64,000 nucleotides of DNA from Actinomucor elegans. Lineage: Eukaryota; Mucoromycota; Mucoromycetes; Mucorales; Mucoraceae. A program made the position numbers and the translations under genes. A model generated the notes under the pieces. That model made no database searches. It had not been told where the DNA came from and worked only from the letters and a program-made list of their open reading frames with translations. The DNA lies in contig JAMSLZ010000004.1 of NCBI GenBank assembly GCA_026027325.1, forward strand, positions 2,046,001 to 2,110,000. The letters run 5' to 3'. Positions 1 through 64,000 of the stretch are shown here, piece after piece (the stretch's first letter is position 1; every line of letters starts with the position of its first letter).

Positions 1-1105
1 GAACATAAACACAATCTGAACGGGTATATTCATTGCCAGTAAAGTATATTCAACCACCTTGTAATTTTCTTTGGTTTCACCATGCAAACAGGTACTAATA
101 CGAGAAGCATAAATAGATCCCAAATTACCGCTTAATCCAATCAGCACTGGTGTCAACAGAGCCACTCCTTTGTATTGCTCCACATATGCTTCCAATAAGA
201 TCCCTGCCAGACTAGAGATAACCATAGCAAGTATTATAGGTGTCCACCCAGAAAATAACAATGGTTGCACATGCTTATTGCGCCAAACAATAAATCCAAA
301 AAATGGAATCATGGATACCATGATCAAAAAGATAAATGTACTCAAAAGACTTTCTATTAGAGTGTTAGTATTATTAATTTTTTGTGTACAAATATCTGGA
401 TACCATACCCATTTCATTTTGCAAGAGAGAGGCACAAGTAGCTAACAAGACCAAAGTAACAATATCACCTGTAGAAGAAGCCATAGGGCATGCAATGTTA
501 TCAGGATCCACGTCAAATCGTCTACACACTAAAATAAGAGCACACATAAAGATACCCAAGATACCAGCCGAAAAAGAAGCTGATACCATGGAACTGGAAG
601 TCATGAATATCATCTCATAATAACTTGTACTACTGCCTGGTTTGGTGATTAAACCTAGTGCAAATGAAGAAACACCAGCAATGGCACCAGCCACTAAAGA
701 TTGTACTTGCAATAACGCAAGATTGCCTACAATCAATGATCGACGCGTTGGTCCATAATCCAATTCGCCTAGATTTGACTGCATATCAAGTTTTTTTAAA
801 TTAGACTTTTGTGTGCCCTATTTTATAAGCGAGTTTTATAATTACCGAGGTTGAAAAACGAGCAGCCAGATTCATTTCCAAATTGCCTTTAAGGTTCAAC
901 AAAATTGGCAAGAGAATAAAAAGTTCTGTCGTTTTTAAAAAGACCTCTGAATGCTAATGAATGATAGAGTAAGTTTATGTTATAATAACAACTTTCTTAT
1001 TTTATTCTTACTTGAAAATCATCCATAAGGTCACCAGCAAGTACAAGACCAATCACAGAGATAATCAATGAAGGGAGGGCCTATTTCCAACAACAACAAC
1101 AACAA

Positions 1106-1139
<34 letters not shown>

Positions 1140-1425
1140 AGACACACTCAAGCAGACAACATAATAGTTTTTTTTTTTTTTTTACCTGCATCGCCAATGA
1201 ATTCTCATGTTTTGGAGCCTTACTGTTGGTTTCTCCATCAAATATCACGAAATCATCATCACTACTATGACTATCTTGTAACAAGGCAGTAGTTGGCTGA
1301 TAATTTTCTTGTTTATGAAAAGGTTGGTCATCTTGTGCAGCTCGATCGGGTGGATCATCGCTCTCATCGTTGGCATTTATCGCTAGCTCAATATAGTCTG
1401 CTGTGTATTGCTCTTTACTTGGCAT
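1..1425 (-). CDS. SLC41/MgtE-type Mg2+ transporter, 3' end cut by window
   Basis: Predicted membrane Mg2+ (divalent cation) transporter of the SLC41 family, which resembles bacterial MgtE membrane domains. Five exons join in frame: 1425-1186, 1080-1012, 944-846, 778-409 and 353-1 (continuing outside the window). Every junction uses GT-AG and matching phase. The acidic soluble N-terminus is followed by family-typical segments: [20 protein letters not shown], a [13 protein letters not shown] helix, [17 protein letters not shown], and the hallmark [18 protein letters not shown] loop at the end of the first half-domain. The last exon starts the second half-domain ([14 protein letters not shown]). 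Intron 1 contains an AAC run and about 37 A residues. Start chosen at MPSKEQY, the first in-frame Met of an open acidic leader. The family is firm; substrate and cellular membrane are inferred from the family. Confidence 0.88.
1103..1137. repeat. AAC microsatellite and poly(A) tract
   Basis: A short (AAC)n run passes into an uninterrupted A tract within intron 1 of the SLC41-type gene. It is low-complexity sequence and probably length-variable; no function is evident. Confidence 0.8.
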
Positions 1426-4400
1426 GGTATATATCTAACGGAAAGGAAAAAAAAGAAAGAAAGAGATAAAAAAGAAACTCAAAGGGGCTACGAAATTAAA
1501 TACAGAGTCTGGCTACTAAAATAATATATAGCTTTGGATCTAATGCCTGTGCTAAATTTTATGCTTTTGGGCTTATTGAGTTACAAAACCGTACAGTTCA
1601 GCTTTTATTTTATTTTTTTAGGCTTTTAAAGCAGTAACATTTGCCATCTTATACTACAACTCAGTATCCACTGCCTTTTTTTATGTTAAACACCTCTTTT
1701 TTTTTATTGCAACGAAATCAAGATCTTTGGAAGTTGGTACTACAGTAACATTGTAATCTTGAAAATCTTTGTGTACAACTGAAAGCCTTGTATTAAAAAT
1801 ATCTTATTAAATGACACTATAGATGTAGATAATAAGCTCAAGAAGCAGTTATATCCTGCACAGTTACTGCCAAATCCCCTCTACCTTTGTGTGCTTCTGG
1901 GCTGTTGCATCAGCCTTATCAGCCACATACAGCATATTCGTATATAAATTCAACGTTACACTATATGAGTACCTCGACTCTTTTAAATGAAAAAAAGAGA
2001 TCTTTGTGATAGATGAATAGATCGAGAAAATGCCACATGAACGATATAGTAAAAAAGATGCCCCGGAAAAGAGATAGAAAGAGATGCGATGACACTTGGT
2101 CATGGTGAATCTCAGCCTCTATTTATTTTACATGTCGAAACTGCCAACTGGTTACTTTTCTTTATTAAGAGTTTCATTGTAGAACCATCGTGGATACAAG
2201 CACAGCCAATTTACCCCACACATAGATAGGAGCGGCTGATTACAAGGCCCCTGCTTATGTTTTAAATCGAATTTTTTCATGAATGTCAAGTCATAATATT
2301 AAGTATAAAAGAAAAGGCTTGATGACTTGATAGTATTACGAATAGCTGATCAATATAGTACTACCAAATCGTACCATTTTAGGCTTATTTTCTACATATA
2401 ACGGGAGCTGACGGAAACGGAACAAAATGTAAGCGAGCCAATGAGTGGGATGAACACAATGTGAGGATATAGTAGCAACACGCGTTCATTATCAACCATA
2501 TGCATAATATTTGTAACTAAACAAAGGCTTCAGAAGCTGAAAATGTTCATTCTATGTATATATTACTCACTAAATGCGATATTTAGCCGAAATCGATCAG
2601 GAGATCTATAAATATTTTTTGAATGAAGAACAGGTAGCTTTTTAATTATTATTAGTATCAAGAGTTTTGCTAATAGATACAACTGTTGATTCCAAGGATA
2701 GATCATGCACTAATCGAATGCAGCTTTAAAACAAGATTAGCAAAAAGTTATTTTATTGATCGTTAGGCCAAGTGAGTTGAAGGAAATTTATATCTTTTAC
2801 AAAATAACTGCTAATGACTATATTATAATAATTTTAATGCAAACTAATGTCCTTCATAGATGCCATGATGCATTTTGGTATATGAGCTGGTCGTTAGATG
2901 TTACATTAAACCGGAATCGGCTGAGAAATATTGCAGTATTAAAAAAATAGGCCGAGGCTCGTTTCTTTTTTAGATCTCTTTGTAGTGATTATAGACCTTA
3001 TATGATATTGACACCCCGATTAACTAACTCAGCTATAAAAGGCGACCATTGATCTTCAGCCCTAGGCTAGTATAATATATAAACCTTCCGCATTAAGGTA
3101 CTAGGCAATTAGTGATTGACACTAACCAAGATCAAGAACAAGAAATACTTAGCCATGGTTATCTTGGCTTGAATATAGAGAACAAAACCATGAATCAATT
3201 ATACCCTACATAATCTAACCACTAAGATACATTCGCTATTGCAAATGATCTAAGCTAGAAAACATATAAATACAGAGTAAAACTCATAACTAGAAAACTA
3301 TCTCATTATCAATAAACTAGAAGCCTACTTGGTTTATCAAAGACTTGCTCTAGTTATACATTTCATACCTTACAAACATTACACTCTTCTAGCAGCCAAG
3401 ATGTCTTTTAAAGTGTCATTAGTATCTGTTAATCGAGAGTCGCTAAGTAATCGCGAATAAGAGAATATCTCAAAGATTTGCTTCACACAGTCTTGATGTA
3501 GAAACATGATATGAGCTTTTAAAATTGGCAAATATGTGGAACCTATATCTTTTGCAATGACAATTTGGTGATACATCGCGTTATTGACCGTTGTAATATA
3601 TTAGCATTAACATGAGATACTTGGAATACGCTAGCAAAGCCAGTATTATACAGATATAGCAAACGGATAAGCAAATGTAACAGAAAAAACTATAAAAATA
3701 GTTGCATTCCTCGAGATTCGATAATACTGATACTTGGCTAGCACCTTAACAGTTCGGTTAAGAAGTATATACGGCAACGCTTAGTGTAAGCAATCCATAT
3801 AATATATTTAATACCGACCAAATAGTACTAGAGTGCATTATCATAAATCTTCATTAACTCTATGAGTACAGATTTGGACTGATTCATCACTTATAATATC
3901 AGGTTCAATCCAAACTTCATTTTAGCATAAACCTATAGCACTATTCCCATAACTCAATAAAAAACAATTTTCTTATTTAACCTGGTTCCTTTACAGTCTT
4001 TTTGCTATATTTGAGGCAACACATGAACTCTTTAATGGTTGTAGCGAGTTGTTATACGGAAATAGTCGAGGAAGCAGCGAATTTGTGAAAGCAATGCATG
4101 GAAGCCACAGCGATTTAATAATTAGTATCAATGGTCCATGTAATCAATGAATGTGGCATATCTTTTTTTTTATTACTGCAATGGCAAATTGAATTATAGT
4201 TGACCTGTGATTCTAATGAATTATAGCACAAAGCGACAGCAATTTGTCAACCAAGTACATTGGCGGTACTTTTGATTTTCAATTCAATCTCCAGATCGCT
4301 AAGCTGCAAATTGAACATGTCCAAGCAAGAATCAGAGAACACCTTGCAGAATATAATGTTAAAAGTAAAAAAGCGGATACACTACGCCATGGAACAAGAT

Positions 4401-5406
4401 CAGATTACAAAGGTTTTGTGGAGACTTATTTCCAAATAAACATGTTGTAACTTGAATAGGAGAAGGAAGCACAGTTAACGGAGATTAACATTGTCTTTAA
4501 AGATATCATTGTATTCAAGTTGATTTGATATAGTTTTTTTATCAGTATGTGTTTGTATTTTGCTTTATAAGTATGAAATTAACTTACTATTGAATTGATC
4601 TGGCTCTTGAACTAGCTCTTCTTGGCCATGGTCTTGATCTTCTTGTTCTAGTATAGATAGCAATAAAGTTTAGTGGTACTCTTTTTATGCATGAAATCAC
4701 GTAATATCTCATTTGGCTTCTGCTGGAGCATGCCATCGATAAGCTAGAGTAGTATAATCCACCCAAACACCATATTTTGCTAATCTAATTGAGATGCATT
4801 CAAAATGAGAATGTCTTTTTCTAGATTGATCTGCTCTGTTTGCTAATGTAATAGAAAACACTATTTTCTTCTATACAGGATTCTAAAAACGAATGAAAAA
4901 TCAACTCTACTTTGTTTCATAAAGAGCGCTTTCTTCGTTGTTGTCTCTAGGAGTGCATATTATGTTTATTGCAAAAAAGTCAATAATATTTTGGCAAACT
5001 ATTGTGGGCTGTTTAAACCACCTATTCAGGTTGATATAGTTTTATAGTTTTTAATAGTATTTATTTCCGGTAGATAAATATTTGATTATTTAGAATTAAG
5101 TTGGAGCGCTTCACTCTTCTCTATCCACTAATATTTTCCTCTTGCGTGTGATTTTTCTCCTTTATTTCTTATATGAATTGTATATCATAGATAGAGCATG
5201 ATCAGTAACTTTGAATAATAATAATAATAATGGATCTGATTAGTACTCAATAGCCAATAAATGGCGAGATATCCAACTTCCGATAGTGACTGTCTGACAG
5301 CCCGTCCCTGATTTACAGTGGGTAACGGGTCCGCATTCAAAAAAATGTAGCCTCATATTTCCATTCAAACCCCCAGTTTAATCATTTCAATAATATTTCT
5401 ATAATC
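1426..5406. other. Intergenic, no convincing gene
   Basis: Four kilobases of AT-rich DNA with no ORF that has a recognisable domain or plausible splice structure. A 68-codon open frame at 4244-4450 (+), starting MSTKYIGGTFDF, looks like a short amphipathic segment but has no support as a gene. A TAA/AAT microsatellite lies near 5215-5230. Degenerate transposon relics are possible, but I could not define ends. Confidence 0.5.
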
Positions 5407-5736
5407 ATGTCGAAAGCAGCCAAAACAACTTTAGCAGCTTCCATCGTATTTTGTTGTGCATCTGTCTTCGGTGTACATTATGTACAAAATGAAGAGAAAG
5501 CAGTAAGTTTAGCGTGAACCAAAAAAAAAAAAAAAGATCTCGGTTAGATTTTGACATGATCAATATAGAATCTAAGAGCAGGTGTGCTGCGCGATGACGA
5601 AAGAAGAAAGAAGAAGGAGCAACAAGAGATCAATATGAGGGAATTGAAAGAGCAACAAGAATTGCATGAAGCATTACTAAAAACTCAAGAAGTCAGTCAG
5701 TTACCATCGAATGAACCCATATCAGAAGATGATTAA
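5407..5736 (+). CDS. PET117: PET117-like cytochrome c oxidase assembly factor
   Basis: Small mitochondrial protein of the PET117 family, needed for assembly of cytochrome c oxidase (complex IV). Two exons: 5407-5502 (32 codons) and 5569-5736, with a GTAAGT donor, ATATAG acceptor and phase 0, giving 87 residues. Residues 1-32 form a short N-terminal hydrophobic helix (SIVFCCASVFGVHYVQ) after a basic MSKAAK start. The second exon opens with the family signature NLRAGVLRDDERRKKKEQQ and continues as a charged helix ending in an acidic tail. Length and motif order match PET117 of yeast and animals. The gene is too broken by its intron to show as one ORF. The intron carries an A15 tract. Confidence 0.9.
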
Positions 5737-5864
5737 CTACAGCTACAATAGCAAAAGAACAATGTACCATATCAATTATAATAAAAAAAAACAATATGTC
5801 TATGTTTTTAATATATACACACGTAAAAAAAATATGAACTAAATCAAATACAAAGTGTATTGAT

Positions 5865-6332
5865 TTAAGCGCTTTCATCCTTCTGGAAGACATAGGTCAA
5901 GTGACACTTGCCACAGTATTGACGGTCCTTGTGCTTGGCCATAAAGACACCAGCACCACAAGTAGCGTTGGGACACTCACGACGGAGACGGGTGATCTTG
6001 CCAGACTCGTCGACCTTGTACATCTTCAAGATAGCCAACTTAACCTTGGTACGCTTGTGCTTGATCTTCTTGGGAGTAGTGTAAGTCTTCTTCTTTCTCT
6101 TTTTACCACCACCCAATAATTCGGCGTTCAAGTTCAAGGTGTTGTTGTTACCAATACCATAGACGGAAAGTTCACCGTCAACAAGAGGCTTACCGGCGAA
6201 AGACAAGAGTTGAGAATCGACAGGGAGACCTTCACGCTCTTGAATCATGGACTTGACAGCAGCAACGGAAGAGTTGGAAGCAACATCAAGGGCAAGAGTG
6301 TTACCCTGGAGAGACTTGACAAAGACTTGCAT
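5865..6332 (-). CDS. UBI3: Ubiquitin-like / ribosomal protein eS31 (S27a) fusion
   Basis: Single-exon 155-residue fusion of an N-terminal ubiquitin-like domain (about residues 1-75) to ribosomal protein eS31 (S27a) of the 40S subunit. The C-terminal part is canonical: a basic linker [15 protein letters not shown], then [19 protein letters not shown] and a four-cysteine zinc ribbon ([11 protein letters not shown]...YCGKCHLTY). The ubiquitin-like part keeps the fold landmarks (MQVFVK, SFAGKPL) and ends LLGG just before the basic linker. It is otherwise strongly divergent: the usual region around Lys63 reads [10 protein letters not shown], and the acidic ESxDTI segment is replaced. It may serve mainly as a cleavable chaperone for eS31. 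Transcribed toward PET117, with 128 bp between the stops. Confidence 0.93.
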
Positions 6333-6700
6333 GTTTGGATTAGATTCAGATAACTCGATTATTTTTCAAACAAAATGTAATTCTTAGTGCAGAAAAAGAA
6401 TCTATGTAAATCATGTTAGTCATTTCTTTAGCTGGCTGTGACCGACAATGTCTTTAGTTTTTCTGGATACAATCATTACCTTCCTCACTATCTGTTAAAA
6501 TGAAAACTGGGAAAGATCAAACAAATTCCAGACTTCCACCTATCTAATATACTTACAAGAAAAAATTTTTATTGGCTGGAATGCGGTGACGTTGACTCAC
6601 AATTTAACCTTCCGCTGAATGAATTGAAAGCTAAGGGAAGCAGGAGCAACTTTTCATTCACCAATTTGACGAAATAAAAAAAAAAAAAATAAAAAAACAG

Positions 6701-8011
6701 ATGCCATCAGGTAAGAACCATCACTATCAAAATGCCTCTTACTATGTATTATATGATAATCATGTATTCTTTTACTTTTGAGAAATCCTACTAATCCGAG
6801 TTTTTATAACCAAGGATACGCAAACAGTTTACTGCATAAAAAAGATCACGCGCCAAAAAGAAAGCGATCAAGAAGTCGAAGTGGAGGTTTAGATGGAAAA
6901 GATGATTTGAACTATGTTGATGATGAGAGCGATTTATCTTCTGGAGATGACGCTTTAAACACCAGCGATCTTGATAGTCCACATGATAGTCACCATTCGA
7001 GAAAAAGAGGTCGTCCTCGAGGTCATTACTCTAATGGGAGAGAAGAAAGAGCCCGATCACAGACCTCACCAGCCCAAGCAACTTCACAAGCTACAACATC
7101 CCAGAGCTACACGCCTACTTATCCTAGCGGTTACGTAAGCGATTTTGATGAATCTGGAGAAACCAAAGTAGACAAGTATGGAAGATTATTAGGCGGTGAG
7201 TCTTATGAACAGGATTGTCATGGTAATAGGCTAATCTTCCATCTATAAAAAAAAAGGCCGCGAATATCGTGTCCCGACATTTACACTACCAACTAGGGAT
7301 GATACATTGTTTATGTTTTCAAAAGATCCAGCTGCTTTATTGGGATTTCGTGATAGTTTTGTATTCTTGAAGAAAAACCCTAAGCTTATCAAAGTACACA
7401 TTGATAATGTCGAAAAAGGTTACTTGGTCGATGCCAACTTGCTGCGATCTACATTTCGAACGCGTGAAATTTCAGTCGTAACAGCGCGCTCTGTGTTTAA
7501 ACAATTTGGCCATCGTATTATACGAAAAGGACGTAAAGGTAGAGACGATTATTATTATACTGAAGAAGTGGACGACGAAGAGGATCAAGTATCAGAAGAA
7601 GAAACACCTGTGAAAGAGTCTTCAGAGAAGCCAATTGCGGCGTCATCTTTTGTACCTGTACCTGAGGTTGGGCGTAATAATCTAGTTCATAAGCTCACAG
7701 CGCAGGATACAATGGTGAATGACTTGAATTGGATGCATAATGCTGCTGTGTCTGCAAGGCAGTTCAATACATCGTTATTCAGTTATCGACGCGCTAACCC
7801 AACCACCTATGATCTACTGACCAATGTATATCAGATTCCAGAAAGTAAACAAACCCTTCGAGATACTGGCGCTCTTTCAACCGAAGAAAACAAGGATTTA
7901 CCGTTGCAACCGAGCAATAATACCCTAGATATCAACAATCATTTAGGTGGTGGCAATCATTTTCCTACTGGGCTAATGAATAATATGGGTTTTGATATTG
8001 GATTTCGATAA
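6701..8011 (+). CDS. RSC7: RSC7/Swp82 (NPL6)-type chromatin remodelling subunit
   Basis: Predicted subunit of an RSC/SWI-SNF-type nucleosome remodelling complex. Exons 6783-7222 and 7257-8011 join in phase to read HGREYRVPTFTLPTRDDTLF, followed by FMFSKDPAALLGFRDSFVFL, EKGYLVDANLLRSTFRTREI and SVVTARSVFKQFGHRII. This is the conserved core of the family. The N-terminal exon is basic and acidic low complexity with an AT-hook-like RKRGRPRG. The C-terminal third is low complexity. The true start is uncertain. An ATG at 6701 precedes a good donor (CAG/GTAAGA, 6711) and an acceptor at 6781-6782, but the phases do not match by one nucleotide. Either another short upstream exon exists or there is a sequence error. 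Convergent with UBC7 (42 bp between stops). Confidence 0.82.
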
Positions 8012-8053
8012 ATGGTAGCTAAAGCAACTCTATTCTTTTTTTCTTTATTAAAC

Positions 8054-8858
8054 TTATAATCCCAAAGTTTTTCTTGCATTCTCGGCTACAATCTCATTGT
8101 AACGCTCACGGTCTGATCTCCAGATTTTCTAATATATAAAATTAATATACATGTACTTTTTTTTGGCATCAAAATAGGCCACTTACACAAGCATCAATGT
8201 TTGCACCACTTTCATCATTGGGTTCTATATCCCAATTGAATCAGTTTACTATTCAAATGACTGTTGACTGTAAATCTTACCTGCCAACATACTGACGACG
8301 CTTAGTAAAATCTTTTCAACGCTTTGAACAGGGCTCCATCTCTCGGAACTGCTTTCATACATGTTGGGATCATCTCCAGGAGGATGTAAAATAGAAATAC
8401 AAACAGTACCATTCTGGTAGACGTTGGGGTGAAAAAAGTCGCAAGTGAATCGCATAGTAGGTGGACTCAAAGGGTAATCTTTGGGAAACGTAAGCGTAGC
8501 AGGAAATAAACCACCTTCAAATGGTGTTCCTTCAGGTCCACTAAAAAAAAATGAACAGATTAATTTCAGATTTCTTTGTCAACATTAATGGATTACTTTA
8601 CGCAATGAGTGCTTCCCATTCGAAAAAGTTGTTTTCATCAATAGGACCTATGTATCGAAACTGTTACGAAGCTGTTGATTCCTTTACATACTTAAGCAAA
8701 CCTGCAGTGATTCCTTCGGGCGCATTCAAAGTCAATTCTAGTAATCAAAAAATGAGATTAAAAAAAAAAAAGGAAAGTGGACATCATCATGTCCTACCTC
8801 TATATTCAGTCATTAAACGTTTTAAAGCTGTTGATCCAGCTGTCCGATTAGCGTACAT
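8054..8858 (-). CDS. UBC7: UBC7/UBE2G2-type ubiquitin-conjugating enzyme
   Basis: E2 ubiquitin-conjugating enzyme of the Ubc7/UBE2G class, which works with ER-associated degradation ligases at the ER membrane. Six exons (8858-8798, 8737-8702, 8647-8602, 8540-8281, 8224-8187, 8128-8054) join with GT-AG sites and consistent phases into 171 residues. The first exon reads [14 protein letters not shown]. Then come [40 protein letters not shown] and the catalytic block [20 protein letters not shown] (active-site Cys after TV). The class-specific acidic insertion [20 protein letters not shown] is present. The C-terminus [20 protein letters not shown] ends with a TLGL tail. The gene looks intact. Confidence 0.93.
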
Positions 8859-8892
8859 TATATGAATATTCGAGAAATAAAAGAGAGACAAC

Positions 8893-8893
<1 letters not shown>

Positions 8894-8936
<43 letters not shown>
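8894..8936. repeat. Poly(A) tract, about 43 bp
   Basis: Uninterrupted A run just upstream of the UBC7 start on the opposite strand. It could be a length-variable poly(dA:dT) promoter element that excludes nucleosomes, or the remains of a retroposed tail. No flanking duplication was identified. Confidence 0.75.
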
Positions 8937-8939
<3 letters not shown>

Positions 8940-9120
8940 TTGGCATAAAATAAACTTGCTGTAAGCTGATTGGCTTGACCTGAAAAAACTAGCCTATATT
9001 TCATATACCCACATACATATTGTATGATTATCTATGGCGTGAGCTTGTATCATATAAAATCCTACAACCTTTACTAAAAGACTTTGGGTTTATTTAAATT
9101 AAAGGACCATCAACTCTTCT

Positions 9121-10804
9121 CTAGAAATATTCTGTCAATGTCAGAATAGTAAGTTTCATGGCCCAGCGGATCTTTTCAATCATATCCAAGTCTAAATCAC
9201 AACCACTATTGTGAATCAGTTTTTCCATCTCAATTTCCCAATCGCTTGCTTCATTTTGTCTTGTTACAAGCAGTTCTAGTTGACCTTCTGATAGAGCTGT
9301 ATTGATAGTAGTATTGTTTCTTTTGTGTCTTATCGTGGCTGTGGAAAGTACAGACATGCAATACTTGGCTACAATAACAATATGACGGTAGATACATTCA
9401 AGGCTATCTATAGTAAGGGGTAGTGTATTGAATACATAAAAAAACATCTTTTCCAATCTTAAAGGTACATGAGGGCTATTACGAAAATGCCTATGCTCTT
9501 TACCCACTTTTGACACGTCTGTATCAGCGAGCGCTTTATCGCATAAGGCTATAAGGAAGGTAGGGTATTTGATGATCTGCATAAACTGTTGGCAACCATC
9601 GGATGTCATTTCTTGAAAGAAGGTATATGTTTGCACTACCAAATCATCTATATTACTGATTCCGTCAAAACTTGATATGGTGACAAACTATTCAATTGTA
9701 GTGAGAACAAGCTGTATTGAAAATAACTTAACTTACCATGTTGAAAAGATCTGCAGTCAAGTGTAATAGTTCTGGGTCTTGATTGGGAAACGTTCTGAGC
9801 AAAATCTTGAGATAATAGTTGTATTTGCTTACACGGCATAGCGTATCCTTTTTCAATGTTCGAACAAAGATAGACTGTTTCACTTTAGCTTCACTACCCA
9901 GCCTCAATTTCAAATCTGATAGTAATATATTGACAAAGAAGTCAAGTATTAACTTGCGACACTACATAGCCAAGTAATTTTTTTATACTACAAATACTAA
10001 TACCTAAAACTTTTTCTTACCTTTACATCGAGGTCCTGGATATCTTTGTTCAACAATCTGTCTGTATAATTCCAGAAATCACTGTATTCCCCCAAGCGGC
10101 CCGTGTCCAACTCATCGTAATCATCATCCAATTCTTTTGCGGCACTTTTTGTCGATATAAGCTCGAAATAACGAAACTGATTCCACACTGGATAATAGAT
10201 CTCTGGTCCAAACAGATGCAACACGTCTATTAAAATAGCATGGGCGCGCTTACAATGTAACCAGAGATTTGTCAAATCTTGGGCTTTTTTAAACTTGATT
10301 TTAGGTTGCAATATAAAGTTGATTAGCGATAATAATAAAGCGCTATTACGATATGAATCAATGAACAAGATTCCTAAGCATATATAAAACGCTTACAATG
10401 GCGGTTTTTTTCCATTTCCAAAGGTGTTTTCAATCAGCTGCATACCCACATCGTCTGCTCAACCTAGTTAGACAGTGAAAGACGCATTTCAGCAGATCAC
10501 TTACAGTGGCCAACTTCGAAATAATCAATTATCATCATTTGCATTCGTTTAGGAAATACTTCAATTCTTTCCAGTCGTTTTCCTACGCGCGTTCCGATCG
10601 TGACATCATTCTTATATTCATAGAGTTCAATTAGTATCGGGCTCAATGCAAGCACTTGTTTTGCTGGTATTTGCTCAACTAGTCCAGTACTGTCATCCTC
10701 AATTGTGTATAATACTCCGTCGAGCTATATGAGTTTTGAGTTAAATAGTATATAGAAAACGGGATGAATGAATTTACAGTTTCTGAATAGCCTGTAATTG
10801 GCAT
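9121..10804 (-). CDS. Unrecognised six-exon protein, 472 aa
   Basis: I do not recognise this protein. Six exons join with GT-AG sites and matching phases: 10804-10778, 10724-10505, 10454-10397, 10342-10021, 9961-9737 and 9687-9121. The result is 472 codons plus stop. It begins MPITGYSET, then LDGVLYTIEDDSTGLVEQIP. The rest is mostly helical, with leucine-rich stretches (FALLLSLINFILQPKIKFKK, RAHAILIDVLHLFGPEIYYP, LILDFFVNILLSDLKLRL) and no signal peptide, cysteine cluster or catalytic motif that I can see. A helical-repeat or scaffold-type protein is plausible. The consistent multi-exon structure argues that it is a real expressed gene. It is the last cellular gene before the transposon-rich region. 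Confidence 0.7.
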
Positions 10805-11526
10805 TTTTTTTTTTTTTTTTGTTTAATGAAAGAGAAAAATCTGCTTCAACTAGTACGAAAAAAGTAAGCTAATTTTTTGATTGATTGGAATAGCGTGTGG
10901 ATTCAATATCAGATGCAGTGGTGGTAAAGAGGGGCTGAACAGAGATTTCTGGAAGAAAAAAAACTGTCTTTTTCAGTAGATGCAGTAGACATCCTACAGA
11001 TATTTCACCAAACCCTCTCAAAGATATATAGTTCAGATGAAGTATATGATATCGTGATTCAAGCATTTAACTACGAGAAACATTGCTTGGTAGGATAGAA
11101 GTAGGGCTATCTAATGAGATGATGTATAATCAGCCAATTTTTGTAAGAAGGATGGGCATCCATAGCAGTACTAAATTAAATTGCTTCATCTTTGACGTTT
11201 TATGCATAGAGGATCAGAGTTCAACGCCTGAGGAGTAGGATAATGACAGCTTCTGTTAAAGTTAACCAGTCACGCCTTGTTTTCTCTGTTACAGGTTACA
11301 TATTACTTGCTTCTCTATTTATTTTGTGTGTAATACGTTTTACTATCCAACTAACAATAGATCGATGCTATTGTGTCCTAAGATGAGCAATCCAAGATTA
11401 AATGGAATTGTTGAGTTCCCCGCTTCAACTCAGACGATAAAATCTTAGTGGGATGGGGGATTAAACGCTTTGTCTGGCTACAAAAATAGGACTAACGTAG
11501 TGCTATCAACTTCGAAACTTGATGTA
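10805..11526. other. Intergenic, no gene seen
   Basis: About 0.7 kb without a supported gene, lying between the last cellular gene and the first transposon end. A short T tract (10807-10820) sits directly upstream of the 472-residue gene's start and may be promoter-associated. Confidence 0.55.
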
Positions 11527-13236
11527 CACTATTTTCAGAAATTATTCGTTCACAAAAAATAAAAAATTTCGTTCACAAAAAATAAAAAGTATCGCTCATA
11601 AAAAATAAAAAACATCAATCACAAAAAATAAAAAATATCACTCATTAAAAATTTAAAAATTCGTTTATTCTTAAGTGAGCAAAATAAGCGAAATACTAAA
11701 TTGGATTGCGGTTCAAGCAATCTTCAAATTTTGACAATGAGTATTGACAAAAGCCTCGAAGATCACTGATGAGGACTTTGTTACAGGCTTCTCGAATCCT
11801 TGATGTCATAGTTTCTTCTTCTAAAAGCTGTTCTCTTTTGACTTTACTCTTAGCGACAGACCAAAACTGTTCAATGGGATTTAACTCGGGTGAATAGGGG
11901 GGAAGATAAACGCAACGATACCCACGACCTTCAATATACTTTCGTATATCTGTGTGCTTATGGATGGGTGCATTGTCCATCACAAGATAGTTTTCTTTGA
12001 ACTCAGGATGGCGATCCATAACATCCAGGGTTTTTGCAATAAAGTTAAAATAGTGGCCTGTGACGGTACCACCTTTGGTGGTTTCGTTAGCTATTATAGA
12101 AGAGTTTCCAGCCGTTTTCCTTTTCTTGGAAGAAGATTGGACCTTGGGGCGTCTTACTTTAACATTAACGACACCAAATGGGCTGATAGCCCCAAGTATG
12201 GTCGTCGTTTTCGCTCTTGTTTTTGGAACAACAACTACAGCTCTTTCTCCCTTTTTTGACCACGCTACGGAACGCTTCATATTGATGTGAAAGGCAGCTT
12301 CATCTATGAAAACACAGTTGCTCATGAAATCCATATCAGTTTCCTGCCAAAATTTCACCCAGATGTACCGATCTTCAATCTTTTCAGGGCTATTCCTTTC
12401 AATTACATGAAAATGGGCTCGTTTAAGGCTAATACTGCACTTCTCAGTAACAAAGTTGTAGAGTGCCGTTTTCTTGATCTGAAGGTTGGAGAATTGATTC
12501 ATAAGGTTTTCCATCATTTCATCCAAAACTAAAGAAGGCTTCTCGTCGATTAAATTGGTTAAGAACTCTTTATGTTCTAATCCCAAAATAGGAGGTCTAC
12601 CAACTGGTCTTCCACTACCAGATTTTCTCTCTTCAAAGTCATCGTCACCAGCTTGGTTTGCTTTTTTCATCCAGCTTTGAGCTGTGCTCTGAGGTACTTT
12701 TAGCTCTGCAGCTGCAGAGCGAATACTCTTATTTTTTTCATGTACTAGATAAAAAAAATAGTTTTTGACCTCGGCTTTGTGCGATCTATAGGTTCTGGTT
12801 TTTTTATTATTCGCTTCATCCTCTACTTTAGTTTCATATGGTTGCTGTTCGACCTCTTGCTTTACTTTCACCGGTTTTTCAGGCGGTTTGAGGTCCAGAT
12901 AGCTGTCGTAGTTCGTAATGTCTTCCAGAGGATACTCAATTTCGTCTACTTCCATATCTACAACTGAAACTTCTACACCATCTTCATCAGTAAGATTTCC
13001 TTTACCATCTTCAAACAAAACTCTGTTCATTTTAGATTTAAATACTAATTAATAAAATACAAAATCTGAAGATGAGCGAAATTTTTTTCTTATAATGATT
13101 AGTATTTAAAATTTTAAATGAGCGATACTTTTTATTTTTTGTGATCGATATTTTTTATTTTTTGTGAACGATACTTTTTATTTTTTGTGAACGATACTTT
13201 TTATTTTTTGTGAACGAATAATTTCTGAAAATAGTG
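11527..13236. mobile_element. Intact Tc1/mariner-superfamily transposon with repeat-array ends
   Basis: A 1710-bp element flanked on both sides by TA. Its ends are inverted repeats starting CACTATTTTCAGAAATTATT. Behind each terminal motif lies an array of four or five imperfect copies of a roughly 22-bp motif related to CGTTCACAAAAAATAAAAAG. These run 11545-11680 on the left and 13095-13215, inverted, on the right. They are candidate multiple transposase-binding sites. One complete transposase gene fills the interior, so the copy looks recent and potentially active. Confidence 0.9.
11696..13030 (-). CDS. IS630-Tc1-mariner (DDE) transposase, 444 aa
   Basis: Catalyses cut-and-paste transposition of the surrounding element. 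An acidic N-terminal extension (about 75 residues) precedes a helix-turn-helix region (IRSAAAELKVPQSTAQSWMK) and a basic GRPVGRPP AT-hook-like stretch. The DDE domain shows its first Asp in VFIDEAAFH, the second in YLVMDNAPIHK and the third acidic residue in PPYSPELNPIEQFWS. There are 34 residues between the second and third, that is DD34E spacing. At 444 residues it is longer than the usual ~340 of Tc1, because of the N-terminal extension and an insert of basic residues before the second Asp. No stop or frameshift is seen. Confidence 0.92.
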   Translation of the reverse strand: MNRVLFEDGKGNLTDEDGVEVSVVDMEVDEIEYPLEDITNYDSYLDLKPPEKPVKVKQEVEQQPYETKVEDEANNKKTRTYRSHKAEVKNYFFYLVHEKNKSIRSAAAELKVPQSTAQSWMKKANQAGDDDFEERKSGSGRPVGRPPILGLEHKEFLTNLIDEKPSLVLDEMMENLMNQFSNLQIKKTALYNFVTEKCSISLKRAHFHVIERNSPEKIEDRYIWVKFWQETDMDFMSNCVFIDEAAFHINMKRSVAWSKKGERAVVVVPKTRAKTTTILGAISPFGVVNVKVRRPKVQSSSKKRKTAGNSSIIANETTKGGTVTGHYFNFIAKTLDVMDRHPEFKENYLVMDNAPIHKHTDIRKYIEGRGYRCVYLPPYSPELNPIEQFWSVAKSKVKREQLLEEETMTSRIREACNKVLISDLRGFCQYSLSKFEDCLNRNPI

Positions 13237-13510
13237 TAAATTGATAAAAAAAAGAACGACAATAAAGTCTAAAGCCACGAGCATAATTAGCTCTGATAAA
13301 AATATATGTTATCTACAAGTATCGTATTAATGTACAGTGGGTGAAAAAACTGTTCACAAATTTTTATAGGACTTTCGACCCAAAATGGATGTACGACTAT
13401 AAAAAAGCTATCATTAGAATGCTAAAGTACAGCGCTATCATGCCAATGTATTTATTAATATATTAGGAAAATACATGTTATACAGCCGATTGAATATAGG
13501 GTATACACGT
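13237..13510. other. AT-rich spacer with a Tc1-like end relic
   Basis: Contains TACAGTGGGTGAAAAAACTG at about 13333, which looks like one terminus of a further Tc1 family. No matching opposite end was found in the window. No coding sequence is seen. Confidence 0.4.
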
Positions 13511-13592
13511 TGTTGGATCCGAAGTAGCTAAAGACCAAAGATTCACGTAATAACTATTTAATAAGAAGACTTGTATATGTAATCAGGTTACT
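13511..13592. repeat. Truncated LTR fragment (family B)
   Basis: The first 82 bp match the start of the complete solo LTR at 21967-22432 (TGTTGRATCCGAAGTAGC and onward). The copy stops where the family-A LTR begins at 13593, so the gypsy element appears to have inserted into an older family-B LTR. Confidence 0.75.
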
Positions 13593-14211
13593 TGTTATAT
13601 CCGGTGCTAAAGACGAAGGATATAATTTAAAATACGATAATAAAAGAATAGACAGTAAATGGAATCAGCTACCCTGATAGTAAAAGTTATTCTAATCTTT
13701 ATTCACAATTCAAAATCAAGTCTTCTTTATATACATTTCATCATAGCTTAATAGTGTAGCATTCAATCTATCAGCACGCATGGCCGTACAGCGGAGTTCA
13801 ATCCCAGCAGCCACTAATAAGCCTTTCAATCACGCATTGTTGTACAGTGGTGGAAATAACTGGTGCACAAAACTTTATTCGGGGATATCTTCATGGAAAA
13901 TGACGCTAACCTTTTCAAATAACTTTATAACTATTCACAAAATTGATTATAATATTCCTATAAGCTTTTAAGTTTGTTTATTTACGTCACTCCAACGTCA
14001 TAGCTGATAATTAAATTTTTAAGTTATGCGAAAATATGAAAGTTTCCGATAATAGCGATGTAGTCGAAATATTACATATTATTGCTTCATTTTTTCGGTA
14101 GTTATGATAATTTATGACGTTAATGATGTCAAAACTATAAAAACAACCACATTATTTCAATGCTTTTTTACCATTTTATCAACCTCTTTAAAAGACTTTA
14201 TTAATTTGAAG

Positions 14212-14690
14212 ATGCCCTATCAAATTCCTTCTGACAAGCTAAACTCCGTCAAAGCACTCATTTTGCAAGGCGCTGCCACTAATGAGGCTGTCCAACGAAC
14301 TGGAGTTTCTAAATGGACAATTAATCGGATGAAAGCACAGTTGAACCCTGATTACAAGCAACCTCGTGGTGAAAAACCTTCTCCCCTAAGTAATACTACT
14401 AAGATAGTTCTTCGATGTAAAGTCCGGTGTGGTAGCTTACGCTCTTCGCGAGATGCTCGACGATGGTTGTTGAGCTTAGGTTATTTTATTGACGAGCGAC
14501 AAGTACGAAATCTGATGAGACAGCTTAATTTAGTTTCATTTATTAAAAAAAAGACCATTTTACAAGCGAAATCACCCCATGGATCGGTTAAAATGGGAAA
14601 AACAACACCGTGACTGGACAGTAGACGACTGGAAGAAGGTTATATTCTCTGATGAAACCAAAATAAACACGTGAGTGTCCGACATAAATG
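14212..14690 (+). pseudogene. Truncated Tc1 transposase (N-terminal part)
   Basis: Starts MPYQIPSDKLNSVKALILQG, homologous to the intact protein at 20858 (MPYKISHNKRDSIK). It has the two HTH blocks of Tc1 transposases (ATNEAVQRTGVSKWTINRMK, then SLRSSRDARRWLLSLGYF). A frameshift follows near 14555, and the reading ends just after the first catalytic motif (ILFSDETKIN, out of frame). The catalytic core beyond that is missing and replaced by the inverted copy of the same gene. Confidence 0.85.
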
Positions 14691-15630
14691 GTCGTTTTTT
14701 CTTAATAGCTGAAACTAAATTAAGCTGTCTCATTAGATTTCGTAGTTGTCGCTTGCCAATAAAACAGCCTAAGCTCAACAATCATCATCGAGCATCTCGC
14801 AAAGAGCGTAAGCTACCACATCGGACTTTGAACCGAAGAACTATCTTAGCAGTATTGCTTATGGGAGAAGGTCTTCTACAGAGCAACGTTAAAAATAAAA
14901 AAAAAATAAAAATTAGTTTTTAAATTAAATAGTGTTTTTTGTAATTATATTTTTTTTGTTTAACACTTTTTTATTGTAATTTTTGAAAGTTTGGTAATTA
15001 ACGTAAAAATAAGAAATTGCAATAATTATGCAAAACTTATAAAGATTAAACTTTTATATTACTTTTCAATACAATTAAACTTTTTTTTTTCATAATATTT
15101 CACACCAGATCGAAACCCTGTTGTGCGACAATTTTTTTCTTTTAAAATTGATTAAAAAGCACGCCGTAAGTTTTTTAGCAACTTACAACTTGATAAATAA
15201 AGAAAGCTATATAATTTTAATTTAATAATATGAAAATAATTATAATATATATATTAATTATTAATGGTATGTAATGTAGCTCACAGGGAGGTCACTCGTA
15301 ATCAGGGTTCAACTGTGCTTTCATTCGATTGATTGTCCATTTGGAAACTCCAGTTTGCTAGACAGCTTCATTAGTGACTGCGCCTTAAAAATGAGTGCTC
15401 TAATGGAGTTTAAAACTTGTCAGAAGGAATTTGATAGGGCATCTTCAAATATATGAAGTCCCTTAAAGAGGTTGATAAAATGGTAAAAAAGGATCGAAAT
15501 AATGTCGTTCTTTTTATAGTTTTGACATCACTAACGTCATAAATTATCATAATCATGGAAAAAATGAAGCTATAATATGTAGAATTTCGACTACATTGCT
15601 ATTGTCGGAAACTTTGATATTTTTGCCTAA

Positions 15631-16134
15631 TGTTATATCCGGTGCTAAAGACGAAGGATATAATTTAAAATACAATAATAAAAGAATAGACAGTAAATGG
15701 AATCAGCTATCCTGATAGTAAAAGTTATTCTAATGTTTTATTCACAATTCAAAATCAAGTCTTCTTTATATACATTTCATCAGAGCTTAATAGTGTAGCA
15801 TTCAATATCTATCAGCACGCATGGCCGTACAACGGAGTCCAATCCCAGCAGCCACTAATAAGCCTTTCAACCATGCATTGTTGTAATTGTATAACCCACG
15901 CGTTATTCGATATTCAGGTCTTATCTTGAGATACACTCGATACTACTCGATAGTATGATGCCGCGTGTTTCTTGTAAGGATTATTGGCTAATAGTTCTAA
16001 GGATGACACATCGCTTGTATTTATGCAGGCCTCGTTAATCTGATTGGGTTATCAGATAGAGTCCGTGTATGACATAAATGAACAGTTGATTCCTTACTAT
16101 TATGTCGATGCAAAATAGTAGGTGGAATACAACA
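15631..16134. repeat. Solo LTR (family A), 504 bp, TSD CCTAA
   Basis: Begins TGTTATATCC and ends ATACAACA, so has TG...CA termini. It is bracketed by the 5-bp direct repeat CCTAA (15626-15630 and 16135-16139). It is nearly identical to the split LTR that surrounds it, so one LTR family hit twice at nested levels. No internal retroelement sequence is left, consistent with LTR-LTR recombination. Confidence 0.92.
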
Positions 16135-16571
16135 CCTAACTTAAAAATCTAATTATCAGTTATGACGTTGAAATGACGTAAACAAACAAACTTAAAGGCT
16201 TATAGGGGTATCACAATCAAATTTGTAAATAGCTATAAAGTTGTTTGAAAAGGTTAGCATCATTTTTCATGAAGATATCCCCGAATAAAGTTTTGTGCAC
16301 CAGTTATTTCCACCACTGTAATTGTATAACCCACGCGTTATTCGATATTCAGGTCTTATCTTGAGATACACTCGATACTACTCGATAGTATGATGCTGCG
16401 TGTTTCTTGTAATGATTATTGGCTAATAGTTCTAAGGATGACACATCGCTTGCATTTATGCAGGCCTCGTTAATCTGATTGGGTTATCAGATAGAGTCCG
16501 TGTATGACATAAATGAACAGTTGATTCCTTACTAAATTATGTCGATGCAAGATAGTAGGTGGAATACAACA

Positions 16572-16629
16572 GTCACCATTGTGCGTAGGCCAAAGGGTCG
16601 TCTTCATTAGTCTCATTGGAGACTGGATG
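16572..16629 (-). pseudogene. Gypsy pol C-terminal tail fragment
   Basis: On the minus strand this encodes PVSNETNEDDPLAYAQW followed by a stop two codons before the LTR. It looks like the extreme end of a gypsy polyprotein. After removal of the Tc1 cluster it would abut the protease fragment at 19796, so reverse transcriptase, RNase H and integrase have been deleted. Confidence 0.6.
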
Positions 16630-17041
16630 TACAGTGACTTACAATACTGTCCGCATGTTTTGCAATTTTAGCTTCACATTATCATTACTCGCTCGATAAT
16701 GGCTGCAAAAATGTAAAATAATATCATTTGAAAGCCCAACAAAATCAATGCAATTTATTGAAACCTCAGATCATATGACTTTCCTAGTATAGAGTATTAA
16801 TCGTTTAAAAAAAAGGAACATCATGCGGACAGTATTGTGAGTAGGGGTTCACAAAATTTGTTTATCGATAAATCTGCTTTAATAATCGGTCCAGCGGCCT
16901 TTCGCTTTAATGACAGCTTCGCAGCGTAAATGCATACTATCAATAACAATCAAACATTCTTCATTGGTGATTTTGTGGTACCATACGTCTGTAACACGTT
17001 CAAAAAGCTCTTGCATGCCAGAAGGCGGAGTATCATAGTTA

Positions 17042-18673
17042 CAGTGACTTACAATACTGTCCGCATGTTTTGCAATTTTAGCTTCACATTATCATTACTC
17101 GCTCGATAATGGCTGCAAAAATGTAAAAATAATATCATTTGAAAGCCCAACAAAATCATTACAATTAATTGAAACCTCAGATCATATGACTTTCCTAATA
17201 TAGAGTATTAATCGTTTAAAAAAAGGAACATCATGCGGACAGTATTGTGAGTCAATTTTTAGATGCGAAATTCAACCCATAAGTTGAACATGATGGAAAT
17301 TGACTCAAAAACAAAGTTATCTTTCATCGCGCATACTCTCATTAATTCATTAAATCACAATCTTATTATACATTCTTAATTTATTTCATAAGTGATGAGA
17401 CCCATATCTGAAGCCACACGACAAAATATCATTGGTGGCCTCCAAGCAAGCTATTCCATTCGCCAGGTTGCCTATCGCACCAATGTTGGGCGCACGACAG
17501 TCAATAAAGTCGCCGCGGAACACTTACCTAATCGAAAGAAGCCAAAAGGAGGTAAACCTTTAAAGCTTAAAGAAGCGGATAAAAGATATTGCGTGCGACA
17601 GATTACAAGAGGAGGCCAGGGAAACGTAATAAGTATTCAAAAACAATTGTCATTTGACTTTGGTTTATCTGTTTCACCGCAGACCGTGCGTAGGGCACTC
17701 AAGGCCGAAGGCTTAGGATCCATGGAAAAGGAAACGAAGCCAAACCTCAATGCCAAAAACATACGTGAGCGATTAGCTTGGGCAAAAAAGTATGAGGACT
17801 ATACGATAGCCGATTGGAGAAGGGTTATTTGGTCTGATGAGACTAAGATAAACCGCTTCTGCTCTGATGGTCGTACTTGGGCTTGGATTCGAGACAATGA
17901 GCCACTACAAGACCGCCACATAAAGCAAACAAAAAAGCATGGTGGAGGAAGCATCATGATTTGGAGTTGCATATCTTGCATTGGAGTTGGATGGATGTGT
18001 AAGATCGATTCCATAATGGACAAGGAGCTTTATGGGACGATTCTGCGTGACGAACTGAGGAAAACGGTAAAGTTGGTCTGCCAAGAAACAGGATTAAGAA
18101 CCAATCAGATCATCTTTCAACAGGATAACGACCCTAAACATACTTCTGGTACGGTCAAAGACTACCTCAAAAAACAAAAATACGTAGTAATGGACTGGCC
18201 ATCTCAATCTCCTGATCTTAATCCAATCGAGCATATGTGGGCCTTAGTCAAAAGACGACTAAATGACTATGATACTCCGCCTTCTGGCATGCAAGAGCTT
18301 TTTGAACGTGTTACAGACGTATGGTACCACAAAATTACCAAAGAAGAATGTTTGAATGTTATTGATAGTATGCCTTTACGCTGTGAAGCTGTCATCAAAG
18401 CGAAAGGCCGCTGGACCGATTATTAAAGCAGATTTATCAATAAACAAATTTTGTGAACCCCTGCTCACAATACTGTCCGCATGATGTTCCTTTTTTTAAA
18501 CGATTAATACTCTATATTAGGAAAGTCATATGATCTGAGATTTCAACCTATTGTAGTGATTTTATTGGGCTTTCAAATAATATTATTTTTACATTTTTGC
18601 AGCCATTATCGAGTGAGGAATGATAATGTGAAGTTAAAATTGCAAAACATGCGGACAGTATTGTAAGTCACTG
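17042..18673 (+). mobile_element. Tc1-C copy 2, intact
   Basis: A 1632-bp element with TA on both sides and about 210-bp terminal inverted repeats. Each terminal repeat is itself bounded by inverted motifs: ACAATACTGTCCGCATG at the outer end and CATGCGGACAGTATTGTGAG at the inner end. It carries one uninterrupted transposase gene. It inserted into the transposase of Tc1-C copy 1. Confidence 0.93.
17395..18426 (+). CDS. Tc1 transposase, 343 aa, intact
   Basis: DD34E transposase moving the Tc1-C family. I take the ATG at 17395 (MRPISEATRQNIIGGLQASY); one codon upstream is a GTG. The bipartite HTH (YSIRQVAYRTNVGRTTVNKV; QKQLSFDFGLSVSPQTVRRA) is followed by the catalytic domain. The first Asp is in VIWSDETKINRF, the second in IIFQQDNDPKHTS, and the Glu in SQSPDLNPIEHMWA, with 34 residues between the last two. 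The length fits the ~340-residue Tc1 norm. The copy at 33195 is almost identical but broken, so this is the likely active source among those seen. Confidence 0.93.
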   Translation: MRPISEATRQNIIGGLQASYSIRQVAYRTNVGRTTVNKVAAEHLPNRKKPKGGKPLKLKEADKRYCVRQITRGGQGNVISIQKQLSFDFGLSVSPQTVRRALKAEGLGSMEKETKPNLNAKNIRERLAWAKKYEDYTIADWRRVIWSDETKINRFCSDGRTWAWIRDNEPLQDRHIKQTKKHGGGSIMIWSCISCIGVGWMCKIDSIMDKELYGTILRDELRKTVKLVCQETGLRTNQIIFQQDNDPKHTSGTVKDYLKKQKYVVMDWPSQSPDLNPIEHMWALVKRRLNDYDTPPSGMQELFERVTDVWYHKITKEECLNVIDSMPLRCEAVIKAKGRWTDY

Positions 18674-18675
18674 TA

Positions 18676-19470
18676 TTTGGTCGTCTTTTGACTAAGGCCC
18701 ACATATGCTCGATTGGATTAAGATCAGGAGATTGAGATGGCCAGTCCATTACTACGAATTTTTGTTTTTTGAGGTAGTCTTTGACCGTACCAGAAGTATG
18801 TTTTGGGTCGTTATCCTGTTGAAAGATGATCTGATTGGTTCTTAATCCTGTTTCTTGGCAGACCAGCTTTACCGTTTTCCTCAGTTCATCACGCAGGATT
18901 GTCCCATAAAGCTCCTTGTCCATTATGGAATCGATCTTACACATCCATCCAACTCCAATGCAAGATATGCAACTCCAAATCATGATGCTTCCTCCACCAT
19001 GCTTTTTTGTTTGCTTTATGTGGCGATCTTGTAGTGGCTCATTGTCTCGAATCCAAGCCCAAGTACGACCATCAGAGCAGAAGCGGTTTATCTTAGTCTC
19101 ATCAGACCAAATAACCCTTTTCCAATCGGCTATCGTATAGTCCTCATACTTTTTTGCCCAAGCTAATTGCTCACGTATGTTTTTGGCATTGAGGTTTGGC
19201 TTTGTTTCCTTTTCCATAGATCCTAAGCCTTCGGCCTTGAGTGCCCTACGCACGGTCTGCGGTGAAACAGATAAACCAAAGTCAAATGACAATTGTTTTT
19301 GAACACTTATTGCGTTTCCCTGGCCTCCTCTTGTAATCTGTCGCACTCAATATCTTTTATCCGCTTCTTTAAGCTTTAAAGGTTTACCTCCTTTTGGCTT
19401 CTTTCGATTAGGTAAGTGTTCCGCGGCGACTTTATTGACTGTCGTGCGCCCAACATTGGTGCGATATAAT
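18676..19470 (-). pseudogene. Broken Tc1-C transposase (copy 1)
   Basis: Same protein as at 17395 but dead. A TGC to TGA change gives a stop before MRQITRGGQGNAIS, and the start codon with about 30 N-terminal codons is deleted near 19465. The C-terminal part is displaced to 16850-17039 by the copy-2 insertion. The three catalytic motifs remain readable. Confidence 0.85.
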
Positions 19471-19795
19471 ACGATTGTGATTTAATGAATTAATGAGAGT
19501 ATGCGCGATGAAAGATAACTTTGTTTTTGAATAAATTTCCATCATGTTCAACTTATGGGTTGAATTTCGCATCTAAAAATTGACTCACAATACTGTCCGC
19601 ATGATGTTCCTTTTTTTAAACGATTAATACTCTATATTAAGAAAGTCATATGATCTGAGGTTTCAATAAATTGCATTGATTTTGTTGGGCTTTCAAATGA
19701 TATTATTTTTATATTTTTGCAGCCATTATCGAGCGAGTAATGATAATGTGAAGCTAAAATTGCAAAACATGCGGACAGTATTGTAAGTCACTGTA

Positions 19796-20486
19796 ACAGA
19801 TTGATGGCCATTCGCAGTTTCAACTGCTTGGCCTTTGACCGATCTCACTTGAGTGACAGCAGACAATAAGGTAGGACTAATGTAATTAGCCGAAGCACCA
19901 GAATCGATCAAAACAGAGCACGGATAACCATTCACCAAAGCATTGTATAATGGTAATTTAGTATCCACTTTACCAGGGCCGTCAAAACGAAATCTAGATC
20001 CTTCTGAATCAAGCTATCATCCATCTTCAAAGGTTCGACATATGACTTAGAAGTAGGCAAGACACAATACAGGTAAGCAGAATGATCATCATCATCATTT
20101 TCAGCATTATCATCAACGCACTCATTGTATTCCTCCCTCTCTTCAACATAATTCAATTGAGAGTGTTTCTCAGAGGCGCATTCTCTTTGGTAGTGCCCAA
20201 ATCCCTCACAATTGTGACATTGGATGTTGGCACGATTACCACCACGCTTTTGTTGGCCCCCACTCCGACTACGAAAACCATGGTTGGAACCACCACGGGC
20301 ACCACCACGAAAACTATTGGTACCACGATCACGACCACGAGAGGCATTCCAGGATTTCATCATAATAAAAGAGCTCCCGACGCTCCGCAATGAACAAATC
20401 CATAGGATCATCTATTTGTTGATCATATTCAACTGCAAAGGAACCACAAGAAGTAAGAACGCCCTCCAGACGATTACCTTCGTAAT
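19796..20486 (-). pseudogene. Gypsy gag C-terminus and protease remnant
   Basis: Minus-strand retroelement coding sequence. A gag segment (DDPMDLFIAERRELF) leads to an Arg/Gly-rich region and one CCHC zinc knuckle (CHNCEGFGHYQREC, binding retroelement RNA). An acidic linker and, after a frameshift near 19975, an aspartic protease start (CSVLIDSGASANYI, with the DSG active-site motif) follow. It is cut by Tc1-C copy 1 on the protease side and by Tc1-B on the gag side. The gag frame continues across Tc1-B if one TA is removed (MDAIRVAHNYEGNRLEG), which proves the insertion. Confidence 0.85.
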
Positions 20487-20857
20487 TACAGTAGTTTTAC
20501 TGGCCGGTGCACAAAACTTTTAATTGCTATTACTCCGTCAATTTTTAAATTTAACCAGATCAAGTAATATTGAGCTATAGCTCTAACATACTGCATGAAA
20601 ATACTAAATGTTTAGGCTAGGGTTTATGTTACGTCATAGTGATAAAATGATGATAAACCGTTTTTTCAACTTTTAAAATTTGAGGGCTTTTCCGTTTTAT
20701 GACGTAAATAGACCATAATCACTAATAATAATTCCGTTTATCTATTGATACTAATGAAACATTGCCTATGGCAACGGAAAATTATATAAAGAAGCCTATT
20801 CTGATTCATTTCAGCCATTCTCCTTTCTTCTTTCTTGACCATACTTCGTTCTATATA

Positions 20858-21883
20858 ATGCCTTATAAAATCTCTCATAACAAGCGCGACAGCATCAAAT
20901 CACTGGTACTAAAACAGGAGCCAACCAGTATTATTGCGCAACATGTAGGAGTTTCAAAATGGACAGTAAACCGAATGAAAAACGAAATAGACCCAGAATA
21001 CGTTCGACCTACCGGTGGTGGCCGTAGAATAGTGCCTCAACGTATTATGGTAACACTGAAATACAAACTTCGAAGCGGATACTTAAGGAATGGTCGAGAT
21101 GCACACAAATATTTAAACTCCCTCGGCTATTCAATCAGCTATAATGGGACTATAAAGTTGATCCATCAAACTGGACTTAAGGCTTATATTATGAAAAAGC
21201 GACCATATACCAAGGTTGATTATATGAAGGATAGACTCCAATACGCCAGAAAATACCATGGTTGGACTGTTGAGCAATGGAAGAAAGTTGTATTTTCGGA
21301 TGAAACGAAAATAAACATGTGGTGGCAGTCTGATGGAGCTATTTATACATGGAAAGAGCCAGGCCAGAGAGATCTTCCTCATAATACTCGTATGACCAAA
21401 AAGTTTGGTGGCGGAAGCCTAATGATATGGAGCTGTATGACATCACGGGGAGTAGGCTACGCTAGTCAAGTACTACAGAAAACTATGGATTCAGACTGTT
21501 ATATTGAAATCTTGGGTACATCGTTTAAGGATACTTTGGACTACTACGGCTGCAATCCTGATGATGTGATTCTTCAGCAAGATGGCGACTCAAAACATAC
21601 ATCCAAAGTAACTAAAAAATGGCTTAAAGCAAACAACATACAGTATATGAACAAGTGGCCACCATATAGCCCAGACTTAAATCCGATAGAACATCTATGG
21701 CATCATGTTAAGTCAAAACTAGGCCAATATGACACCCCTCCAAAAACAAAGCAAGAACTATTCAAACGATTTGAGACGGAGTGGTACAAATTTACCAAAG
21801 CAGACATGGAGCCGTACTATAACAGTTTACCTAAAAGAATAGAGCAAGTCCTTAGAGCTAAAGGTGGCTATACTCGATATTAA
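20858..21883 (+). CDS. Tc1 transposase, 341 aa, intact
   Basis: DD34E transposase of Tc1-B. I chose the Met at 20858 (MPYKISHNKRDSIKSLVLKQ) because the 32 upstream in-frame codons have no similarity, and the Tc1-A homologue starts at the same point. HTH blocks: TSIIAQHVGVSKWTVNRMKN and GRDAHKYLNSLGYSISY. Catalytic motifs: VVFSDETKINMW, VILQQDGDSKHTS and PPYSPDLNPIEHLWH. No disruption is seen. The 3' flank was later hit by a retroelement that left a solo LTR. Confidence 0.92.
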   Translation: MPYKISHNKRDSIKSLVLKQEPTSIIAQHVGVSKWTVNRMKNEIDPEYVRPTGGGRRIVPQRIMVTLKYKLRSGYLRNGRDAHKYLNSLGYSISYNGTIKLIHQTGLKAYIMKKRPYTKVDYMKDRLQYARKYHGWTVEQWKKVVFSDETKINMWWQSDGAIYTWKEPGQRDLPHNTRMTKKFGGGSLMIWSCMTSRGVGYASQVLQKTMDSDCYIEILGTSFKDTLDYYGCNPDDVILQQDGDSKHTSKVTKKWLKANNIQYMNKWPPYSPDLNPIEHLWHHVKSKLGQYDTPPKTKQELFKRFETEWYKFTKADMEPYYNSLPKRIEQVLRAKGGYTRY

Positions 21884-21966
21884 AAGACAGCACCTTTAAT
21901 TCTCTCAGCCAAAAAATTCCAAAATATAATTTTAGTAAAGTTTCCAAATGTAGTTACTATACAGTT

Positions 21967-22432
21967 TGTTGAATCCGAAGTAGCTAAAGACCAAAGATTC
22001 ACGTAATAATAATAATAAGACTTGTATATGTAATCAGATTACTGATTGGTAATAAGATAGTTATTCGTTCTTTATTTCGATCATAAAATGAAGGTGTATT
22101 TATATTAGTTAAAGGTCTTATGTTTAACCGATTGACAGGTACTGCTGAGAATGAATGAATGAAACAATAATTCATGTTTAGCCGATTACTTGCAAGTTAC
22201 GGTAGAATTAGTTTATACAAGTAAACGTACTGTTCTTGTATTGGTTCTTGTATTATTACTGATGAGTAATGTTAATGACAAGTGATGATGAATCGATCTA
22301 GAAGCCTAATTGATTATGCGTGATTGCTTGATTGGTGAAACCTGTTTGTTGGGTCAATCAGTTACGCAGTTAGATAGCTTTAATTGAGACATGTCGTATG
22401 TATAGCCTGTGAATATAAGCGTGTATACGACA
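21967..22432. repeat. Solo LTR (family B), 466 bp, TSD CAGTT
   Basis: TG...CA termini (TGTTGAATCC ... TATACGACA), bracketed by CAGTT at 21962-21966 and 22433-22437. It is the full-length relative of the fragment at 13511-13592. Confidence 0.9.
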
Positions 22433-22628
22433 CAGTTCATGTTTAAATTTGGCATATATCATTTAAATATACCAACAAACATACATTTAAAGTTTGGGCT
22501 TACTCGAGTGACTGTACGTTAAGAAACATTAAAAAAAGCAAATTTATATTTTTGTGCACCGGCCAGTGTAACTACTGTATGTGCCACTCTAATAGCGTCC
22601 ATCAGAACAGGAGATTCCATGAAAATGG

Positions 22629-22908
22629 TGCGGTAAAATTAAAATATAAAAGCAGGTAGTAAGTCGATTATAACTTGGTTATAGTTTATTCAACTTAAAT
22701 GTGATTAATTATTTCTAACTAGTTTTTCTAGCTTGTATTTATACTCGTTGAATTGTGACTGAAGGTTATTTACTTGTGTTCATATAAAAAGTATAAGAAG
22801 GACGTATCTCTGTTTAAGGACTGTATCGCTGTATAAGGTAATCAATGATGCTTTAGTATGTATGTGCTACAGCTAGGGCGCACAGGCCTCTAGTCTGTCT
22901 GTACTTCA
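22629..22908. repeat. LTR-like insertion (TGCGGTAAAA family), 280 bp
   Basis: TG...CA-ended segment interrupting the gag frame. Its start (TGCGGTAAAATTAAAATAT) and a later CTAGCTTGTATTTATACT stretch resemble the LTR-like segment at 23967. No clean 5-bp duplication was found at the borders, so the limits are approximate. Confidence 0.6.
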
Positions 22909-23264
22909 ATTATGTGGCTATTTCACCACAAATGGTATCCTTGATATGAATACGAGCAGCTGAGTCTTTCAGACCAGCAATAAATTTGTCCACAGCTTCC
23001 TCATCAGTCATTCTAGGAATGCTAAGCTTGATTGTCATGAATTCTTGTACATACTGTGCAATCGAAGCAGTTTGACGTAGGTTACGCATCTTGTCTCTTG
23101 CCACAGAAGTTGAATTTTCAGGCTTAAAATAGGCCCGTAATTCGGTCTTGAGCTCCAACCAGTGGATAGGAGCAGAATTCAGCAGACGTAGATTCTGGTA
23201 CCAGACTTTTGCAGCACCTACCAGTAGAGTAACACCTAATTTAGCTGACTTTTGATGATCTAGG

Positions 23265-23572
23265 TGTTATAGAATAGAGATTATTGTATGAATAATAACT
23301 TATTCATTATCAATCTCATCTTTACGGAAGTACTTATGAGTTGATATGTTTAAGATTCATGTCTCAGATGGATATATATCTAGAACATAGACCTATAACA
23401 TAACATCTTCTTAAATCCTCTTCACCACACTTAGATAGACGATTAGTATAAATAGGTTTAGTTTAGACATAGTTATAGGATCTTCATCTTTATATTCATC
23501 TTTGTTAATAAAGCACAGTCTCAAAAAGTACTCTTTTTAGTCTTCTTTATTATTCACTGTGCAAACACAACA
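23265..23572. repeat. Solo LTR (family C), 308 bp, TSD CTAGG
   Basis: Starts TGTTATAGAATAGAG and ends CAAACACAACA. Flanked by the 5-bp repeat CTAGG at 23260-23264 and 23573-23577. It lies within the gag gene, whose protein sequence resumes on the far side. Confidence 0.9.
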
Positions 23573-23966
23573 CTAGGTTTTTTAAATCAGCATAGTCTTC
23601 AATGGACTGAATCCAAGCTTCAATAATGTGGGGGTCTCTGGATCCATCATATTTTCGAGGTTTCTCAACAAAGTCGAAATCATCGTTCTTGTTTTGTTGC
23701 TTAGTTGAGGATAACCTCCTTTAAGATTTCTGCAAGCTTTAATATGTCGCTGTTGGAATACCAGCAGCTGACGTGCCTTCATCTTGATTATGGGGCATGT
23801 TGTTGTTTTCAATGTTTATGTTGTCTTTTCCAAAATATTTTGTTGCAAAGGAATTAGCTAATTAATTCCAATATTCTTGTCTTTTCTTGGTTGATGTGAG
23901 TCTTTCTTCTGTTGTAAACTAGTCTGTTTTTGTTCTTCTTAGTTTCTCAGTAAAGTACTTTATGCC

Positions 23967-24611
23967 TGCGGTAAAAATTGAATAAAAAGCGAGTGAATCA
24001 GTTAGAACCGTTTTATGGGGTTTTATTGATTCAAAGTGAGTTAAGTTTTTCTATCTAGCTTGTATCTCTTGTATTTATACTTCCAAAGAAATGGTCTCTT
24101 AGTAACAATCAAAGGTCTTTTTAATCTATGTTCATTCTTCATTAATTGTATTTTCAGCGGTGATTCAAAACTCCCTCTTTTGATGGATAGTTATTAAATG
24201 AATCCCGTCTTTTTAATATAATGTAGAATGTTATATGTGGATTTCACCACAATGCCTATTTCTAAATTTAATAACGATACGACTCTTTCTTCAATTTCAA
24301 ACTGGTTCTTTAAATCCTTGAGTTCTTCTGTCGAATTATTCATTCACGATGCAATAATTCCGAATAAAAATAAAAAATCAATTGGTTCTGATGCTACCAA
24401 ATGTCGTGTACAGAGCTATATACTTTTAAAGTAGATTGAAATAAGTTTATACAAAATATTATATATGGGATAAAAGGATCTCTTTTATTGTTTTCCATTT
24501 CATTTGATATTTATAATTGATTGAAGGTAACACACAAGTCTGTGTGTACCTGACCCACAGCTATAAAACATAAATCTCGACACACGACATACTAGCTACG
24601 TACACCAGTGT
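23967..24611. repeat. LTR-like segment next to the tRNA gene
   Basis: Starts TGCGGTAAAAATTG beside the gag leader. It continues through a tract related to the insert at 22629 and ends near the tRNA-Gly gene, where TTGCGGTAAA occurs again (24611-24620). It occupies the position expected for the 5' LTR of the minus-strand gypsy element but does not match the family-A LTR at the other end. The right border is not exact. Confidence 0.5.
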
Positions 24612-24631
24612 TGCGGTAAAAAAAAATAACG

Positions 24632-24702
24632 TGCGCCCTCGGGGAATCGAACCCCGGCCTTCACCTTGGAAGGGTGAAATTCTACCACTAAACCAAGAGC
24701 GC
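24632..24702 (-). tRNA. tRNA-Gly (UCC)
   Basis: 71-nt tRNA on the minus strand. The acceptor arm GCGCTCT pairs with AGGGCGC (one G-T pair), followed by discriminator A. The D-arm region carries the A-box-like TGGTTTAGTGG. The anticodon stem TCACC/GGTGA has loop CTTCCAA with anticodon TCC. The T-arm includes GGTTCGATTCC (B box). No intron and no encoded CCA. A T9 run starts six nucleotides downstream (24626-24618) and can serve as the Pol III terminator; that run borders the LTR-like segment. Confidence 0.95.
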
Positions 24703-24758
24703 TTCTATGACTTGTAATTTGTATATTTAGTCAACTCTCAGTGGTTACTAAACAATTT

Positions 24759-27277
24759 CACTGCAAATTTTATCTGATTTTACAGTACTTTTACAGGTTG
24801 TAGAACTAGGAGTTCTACAGTTGTAGAATTAGTAGTTCTACAGGTTTTATTTTTTTCGTTGAAATATTGGCTATTTTAATTAATAAATGGATAGTAGCCT
24901 TTTTTTTAATATAGAATACTTTTTTTTTCGTTCAGTATGCTATAATGGTTGTCGAGATATCAACAATACCGTAATTGATTATGTAAGGAAATTAATAACG
25001 TCTTGCGTAAATCACCGCTTTAATTCTCAGTGCCACTTAGCCCTTAAAACTTGTATATTTAAGAGGGGTTTAAAATATTTTTATTCTTTTTGATTCGCTG
25101 TGTAGGATTAGTACTCTGAATGAAGAGCTATACATAACGCAATTTGATACCACTTAGTTAATGAAAAAATATATACATTGGTTACTTTTGATTTAAATAA
25201 ATGCTTCAATATATATACTGTTATTTATTTTGAATATAATTAACTGGAGCCAATTGCGACATTTGAATGAAATTAAGAGAGATTTAGAAATCATTAGACC
25301 TTATTTCACATTTAGTGTATGCAATCTACTGTCTTCCGTAAAAGTATAAAATACTAGTTACTATTGACATAAATAACGGTTTATTAAGCTCCACAGTTCA
25401 TTTCAAACATACATTGCAGATCAGATGCGACATTTGAATGAGATGCATTGAGATGTTCAAAATGAATTTTTTTTTCCAAAGGGCATATTTTTAGCGCCTA
25501 ATGGGGCTCTATTGTCTTTATTTTTTCGAAAAATAAAAGCCTATTCTAGAGTCATTGTTTATAATCTAGTTTTATTTCATACAGTTGTTTAGAGAATAAA
25601 TTTGTAGTTTTTTGTAATTTTTTGTAGTTTTAAATTAACAATTTGAAAAATAAAATAAAACACCCATAAACGCCTAATTAAAATGAATTCTACCGTTCAA
25701 AAAGACCATATCGAATGATGTACAGACCATTTGATAGGGAAGTGAGTTTTTACATTTATCATTGAGCTTATTTGGTAATGTTAACAATTTTATATAATGT
25801 TTGAGAGATACTTCCTTATTAAATATTTATCAACTAAAATAATAATTAACGAGGCAGAAAATCGAGATACTTATTCTCCTACTGCTAGTCTTTTATTATT
25901 AATAATAGGCTGTACAGTAGTTTCACTGTAAAATTGAACGAATAGCTAACTGCACTTCTATCACAGCTCTCTATATGAATAATTATGCCCGCTACAATGT
26001 TTTGATTCAAACCTCTGCATTATCAATGGGTTATAAAACTCCTCCAATGGTTTCATATTGCTTTATTTAAGAATGTACACTTTCTTGTTTCTCTCGTTTT
26101 TTCTCTTTCTTTTGTTTTTTCATTTAATTCATTAAAGGTAAGTTATTATGATATAACCCATTGCTTGTAGTATATTCATCGCTATATTATTTGATCTACT
26201 CATCATAGTTTGAACCAAACATGCTGCTTCTCAAAATATAAATTAATATAAAATATATGTATTAGTTTAAGGTATTATTGCATATATATAAAAAATGAGC
26301 ACATTTGTTTAATCGAAATACATACTAATATTATAAGAATACTTAGGAAATAGCAGATCTTTATTTAGGGAATGATCTTTTTTTCTTTCTTTCTAGCAAT
26401 TAAGGTAGAATAAGTGTCAGGTAAGAGATTAAATACCAGTTAACTTTTCTTTCATTTTCATTGATAAGTATTCTCATTATCGTTTATTATTATATTAGTT
26501 TTCCTCAGCATGCGCTTCTAGGTTTACCGCTCAATTTTTAGTTATCTGATATGCATATATCAAGGCTACTAAGTAGCAACTCTTGTTGGTCTTAGTTTTT
26601 CGCATTAAACAGATAAGCAGGTAGTCATATAGAACCGTATTGTTATTTATTTAGAGTAGATTAAGCAATACTGCTAATGATGCCGTATTACACTACTTTT
26701 GAAACATGTAGTTTCTTTTGACATTTTAATAAAAGAAACAAACCTTAAAATTAAAACATTGATAAATGTTATCATGCAGTTTGTAAAAAATCTGCATTAA
26801 ACGGTCTGAAAAAGTGATGATGATAGCTGCATTACAGATGAATTTAATGCCATGATCCACCAATAAGAAACAAATAATTGTGCCATGATTCTATACTAAA
26901 GTGATTTCAAAGTTGTGAAAGCAGGAGATTAAGGTGGGGTAAAAACTGTAAAACTCGTAGTTATACAACTGTAAAATCAGGAGATTAAGGTGGGATAAAA
27001 ACTGTAAAACTCGTAGTTCTACAACTGTAAAAGCAGGAGATTAAGGTGGGGTAAAAACTGTAAAACTCGTAGTTCTACAACTGTAAAACCAGGAGATTAA
27101 GGTGGGGTAAAAACTGTAAAACTACGAGTTTTACAGTAATTCTACAACTGTAGAACATACCAAATTCTTAGTTGTAGAACTAGGAGTTTTACATATGTAG
27201 AATCACTTTGAAAACACTGTAAAACTACTAGTTTCACAGTAATTCTACATATGTTTAATCAGATAAAATTTGCAGTG
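24759..27277. mobile_element. Non-autonomous CACTA-like transposon, 2.5 kb
   Basis: Inverted ends CACTGCAAATTTTATCTGAT on both sides, with TT at each flank as a possible 2-bp target duplication. Subterminal regions are crowded with the motif GTAGAACT/AGTTCTAC in both orientations, as is usual for CACTA elements. The interior is AT-rich, with no ORF of recognisable content. It probably depends on a transposase supplied elsewhere. Confidence 0.75.
26922..27130. repeat. Subterminal tandem repeat, 56-bp unit, about 4 copies
   Basis: Four near-identical 56-bp units start at 26922, 26978, 27034 and 27090. Each holds CAGGAGATTAAGGTGGGGT, then CTGTAAAACTCGTAGTTC and TACAACTGTAAAA. They lie 150 bp inside the right end of the CACTA-like element and are candidate transposase-binding arrays. 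Confidence 0.85.
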
Positions 27278-28715
27278 TTCGAAATGCCAAGTAACAAGTA
27301 TAGTCAAGAATTTGATACATATTGAAGAAAATTACAAGGAATTGCTCCATTTTTGTTTGAAGTCTCTAGCATATCTCTAGCCCGAGATTTTTGCATTTTA
27401 GTTTTCAGCCAATGAAGGACGTTCGTTATCTCCGCTCCCAGCCAATGAAATTGCGTTCGCTCCTTTGGCTGTAAACTCAAGATCTCTCTGGAATAAGCAA
27501 GGTTTCAAGTTACTATCTCTCTTGGCCTGGTCTCAAACCATTGTATTTTTCTGACACATTTTCCTTTTTATATATATTTTCTTATTATATTTGTTATTCC
27601 CTTTACTTTTAGTATTATATTCCCTTCATTCAGTTTTTCTTTTGTACTTTCACTCATTTCACTCATTTCATTCACATTGTGAATCTTTATTTTCCCTTTT
27701 CTTTTATTCGATGTCCTTTTTCCATTTTTCCCGTCTTTTCCTTTTTCCCCTTTTGTATATATTATCGTAGATCCATTCAATGTCTCGGTCCCTCGAATTT
27801 GACATTTGATCTAGTGTTACACCTAGATTCTTATTGTTCTCGAGTGATCGCAGATCAAATGCATTGACTCTGGATAGTTACTCGGTGCTCTGCTGCAGAA
27901 GATGAATGTTTTACGCTGGTTATGTTTCTGATGCTTCAGTATTCACAATCTAATGGTCTTTAGATTGGTGATTGTATATGGTGTGATTAGAAGCCAGTTA
28001 TTGAAGTTGCTGATGGTTTATCCGGTTGTACTTGTAGAATGTTAAGTTATGTAGTAGAAGTAGAAGGCAGATTGATGTCTATATAAGATAGATCAATCGT
28101 GCCTGTCAATAAACGATAATTCAATTTTTGGGTCTTTCTTCCCTTACTTTATCACTTTTTCTTTTACTTGCTTTATTGTCTTTTAAAGCGAACACACCTA
28201 AAGCCCTTTCTGGATCTGTTCGATATATATAATAATAGTCTTTACAGTCTTCTATTACGCAATTATATATATATTGTTTACTCTCTCTATTCAAGGTAAA
28301 CATAAAAGAACATAGCCACAATATCATGACTGTTGTAAGTTTTGGATTTTTGTAGGTTCAACTCTTCGAGGTTAACCAAACACGTGATCTTGATTTTAAT
28401 AAGCGATAAGTACTTTAAGCCAATAGTATTGCTTAAAGAATTGAAGAAGAAATATAAGTCTTTTAAAATGAATTATAAGTTATAAGATGTCGTTTATTCA
28501 ATTGAATATGAAGCTTATTTATATACTTTTTAATGCTTCATATTCGTAATGATCATATGTAATATATATAAAGATAATGACTAATTAATTGTGAATATTG
28601 TATAATGTAATGTGAATAACATGAGATAGGATAAGTAAGCATATGAATGATGAATAATATAATAACTGTGAATAATTGTATCCTGATGTAAAGACCTCTT
28701 TCATATGAATTACTA
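27278..28715. other. Non-coding spacer, no gene recognised
   Basis: AT-rich, with no supported ORF. The segment from about 27815 (TGTTACACCTAGATTC) to about 28340 has the feel of a decayed LTR, but I found no paired end or target duplication. Confidence 0.4.
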
Positions 28716-30373
28716 CTGTATGCGAAAAAAGGGTTTCAATGTTTTCCAATTTTGAATATTTCATCATATAAGCAGCTTATAACTCTATAAAACAAACATG
28801 TTACTTAGAGAAAGTTGTAGAAGAAATGAAGGGCTTTCAGATGATATATGCTTTGTTCTTAACAAACAAAAGTTTATTAGTACTTATATAAGTATAAAGT
28901 TAAAAAGTAAAAAATTAAGCTTGCTAAAAAGTACGGAAAAAAAATTAATAATTTGTTTGTTGACCTTTACTTTTTATAACAGTTTCAATTCTACCAGGCA
29001 TGCTATCAATCTATTTCAGGCAGTCCTCCTTAGTAAATTTATACCACTCCATATTGATCCTCTTTTCTAGTTCTTCTACAGTATGAGGTTTAGTTGGGTA
29101 CTGTCCCAAACGGTTTTTCAATTGGTGCCACATATGTTCAATTGGGTTCAAATCCGGGCTTTGCGGTGGCCAGTTATAAATTTGGTCCACATTGAACTTG
29201 TTTTTGGGAAACAACTTTTTAGCAATAGTTGATCTATGAGGAGTGGCCTTGTCTCGTTGAAAACAAACATGTTTTGAATCCAACTCATAATAGTCTAAGG
29301 TATCTTTAAGTGATGACTGAAGTATTTCAACGTACAAAGATGAATTTATCGAGCCTTCAATGATTGTAGTACCATAACCAGGGCCTTTCGCTGTTATACA
29401 AGTCCAAAACATGACACTACCCCCTTCCTACTGAATTTGGAGATCTAAATAGTGAGGGCGAACAACATCATTTAGCTGAGGCCAATAGTACTTAATACCG
29501 TCTGAAGCCCAAATGTTAACCTTTGTTTTGTCTGAAAATATCCACTTACGCCAGTCGTCCTTGGCTAACACCCTATGTTGTTTAGCCCACGCAAGTCGCT
29601 TTTTTCTATTGCTTTCGGAGATGAAATCAGACTCTTGCTTTCTTTTTGCTTTGAAGCCCATAGAATGAAGCATTAACTGAATGTTCCTGATTGTCATATT
29701 AATTCCAACTGAAATAAGATAAGCCTTTTATCTTGTGGTGATTTGAATTGACCGCTTTCATCTTATTTCGAATCTATTTCTTTGTTGTATTGCTTATTGA
29801 ACATGGCCTTCCAGTGATAGCAGGCTTCGTAGTAGGAAAAAACTTTGCTTTATATCTACTAATAGTGGCTAGAGAAATATTTGGTAGTTGTTTCTGGATT
29901 CTTGAGTATGGAGTGTTTGTTGACAACAGTGACTTGAGAGTGTCTTGCTTATCTTTAGTAATAGAACGAATCATGATGTTAATTTTTTTATAAAAAAAAA
30001 AGTGATGAAAATATTCAATTTGGACAGGACGAGCCAGCTTCTTTTATTCTTTATTTTAATTTTCCTATTCATAAAGAACGTCCCATTGTTTTGGAACATG
30101 TTTTAAATTTCTTCGATAGCTCAATTTAAAATAATTTTATGCGACGCTAAGTAATGACGAATTTTGAAAAATCAAAAAATCAAAATTTCTCAAATTTGCC
30201 TTAGCTCCGTAGTGTTAAATAGAGTTCGCAATAAAGGAAAACCTATAGGAAAAAAGGCCAAAGTTTTAGCCCTCTATTGATACTAACATCAACCGCATAG
30301 TTTTATTTTAGACAGCTGTGTAAAGAGAAAAAGGTTAATTTATAAAACATTGAAACCCTTTTTTCGCATACAG
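28716..30373 (-). mobile_element. Tc1-D element, dead
   Basis: Flanked by TA, with inverted ends CTGTATGCGAAAAAAGGG followed by TTTCAATGTTTT on both sides; 1658 bp. The transposase gene on the minus strand is interrupted. Confidence 0.88.
29011..29974 (-). pseudogene. Broken Tc1-D transposase
   Basis: Three consecutive minus-strand pieces (29974-29774, 29697-29428, 29412-29011) give a Tc1 transposase in order: HTH part (YSRIQKQLPNISLATISRYK), catalytic start (WIFSDKTKVNIWA), then CFQRDKATPHRS and PPQSPDLNPIEHMWH. Stops and frameshifts separate the pieces. The residue after the first catalytic Asp is changed (SDKT instead of SDET). Truncated at the C-terminus. Confidence 0.87.
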
Positions 30374-30375
30374 TA

Positions 30376-30552
30376 GCTAGACTTTTCGTCGTCTGATATT
30401 TGGAATGCTGGGTTTGAACTGTCTCTTGCGCTTATTGGCTTTTCTGAGATTGATTTCCAAGTGTACAGGAACGTCTTGCATAATTGTGTCCATAGGCTCG
30501 ACACTGTGATATGTGTCTAGTTTGTTGGTTCGCTGATCTCGCTCGTCCAGCC
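30376..30552 (-). pseudogene. Short coding-like remnant between two transposons
   Basis: Minus-strand open stretch with coding-like, basic composition (EPMDTIMQDVPVHLEINLRK, ANKRKRQFKPSIPNIRRR) ending in a stop at the Tc1-D border. Its N-terminal side is cut by the CACTA-like end at 30553. I do not recognise the protein; it is probably the end of an older gene or element. Confidence 0.35.
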
Positions 30553-30561
30553 ACTGCAACT

Positions 30562-30850
30562 AATACCTACTTTTACGGCCGTAATATATTGGTATTATTA
30601 TGTAATATTACCGTACTTTTACCAAAATATTCCGGCCGTAACAGTTCAACTATTACCGCGGTATGTGTTCGCCTGTTACCATCCTTTTACGGCCGGACAA
30701 GTCTAACTATTACTGTTGGTAAAAGTATGGTAAAAGTTCGTCTGTTCCATTGGTAAAAGGCCGTAAAAGTTCAACTATTTCCATAAAAATGACCGTAAAA
30801 CAGTCCTCCTTTTACCGTATTTTTACATATATTACGGTCCTTTTACATTA
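30562..30850. repeat. TTTTACGG/CCGTAAAA subterminal repeat cluster
   Basis: More than ten short copies of TTTTACGG, CCGTAA and GGTAAAAG in both orientations within 290 bp, including palindromic TTTTACGGCCGTAA. They are probably binding sites for the transposase or an accessory DNA-binding protein of the CACTA-like element. Confidence 0.8.
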
Positions 30851-32082
30851 AATTGAACCAATAATAATTGATATTTTATAATTATACACATTTTACATCT
30901 TTTACTATAATTTTGGTTTATACACATTTTTATTGAATAAAAATATTGTATATTCATTGCTAAATAATAATCCACCAGAAAGAGTACCAGATATAATAGC
31001 CATAAATAACTAACTTCAGCAAACCAGTATTGTCGTAGTAAAACGCGCCATTTTTAGAGAAGCAATTAGAGTAAAGAAAGCACAACCGAAAAGGCATTAT
31101 ATTAAGAAACGATCCAAAAGAAAAGCCACTTCAACCAAGAGGATAATTTAATTAGCAAAATCTAAACATCAAAAAGAGAGGTGAATAACGTGTTTATAAT
31201 GCCAGTCAGAAGTTATTTAAACATACCAAGTATTGTTGCGTAGGGGCATTCAGCAGAATAGTACTAACAAATGAAAATGGATGTAAGTAAAACAAGCTTT
31301 TGAGTGGATAGAAGATTAAGTGCTTACCATATGTTCAAGTATCAAAACGGCCTAAAAATGAGTGGTAAATGAAAGAAATCAGCACAGGTTAATTAAACGT
31401 GAACGAAATTCATACATACCATAAAGATTATGAACAAAATAATTCGAGTTAACATAGCAGCTGGAAGCAGCAACTCAATCAAACCAATCTAACAGCTAAA
31501 TGGAAGAATATATAAGAACAAAGTTGAAGAAGAAAGCTTTAATACATACAAATATAGCAAGCATTAGAAGACGGAATCACCATTTGGAATATATCGAGCA
31601 TATTAATACCAATCAGATGATATGTTAAGCTAAGATTAACGAAGAATCTAAAAAACCGATCAGTTTATGAAGTAATTACAACTTTTTCTCTTACCATTAA
31701 AATAAAAAAAAAAAAAAGCCCATGTAAAAAATAATGAGCTATGAGTTTGCTAATGAGAGAAAAGAGGATTAAGCATGCTTCAAGCTATGATTTAATAGGA
31801 ATTTTTACCTTGATGGGAATGACTGATTAAAGCTATTTGTACATATATTTGAATTAAAAAAAAAGTAAGGATTACAATGAAAAGAAAACACGAGAAGAGC
31901 GAAAAAATTTTATTAAAATAAAAGCCTCAAAGATGACGTATCAAAAAATAGTAACTATTAAGTAGAGATAGACTCACCAGTAATTTTGGATTAATAACGT
32001 GCATATTCAGGCACAGCACAAAAGTATAATAAAAGCTCTTTAAGGCATTCCTTTTTTAAATCACTATTAAAAACATTTTAGC

Positions 32083-32838
32083 ATGTCTCATTACAACCAG
32101 CAATCAACCAGCAACAGCAATCGCGTAGGCGCTCCTATTATCCCGCCAAGTAACGAGTTAATGTCAACTCCTATGACAGAAACCGTTGTCATAGCAAGAG
32201 AAGAGTACGAAACTCTTCTGAGCACAGTCCGCCAGCTCACCAACACTGTTGAGGGGCTATCCCGCCAAGTTGCTCGCTTGGAGCAGGATACAGCTGCCCA
32301 CGAAAGATCGTTGGCGCTGTACGATTACGAGGAAGGCGGAAGCCTCGAATCCCAACCTGTGTTCCAGAGCGTACGCACGGGTGGCCCCCGTACTGGCAGT
32401 CGCGGTGAAGCAGCTTCTTCTTCAACCGTAGGAGATGAGGAAGAAGACTCAGCTGAAAACCGTCGTCTCTTTCGCGTAAAGTTATATGTTGAAAAAAAGC
32501 AGGTTAATAAGTTTCTAAACAACATTTTAATGATACTAGGATTTGCTTACCTCTTACTACGGAACTTTGTCGCAAAAGTATGATTTTAAGGTATCATTAT
32601 CCTATCCTCCGAACGAAGATGTTCGAACAAAAACGAGAACCTATGGTGAGAACAATCGCCAAACACACCATATTTCAGCCAGGGCAATGAAACAGATTAT
32701 CACTGACCGCTTTTGGTATATGTCGAGGTTGCATAAAAAAGCTAAGGATCTGGGAGAAGACGATGAAGTTGTTATTGATTCCGTTAGCGAAGCCTATGCC
32801 AAAAGAAACAGGTGCAATTCCCGTACTCAATTGGTAAA
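32083..32838 (+). pseudogene. Truncated accessory-type gene of unknown function
   Basis: Not recognised. Exon 1 is 32083-32475 (MSHYNQQSTSNSNRVGAPII; coiled-coil-like EYETLLSTVRQLTNTVEGLS; acidic Ser-rich end). A GTAAAG donor and an ACTAG acceptor at about 32540 join in phase to exon 2. Exon 2 reads DLLTSYYGTLSQKYDFKVSL and RQTHHISARAMKQIITDRFW, then KKAKDLGEDDEVVIDSVSEA. It is cut at 32839 by a Tc1 element. The arrangement (Asn/Ser-rich start, coiled coil, short introns) resembles the accessory gene at 50925, so it may be the second protein of a CACTA-type element. Confidence 0.55.
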
Positions 32839-32841
32839 GTA

Positions 32842-34474
32842 CAGTGACTTACAATACTGTCCGCATGTTTTGCAATTTTAGCTTCACATTATCATTACTC
32901 GCTCAATAATGGCTGCAAAAATATAAAAATAATATTATTTGAAAGCCCAATAAAATCACTATAATTGGTTGAAATCTCAGATCATATGACTTTCCTAATA
33001 TAGAGTATTAATTGTTTAAAAAAAGGAACATCATGCGGACAGTATTGTGAGTCCATTTTTAGATGCGAAATTCAACCCATAAGTTGAACATGATGGAAAT
33101 TGACTCAAAAACAAAGTTATCTTTCATCGCGCATACTCTCATTAATTCATTAAATCACAATCTTATTATACATTCTTAATTTATTTCATAAGTGATGAGA
33201 CCCATATCTGAAGACACACGACAAAATATCATTGGCGATCTCCAAGCAGGCTATTCCATTCGCCAGGTTGCCTATCGCACCAATGTTGGGCGCACGACAG
33301 TCAATAAAGTCGCCGCGGAACACTTACCTAATCGAAAGAAGCCAAAAGGAGGTAAACCTTTAAAGCTTAAAGAAGCGGATAAAAGATATTGCGTGCGACA
33401 GATTACAAGAGGAGGCCAGGGAAACGCAATAAGTGTTCAAAAACAATTGTCATTTGACTTTGGTTTATCTGTTTCACCGCAGACCGTGCGTAGGGCACTC
33501 AAGGCCGAAGGCTTAGGATCTATGGAAAAGGAAACAAAGCCAAACCTCAATGCCAAAAACATACGTGAGCGATTAGCTTGGGCAAAAAAGTATGCGGACT
33601 ATACGATAGCCGATTGGAGAAGGGTTATTTGGTCTGATGAGACTAAGATAAACCGCTTCTGCTCTGATGGTCGTACTTGGGTTTGGATTCGAGACAATGA
33701 GCCACTACAAGATCGCCACATTAAAGCAAACAAAAAAGCATGGTGGAGGAAGCATCATGATTTGGAGTTGCATATCTTGCATTGGAGTTGGATGGATGTG
33801 TAAGATCGATTCCATAATGGACAAGGAGCTTTATGGGACGATTCTGCGTGACGAACTGAGGAAAACGGTAAAGTTGGTCTGCCAATAAACAGGATTAAGA
33901 ACCAATCAGATCATCTTTCAACAGGATAACGACCCAAAACATACTTCTGGTACGGTCAAAGACTACCTCAAAAAACAAAAATTCGTAGTAATGGACTGGC
34001 CATCTCAATCTCCTGATCTTAATCCAATCGAGCATATGTGGGCCTTAGTCAAAAGACGACTAAATGACTATGATACTCCGCCTTCTAGCATGCAAGAGCT
34101 TTTTGAACGTGTTACAGACGTATGGTACTACAAAATTACCAAAGAAGAATGTTTGAATGTTATTGATAGTATGCCTTTACGCTGTGAAGCTGTCATCAAA
34201 GCGAAAGGCCGCTGGACCGATTATTAAAGCAGATTTATCAATAAACAAATTTTGTGAACCCCTGCTCACAATACTGTCCGCATGATGTTCCTTTTTTTAA
34301 ACGATTAATACTCTATATTAGGAAAGTCATATGATCTGAGATTTCAACCAATTGTAGTGATTTTATTGGGCTTTCAAATGATATTATTTTTACATTTTTG
34401 CAGCCATTATCGAGTGAGTAATGATAATGTGAAGCTAAAATTGCAAAACATGCGGACAGTATTGTAAGTCACTG
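32842..34474 (+). mobile_element. Tc1-C copy 3, dead, with unrelated flanks
   Basis: 1633 bp, nearly identical to the intact copy at 17042, TA on both sides. The left flank is the coding exon of the CACTA-like element's gene. The right flank is LINE ORF2 (cut at the TA in GCGTACTTTTGCG). The two flanks do not belong to one target sequence, so a rearrangement passed through this element. Confidence 0.9.
33195..34227 (+). pseudogene. Broken Tc1-C transposase (copy 3)
   Basis: Same protein as at 17395. A one-base insertion after DRHIK (about 33722) shifts the frame, and CAAGAA has become CAATAA (a stop, near 33885). All three catalytic motifs are still readable in pieces, showing recent inactivation. 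Confidence 0.9.
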
Positions 34475-34989
34475 TACTTTTGCGCACAGCACTTGAGCAA
34501 CAACTTGAAGGATTCCCATTGAGATTGGACCCTCAAAGGTTCACCCTTACCACCAGAGCTAGCATTGTCACCATCACCACCAGAAGATTCGAAAAAGAGA
34601 GACACCGTCTTGTCCAGCAATAGGAGAAACTCTGAATCCTCCAGCAGAGTGGGATTAAAGCGCCAACAGCCAGGGCCAATACGAGCACAAGCAGGCTGCA
34701 GATCGATTGTCAAAAGACAGTGATCGGTCCACACACCAGGAACATAATGGACTTGACCATTCACCAACCGAGTCACCAGCGAAGTATGACCAAAGATATA
34801 ATCAATAGTAGTACCAGCCCTAGGAAAAGTAATAGGACCGTCCGGGAAACAGTTGTTAAAGTGGAGACGAAGCCAATCATACAGCGGAGCCACAGAGGAA
34901 AGACTTGTCTCGGCAGAAGAGTGCAGATGAATGTTGAAGTCACCTACCAACATCCAAGGCGTGTTGGACACCTCAGACCACAAAGCAAG

Positions 34990-35221
34990 GACGGATATCT
35001 ACAATTAATATATCTTTTAAATCTATTGTATATGTCCTATTTTTTTTTAATATATCCATATATTTTATAATTTATAACTTTTTTTCATGAATTAAAATTA
35101 TTATTAAGTATAATAAACATTATCAAGAAGGCAACTGTTCCATTTTGCATGAAAAAGCAATATTATATTTATGCTTTCTCCTAATATACGTACCAAATTT
35201 ATATGAAACAAGATGTCCGTC
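34990..35221. repeat. D1 unit U, left copy (232 bp)
   Basis: Direct repeat identical to 37098-37329 by eye. Inverted ends GACGGATATCT / AGATGTCCGTC (one mismatch) make it look like a stand-alone MITE. No ORF. Confidence 0.92.
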
Positions 35222-35242
35222 TTCTATAACATTTTAAATTAG

Positions 35243-36715
35243 TTACTTACTATTCCAATATATATTAATACAATCAAAACTATTAAATTTACTGTAATGT
35301 ATCCATGAATTATCCTCATCACTGTAGTTTTGCCATTTCACAAGGTAATAACTATCTTCGACTATTAACCCTTTATGATCCAAAATAGTTTCAATTTCAT
35401 AACTTTCATTATTATCTATATCTATTTCCAAGTCCATTTTCTCATTATTATAAATATTATTATTTTTAAAATGAGCAATATTTGATAATTCTAATCCTAA
35501 AAATTGTTGCTGTAATAATTTCATTTTATCTAAATTGTTTATTCTTTCATTTAACTTTGGAAGTGATTTATAATTTTCATTATTATTCAAAATATCATTT
35601 TTGTATTTAAAATCAAAGCTATCATTAATCCAATATGAATGAAAATCACTATGTTCTATATTGTTTAGTTTAATATATTTTTTTAAATTAAAAAGGACAC
35701 ATGCAATTTTTAGTTGAATATTATATATATTTATATTAGTAGTTAAAAAAGGTTTTTTGTTATTTAATCTTTTAAAGATACATCCCAAATCTGAGAAAGT
35801 TTTTTCCATTTTAGACCGAAAACTTCCAAATTGATCGTTATAATTTATTTCAATTTCATTTAAGTTTATATTTTTATCTTTTCTGATAGGATATACGAAG
35901 TTATAGTCATTTAGATCAGAACTATTTATTATATTATCTACGTATAGGCTATATCCTCCATCTAATGCAATACAATCCATCAAATTTAGTTTATTTTCAA
36001 TATTCATATTTATAAGCATAGATCCATCATTATTAGTACTACATGGTTGACTGTCTGATACAAATAATACCATACCATTTGTATCTATTGCAACTTGTGT
36101 TCTAAACCCATTTTTTTTAAGTTTGTAACTATAATATATGGATTTATCTTCTGCACCATATACCATACCTCTTTTATCATGGCCGTCTAAATGTATTGTT
36201 ACTTGATTAAACAAATCTGGATTCTCTATCATTCCATTTAAAAGTCTAATTTTTATATTTGAAAACATGTTTTGTAAAGAAAAACTTAAAATCTTATTTA
36301 ATTTTAACATTCTATCTGATGAATAAAATTGTCTGTATATTTGATGAAAAGTACTTTTTGATATATAATCATCCATATCTTCAATTGATATATTCTCTAC
36401 TATAAAATATAATATCAATAAGCCTTTTTCTATATTATTATATGGTCCTCTATAATCTCTATCTCCAAATAATATAACTAGGAAGAAATAAACAGGTATT
36501 ATTCCTAACTTTTCTAATAAAATCTTTTTAATTTCTTTGATCTTTTTAATAGATATAATCTTTTTAGTGTGATATTTTTTTTGTTCAATCTCTGGCCAAC
36601 CATAATTTAAAAATTTCCAATAATCATTTGTTAGAATCTGATACTCCATTAATAAAGTATCCTTAACACTATTAATATTATCCATTTGTTCTTTTTTATA
36701 TTGAGATAAATTCAA
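35243..36715 (-). CDS. DDE transposase with C-terminal chromodomain (D1), 490 aa
   Basis: Single-exon transposase, predicted to cut and join the ends of composite D1. The catalytic core resembles the DDE_Tnp_4 (PIF/Harbinger-like) fold: VTIHLDGHDKRGMVYGAED (first Asp about residue 177), SYKLKKNGFRTQVAIDTNGM, MDCIALDGGYSLYVD (second Asp), and FGSFRSKMEKTFSDLGCIFK (a Glu in MEKTF as the probable third residue). The C-terminal 50 residues (SYEIETILDHKG, YYLVKWQNYSDEDNSWIHYS) are a chromodomain with its aromatic positions (Y, W, W) kept, expected to bind methylated histone H3 or similar. Homologous over its length to the D2 protein at 53778. Codon use is extremely AT-rich. No disruption. Confidence 0.85.
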   Translation of the reverse strand: MNLSQYKKEQMDNINSVKDTLLMEYQILTNDYWKFLNYGWPEIEQKKYHTKKIISIKKIKEIKKILLEKLGIIPVYFFLVILFGDRDYRGPYNNIEKGLLILYFIVENISIEDMDDYISKSTFHQIYRQFYSSDRMLKLNKILSFSLQNMFSNIKIRLLNGMIENPDLFNQVTIHLDGHDKRGMVYGAEDKSIYYSYKLKKNGFRTQVAIDTNGMVLFVSDSQPCSTNNDGSMLINMNIENKLNLMDCIALDGGYSLYVDNIINSSDLNDYNFVYPIRKDKNINLNEIEINYNDQFGSFRSKMEKTFSDLGCIFKRLNNKKPFLTTNINIYNIQLKIACVLFNLKKYIKLNNIEHSDFHSYWINDSFDFKYKNDILNNNENYKSLPKLNERINNLDKMKLLQQQFLGLELSNIAHFKNNNIYNNEKMDLEIDIDNNESYEIETILDHKGLIVEDSYYLVKWQNYSDEDNSWIHYSKFNSFDCINIYWNSK

Positions 36716-37097
36716 TTTTTTATAACTTAAAATAAAATTAATAATAATATATATACATTATTATGTTTTAGAAAACATTTTTTATTTTGAAAAGTTTGAA
36801 GTAATTCTAAAATTTATTAATTTTATATTTTGCTTAGTCAGCAAAATTGTAAAATCAATTATTTTTTTTGAACTTTTTATTAATAGACAGATTTATAAAT
36901 ATTTTGTGTTACACAAAATATAATAAATCCTAATTGTTTTAAAGAAATAGAAAATATAAAAAGTTCACAAATTGTGAACATTTTTAATTTTCATGGAATG
37001 ACAAACAAATTGATAATTTGAAAAGAATTGTAGTGTTAAGCTGATTTTATAATTCAGAATTTTATAGCAACAGAAACATTTCTCTATGGTTATAGTA

Positions 37098-37329
37098 GAC
37101 GGATATCTACAATTAATATATCTTTTAAATCTATTGTATATGTCCTATTTTTTTTTAATATATCCATATATTTTATAATTTATAACTTTTTTTCATGAAT
37201 TAAAATTATTATTAAGTATAATAAACATTATCAAGAAGGCAACTGTTCCATTTTGCATGAAAAAGCAATATTATATTTATGCTTTCTCCTAATATACGTA
37301 CCAAATTTATATGAAACAAGATGTCCGTC
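37098..37329. repeat. D1 unit U, right copy (232 bp)
   Basis: Identical in length, sequence and orientation to 34990-35221. It lies upstream of the transposase gene (380 bp from the start codon), so it could contribute promoter sequence. Confidence 0.92.
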
Positions 37330-37745
37330 AAGAGAGAGAAAAGATTGTATAAACAGTGGACGGTCCGAAGTCTGTGCCGGTGCATAGATATTGGCCACGC
37401 GACACAAGACATTATGCTGGGCATCCTTGACAGTAGCCACAACACAACGCTCATCCAGGAGAACTTGAGCAGCATCCAAAGAAAGACCAGGCTTGAGACA
37501 GACAATGGCACAATGTTTGGACACCACAAAGGGACAGCGAGGAAAGAAGAAAGAGAAAGAGCGGATTTGATGGTCAGTGAGAGAAGATTGAGAATAGAAG
37601 TGAGATACCTCTTGCAAGCAAAGGATATCCACACCGAGAGAACGAGCGCGTAGGTAAGAAGCGAACTCCTTTTGTGTTGTTTTTTGGGACTCCATAAAAA
37701 TGCTACGCACACTTAAGGAACCCAATCGAATGTTTTGACCTAGCA

Positions 37746-39206
37746 TTATACCCTATGGGCAGAAGAAGAAGACTTGGAAGACTTGGACGTCTTGATAGCA
37801 GAAGCAGAAGCCTTGGTCTTCGCCACATTCACAATATTCTTCTTGAGAAAGTCAATCTTGTTTTGTGTTTTAGCCTTGACTTTGCTCAAATCCATCATCT
37901 CTTGCACTGTATCAACCTTCATGGTTGAAGCAACCTCGTAGTCAGCAAACTTGGAAGCTCGAGCACCAGTAGGACTGTTGGGATCGTACTCTACTCTCTC
38001 GCCAGAGAGCAGAGGATCACCCTCACCATCGAGCTCCATGACTTCAATGATTGAGTCATCACCAGGAACATCACCAGGAACATCACCAGAGACACCACCA
38101 GTAACACCAGAGACACCACCAGTTGCACCAGAGACACCACCAGCAACACCAGAGACACCAGCAAAACCATCACAAACATCAACCAAGGGCTCAGAAGCCA
38201 CATCCTGCTCAACCAGCACAATGGGAGCCTCTTCAACAACTACATCACCGTCGTTTGACGTAGTGACAGGACCAAATTTCTTCACCCCAGACAAAGCCAC
38301 ATAATCATCGAGCTCAGCCTCGAAAGACTTCACAGCTTGCTTCTTAGCTTTACAGAATCTTGCAGTGTGGCCTTTCTCGCGACAAGAGAAACACATACGC
38401 TTAGCCAACTCAGGGCAGTCCTTACGGACATGACCCGACAAGCGACAAAAGTGGCAAACAGGAGGAGCATTTTTAAACTGAGCAGGAGCAAACATGTCCC
38501 AAGCACTCAAGTACAGCATTCTTGTTAAAGGCTGAGGAGGAACCACCTCACCATCCTCACCTTCCATGCCAACCGAGGTATCAATCAACACCGACATCTT
38601 GCCCTCAAAGTAGCCCTTACGAGTGTACTTCTTCAACTGGTACACCTTACCATAAAAAGCTAATGAATCCAACATGTCAACCAGAAAGGTAGCTCTGTTG
38701 GGAGTACAACACACCAAATTAAACTGAACATGGGTCAGATTACCACCCACAGAAGAGCCAGAGCCAGAGCTAGTAGAAACGGCCTTGTATACAACACCAT
38801 TCACAGTAACACCATCATTGACAGCTTTGGTAGCGTCCGCCTTGCTATCGAAATTAGCTTCGACCAGAAGATCACCACCAGCACTTGCACGCATAGAACT
38901 AATGTGTCGGAAGTCCACATTAGCACCAACTTGTTCTTCAATGACCTTATACGCGTCAGTACGGTCACCAAACAGCTTCCCAGGGAAAGAGAACAGAACA
39001 GAGCTTGAACAAAGCGCCTGCTCCACCAGAGCAGCGGCTTTGCGCACCAACAGTTCGGACTTGAGGTCATCATCTTCAAAGATGACCTCACCAACAAGAG
39101 GAACAGCAGAGTTGTCGACATTACGTCGACCAGGAGTCAATGGAACCTTCTTGGAGGCACCACGGGCAACAACAGTTGTCCAGGACACGGCAGAATTTTC
39201 AGTCAT
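37746..39206 (-). CDS. LINE L0 ORF1, gag-like CCHC protein, 486 aa
   Basis: RNA-binding nucleocapsid-like protein of the LINE. Starts MTENSAVSWTTVVARGASKK. The central part is conserved with the other ORF1s (VYQLKKYTRKGYFEGKMSVL). It has two tandem CCHC zinc knuckles: CHFCRLSGHVRKDC and CFSCREKGHTARFC. Beyond these is a Gly/Val/Ser repeat (GGVSG, GVTGGVSGDVPGD) of variable length among copies. The tail KTKASASAIKTSKSSKSSSS ends at the TAATG that starts ORF2. Intact. Confidence 0.88.
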   Translation of the reverse strand: MTENSAVSWTTVVARGASKKVPLTPGRRNVDNSAVPLVGEVIFEDDDLKSELLVRKAAALVEQALCSSSVLFSFPGKLFGDRTDAYKVIEEQVGANVDFRHISSMRASAGGDLLVEANFDSKADATKAVNDGVTVNGVVYKAVSTSSGSGSSVGGNLTHVQFNLVCCTPNRATFLVDMLDSLAFYGKVYQLKKYTRKGYFEGKMSVLIDTSVGMEGEDGEVVPPQPLTRMLYLSAWDMFAPAQFKNAPPVCHFCRLSGHVRKDCPELAKRMCFSCREKGHTARFCKAKKQAVKSFEAELDDYVALSGVKKFGPVTTSNDGDVVVEEAPIVLVEQDVASEPLVDVCDGFAGVSGVAGGVSGATGGVSGVTGGVSGDVPGDVPGDDSIIEVMELDGEGDPLLSGERVEYDPNSPTGARASKFADYEVASTMKVDTVQEMMDLSKVKAKTQNKIDFLKKNIVNVAKTKASASAIKTSKSSKSSSSAHRV

Positions 39207-39412
39207 GTGCCAGATTTCTAGAAAATGGCGAGATTACGAAAAAAAAAAATTTTGAGATGTCGAAATTGGCTTTTTTTTTTTTTGTATTATAGATGTCGAA
39301 ATTGGCGAATTGAGATGTCAAGATCGAGCGAAATGTGGAAAAAGTTGGAGATGTGCAAAAATAATTATACCACCAGAAGCGCAGCGACGAGTAGAAGACG
39401 AATACGAAACAA

Positions 39413-39490
39413 GAGAGCACGCTGTTCACCATAAGTGAAAGCAACTTTGGACCTAATCACCGGAGGGAGAGCCAGAGAAACAGGACCAAA
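39413..39490 (-). repeat. ORF2-derived 78-bp fragment in the L0 5' region
   Basis: Nearly identical to ORF2 of L1 at about 40310-40387 (shared run through CACTTACGATGAACAGCGTG with two differences). It replaces the piece of 5' UTR found at the same place in L1 and L2 (GCGGAGATGGATGGATT). Same strand as the LINE. Confidence 0.85.
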
Positions 39491-39603
39491 ACAAAAAACC
39501 AGACGGATGCAAAATTTTTTTGCGAAAGAGCTTTTTTTTTTTTTTTGTATTAAATGTAATTTATTAATCTTAAAGTGGTTTTACAAAGCTAAATTACAAT
39601 GGA

Positions 39604-42600
39604 CTAATCTAATGTTGTGCTAGTAAACTCATCAGGAGTTCTACTATCTAAGAAAGTGGTGATAACAAAGCTGTTATCTGTCTTGAAGGAATTGAGGACC
39701 CAAGCTGAGGACCAAGTATCATCATGAATAACACATCGCCAATGTGCAGCCCATAAGGTATAGAAGATCGAACCCAAAATGGAAAGCACATCCGCGTCAA
39801 GCGGTTTACAATCGAGGCCACTTAGAGAGACAAGAGCAGCCCAGATGTTCGCATCAGACGGAAAGTCTTCACCCAAAGAGAGAAAGGCAAGAGCTTGACG
39901 CCAGTAGTCCGACTTTTGCGGGCAACCGACAGCAAAATGGTACAAGTCTTCATTAGCACCGCAGAGAACACAGAAAGGAGAAGGAAACTGCTGAGGAGAC
40001 CAGCGATTCACCCGAGAGCGATAACCAATCTTGTCGTGAAGCAGGCGCCACCAGGGAGTGAAAGCCTTGGCCACCATGGGAAGGGACCAAAACAAACGCC
40101 AAAAGAAAGGACGCAAAAGCAAGTGAGAAGCCACAGCCAAAGGAGGACCAGGACGAGCAGAAACAACAGAGTGATCAGCGTGCCAGAAGCGACGCAAGAC
40201 ACCAAGAGGGAGTTTGACCACAGATACCACCGAAGAGGGACCAGAAGGAACAGTCCAATGACGGGTCGATGGCATCCAGGAAGAAGCACCAGAACGAGAC
40301 ACCGGAAGAGCACGCTGTTCATCGTAAGTGAAAGCAACTTTGGACCTAATCACCGGAGGGAGAGCCAGAGAAACAGGACCAAAAGGAGGACTTAAACCAT
40401 AATAAACCGACTTGACATGGCTGGAACTTGGCAGAGCCTTATTGGAGAACAGGGTACCAGAGTGAATATTCCAGTGGAATATGTCAGACATGAGATACTT
40501 GGGAGCAACAGACGAAGGAACAAAACCAGGAGACAGATCATGAGCAACACCAGGAACAGAAGACACCACACAGCACAAAGGAAGATCCAGAAACCACCGA
40601 GAAGACCAAGAAGAATGCACCACCAGAGGGGGTAGCCGAACCAGAAGCTTGGTTAGATGATCCAGGGTTGGAATGCTATTCAACCGAGGCTTGAATCGTG
40701 ATGGATACATCAACCAAGGGAGAACCGAAGAATGACCAGAATAGGCTTGAAAGCAGAACACCAACCAAGGAGACACAAAATCCGAAGACACCAGAGGACG
40801 AAGCAGACGTTGAACATACACAAGATGCAAAGCAAAGCTCTGATCTTGGATGTCCACCAGACCAACACCACCATACTTGCGAGGAAGACACAAAGAAGAC
40901 CAAGACGGCGCGGGCCAAAACGATGCCACATACTTGCGCACTACTGCCTTGATATCCAGAAGCCACTTGCCAGGCACAGGAACCACACGAAGAAGATGAT
41001 ACACCTTGGAGAGCAACAGAGAATTCGCCACCAGACCAGTACCACGAATAGATAGGTGTCGTTCACGAAGCATGTTTGCATGCCTCTCCAACTTGACTTT
41101 GACACCATCCAGGAAATGCAACAACTGAGCATCGGTATGATACAGTGGATAACCAAGGTAACGCACCGAGCCAACAGACGACGAATCATGCCACTCTACA
41201 CCAGCAGCAGAAGCTATATCAACCCAAGGCTGATGAGCCACACCAGAAAGAGACACCAGAACAGTCTTGCTGAGATTCACCTTGGCGTTGGAGGCACGAC
41301 CATAGACCTCAAGAAGAGACAGAAGCACCAACCATTCACCAGGCGAAGACAAGAACACCTCAAGATCATCGGCATAACTGAGAAGCTTGATAGGAGCCGG
41401 AGGGGAAGAACCACTGACGAAATCAAGCGGGTAGTTACCCGTATCATCACCCAAATCAAGATGGACCTTTTGAGGGTTAGGGAGCCAAGTCCGAGGAACC
41501 ACCACAGGAGCCAGAGAAACACCAGACAGAGAAGAACAAGCCAAGACAGACCGCAACAGGGGTTCAAAGGCCAAGTTGAACAACAGAGGTGATAGTGGAT
41601 CACCCTGCCTAAGGCCACGCAACTGAGGAACAGCTGCTCCTAACCACCCGTTAATGGACACGGAGATCTTGGTACCAAAGAACAAAGAAGAGAGACAACC
41701 AACCAGACCAGAAGGAAAACCAAAACGAAGCAACACACGCCGAAGATACTCAGGATGGACTCGATCATAAGCCTTCTCTTGATCAAGTAACACCGCAACT
41801 TGAGGAAGGTTTGGAGCCACCGACCGAAGATTAGCCATCAACGTTTGATTCAACCACCCATTATCCGAGATCAATCGATGAGGAAGGAACCCAGTTTGAT
41901 AGCGGTTGATCAGCTTGGGAAGAACACGGTTGAACCTATTGGCCAGCAACTTGGTAAACAACTTGGCATCCGAGTTGATCAGAGAGAGAGGACGCCAGTT
42001 AGCCAAGAGCAGAGGATCACCTTTCTTGAACAAAAGCACCATCCGAGTTTGTTGCCACGAAGGAGGAAACACACCAGAGAAAGCACCACCAAGGACTGCC
42101 ACCAGCAAGTCCAGAAAAGGTCGCGAACGACCAGCCAAGTAATGATATACCTCGAAAGGGATACCATCCATGCCAGGAGACCGAGACCTAGGGGCGTGAG
42201 CCAGTAGATCCAGCACCGTAACGGCATTAGGCAGAGCCATCAGATACTTGGCATCATCCGAAGACAACACCACTTCTTCAGGAATACCATTCAAAAGAGA
42301 GTCCACGGCTTCGGCATCGATGTCGTCCGGGGTGTATAGCTTTCGGTAGAAACCACGAGCCTCCCGAAGTATATCAGCCGCTTCCACCAAGACCTCACCA
42401 GTAGTAGAGCACTTCAAGGACTGGATTGTCTGTTGAGACTGGCGATCCTTGATGACACGATAGAAATACTTGTTGTTACGTTCACCCAGTTCATGCCAAT
42501 GAGTGGCAGAGCGAAGCATATTCTGGCGTGTTTCTTTCTGAATCTGACCATCAATCAATTTCTCTAGCTCATGCACCACCTGAAGAGGAAGTGAATCATC

Positions 42601-43656
42601 ACTAGGTTGAATTGACGGTGTAGCATCACTAGCCATAATACCTGAGACAGAAGAGGAAACAGCCTTCATACGTTCCTGTTGTAAAGCAGCAACCTTGTTC
42701 TTGAATCGAGCCTTAGCACCCCAAGCGTACTTTTGCGCACAGCACTTGAGCAACAACTTGAAGGATTCCCATTGAGATTGGACCCTCAAAGGTTCACCCT
42801 TACCACCAGAGCTAGCATTGTCACCATCACCACCAGAAGATTCGAAAAAGAGAGACACCGTCTTGTCCAGCAATAGGAGAAACTCTGAATCCTCCAGCAG
42901 AGTGGGGTTAAAGCGCCAACAGCCAGGACCAATACGAGCACAAGCAGGCTGCAGATCGATTGTCAAAAGACAGTGATCGGTCCACACACCAGGAACATAA
43001 TGGACTTGACCATTCACCAACCGAGTCACCAGCGAAGTATGACCAAAGATATAATCAATAGTAGTACCAGCCCTAGGAAACGTAATAGGACCGTCCGGGA
43101 AACAGTTGTTAAAGTGGAGACGAAGCCAATCATACAGCGGAGCCACAGAGGAAAGACTTGTCTCGGCAGAAGAGTGCAGATGAATGTTGAAGTCACCTAC
43201 CAACATCCAAGGCGTGTTCGACACCTCAGACCACAAAGCAAGAGAGAGAAAAGATTGTAGAAACTGTGGACGGTCCGAAGACTGTGCCGGTGCATAGATA
43301 TTGGCCACACGACACAAGACATTATGCTGGGCATCCTTGACAGTAGCCACAACACAACGCTCATCCAGGAGAACTTGAGTAGCATCCAAAGAAAGACCAG
43401 GCTTGAGACAGACAATGGCACAATGTTTGGATACCACAAAGGGACAGCGAGGAAAGAAGAAAGAGAAAGAGCGGATTTGATGATCAGTGAGAGAAGATTG
43501 AGAATAGAAGTGAGATACCTCTTGCAAGCAAAGGATATCCACACCAAGAGAACGAGCGCGTAGGTAAGAAGCGAACTCCTTTTGTGTTGTTTTTTGGGAC
43601 TCCATAAAAATGCTACGCACATTTAAGGAACCCAATCGAATGTTTTGACCTAGCAT
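39604..43656 (-). CDS. LINE L1 ORF2: endonuclease / reverse transcriptase, 1350 aa
   Basis: Carries out target-primed reverse transcription. The N-terminal APE-type endonuclease covers about residues 1-230 (VDILCLQEVSHF, ANIYAPAQSSDR, MLVGDFNIHLH, TIDYIFGHTSL, WTDHCLLTIDL). The reverse transcriptase lies in the middle: FKKGDPLLLANWRPLSLINS, then VAVLLDQEKAYDRVHPEYLR, then GLRQGDPLSPLLFNLAFEPL, with catalytic LLSYADDLEVFLS. The C-terminal zinc-binding region reads AFTPWWRLLHDKIGYRSRVN and FCVLCGANEDLYHFAVGC (C-C-H-C). Domain order fits L1/Tx1-like LINEs. The start codon overlaps the ORF1 stop by one base (TAATG). No stops; likely competent. Confidence 0.93.
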   Translation of the reverse strand: MLGQNIRLGSLNVRSIFMESQKTTQKEFASYLRARSLGVDILCLQEVSHFYSQSSLTDHQIRSFSFFFPRCPFVVSKHCAIVCLKPGLSLDATQVLLDERCVVATVKDAQHNVLCRVANIYAPAQSSDRPQFLQSFLSLALWSEVSNTPWMLVGDFNIHLHSSAETSLSSVAPLYDWLRLHFNNCFPDGPITFPRAGTTIDYIFGHTSLVTRLVNGQVHYVPGVWTDHCLLTIDLQPACARIGPGCWRFNPTLLEDSEFLLLLDKTVSLFFESSGGDGDNASSGGKGEPLRVQSQWESFKLLLKCCAQKYAWGAKARFKNKVAALQQERMKAVSSSVSGIMASDATPSIQPSDDSLPLQVVHELEKLIDGQIQKETRQNMLRSATHWHELGERNNKYFYRVIKDRQSQQTIQSLKCSTTGEVLVEAADILREARGFYRKLYTPDDIDAEAVDSLLNGIPEEVVLSSDDAKYLMALPNAVTVLDLLAHAPRSRSPGMDGIPFEVYHYLAGRSRPFLDLLVAVLGGAFSGVFPPSWQQTRMVLLFKKGDPLLLANWRPLSLINSDAKLFTKLLANRFNRVLPKLINRYQTGFLPHRLISDNGWLNQTLMANLRSVAPNLPQVAVLLDQEKAYDRVHPEYLRRVLLRFGFPSGLVGCLSSLFFGTKISVSINGWLGAAVPQLRGLRQGDPLSPLLFNLAFEPLLRSVLACSSLSGVSLAPVVVPRTWLPNPQKVHLDLGDDTGNYPLDFVSGSSPPAPIKLLSYADDLEVFLSSPGEWLVLLSLLEVYGRASNAKVNLSKTVLVSLSGVAHQPWVDIASAAGVEWHDSSSVGSVRYLGYPLYHTDAQLLHFLDGVKVKLERHANMLRERHLSIRGTGLVANSLLLSKVYHLLRVVPVPGKWLLDIKAVVRKYVASFWPAPSWSSLCLPRKYGGVGLVDIQDQSFALHLVYVQRLLRPLVSSDFVSPWLVFCFQAYSGHSSVLPWLMYPSRFKPRLNSIPTLDHLTKLLVRLPPLVVHSSWSSRWFLDLPLCCVVSSVPGVAHDLSPGFVPSSVAPKYLMSDIFHWNIHSGTLFSNKALPSSSHVKSVYYGLSPPFGPVSLALPPVIRSKVAFTYDEQRALPVSRSGASSWMPSTRHWTVPSGPSSVVSVVKLPLGVLRRFWHADHSVVSARPGPPLAVASHLLLRPFFWRLFWSLPMVAKAFTPWWRLLHDKIGYRSRVNRWSPQQFPSPFCVLCGANEDLYHFAVGCPQKSDYWRQALAFLSLGEDFPSDANIWAALVSLSGLDCKPLDADVLSILGSIFYTLWAAHWRCVIHDDTWSSAWVLNSFKTDNSFVITTFLDSRTPDEFTSTTLD

Positions 43657-45149
43657 TACGCCCTATGGGCAGAAGAAGAAGACTTGGAAGACTTGGACGT
43701 CTTGATAGCAGAAGCAGAAGCCTTGGTCTTCGCCACATTCACAATATTCTTCTTGAGAAAGTCAATCTTGTTTTGAGTTCGAGCTTTGACTTTACTCAGA
43801 TCCAGCATTTCTTGAGCACTATCCACCTTCATAGTAGAAGCAACCTCGAAGTCAGCAAACTTGGAAGCATTCACACCGTACGGACTGTTGGGATTGTACT
43901 CCGCCTTCTGGCCAGAAGACGAAGGAGCACCCTCACCATCAACTTCCATTGTGTCAACAGCATTATCATTGTTGACTACACCAGTAACATCACCACCAAC
44001 AACACCAGCAGCACCAGAGACACCACCAGAGACACCACCAGAGACACCACCAGAGACACCACCAGAGACACCACCAGAGACACCACCAGACCCAGACGCA
44101 GAGCTACCCACAGACACCATAGACACCACAGAGGCTTGGTCTTCCTCATCATCAGCTGTAGCTTCCTCTTGTACTACAATATCTTCTGAATCAGAGCTTG
44201 GACCAAGCTTCTTACCACCAGACAGAGCAACGTACTCACTTAGCTCTACCGCAAACGACTTGTCCTTATCCTGTTTGGTCTTGGACTTGACCTTACAGAA
44301 GCGAGCCGTGTGACCATGCTCTCGACACGAAAAGCACACGCGCTTGGCTAACTCGGGGCAATCCTTACGGACATGACCGGATAAACGGCAGAAATGACAA
44401 ACCGGAGGGGCGTTCTTGAACTGAGCAGGTGCGAAACTATCCCAGGCATTCAGATACAGCATTCTTGATAAAGGCTGAGATGGGAGCACCTCTCCATCCT
44501 CACCTTTCATGCCCACTGACGTATCTAACAGCACCGACATCTTGCCTTCAAAGTAACCCTTGCGACTGTACTTTTTAAGCTGATACACCTTACCATAGAA
44601 CGCCAAGGAGTCTAACATATCCACCAAAAAAGTATGTTCATCGGGGATAGCATTCAACATTGTAAATTGAACATGCGTCAAATTACCACCAACAGAAACA
44701 CCCGAACCAGAACAAGTGGAAACAGCTTTGTATACCACACCATTGACAGTAACACCATCACTGACAGCCTTAGTGGCATCCACCTTTGCCTTGAAAGTGG
44801 CTTCCACCAATAGGTCACCACCAGCATTTTCACGCCATGTGCTAATGGGCCTGAATTGCACATTGGCACCGACTTGTTCTTGGATGACCTTGTACGCATC
44901 AACACGGTCACCAAACAATCTTCCGGGAAAAGAAAAGAGAACAGAACCAGAAGAGAGAGCTTGTTGCACAATAGCAGTAGCCTTGCGCACCAAAATTTCA
45001 GATTTGAGGTCATCATCTTCAAAGATGACCTCACCAACAAGAGGAATGGAGGAACTGTCGACATTGCGTCGAGCAGGAGTAACGAGTACCTTCTTAGAGG
45101 CACCACGAGCGACAATAGTCGTCCAGGACACGGCAGAATTTTCAGTCAT
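43656..45149 (-). CDS. LINE L1 ORF1, gag-like CCHC protein, 497 aa
   Basis: Same family as the L0 ORF1. Begins MTENSAVSWTTIVARGASKK. Two CCHC knuckles (CHFCRLSGHVRKDC, CFSCREHGHTARFC) bind RNA. A perfect tandem run of GGVS units (GGVSGGVSGGVSGGVSGG) lies in the C-terminal third. An acidic stretch precedes it, and the end is SKSSSSAHRA with the stop in TAATG. It probably coats LINE RNA together with ORF2. Confidence 0.9.
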   Translation of the reverse strand: MTENSAVSWTTIVARGASKKVLVTPARRNVDSSSIPLVGEVIFEDDDLKSEILVRKATAIVQQALSSGSVLFSFPGRLFGDRVDAYKVIQEQVGANVQFRPISTWRENAGGDLLVEATFKAKVDATKAVSDGVTVNGVVYKAVSTCSGSGVSVGGNLTHVQFTMLNAIPDEHTFLVDMLDSLAFYGKVYQLKKYSRKGYFEGKMSVLLDTSVGMKGEDGEVLPSQPLSRMLYLNAWDSFAPAQFKNAPPVCHFCRLSGHVRKDCPELAKRVCFSCREHGHTARFCKVKSKTKQDKDKSFAVELSEYVALSGGKKLGPSSDSEDIVVQEEATADDEEDQASVVSMVSVGSSASGSGGVSGGVSGGVSGGVSGGVSGGVSGAAGVVGGDVTGVVNNDNAVDTMEVDGEGAPSSSGQKAEYNPNSPYGVNASKFADFEVASTMKVDSAQEMLDLSKVKARTQNKIDFLKKNIVNVAKTKASASAIKTSKSSKSSSSAHRA

Positions 45150-46049
45150 GTGCCAGATTTCTAGAAAATGGCGAGATTACGAAAAAAAGTTTTTGAGATG
45201 TCGAAATTGGCGAATTGAGATGTCAAGATCGAGCGAAATGCAGAAGATGTTGAAGATTTGCAAAAATAATTATACCACCAGAAGCGCAGCGACGAGTAGA
45301 ATACGAATACGAAACAAGCGGAGATGGATGGATTAAATTGAGCGAGATATTGACAAAAAACCAGACTTTTTTTTTTTTTTTTTTTTGTATGAAGTGTAAC
45401 TTTATTAACATTTAGTATTCTAATTTAATTCTAACAAACTAGGAGATTCAGTGGCAGTGGATGTACTAGCCATGAATTCCGAAATTATAAGTGAATGGTC
45501 ATGCTCGAATGCATTAATAGCATGAGCAGAGGACCAGGATTCATCATGAATTACGCATTTCCAATGCAAACGCCAAACTGTAGCTAAGCCGGCACCAAGG
45601 AGCACCAAAAGGTCATTCGAAAGAGGTACTGACTTGAGATCACACAAGGTGACCAAGCCGGACCAAACAGAAGCAAGATCGCAGAGAGGTTCTTGGAGAC
45701 AGAGCAGCTGGATCATATCCATCCAAAAGATAGCCTTCATCGGACAGTATACGAGCATATGGCCAAGTGTTTCCACTTCACCACAGAGGCCACAGAGAGG
45801 AGACAGGTACACATTTGGATTCCACCGATACAAGCGAGCACGATAACCAATGCGGTCATGCAAGAGACGCCACCAAGGAGTGAATGCTTTTGCAGGCATA
45901 GGCAAAGGAGGTCATACAGATACTCGCAATTTCACTATGGCGAAAATATTGTGTGCTACCCATAATATTATGTGGTAAAACGACGATTTTATTATCATTT
46001 ACCTACTAATACTATAGATTTACCTACTAATAATAATCTGCGAACCAAT

Positions 46050-47540
46050 GAAATTAGAGCAATTATTTTCTATGGCTGCGCAATTAACAGTGCTTTGCTC
46101 ATTTATTAGTGGTTACTCCTAATATTAGTGGAAAGCAGACAATAATGTTATGGGTTTAGTCAATATTATAACATAAATTGACAATAAGAAAGAAAAGCCT
46201 GAACTCCATTTTATTTGCAAACAATTTTTATGTATTCTTGTCTTTTGCCGATGAAAGCCAAATCTTGCAAACTTCTTATAAATGAGTACATGAAATTCTG
46301 ATGCTTGTACGCAACAACATAATCCTCGTTTATTTTATTTACTAAAATGAACTCTGCTTTTCGTTTCAACGATCTTTTATGTAAATTCCTAGAAACGTTT
46401 AATTTCAACGTTTGTCAAAAATAATGTTGAACAATTGTCTTTCAAATGCGTTTATTATTCGTTGAAAAGTCTCTTATACAGGTCAGGTTGCAAAAAATTC
46501 TCTTGTAAATTACTCTTTTGGAAACAAGAACGAATCGCTAGTTCCATTTAATAAGCTGAGCACTTTCATTGCCGTGATTTAGCCTTTGGCTAATAGCTGT
46601 GTATTTAAAATGCTGAATGACATTAAGAATGAGCTGCCATTAAGTGTCTAATTTACTCAATTTTATGTTTAGTAAAATTATAGAATAAAGAAAGAAAGAA
46701 AGAAAAAAAGAAAATACATTGCGTTAAAAAAAAAAGAAATACATTGCGTAAAAAAAAAGAAATATATTGCGTAAAAAAAGAGATAAATTATTGTGTAAAA
46801 AAAAAATAGGTCAAGTAGCGATTATTAATTGCCAGTAATCTTAGTCATTATTGCTAGGCGGTTATTTAACTAGATGATTTATTGTCAAAATCATATATCC
46901 ACTTCTCAAACTACAAAAAAACGCGTTCGTTTTTGGACTTTCGAGTAATTGATGATTATGATAGAATTCTTAATGACGATCGAAAGCTTCAAAAACATGC
47001 ACGTTTTTTTAGGTGCTAGAAAACTACAATCGATGAACATTTTTGCTGTCTGTTGGAAAATTAATCCGCATTGCTTGATAATAAACTAATTTTACTATAA
47101 AGATAAACAAGAGCATTAATCATATTTTACATTTGGTTTTAAAGATTAACTGGAGCAACTAAATAGTCAATTAACATTATTGAATGATGAATATAGAACT
47201 GTATAACTTGGGTTATCCTGGTTCTATATTTCTGATATTATGAAATAATTTCTTAAACATCAGGGAAATGGGTTAAATTTTTGATTAAGAAATGTTTTTA
47301 CATTCTGTTGCAAGATTGCTAATACCTTTCTCTCGAATTAATAACATGATATATAAAAACGAGTTAAATTATCTATAGTTTATATCTACTACAGAAAGTG
47401 TAAATACCTATTTTACTTTTGCTATATTATGATGAAGTCCTTTTGGAGGGAAGCTTTATATTATTTTCGGTGGTTTAAATACATAATCAATTCAGAGAAC
47501 AATTTTATTTCAAAATAAAACGCTTTTTGCTCTTGTCTTC
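46050..47540. other. Non-coding left part of the CACTA element
   Basis: AT-rich, without a recognisable ORF. Contains a short GAAA-type microsatellite with repeated ATTGCGTAAAAAAA motifs (46680-46810), possibly subterminal repeats. The region 52010-53100 at the other end is equally empty. Confidence 0.5.
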
Positions 47541-47547
47541 ATGCTAT

Positions 47548-50519
47548 TTACAAACGACTTAATATGCCAGCATTTTGCTCTAGATCTTGTTTAAATATAT
47601 GATGAGAGATGATCTTGAACTCTTTCTCATTAGATTCACTTGAACGCACAAGACCTACACTGGCAACAATATCTTCAAACCGACAGACAGCGTAACTGTG
47701 TGCACCGCTACTGTGCAGCTCAACCAAAGCAATAGTCTTGTCATATTTGGTAGTTGCATTCTTTTTCGCTAAATCAACCAAAGCCAAATACTGTGGTCTA
47801 CCATTGAATGAATGCTCGAAAAAGAAAACGATAGAACCAATGAACCAGCTTTCACGAATGGAATTATTTCGACTATTAACAAAGGTTGGTTAATCAAAGA
47901 GGTTTTTGTTCTTGAGCTAATTACTTACTTCAAGTAGCTGGCAGTGATCATCACGTAATTGTTTCCTCGACGATATTCATTTATATGGCTTTTATACATG
48001 GTAGACGTATATACATTGCCATATGCCCAGGCACGACCAGCGATGGAAATACTATTCAACGAATCAATTTCAGCAATATTTACACCATTTGCTTCAGTAC
48101 GGCGATAGTAATGCAATAGCGCCTTCAAAAAAGTTTGAGTGGAGACACCAAAGGGAAGAGTATCCACTGAAATATTACTAAAGGGAGCCCATAATTGTGG
48201 ATCACTAGCATCACCAGAAGGGTTATTCCTGAAAGTGGATTCGCTGTATTTTCGAGGAGTGATCAGGTCAAGCTCAGTATGAACATCCCAAGTCTGGCTG
48301 TTTATATGATTACGCGTTATGAGTCTTTCCAAGATATTACCAGCGTTTGCGCCAGCATCAACCTTTGACTTGATGAGCTTTTTGTATTTTCCGATGCTTC
48401 TTTCCATTGATCGGGCGGAATATGCTCTCAACACACCTTGTTGTTTGATCATATAGACTATATGCGAAAGGTAGTGTTGAACAGGCTTGAATACACCGGA
48501 ATGAATACGCTTTGCCTTGATTTCTGCCAACAAAAATTCTTGCCATTCTTTGATATATCTTTGGAAAGTATGTAAGTAAACTAGATTTATGAGTACAAAA
48601 AAAATATATTTACCTTTCCATCAGAATAAGGTCTTCAATAGAAAGTTCCCATTTAAGAGCCAATGCGACAGCTTTTGTCAGATGAATCAATGGTTTCTTA
48701 GCGGATTCTTGAATCAATTCAGGAACGAACAAGGTGGGAATCATATATAAGAAAATATCAATCCAGTCAACAGCACGTTTGCCACCACTCTTGATAATTG
48801 GATCTTCCCATTTGGATGAAAAGGATGTCGGTACAGTGGCTCTAGAAGCTTCAACAAGTTTACCAATTTTGATGAGCGATAATTTTGGAATATAGAAAGT
48901 ATACGGCCATTCATCAGCAGACTTCAATCGGGCATCACTCAATTCATCTTCATTGGGCTTATATCGAGTTTTTCTTGCTGCATTGTACTCTTTACCCATG
49001 TCGACTGTCAGCATATTGAATACGTGTTGAGCGATACCTTGTCCGAGAAGATGCATTTCGTCTAAACCAAAAAAGTAGCGCCAGTAAAACTGGGAAGTAT
49101 TGCAAATGGTGTTGCAGACTTGATACTGTAGCTCTATGAGGTAAAAAGAAAAAGAAATGTTAAAAACTTGTAAAGATTAATGCTGATTATAGTACTTACA
49201 TTCGCTGCATCTGGGGAAATGAAATCGTTTCTGCTTCTGATCTCATTGTCGATCGTTAAAAAACAATTATGATAATCATGACGTTCAGCTTGGACACGAC
49301 AAATACGGCAACCAAACGTAGCCATATGACCAATATGATTTGCAAGCTCAGCTGCAGCAGGAAGATCACCAGTAGCCATCACCAAGTTGACTTTAGCTTG
49401 ACAAACAATTACACCATCCTTTTGTACAAGCATGCCTTTGGTAGACAGAGCATGAAACTCATCAATAATAGGCTTTAAAAAGGTATGCATGTACTTTGGG
49501 TAGTTTGGACCTGGCAAGATCGCCAATTGAAGCATGTATTCGTCTTGGTAGCGGTATTCTGGGGGAATGTTCATATTCAAGAGATGGATGATTGTTAACT
49601 TGTCCCCTTTATGATTCTTGCTAGTACAGAAACCATCGACAAAAAGAACCATTGCGACATCATCTTCACCGGAAAACAGAATGCTATTATCCTTAAAGTA
49701 CTTGTATGCTGCACCATCAAAGTAATCTTTATATTCACCGTCAGTTGATTTATAGTTGTAGCGGTATTTCATCAAGTCTCTTGTCTTTGCATTCGCAAGC
49801 ATTTGAGCGACTTGTTCACCAATAGGAAGCATCTTCATAGAGCGACGAGGTTTACCATGATCATCAAAGCGATTTTCTTTACAAGCAGGGTTTTTACATT
49901 GAATAGTCTCTATATCTTCCTTTTCAAACAGCATGCAACCATTGACGCAGACATCATGAAAATGACATTGAATATTGGTTTTTGCTTTAAGAGTACGATC
50001 CAAGGTATCAGGGAACATGAGAGTGGATGGTAGGTAACCTATATATAATGGGAATAAAAGCTGATAAGTACTTTTTTTTTAACTCTATTTGAATAGATAC
50101 ATACCCAATCCATCGGTTTTACGGCTCTCTTCATTGTTTTTGATTATGGTACGCATTAGATAGACAAGTTCTCTTTGAGCCTCTCGAGGAATACCATACG
50201 TGTCGCAAATATCTCTCAATTGGATGCTATTTAATTCCGTATTGGTGAAAAGGTTTTGATCCGAGGATTTGACGTTGTAAGCAATTGGAGTAGGCTCTAT
50301 TTCAAACAAGGTATATTGTTAAATTAAAAGCTTTAGTAATATATCTGTTAACTCACCTTGGACAGGAATGCTAGCTTCTTGCGTTTGGACGACCCTTTGT
50401 TTTCTATGATCACGATTATGGCTATAGTGATTACTCCTAGCTTTAACAGTTTTGAATGGCCTCAAACAAGTAGCGCAAGTATATTTATATGGTGTAGCAG
50501 AAGAGGAAACTTTGCCCAT
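47548..50519 (-). CDS. CACTA Tnp2-type transposase with N-terminal C2H2 finger
   Basis: Spliced transposase in about six exons: 50519-~50358, ~50296-50105, 50026-~49198, ~49133-48610, ~48545-47925 and ~47880-47548. Exon borders inside the gene are approximate. The first exon has a C2H2-like finger (CATCLRPFKTVKARSNHYSH). Then come the Tnp2 N-terminal motif CHFHDVCVNGCMLFEK with a following cysteine pair, and VAMVLFVDGFCTSKNHKGD with its acidic residue. Next are the family block QLAILPGPNYPKYMHTFLKP and ATGDLPAAAELANHIGHMAT with CRIC. The later exons (VQHYLSHIVYMIKQQGVLRA, RSMERSIGKYKKLI) match the Tnp2 C-terminal half. All exons are open, so it is plausibly functional. Closest in style to fungal Plavaka/Dileera-like CMC elements. 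Confidence 0.85.
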
Positions 50520-50924
50520 TTAAAGATAAGTAAAAACAAGTAAATATATCGAATTAATGAATAGCGGTTTTGTTGTTTAGAAAAAGCAGGTCTTAAATAC
50601 GTTTGCTTGGTCTACAATTGACAGAGTTCTCAATGGTAATTCATTGTTTTAGGCTGTTGAATCCTTTGAACTAATCAGCTTTTCATATTACTCAGCCTTC
50701 CAGATTATTCAGATATCGAATACATTTTAATGGATCCTTATGATTTCTAATCAAGCTAATTCCTTTCCAAGTCAGTCATACCTGTCAGTAAGCTTACTTT
50801 CCAGAAAGCTCTTTGGACATTAGTAAGGATTACTAATGGATAAATGGTAAAGTACGCTTATAAAACAGTTAAATAGCTCAAATCATTCAATCACTTTTCT
50901 TTATAATATATTTACTTTATAGCT

Positions 50925-52007
50925 ATGTCAAACAACAACAACAATAATTGGAGCGTCTACTTTGAGAAGATTGAACAAGAAATCTTAATCAACCGTCGTT
51001 TAATTCAAGATTTGATCCAAATATTAGCACCTCTATTTCCTCGAGAAGCTTCGAGGGTTTCATCTAACGAAGAAATTGAACAAGCACTTGACGATGGTAC
51101 AATCATATCTGAAGCATGTTACTACATTCAGTTTTATTAACCTCTTAGCTTGTCATATATAGCTGAACGAGAAGCAATTGCAAATGCTTTGAATCCTAAT
51201 TTACGTAGTAAACGGTCAATCCCAAAAGTGCTAGAAGAAGCAAAAGTGCGTTATCAACAAAAGGCAACCAAGACAAATGTCACCCCTTCTGCACCATTAA
51301 GGTTATATGCCCTCTTGAAACACCTCAAGTATATAAAAGGCCAACAAAATGAACTGACCGATGATGATGTTCAACCGCAATACAATACGTTGAAATACTT
51401 GGCAAGAGATGTCTTGAAAGACATGGAAAGGGCAAATATAAATATTGTTGGTAAAACTTGGAGTGAAATTGGCGAAGAGGATACCAGCATTCAAGAACGT
51501 TATGCTTTGCTTTTAGAGAAACGTGCTTTAGATGTGGGCTTGCATCTGCATCTCTGTGTAGAGATGTGGGCTGCCAAGTTACTTTTATCTGAAGCACTCA
51601 AAAACAAGAAGACTGTACGTACCAGAAGTAATTCTGCTGAAGAAGGTGAAAGTCAACAAAATCAAGAATCTGTTGAAGACAATGAGATTGAATCGTTCTT
51701 CAGGTTAGATGCTTTTTTATTTCTGTTTTTATATCTTTATTAATATGCTTGTTATGCAAATAGTGTGGATAATCAGCATATCCTTGTTGATCGTCTAGCT
51801 ACTTCTGTTGCTCCAGTTGGTCTTGCATCTCCAATTGCTAGCTTGTTGGATCTACATTCTGCTCGCTCATCAACGAAAAGAAAAGCCATTACGGTTCAAC
51901 CTGACGTTGGTGAAGATGAGGAGGCTGGATCTGACAATCGTTCCAAAGAAGCGGATTCCAATAAGCGTAAACCACGCTCTAAGAAAAATACAAAAAAAAC
52001 GAAATAA
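50925..52007 (+). CDS. CACTA accessory protein of unknown function
   Basis: Not recognised. Three exons (50925-51096, 51163-51703, 51764-52007) join in phase with GT-AG sites. The Asn-rich start MSNNNNNNWSVYFEKIEQEI leads to helical segments (LIQDLIQILAPLFPREASRV; DVLKDMERANINIVGKTWSE; YALLLEKRALDVGLHLHLCV) and an acidic linker. The tail is Lys/Arg-rich (SNKRKPRSKKNTKKTK) and looks like a nuclear localisation signal. It is transcribed away from the Tnp2 gene, sharing a 405-bp promoter region. By analogy with TnpA of plant CACTA elements it may bind the subterminal repeats; that is inference. No disruption. Confidence 0.75.
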
Positions 52008-53311
52008 ATATAGACGTTTTTTTATTGGTTTAAGTAGCTGACGTAGCATTTTTCTGCGGCTTTTCAGTATTAAGAAAAACTTTTTTACACCAATCTTGAG
52101 TTTCTTTCTTTTTTTTCGTTTGCTAAATTGGCACATTAAACGTAAGGTTTCTTGACATTTGTCACTCTTATTGCGCACAACACTTTAACTGAAGCTTCTG
52201 TATAATAGGAATTAACCTCAATGTCAGCTTGTAATTGTGTTTTTTTTTCCAAGCTTTCGAATATTTCCCTCGTTCTTAATGTCGTAATTATCTATAAATA
52301 CGTCGTCATTCATACTGCTTATATTCTTATACTGACTTGTATTCTTAAATACTTATACCACTTCAGTAATACTTATAGCCAGTAATGCCATATAGCTTTT
52401 GAACCTTTACTATTAGTTTTAAAGCTAATAACCATTAAGTAAGTGCAATGATTACTAATCCATTAATTTCTTTGTATATTAATCTAATACTGTTATAATA
52501 GATTTAGTTGTGTATATATACAAGACGAAGACTATTAAAACTGTAGCCCAGTGAATTATAATTGATTGTGTCTGATATAGTGTTGGTAAGTCTGTAGCAA
52601 TAGCGAGTTTCATTCAAGAATCTAATCATTACTTACTTTAGGAAAAGATGATTAAAATATGCTATTATACAAGCGTGGGCCATTCTTCTAAAGGTTAGTT
52701 CAAATATACTCTTAAAATATTGTTTCATCAACGATAACTGACATTATTTATACAGTTATTTGCTTAATTCATTTACCTGTTACTTGCCAGTGGGACATAA
52801 ATTCTTTTATACTTGTATGACAATAAGGTAAGTTAAATACTGTTCGTGTGTGATAGAAAGCTGGTTATTGTATATTCAGCTATTGAAGGCTAGTGTGTAT
52901 TAGAGTAATATCTGTTGAAGTTATATATTATATAAATAAAAAAAATAGCAATTAAATTATTATCTGAATAACCAAAATGACTATAATATTATTAGTAGTG
53001 TATTGTGAATATATGATAGAAAACTAATAATAATATTGATTATAAATCATCAATATGGAGGGATTAATCCATACTATTATTGACTGGAAACCACTACTAT
53101 TATACAATTTACCCATAATAATATTGAAGGAAAACCCTTAATATTATAGTATTTACCCATAATATTATCGAATAAGAGTCACTAATATTATCAACCGCCG
53201 AAAAAACACTGCCTAGAAATTGACAATAATTATTAGCAGAACTATAGTCGATTTTACCCCTAATATTATCAACTTTTGGGCAAAAAACCGACAATATTTT
53301 CGCCATAGTGA

Positions 53312-53570
53312 TTGTTGTACAATTACTCGTACAGGTTCTGGGTTAGTGGATGACCTTAGGTATTTACTCATGGGCATATTTTTGGCTGCTGTGATGTTCT
53401 CTGGATATGTGTACCCATTTAAATGGCTATTTCCAATTTTTAAAACGGCTAGAAATATTTGGAATGCCGGAGACATATTGTATAACCACATTCTATTGCA
53501 CCCGGTCATCCACTAACCCAGAACCTGTACGAGTAATTGTACAACAATTGCGAGTATCTGTATGACCTCC
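53312..53570. repeat. D2 unit U, left copy (main part; start at 45907-45931)
   Basis: Together with 45907-45931 and minus one TT this gives 282 bp, identical by eye to the right copy. The middle (TTAGGTATTTACTCATGGGC onward) fixes the orientation as direct relative to the right copy. Confidence 0.92.
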
Positions 53571-55408
53571 TAGTGGGATATCTCACCACACACTGGTAGA
53601 CATACGTTCCATAGCAAGGTAGTAGAGAGGGGGGGGGGCCAAAAGGGATGATCTTGTCCAGAGACCTGAATAGTTTCAGCCCCCCTGGGAATGGAAACTA
53701 AGGAGCCTAAGGTTGTAGTACGAGTAACATGTGTTGACAGTTGGGCGAAGCTTTTAAAAAGAATCCCCTTGTGGAACCTACTTCTTCCGCCTTCTTCTAA
53801 CGTCTTTCTCATACTCGATAATAATATCAGAGTCGTCGAAGTTGTTAGGAGAAAGCCAACTATTGCTACTCTCATCATAGCCTACCCACCTAACCAAATA
53901 CTCTCTACGATGCTTTGGTCCACGATGCCCAACAATGGCCTCAACCTCGTAGTGTCCTTGTGGTAAGTCCTCGTCGATGGGTTCGTCATCAGAGCCATTA
54001 TCTTCGTTCACCCCCAAAGAGAGAAACTGCTGCTGTATTTCTTTTACCATCTCAGCATCTTGGGACTTTTCCGCAATTGTAAGGGTACTTACTACGTCAT
54101 AGGCATTCTTACTGCTGCCATTTGGAAAGTCGAAGTTAGGCTGCATCCAAAAAGTATGTTGTTCAGAGCTAGAAACACACCCAATGTTAACAAACTTCTT
54201 GATGTTTGCAAGAAGACATGCAAGCTTGAACTGTACCGTGAATGTCTCCATCTCGGTAACTCGAATAACGCCTTTACCGTTGAATCGTTGAAATAAGGTT
54301 CCAATCTCTCCAAACGTTGCTTCTATCGAGGAACGAAAGCTTCCAAGAATGGAGTTGTAATTAACTTCTTCTTGTTTCAGACCCACTCCTCGAGACTTAC
54401 GGATAGGGAATACAAAATTATGGCGATCCAGGTGACGATTATTTGCTACAATACGATCTATAAAAGTAGTGTATCCACCATCAACGACAACACAATCGTA
54501 CTTACTAATCTTCTTCTTCAACCGCATATCAGCAAGCATAGACCCATCGTTGTTATCTGAACATGGTGCCGCATCGGAGACAAACAACACCATCCCATTA
54601 ACATCTGTACATACTTGTGTTCGGAAGCCAGACTTCTTAAGCTTATACGAATAGAACATGGCATGATCTGCAGCGTTGATATATGTTGCTCTAGAATCAT
54701 GTCCATCTATCATCAAGGTAACATGCTTAAAATCTTCAGGGTTTCGGTGAAGAGCACACATAATTCGCAGCTTTGTTGAGGAGAACATCTTTCGTAGGCA
54801 ATAGTCCAAACAGGTATTCAGCTCCTCTCCGTATTTTGTATAAAAGGCATTGTAAATAGCATGGTAGCTACTAGAAGGGATGAAACGTGCCATATGCGCA
54901 ATAGAACAACCGGTAAGAAGCTGGTAGATTATCAACAATCCTTTGTCCACGTTGGAATATGGACCAGGATATTCTTGGTTTGCAAACAGCTCTACGAGAA
55001 AGAAAAAAACAGGTATGTAGCCAAGATGCTCCAACACATAAGTTTTTACATGCTGGATATCTTTTACAGGCTTAACCTCAGACCGGTGATACTTAGTCTT
55101 TTCCAACACTGGCCAATCCTTAGAAAGAAACTGCCAGTAAGTCGCCATAAGCAACGTAAACGCATCTACTATTTCTTTCGGAAACATGTTTATTTAAGAA
55201 TGCTGTAGTATAATAGGAGTTGTATGCTACCAAATGCTGTTGTTCACTCCCAGTCCTACAGTGTAGCCTTAGGCTCCTTAGTTTCCATTCCCAGGGGGGC
55301 TGAAACTATTCAGGTCTCTGGACAAGATCATCCCTTTTGGCCCCCCCCCCTCTCTACTACCTTGCTATGGAACGTATGTCTACCAGTGTGTGGTGAGATA
55401 TCCCACTA
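53571..55408 (-). mobile_element. D2 central module with 145-bp inverted ends
   Basis: Starts TAGTGGGATATCTCACC and ends with its inverse. The inverted ends run about 145 bp with few mismatches and include a G9/C9 run. It sits exactly between the two U copies with no duplicated bases other than TA at its own tips. Confidence 0.9.
53778..55187 (-). CDS. DDE transposase with C-terminal chromodomain (D2), 469 aa
   Basis: Homologue of the D1 protein along its whole length. N-terminal helical region (LEHLGYIPVFFFLVELFANQ, PGPYSNVDKGLLIIYQLLTG), then the DDE core: VTLMIDGHDSRATYINAAD (D161), YSYKLKKSGFRTQVCTDVNG, LFVSDAAPCSDNNDGSMLAD, YDCVVVDGGYTTFID (D236), and LGSFRSSIEATFGEIGTLFQ (E289 as probable third residue). 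The spacing and FGEI/RF motifs point to the DDE_Tnp_4 (PIF/Harbinger) group, which also fits a 3-bp target duplication. Residues 412-460 are a chromodomain (HYEVEAIVGHRG, EYLVRWVGYDESSNSWLS, then an acidic helix), ending RRRRKK. Intact, normal base composition, unlike D1. Confidence 0.87.
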   Translation of the reverse strand: MFPKEIVDAFTLLMATYWQFLSKDWPVLEKTKYHRSEVKPVKDIQHVKTYVLEHLGYIPVFFFLVELFANQEYPGPYSNVDKGLLIIYQLLTGCSIAHMARFIPSSSYHAIYNAFYTKYGEELNTCLDYCLRKMFSSTKLRIMCALHRNPEDFKHVTLMIDGHDSRATYINAADHAMFYSYKLKKSGFRTQVCTDVNGMVLFVSDAAPCSDNNDGSMLADMRLKKKISKYDCVVVDGGYTTFIDRIVANNRHLDRHNFVFPIRKSRGVGLKQEEVNYNSILGSFRSSIEATFGEIGTLFQRFNGKGVIRVTEMETFTVQFKLACLLANIKKFVNIGCVSSSEQHTFWMQPNFDFPNGSSKNAYDVVSTLTIAEKSQDAEMVKEIQQQFLSLGVNEDNGSDDEPIDEDLPQGHYEVEAIVGHRGPKHRREYLVRWVGYDESSNSWLSPNNFDDSDIIIEYEKDVRRRRKK

Positions 55409-55690
55409 GGAGGTCATACAGATACTCGCAATTGTTGTACAATTACTCGTACAGGTTCTGGGTTAGTGGATGACCTTAGGTATTTACTCATGGGCATATT
55501 TTTGGCTGCTGTGATGTTCTCTGGATATGTGTACCCATTTAAATGGCTATTTCCAATTTTTAAAACGGCTAGAAATATTTGGAATGCCGGAGACATATTG
55601 TATAACCACATTCTATTGCACCCGGTCATCCACTAACCCAGAACCTGTACGAGTAATTGTACAACAATTGCGAGTATCTGTATGACCTCC
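55409..55690. repeat. D2 unit U, right copy (282 bp)
   Basis: Uninterrupted unit with inverted ends of about 67 bp (GGAGGTCATACAGATACTCG inward to GGTTAGTGGATGACC). Direct repeat of the left copy. MITE-like, with no convincing gene. Confidence 0.93.
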
Positions 55691-58600
55691 AAAGACCAAA
55701 AGAGACGCCAAAAGAAGGGCCGAAGCAGAGCATGAGCACCCATAGTAGCAGGAGGTTGAGGACGGTGCATCACAAGTGATGCATACTCCGGATGCCAAGA
55801 GCGACGCAGAACACCAAGAGGAACCTTTCGAATCGAGACTACCGTTTTACTGGTAACCTGGATAGTCCAGTGGGCAGTAGAAGGCAGCCAAGAAGAAGCA
55901 GCAGGAGAACAGGGCAGAGCAGACAGTTCCGAAGAAGAGAAGCCAATCTTGGAACGGATTACCTCAGGCAAAGTCAGAGTCGGAGGACCATTAAATGGTT
56001 GGAAACCAGACCAGACTAGACGAACTTGCATTTTCATGTTGTTCTTGAGACCAGCAGAGACCACACCGAGATGAGGAATCCAGAAACACAAGTCCGAGAG
56101 CAAATACCTTGGAGCCAGGGCAGCAGGATCCAGAGGAGGAGGCTTACCCAGAGGATTCTCGCAAGGCGATACCACAGAACAAAGAGGAAGATCCAAAAAC
56201 CAGCGAGGAGACCAACTTTCCGACACGACCAGAGGAGGCAACCGAGAAAGCAACTCCACCAAGTGAGAAACCACAGGCACACCCTTGAAAAGCGACTTGT
56301 ACATGGCTGGATACATGAACCAGGGTAGGACCGAAGAGTGACCAGTATACACCTGAATACAATGCACCAACCAAGGAGAAACAAAGTCCACAGCAGAACG
56401 AGAAGGAAACAGCAATCGTTGGATGTACACCATATGGAGAGCCAGGCTTTGATCTTTGACATCAACAAGAGAGGCACCACCGAACTTCTTTGGTAGACAC
56501 AAGGAAGACCAAGACACAGACGGATTGAAAGGAACCATGAATTCACGAATGACCCTTTTGAGCTGGTCCAGCCAGGAAGTAGGAGCAGGTATCACCCGAA
56601 GAATATGGTACACCTTAGAGAGCAGCAGAGAGTTAGCCACAAGACTTTTACCACGGATTGACAGCTGTCGTTCCTTAAGCAGGTTGCTATGCCTTGTAAC
56701 CTTGACCAAGATAGCATCCAGGTAGTCCAACAGTTGAGCTTGTGTATTGTACAGAGGATAGCCCAAGTACCGCACCGCACCAGAAGAAGAAGCATCATGC
56801 CATTCGATACCAGAAGAATCTGCCAGAGACACCCATGAAGCATGAGAGACACCAGAGAGAGACACCAAGACCGTCTTGCTAAGATTGACTTTTGCATTGG
56901 AAGCGCGACCATAAAGATCCAAGAGAGAGAGTAGTAGAGACCATTCATCCGGAGAGGAGAGAAACACTTCAAGATCATCAGCATAACTTAGGAGCTTCAC
57001 CGCTGGAGGAGGGGTTGAGCCACTGACAAAGTCAAGAGGCCAATTGCCCGTACCATCCTTTGGATCCACATGCACCGAGAGAGGAGAAGGCTTGAACCGA
57101 GGAGACACCATCACCGAACCAAGAGAGACACCAGCCAAAGAAGACACCAGAAGAGAACGCAGCAGTGGCTCGAAAGCCAAGTTGAAGAGCAAAGGCGAGA
57201 GAGGATCACCTTGCCGTAAGCCTCGCTGTTGAGGTATTGGAGCCCCTAACCAACCATTGATGGACACCGAGATTTGGGTACCAAAAAAGAGAGAAGAGAG
57301 GGAACTCACCAACGAAGCGGGGAAGCCAAAACGAAGTAGGACCAGCCGAAGGTATTCAGGATGAACCCTATCATAGGCCTTTTCTTGATCCAAGAGCACA
57401 GCCACCTGCGGTAACTCTGGAGAGACCGAGCGCAAATGAGACATCAGGAGCTGGTTGAGCCAGCCATTATCAGAGATCAACCGACGGGGCATAAAGCCAG
57501 TTTGGTACGGATTGATCAGACCAGGAAGCACCTCATTGAACCGATTGGCCAACAGTTTTGTGAACAGCTTGGCATCCGAATTGATCAAAGAAAGGGGTCG
57601 CCAGTTAGAGAGCAGCTGAGGATCACCCTTCTTGTACAGCAGAACCATTCGAGTTTGTTGCCAAGATTGCGGAAACACACCTGAGAAAGCATCACCAAGA
57701 ACCGATACTAAGAGATCAAGGAAAGGACGGGAGTTTGTAGCCAAGTATTGATACACCTCAAATGGAAGACCATCCAGACCAGGACTACGAGACTTGGGAG
57801 CATGAGCAAGCACAGAAAGCACCAGAAGAGCATTGGGCAAAGCCGTCAGCTTTTCCGCATCCGAAGATGAAAGCACCACCTCAGGAGGTATAGCCGCCAA
57901 AAGAGAATCTATAGCTTCCGCATCGATATCATCAGGAGTGTACAGCTTTTGGTAGAAACCTCGAGCTTCCTTCAGAATATCAGCCGCTTCCACCAAGACC
58001 TCACCAGTAGTAGAGCACTTTAAGGATTGGATAGTCATAGAAGACTGCCGCTCCTTGATGACCCGGTAGAAATACTTGTTGTTGCGTTCCCCAAGTTCAT
58101 GCCAACGAGTGGCCGAGCGAAGCATATGTTGGCGAGTTTCTTTTTGAATCTGACCATCGATCAATTTCTCTAGTTCATGCACCACCTGAAGAGGAAGTGA
58201 ATCACCACTAGGTTGAATCGACGGTGTAGCATCACTAGTCCTAACACCTGACTCAACAGAGGAAACAGCCTTCATACGTTCCTTTTGCAACGCAGCAACT
58301 TTGTTCTTGAACCGAGTCTTCATGCTTCGAGAGTACGTCTGTGCACAGCACTTCAGTAACATCTTGAAGGATTCCCAACGTTCCTGCACCGAAAGCGAAG
58401 GGTCTCCACCACTACCATGACTAGAATTGTCAGAATCACCATCACCACCATCAAAGAACAGAGCCACAGTCTTGTCCAGCAAAGCCAAGAACTCCGTGTC
58501 ATCGAGGAGTGTGGGATTAAACCGCCAACAACCTGGACCAATAGAGGCACGAGCAGGAAGAAGATCAACCGTCAAAAGACAGTGATCTGTCCACTTTGGG

Positions 58601-59264
58601 GGTACATATTGGACCAGAGCATTCACCAGGCGCGTAGCCAAAGACCGATGACCAAAGATGTAGTCAATGGTTGTGCCAGCTTGAGGGAAGGTAGCAGCCC
58701 CATCCGGGAAGCAGTTGTCAAAATGAGTACATAGCCATTCATACCAAGGGAGCACGGCAGAATGACTAGTCTCGGCGGTAGTATGCAGGTGGATGTTGAA
58801 ATCACCTACCAACATCCAAGGCGTGTTGGACACCTCAGACCACAAAGCAAGAGAGAGAAAAGATTGTAGAAACAATGGACGGTCCGAAGACTGTGCCGGT
58901 GCATAGATATTGGCCACACGGCACAAGACATTATGCTGGGCATCCTTGACAGTAGCCACAACACAACGCTCATCCAGGAGAACTTGAGCAGCATCCAAAG
59001 AAAGACCAGGCTTGAGACAGACAATGGCACAATGTTTGGACACCACAAAGGGGCAGCGAGGAAAGAAGAAAGAGAAAGAGCGGATTTGTTGATCAGAAAG
59101 AACGGATTGAGAGTGAAAGTGAGATACCTCTTGCAAGCAAAGGATATCCACACCGAGAGAACGAGCGCGTAGGTAAGAAGCGAACTCCTTTTGTATGTTT
59201 TTATTGGACTCCATAAAAATGCTACGCACATTTAAGGAGCCAATTCGAATGTGTGAACCTAACA

Positions 59265-60689
59265 TTACGCCCTATGGGCAGAACCAGAGGACTTGGAAGG
59301 CTTGGGGGCCTTGATCGAAGAGCTACCAGAAGTCTTGGTTACGTTCGCAATGTTCTTTTTCAAAAAATCAATCTTGTTCTGAGTAGAAGAGTTGACCTTG
59401 GACAAATTCAGCATCTCCTTAGGACTATCCACCTTCATTCCAACACCAGAAGCAAAAGGAGCATGCTTCGAAGCCAATGAACCGTACGGACTGTTGGGAT
59501 TGTACTTTGAATTCACGCCGGAAGACAAAGGAGCACCCTCACCGGTTTCGGTCATCACCACATCTTGATCACCAGCATCATCACCAGCACCAACACCAGA
59601 GTCACCACCAGCACCAACACCAGCATCAACACCAGAGTCACCACCAGCACCAACAAAGGACACACCAGAAGATTCCGGAACCTCGTCCTGATCAGCCAAA
59701 TCAACTGTAGCTTCCTCAACCACTACGTTATCTTCCATTGACTTGGAATCAGAACCAGTTCTCATATCACCAGACAGAGCAACATATTCATCAAGTTCGA
59801 CCTCAAACGGCTTCACCTTGGACTTCTTCACTTTACAAAAACGCGCAGTATGGCCATGCTCTTGGCAAGAGAAACACCTGCGCTTGGCCAATTCAGGGCA
59901 GTCCTTGCGGACATGACCCGAACGGCGACAAAAGTGACACACAGGAGGAGCATTCTTGTACTGAGCGGGAGCAAAGTTGTCCCACGCACTCATGTAGAGC
60001 ATTCTTGACAAAGGTTGAGGAGGAACCACCTCACCATCCTCATTCTTCATACCCACAGAAGTATCAAGCAACACCGACATCTTGCCCTCGAAATACCCTT
60101 TGCTAGTAAACTTTTTCAATTGGTACACCTTACCATAAAAAGCCAAAGAGTCAAGCAAGTCCACCAGGAAGGTATCCTCATTGGGAATAGCATTGAGCAG
60201 TGTAAACTGCACATGGGTCAAACTATTTCCCACGGAAGCACCAGAACCAGAAGAAGTTGAAACGGCCTTGTAGACAATACCATTTACCATAATACCAGAA
60301 CCAACAGCCTTGAGAGCATCAGCCTTCAGCCTGAAAGTTGCTTCCACCAGAAGGTCACCACCAGCAGTTTTGCCCCAAGCACTAATAGGCCTAAACTGCA
60401 CCTTACTATCGATTTGGTCTTGAATCGCCTTGTAAGCAGCAAAACGATCAGGAAACAACTTTCCAGGGAAAGAGAACAAAACAGAACCAGAAGAGAGAGC
60501 TTGCTCCACCAAAGCAGCAGCCTTGCGAACCAAGATTTCAGATTTAAGGTCATCATCTTCGAAAATGACCTCACCAACAAGAGGAATTGCAGAATTGTCG
60601 ACATTACGTCGACCAGGAGTAACAAGTACCTTCTTAGAGGCACCACGAGCAACAATAGTTGTCCAGGACACGGCAGAATTTTCGGTCAT
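59265..60689 (-). CDS. LINE L2 ORF1, gag-like CCHC protein, 474 aa
   Basis: Begins MTENSAVSWTTIVARGASKK. Knuckles CHFCRRSGHVRKDC and CFSCQEHGHTARFC. The variable repeat here is of GAGGDSGV/DAGVGAG type rather than GGVSG. Ends KPSKSSGSAHRA with the stop in TAATG, overlapping the ORF2 start by one base. Diverged from the L0 and L1 ORF1s, consistent with a separate subfamily. Intact. Confidence 0.9.
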   Translation of the reverse strand: MTENSAVSWTTIVARGASKKVLVTPGRRNVDNSAIPLVGEVIFEDDDLKSEILVRKAAALVEQALSSGSVLFSFPGKLFPDRFAAYKAIQDQIDSKVQFRPISAWGKTAGGDLLVEATFRLKADALKAVGSGIMVNGIVYKAVSTSSGSGASVGNSLTHVQFTLLNAIPNEDTFLVDLLDSLAFYGKVYQLKKFTSKGYFEGKMSVLLDTSVGMKNEDGEVVPPQPLSRMLYMSAWDNFAPAQYKNAPPVCHFCRRSGHVRKDCPELAKRRCFSCQEHGHTARFCKVKKSKVKPFEVELDEYVALSGDMRTGSDSKSMEDNVVVEEATVDLADQDEVPESSGVSFVGAGGDSGVDAGVGAGGDSGVGAGDDAGDQDVVMTETGEGAPLSSGVNSKYNPNSPYGSLASKHAPFASGVGMKVDSPKEMLNLSKVNSSTQNKIDFLKKNIANVTKTSGSSSIKAPKPSKSSGSAHRA

Positions 60690-60941
60690 GTACCAGAATT
60701 CTCAAAATTGAGGAGATTGAGCAAAAAGTTTTTGAAATGTCGAAATTGGCGAATTGAGATGTCAAGATCGAGCGAAATGTAGAAGATGTTGGAGATTTGC
60801 AAAAATAATTATACCACCAGAAGCGCAGCGACGAGTAGAAGACGAATACGAAACAAGCGGAGATGGATGGATTGAATTGAGCGAGATATCGACAAAAAAC
60901 CAGACGGATGCAAAATTTTTTGTAAAAAGTGATCTTTAAGC

Positions 60942-63900
60942 TTTTTTTTTTTTTTTTGTATTAAATGTAATTTATTGATCTTAAAGTGGTTTTACAAAGC
61001 TAAATTACAAATTACTAATCTAATGTTGTGCTAGTAGACTCATCAGGAGTTCTACTATCTAAGAAAGTGGTGATAACAAGGCTGTTATCTGTCTTGAAGG
61101 AATTGAGGACCCAAGCTGAGGACCAAGTATCATCATGAATAACACATCGCCAATGTGCAGCCCATAGGGTATAGAAGATCGAACCCAAAATGGAAAGCAC
61201 ATCCACGTCAAGCGGCTTGCAATCTAGACTACATAGAGTGACCAGTGCAGCCCAGATGTTCGCGTCACAGGGAAAGTCTTCATCCAAGGAGAGGAAAACA
61301 AGAGCTTGACGCCAGTAGTCGGATTTATGAGGACAACCGACAGCAAAATGGTACAAGTCTTCATTGGCACCGCAGAGAACACAGAAAGGAGAAGGAAACT
61401 GCTGAGGAGACCAGCGATTTACCCGAGAGCGGTAACCAATCTTGTCATGGAGTAGCCTCCACCAGGGAGTGAAAGCCTTGGCTACCATTGGAAGAGACCA
61501 AAACAAACGCCAAAAGAAAGGACGCAAAAGCAAGTGAGAAGCCACAGCCAAAGGAGGACCAGGGCGAGCGGAAACAACAGAGTGATCAGCGTGCCAGAAA
61601 CGACGCAAGACACCAAGAGGGAGTTTGACCACAGATACCACCGAAGAGGGACCAGAAGGAACAGTCCAATGACGGGTCGATGGCATCCAGGAAGAAGCAC
61701 CAGAACGAGACACAGGAAGAGCACGCTGTTCATCGTAAGTGAAAGCCACTTTTGACCTCATCACCGGAGGGAGAGCCAGAGAAACAGGACCAAAAGGAGG
61801 ACTTAAACCATAATAGACCGACTTGACTTGGCTGGAACTTGGCAGAGCCTTATTGGAGAACAGGGTGCCAGAGTGAATATTCCAGTGGAATATGTCAGAC
61901 ATGAGATACTTGGGAGCAACAGACGAAGGAACAAAACCAGGAGACAGATCATGATCAACATCAGGAACAGAAGACACCACACAGCACAAAGGAAGATCCA
62001 GGAACCACCGAGAAGACCAAGAAGAATGCACCACCAAAGGAGGCAGCCGAACCAGAAGCTTGGTTAGATGATCCAGGGTTGGAATACTATTCAACCGAGG
62101 CTTGAATCGAGATGGATACATCAACCAAGGGAGAACCGAAGAATGACCAGAATAGGCTTGAAAGCAGAACACCAACCAGGGAGACACAAAATCCAAAGAC
62201 ACCAGAGGACGAAGCAGACGCTGAACATACACAAGATGCAAAGCAAAGCTCTGATCTTGGATGTCCACCAGACCAACACCACCATACTTGCGAGGAAGAC
62301 ACAAAGAAGACCAAGACGGCGCGGGCCAAAACGATGCCACATACTTGCGCACTACTGCCTTGATATCCAGAAGCCACTTGCCAGGCACAGGAACCACACG
62401 AAGAAGATGATACACCTTGGAGAGCAACAGAGAATTCGCCACCAGACCAGTACCACGAATAGACAGGTGTCGTTCACGAAGCATGTTTGCATGCCTCTCC
62501 AACTTGACTTTGACACCATCCAGGAAATGCAGCAACTGAGCATCGGTATGATACAGTGGATAACCAAGGTAACGCACCGAGCCAACAGACGACGAATCAT
62601 GCCACTCTACACCAGCAGCAGAAGCTATATCAACCCAAGGCTGATGAGCCACACCAGAAAGAGACACCAGAACAGTCTTGCTGAGATTCACCTTGGCGTT
62701 GGAGGCACGACCATAGACCTCAAGAAGAGACAGAAGCACCAACCATTCACCAGGCGAAGACAAGAACACCTCAAGATCATCGGCATAACTGAGAAGCTTG
62801 ATAGGAGCCGGAGGAGAAGAACCACTGACGAAATCAAGCGGGTAGTTACCCGTATCATCACCCAAATCAAGATGGACCTTTTGAGGGTTAGGGAGCCAAG
62901 TCCGAGGAACCACCACAGGAGCCAGAGAAACACCAGACAGAGAAGAACAAGCCAAGACAGACCGCAACAGGGGTTCAAAAGCCAAGTTGAACAACAGAGG
63001 TGATAGTGGATCACCCTGCCTAAGGCCACGCAACTGAGGAACAGCTGCTCCTAACCACCCGTTAATGGACACGGAGATCTTGGTACCAAAGAACAAAGAA
63101 GAGAGACAACCAACCAGACCAGAAGGAAAACCAAAACGAAGCAACACACGACGAAGATACTCAGGATGGACCCGATCATAAGCCTTCTCTTGATCAAGTA
63201 ACACCGCAACTTGAGGAAGGTTTGGAGCCACCGACCGAAGATTAGCCATCAACGTTTGATTCAACCACCCATTATCCGAGATCAATCGATGAGGAAGGAA
63301 CCCAGTTTGATAGGGGTTGATCAGTTTTGGAAGGACACGGCTGAACCTATTGGCCAGCAACTTGGTAAACAACTTGGCATCAGAGTTGATCAGAGACAGA
63401 GGACGCCAGTTAGCCAAGAGCAGAGGATCACCTTTCTTGAACAAAAGCACCATCCGAGTTTGTTGCCACGAAGGAGGAAACACACCAGAGAAAGCACCAC
63501 CAAGGACTGCCACCAGCAAGTCCAGAAAAGGTCGCGAACGACCAGCCAAGTAATGATATACCTCGAAAGGAATACCATCCATGCCAGGAGACCGAGACCT
63601 AGGGGCGTGAGCCAGTAGATCCAGCACCGTAACGGCATTAGGCAGAGCCATCAGATACTTGGCATCATCCGAAGACAACACCACTTCTTCAGGAATACCA
63701 TTCAAAAGAGAGTCCACGGCTTCGGCATCGATGTCGTCCGGGGTGTATAGCTTTTGGTAAAAACCGCGAGCCTCCCGAAGTATATCAGCCGCTTCCACCA
63801 AGACCTCACCAGTAGTAGAGCACTTCAAGGACTGGATTGTCTGTTGAGACTGGCGATCCTTGATGACACGATAGAAATACTTGTTGTTACGTTCACCCAG

Positions 63901-64000
63901 TTCATGCCAACGAGTGGCAGAGCGAAGCATATTCTGGCGTGTTTCTTTCTGAATCTGACCATCAATCAATTTCTCTAGCTCATGCACCACCTGAAGAGGA
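60942..64000 (-). mobile_element. LINE copy L3, continues beyond the window
   Basis: Minus-strand LINE very close to L1. Oligo(A) tail at 60942-60957 (T run on +), then the 3' UTR and ORF2. The 5' part lies outside. Its tail directly abuts the 5' region of L2. Confidence 0.92.
61015..64000 (-). CDS. LINE L3 ORF2, C-terminal 991+ aa
   Basis: Open to the window edge. Covers the region after the endonuclease: MVHELEKLIDGQIQKETRQN, reverse transcriptase (FKKGDPLLLANWRPLSLINS, GLRQGDPLSPLLFNLAFEPL, LLSYADDLEVFLS) and the C-terminal zinc-binding CVLCGANEDLYHFAVGC. Almost identical to L1 ORF2, with scattered substitutions (for example QKSDYW to HKSDYW), so L1 and L3 are recent copies of one subfamily. 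Confidence 0.92.
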   Translation of the reverse strand, partial: PLQVVHELEKLIDGQIQKETRQNMLRSATRWHELGERNNKYFYRVIKDRQSQQTIQSLKCSTTGEVLVEAADILREARGFYQKLYTPDDIDAEAVDSLLNGIPEEVVLSSDDAKYLMALPNAVTVLDLLAHAPRSRSPGMDGIPFEVYHYLAGRSRPFLDLLVAVLGGAFSGVFPPSWQQTRMVLLFKKGDPLLLANWRPLSLINSDAKLFTKLLANRFSRVLPKLINPYQTGFLPHRLISDNGWLNQTLMANLRSVAPNLPQVAVLLDQEKAYDRVHPEYLRRVLLRFGFPSGLVGCLSSLFFGTKISVSINGWLGAAVPQLRGLRQGDPLSPLLFNLAFEPLLRSVLACSSLSGVSLAPVVVPRTWLPNPQKVHLDLGDDTGNYPLDFVSGSSPPAPIKLLSYADDLEVFLSSPGEWLVLLSLLEVYGRASNAKVNLSKTVLVSLSGVAHQPWVDIASAAGVEWHDSSSVGSVRYLGYPLYHTDAQLLHFLDGVKVKLERHANMLRERHLSIRGTGLVANSLLLSKVYHLLRVVPVPGKWLLDIKAVVRKYVASFWPAPSWSSLCLPRKYGGVGLVDIQDQSFALHLVYVQRLLRPLVSLDFVSPWLVFCFQAYSGHSSVLPWLMYPSRFKPRLNSIPTLDHLTKLLVRLPPLVVHSSWSSRWFLDLPLCCVVSSVPDVDHDLSPGFVPSSVAPKYLMSDIFHWNIHSGTLFSNKALPSSSQVKSVYYGLSPPFGPVSLALPPVMRSKVAFTYDEQRALPVSRSGASSWMPSTRHWTVPSGPSSVVSVVKLPLGVLRRFWHADHSVVSARPGPPLAVASHLLLRPFFWRLFWSLPMVAKAFTPWWRLLHDKIGYRSRVNRWSPQQFPSPFCVLCGANEDLYHFAVGCPHKSDYWRQALVFLSLDEDFPCDANIWAALVTLCSLDCKPLDVDVLSILGSIFYTLWAAHWRCVIHDDTWSSAWVLNSFKTDNSLVITTFLDSRTPDESTSTTLD

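Follow-up and report, generated by a model that had tools for sequence, protein, structure and literature searches.

Two elements at the locus

The window, i.e., the whole stretch of 64,000 nucleotides of Actinomucor elegans DNA that was analysed (contig JAMSLZ010000004.1, positions 2,046,001 to 2,110,000), contains two elements, D1 and D2, in each of which a module (M) lies between two copies of a short repeat (U) bounded by terminal inverted repeats (TIRs). In D1, the left U (U_L; 34990..35221, + strand, 232 bp, with ends GACGGATATC and GACGGACATC) is followed by the 1876-bp module M1 (35222..37097) and by the right U (U_R; 37098..37329, + strand, 232 bp), which is 100% identical to U_L. The outer ends of the block, again GACGGATATC and GACGGACATC, are bordered by the target site duplication (TSD) AAG (34987..34989 and 37330..37332), and TSDs are absent at both junctions of M1 with U. 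The sole frame of M1 exceeding 65 codons is a transposase frame on the − strand (35243..36757; 504 codons from stop to stop) with DDE_Tnp_4 and Chromo matches. Another LINE copy in the same window provides the paralogous empty site of D1 (43143..43342, + strand), aligning without gaps at 97.5% over 200 bp and containing a single copy of the 3-bp target.

D2 is bordered by AAA on both sides (45904..45906 and 55691..55693). Its U_L is split by a nested CACTA-type element (45932..53311; 21-bp inverted ends, TCACTATGGCG...) with a Transposase_21 match on the minus strand (49134-50075); the first 25 bp of U_L lie at 45907..45931 (+ strand), and the rest, in which 2 bp of the target of the nested element recur, at 53312..53570 (+ strand). 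The module M2 (53571..55408, 1838 bp) has 142-bp inverted ends (53571-53712 and 55267-55408) and a transposase frame of 471 codons on the − strand (53778..55193), also with DDE_Tnp_4 and Chromo matches, its other frames reaching up to 136 codons. U_R (55409..55690, + strand, 282 bp) has a 67-bp perfect TIR (55409-55475 and 55624-55690). A first-pass annotation of this DNA had described D1 and D2 as sharing one plan, with U of 232 and 282 bp and with a 3-bp duplication (AAG, AAA) carried by the whole block, all of which was confirmed.

Families built as U–M–U

D1 and D2 represent two families, F1 and F2, of Harbinger/IS5-type transposons built as U–M–U. The plan is wider than had been seen at the locus, recurring in five further transposase families (F4, F6, F7, F9 and F10; seven in total). 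U is TIR-bounded, non-coding and 220–292 bp long, and M holds a single DDE transposase, in most cases bearing a chromodomain. Genome-wide pattern searches gave 59 matches for U1 (the F1 repeat; up to 2 mismatches) and 61 for U2 (the F2 repeat; up to 3 mismatches) versus none for the reversed-pattern control, showing that these repeats are not due to chance. The F1 census comprises 12 solo U and 24 modules, each with U sequence to its left and right. No M1 without U was found among the 24 copies checked, a result favouring a composite unit, and the single-U excision products that would be expected if the inner ends were also cut were not seen among the 24 F1 modules.

The first-pass annotation had offered the alternative that the module inserted precisely at the junction of a pre-existing U-U tandem. 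Although the U|M junctions are indeed precise, no tandem U-U was found among the 59 U1 and 61 U2 matches, leaving this alternative unsupported, and the empty sites described below lack any U; it is contradicted for F1, rejected as a general account and, in our assessment, scarcely credible.

The module's own inverted ends, noted previously for D1 and D2, measure about 9 bp and 142 bp there; they are not a general feature, because they do not exceed about 3 bp in the F4, F6, F7, F9 and F10 copies inspected. U had been described as unrelated between D1 and D2; the similarity of U1 to U2 is not above that of shuffled sequences, whereas U1 and U1' (the repeat of subfamily F1') share with U9 an internal stretch of ~36 bp that is marginal (1 and 0 of 200 shuffles reach the score).

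Two families are exceptions to the plan. F5 (L074/L078) consists of a plain TIR element, 2150 bp long, that has the TSD TTG and an empty site. In F3, a transposase unit of 1805 bp with 208-bp TIRs is linked through 40 bp to another unit, likewise TIR-bounded, that has a frame of 201 codons; the joined pair has common AAT flanks, and its empty site lies within the window.

Target duplications and empty sites

A 3-bp TSD surrounds 19 of the 21 intact-ended F1 composites and 14 of the 15 F2 composites fetched, and it is also found around 10/11 intact F1 solo U. For 17 of the 41 composites tested, a paralogous empty site is present, and it contains no U. The U|M junctions are kept precisely, with TSDs absent there. 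The targets are A/T-rich overall. A 3-bp TSD is absent in two F1 copies (L021 and L023), in one F2 copy (L064), in one F9 copy (L054, ATT/TAT) and in the one F2 dimer. This dimer is a U-M-U-M-U chain at C21:2358212-2366250 with outer flanks TAA/ACT. Together with the lack of solitary modules among the 24 M1 copies and of tandem U among the U1 and U2 matches, the many blocks with TSDs and empty sites support the composite-unit interpretation.

The solo U with TSDs and empty sites could instead suggest that U is an independent MITE cross-mobilised by the transposase, the U–M–U blocks being chance composites comparable to IS-flanked transposons of bacteria; the older F1 solos also have shared variants of their own, e.g., 100A. 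However, all 24 M1 copies are flanked by U on both sides, the plan is repeated in seven transposase families, and U co-diverges with the module between F1 and F1'. Chance pairing is rejected as a general account, and the MITE explanation appears improbable.

Transposases

The transposases of D1 and D2 are homologous, as had been proposed, with 40% identity over 471 aligned positions. PF13359 (DDE_Tnp_4) scored above the gathering score in 9/9 families scanned. By Pfam assignment, the proteins combine DDE_Tnp_4 and Chromo, with the chromodomain in most families; the 387-residue piece of F7 gave no chromodomain match, and the additional frames found in F3 and F7 gave no Pfam match above the cut-off. 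Judging from its fold, the chromodomain probably steers insertion to methylated histones or tethers the enzyme there. The similarity to the IS5 family is weak, and a Harbinger-type chain is absent among the matches listed in a structure comparison, which excludes nothing. In a midpoint-rooted transposase tree with long branches, the root divides the U–M–U families and F5 and F3 fall among them, a pattern compatible with a single origin of the plan or with several. The group has homologs in Mucoromycota, e.g., in Cunninghamella, Rhizomucor, Apophysomyces and Mortierella; no relatives were found in the viral contig and genome contig collections searched.

Orientation and identity of the U pairs

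The U copies had been described as direct, which is true of the copies of D1 and D2 in the window, of F1 and, among the pairs listed, of F4, F6, F7, F9 and F10, but not of F2 as a family, in which 7/14 copies are direct and 7/14 inverted. All seven inverted copies are in the same (+,-) state (two-sided 0.016 versus equal (+,-) and (-,+)). For F2, in which U2 is predicted to fold as a 67-bp stem (z -19), a hairpin flip-flop like that of parvoviruses was considered; it is not the general mechanism, since U1 lacks this fold (z 0.3).

Both U of one element evolve in concert. The F1' pair has no substitutions between its two U, yet 48/232 sites differ from F1, and the F7' pair has none, yet 28/288 sites differ from F7. 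Two of the three private U substitutions of F2 are present in both U of their element, and matched private substitutions are seen even in inverted pairs (L062 and L066). These concerted changes in F1', F7' and F2 support the earlier suggestion that the copies are homogenised. The founding U pair looks identical in F1, F1', F2, F4, F6, F7, F7', F9 and F10 among the fetched pairs; the identity of founding pairs in these nine families or subfamilies would also fit regeneration at each jump, the other possibility raised earlier. In older F10 copies, U_L and U_R differ (C7:509559/511990, at 98 and 99%).

One route to such regeneration would be a replicative, cointegrate-like cycle, in which U × U recombination yields a circle with one U and M, leaving a solo U; the transposase would then nick both ends of the U on the circle and join them to the target, and replication through U would produce target-U-M-U-target. 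This mechanism would by itself produce two identical direct U with an outer TSD, and it would explain the TSD-free U|M junctions, the solo U with TSDs and the occurrence of the plan in seven transposase families with mostly unrelated U. However, it predicts births in the direct orientation, from which random flips should give equal states rather than seven inverted F2 copies of one state, and the matched private substitutions in L062 and L066 also stand against it, as does the behaviour of canonical Harbinger elements, which transpose by cut-and-paste. We regard this cycle as possible, albeit unlikely. In its most far-reaching form, each jump would reconstruct both ends of a eukaryotic DDE transposon by a replicative, cointegrate-like reaction from a one-U + M circle, the resolved product being a solo U; such an element would be a eukaryotic counterpart of the IS26 translocatable unit that evolved independently of KolobokP, and this form is likewise unlikely.

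Alternatively, such circles could recombine homologously into old solo U, and composites would inherit the TSD of the solo. This route is among those proposed for KolobokP (PMC9587614), and solos and composites agree in TSD length and ends. Four F1 copies (L012, L015, L019 and L027) have a one-base T-run gap in U_L that is not shared by U_R, and this gap, at U1 position 51, also occurs in 6/11 solos. Against this, F1 composites show no substitutions in 43 aligned U, where only one-base T-run gaps occur, whereas 7/11 F1 solos have one or more substitutions (100A in six of them), and the empty sites of 17/41 composites are without U. F1 thereby approaches a set of composites in which no U stems from an older solo. 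Circle integration into an old solo is thus disfavoured, and we consider it quite improbable. The reading of the T-run gap as a sign that unequal U are inherited was abandoned, being in conflict with T-run gaps in M; the gap may be assembly noise.

Proposed mechanism

We consider it fairly probable that the block transposes as a whole and that recombination keeps its U copies equal. The block as a whole sits, with a 3-bp duplication, at sites that are otherwise empty, and solo U likewise lie within 3-bp TSDs. The transposase would recognise the outer TIRs and mobilise the entire U–M–U block. The U pair would be kept equal by gene conversion or homologous recombination between its members, perhaps triggered by transposase cuts; the same process could flip M and the U core wherever inverted repeats are long enough, as in F2, and could free solo U.

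Comparison with known systems

The elements resemble LTR retrotransposons in their paired direct repeats, solo repeats and diverged pairs in older copies (F10). They differ in having a DDE transposase and repeats with TIRs, which occur in either orientation in F2; no reverse transcriptase was found in M, where the sole substantial M1 frame and the long M2 frame are DDE transposases. In bacterial composite and pseudo-compound transposons, the transposase is encoded in the flanking repeats. The likeness to these systems, e.g., IS26 translocatable units, is that a pair of TIR-bounded repeats encloses a cargo and travels with it as one block. That the transposase of bacterial composites sits in the repeats is also stated in the KolobokP report (PMC9587614), whereas in D1 and D2 the cargo M carries it, between non-coding repeats; F3 has it within a TIR-bounded unit.

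PIF/Harbinger elements (PHIS: PIF/Harbinger-ISL2EU-Spy) share the PF13359 transposase, the 3-bp TSD and a TIR beginning with G. Canonical members are described as having TTA/TAA targets, single TIRs and, in many cases, an additional gene, which in some lineages is Myb/SANT-like (PMC2213677, PMC12730594). In contrast, the present elements have paired U, a chromodomain, one gene in D1 and targets beyond TTA/TAA, these two accounting for 3/43 of the TSDs listed. No second Myb/SANT protein was found in the frames covered: D1 has one substantial frame, and the additional F3 and F7 frames lack a Pfam match above the cut-off. No Harbinger-type element with paired ends was found in the openly licensed literature, as covered by titles and abstract openings among the matches listed.

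The plan had been judged unlike any standard eukaryotic DNA transposon; this holds for the standard ones, but KolobokP, an animal group of the Kolobok superfamily described by Kojima and Bao in 2022, has the same plan (PMC9587614). As described there, an internal region with a DDD/E transposase lies between two long repeats bearing their own short TIRs, and solo repeats with TSDs occur, the repeats possibly moving as non-autonomous units in KolobokP (PMC9587614). The same report gives TSDs of 3-5 bp and direct repeats of about 450 or 660 bp, with multimers being common (PMC9587614), whereas here TSDs are 3 bp, U is 220-292 bp, half of the F2 pairs (7/14) are inverted and one multimer, the TSD-free F2 dimer, was observed. 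The transposase is of the Kolobok type in KolobokP (PMC9587614) and, by Pfam assignment (DDE_Tnp_4 and Chromo), of the Harbinger/IS5 type here, mostly with a chromodomain. KolobokP also carries a His-Me finger homing endonuclease, which has been invoked for part of its behaviour (PMC9587614), whereas D1 has only the transposase frame; no His-Me endonuclease gene was found in D1, M1 lacking a second frame >65 codons, a statement that holds for D1.

A transposase gene framed by paired TIR-bounded ends was reported as a feature unique to one animal lineage (PMC9587614). The KolobokP-like plan looks to have arisen here as an independent case, with another transposase class, in a fungus and with no endonuclease gene in D1. 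That it turns up in this other class, in a fungus and in no fewer than seven transposase families suggests a solution that can be reached repeatedly, not an accident, and suggests that an endonuclease is unnecessary for the plan. Because these families are short (about 2.1 to 2.8 kb in uninterrupted copies), their copies near-identical to each other and the genome small, the maintenance of identical ends is directly testable.

Architecture of the two composite transposons

D1 and D2, the two composite transposons of the window, each consist of a module (M) with a transposase gene between two copies of a short non-coding, TIR-bounded unit (U). The two U copies of D1 (34990-35221 and 37098-37329) are identical, at 232 bp each, and the module between them, M1, measures 1876 bp. 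In D2, an intact U of 282 bp (55409-55690) and a U interrupted by a nested CACTA-type element (45907-45931 and 53312-53570) bracket the 1838-bp module M2. The 3-bp target-site duplication (TSD) flanks each block rather than a single U (AAG at D1, AAA at D2), as the first-pass annotation had read it. The two transposases are 40% identical, and Pfam assigns to both PF13359 (DDE_Tnp_4) and a C-terminal chromodomain. D1 is surrounded by LINE sequence, and its empty site occurs elsewhere in the window, inside or adjoining LINE frames (43143-43342; 97.5% over 200 bp, no gap, a single target copy). A LINE frame also hosts D2, for whose site only weak paralogs (71-74%) were found.

Genomic copies and target-site duplications

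The 36.5-Mb genome containing the window (G000) holds 59 matches to a 25-base pattern from the end of U1, the U of the D1 family F1 (at most 2 mismatches; reversed control, 0), and 24 matches of at least 99% over the full length of the right part of M1 (339 bp; all 30 candidates scored). In the mapped fetched loci (L numbers), U sequence lies on both sides of all 24 F1 modules, and both U ends are in the pattern list for 23, the exception being L024, where an F9 element interrupts the left U. The outer U is shortened in L013 and L028, and nested DNA interrupts four modules (L011, L013, L022 and L030/L031). The other 12 of the 59 pattern matches are solo U. Identical 3-bp flanks were observed in 19 of 21 F1 composites with both outer ends intact (exceptions L021 and L023) and in 10 of 11 intact solos (exception L037), the truncated solo L038 being excluded. 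Among the F1 solos (L032-L043), older ones have variants in common, 100A (six) and 74C with 141A (three), that no aligned composite carries; an earlier F1 wave thus seems to be represented, in the matches found, by solo U alone. Composite L012 and solo L036 have related flanks and the same insertion point with different TSDs (CAA and CTA), suggesting a target hot spot.

For F2, the D2 family, an internal 25-base pattern gave 61 genomic matches when up to 3 mismatches were allowed (three matches have all 3), among them F2 pairs beyond the fetched ones. Of the 15 fetched composites, 14 carry a 3-bp TSD (L064 being the exception); in a U-M-U-M-U chain, the two outer flanks differ. Among eight F2 solo loci, a TSD is present in L026, L053 and L061 and absent in L060, while L050, L055, L058 and L068, all with the same flank and no TSD, appear to be copies of a larger repeat; L065, a partial U beside F9, was not counted. 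In part of F2, M2 contains an insert of 1.75 kb with what appears to be a 9-bp direct duplication (M2 position 182-190); many copies carry it along (L045, L047, L051, L054, L057, L062, L066 and L067).

For each empty-site query, the two flanks of an insertion were fused around a single copy of the 3-bp target and searched for in the window and in every fetched locus. Ungapped matches (identity of 94% or more, length of 170 bp or more) were obtained for 17 of 41 composite and 3 of 16 solo queries, e.g., for F1 inside M2 (L045 vs. L059, L056 and L051) and F7 inside F9 (L075 vs. L077); the remaining queries had no such paralog in this set. Because these empty sites lack U, they argue against insertion into a pre-existing U or U-U, including the module insertion at a U-U junction that had been raised as an alternative.

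Other transposase families

Queried with the D2 transposase, the genome yielded at least nine distinguishable transposase types (best 90 of 425 candidates scored). One copy each of F4, F6, F7 and F10 was fetched, and two each of F3, F5 and F9, plus nested F9 copies. The U-M-U plan, with identical U pairs in the fetched copies, was found in F4 (U of 220 bp, TSD AGA), F6 (239 bp, ACT), F7 (288 bp, ATA), F9 (221 bp, AAT) and F10 (292 bp, ATT). TSDs flank 15 of 16 F9 copies (10/10 further composites and 5/6 other loci, exception L054; L030/L031 counted as one interrupted copy), as well as further copies of F10 (2/2), F6 (1/1) and F4 (1/1), and 4 of 6 F9 solos plus the solo in L047. The F9 copies at C5:24143 and C9:581672 (contig:position) have common flanks, probably because a single insertion was duplicated. 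A joint four-U search (best 40 of 66 candidates scored) gave more pairs, including older ones of unequal U identity, such as F10 at C7:509559 (98%) and C7:511990 (99%) and F6 at C1:2903268 (99%) and C1:2905427 (100%). F5 is a plain TIR element of 2150 bp without U and F3 consists of two TIR-bounded units that travel together, so the plan is common in this transposase group, not universal.

The F3 transposase unit measures 1805 bp and has TIRs of 208 bp (at least 14 paired-arm copies). A 40-bp stretch joins it to a second unit of 1219 bp, which has 202-bp TIRs and a frame of 201 codons; Pfam gave this frame no match above cut-off. F3 occurs in L070, L076, L047/L048 and L017, and at G000 C8:338777 and others. 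The L047/L048 pair, with an AAT duplication, is inserted in a relative of the Tc1/mariner-type element at 17040-18679 of the window (HTH_Tnp_Tc3_2, DDE_3), where its empty site lies near 18347. Upstream of its transposase, the F7 module has a further frame of 128 codons (L075:656-1042), for which Pfam gave no match. Several contig ends have U7-type copies no more than about 1.4 kb away (G000 C24:734, C10:735, C21:3609969 and C18:709), which are perhaps subtelomeric. Inside both U1 (35142-35177) and U9 (L069:381-417) lies a common AT-rich segment of about 36 bp, possibly a shared binding site or hairpin.

Concerted evolution and a proposed mechanism

The U copies of diverged subfamilies match each other closely. 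In F1' (L045), they show 0 substitutions and one T-run gap, each differing from U1 at 48 of 232 positions; in F7' (L044), 0 substitutions and one gap, each differing from U7 at 28 of 288. The F7' module has no match to M7 and thus looks non-autonomous. None of the 43 aligned U of F1 composites carries a substitution; they have only one-base T-run gaps (left U of L012, L015, L019 and L027, right U of L014), and the position-51 gap is also present in six solos. Substitutions occur in 7 of 11 F1 solos (100A in six). Among F2 copies, most module cores have 0 to 3 private changes, and the F2 composites hold three private U substitutions in total: A183G and T75C, which are present in both U of L062 and L066, respectively, and G58A, confined to the right U of L063. 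Since L062 and L066 have inverted U pairs, equalisation acts on both inverted and direct pairs, and does so on the timescale of individual F2 lineages.

Relative to M, F2 U pairs are (+,+) in the window copy, L051, L054 and L059, (-,-) in L045, L064 and L067, and (+,-) in L047/48, L049, L056, L057, L062, L063 and L066; no (-,+) pair is among the copies counted. L052 was excluded as a palindromic deletion derivative (L052:536-2010), in which M2 right ends are mirrored between inverted U, with TSD ATA.

The blocks insert with a 3-bp TSD and precise junctions, solo units occur, and U pairs evolve in concert. In the mechanism proposed here, the block would be transposed via its outer TIRs, and recombination between its U copies would equalise them, flip F2 cores and also set solo U free. 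A replicative model based on circles is a less probable reading. The seven inverted F2 copies, at different sites, are all in the (+,-) state, and this recurrence of one inverted state favours block inheritance over rebuilding from a one-U circle.

Comparison with known systems

A paired-end plan has been described for KolobokP, in an animal superfamily, together with a homing endonuclease, and its authors leave open how the paired ends are maintained (PMC9587614). Among the titles and abstract starts listed in a literature search, no Harbinger-type element with paired ends appeared. The D1/D2 group shares the build of KolobokP; in contrast, its transposase type differs, as judged by Pfam, and D1 has no endonuclease gene.
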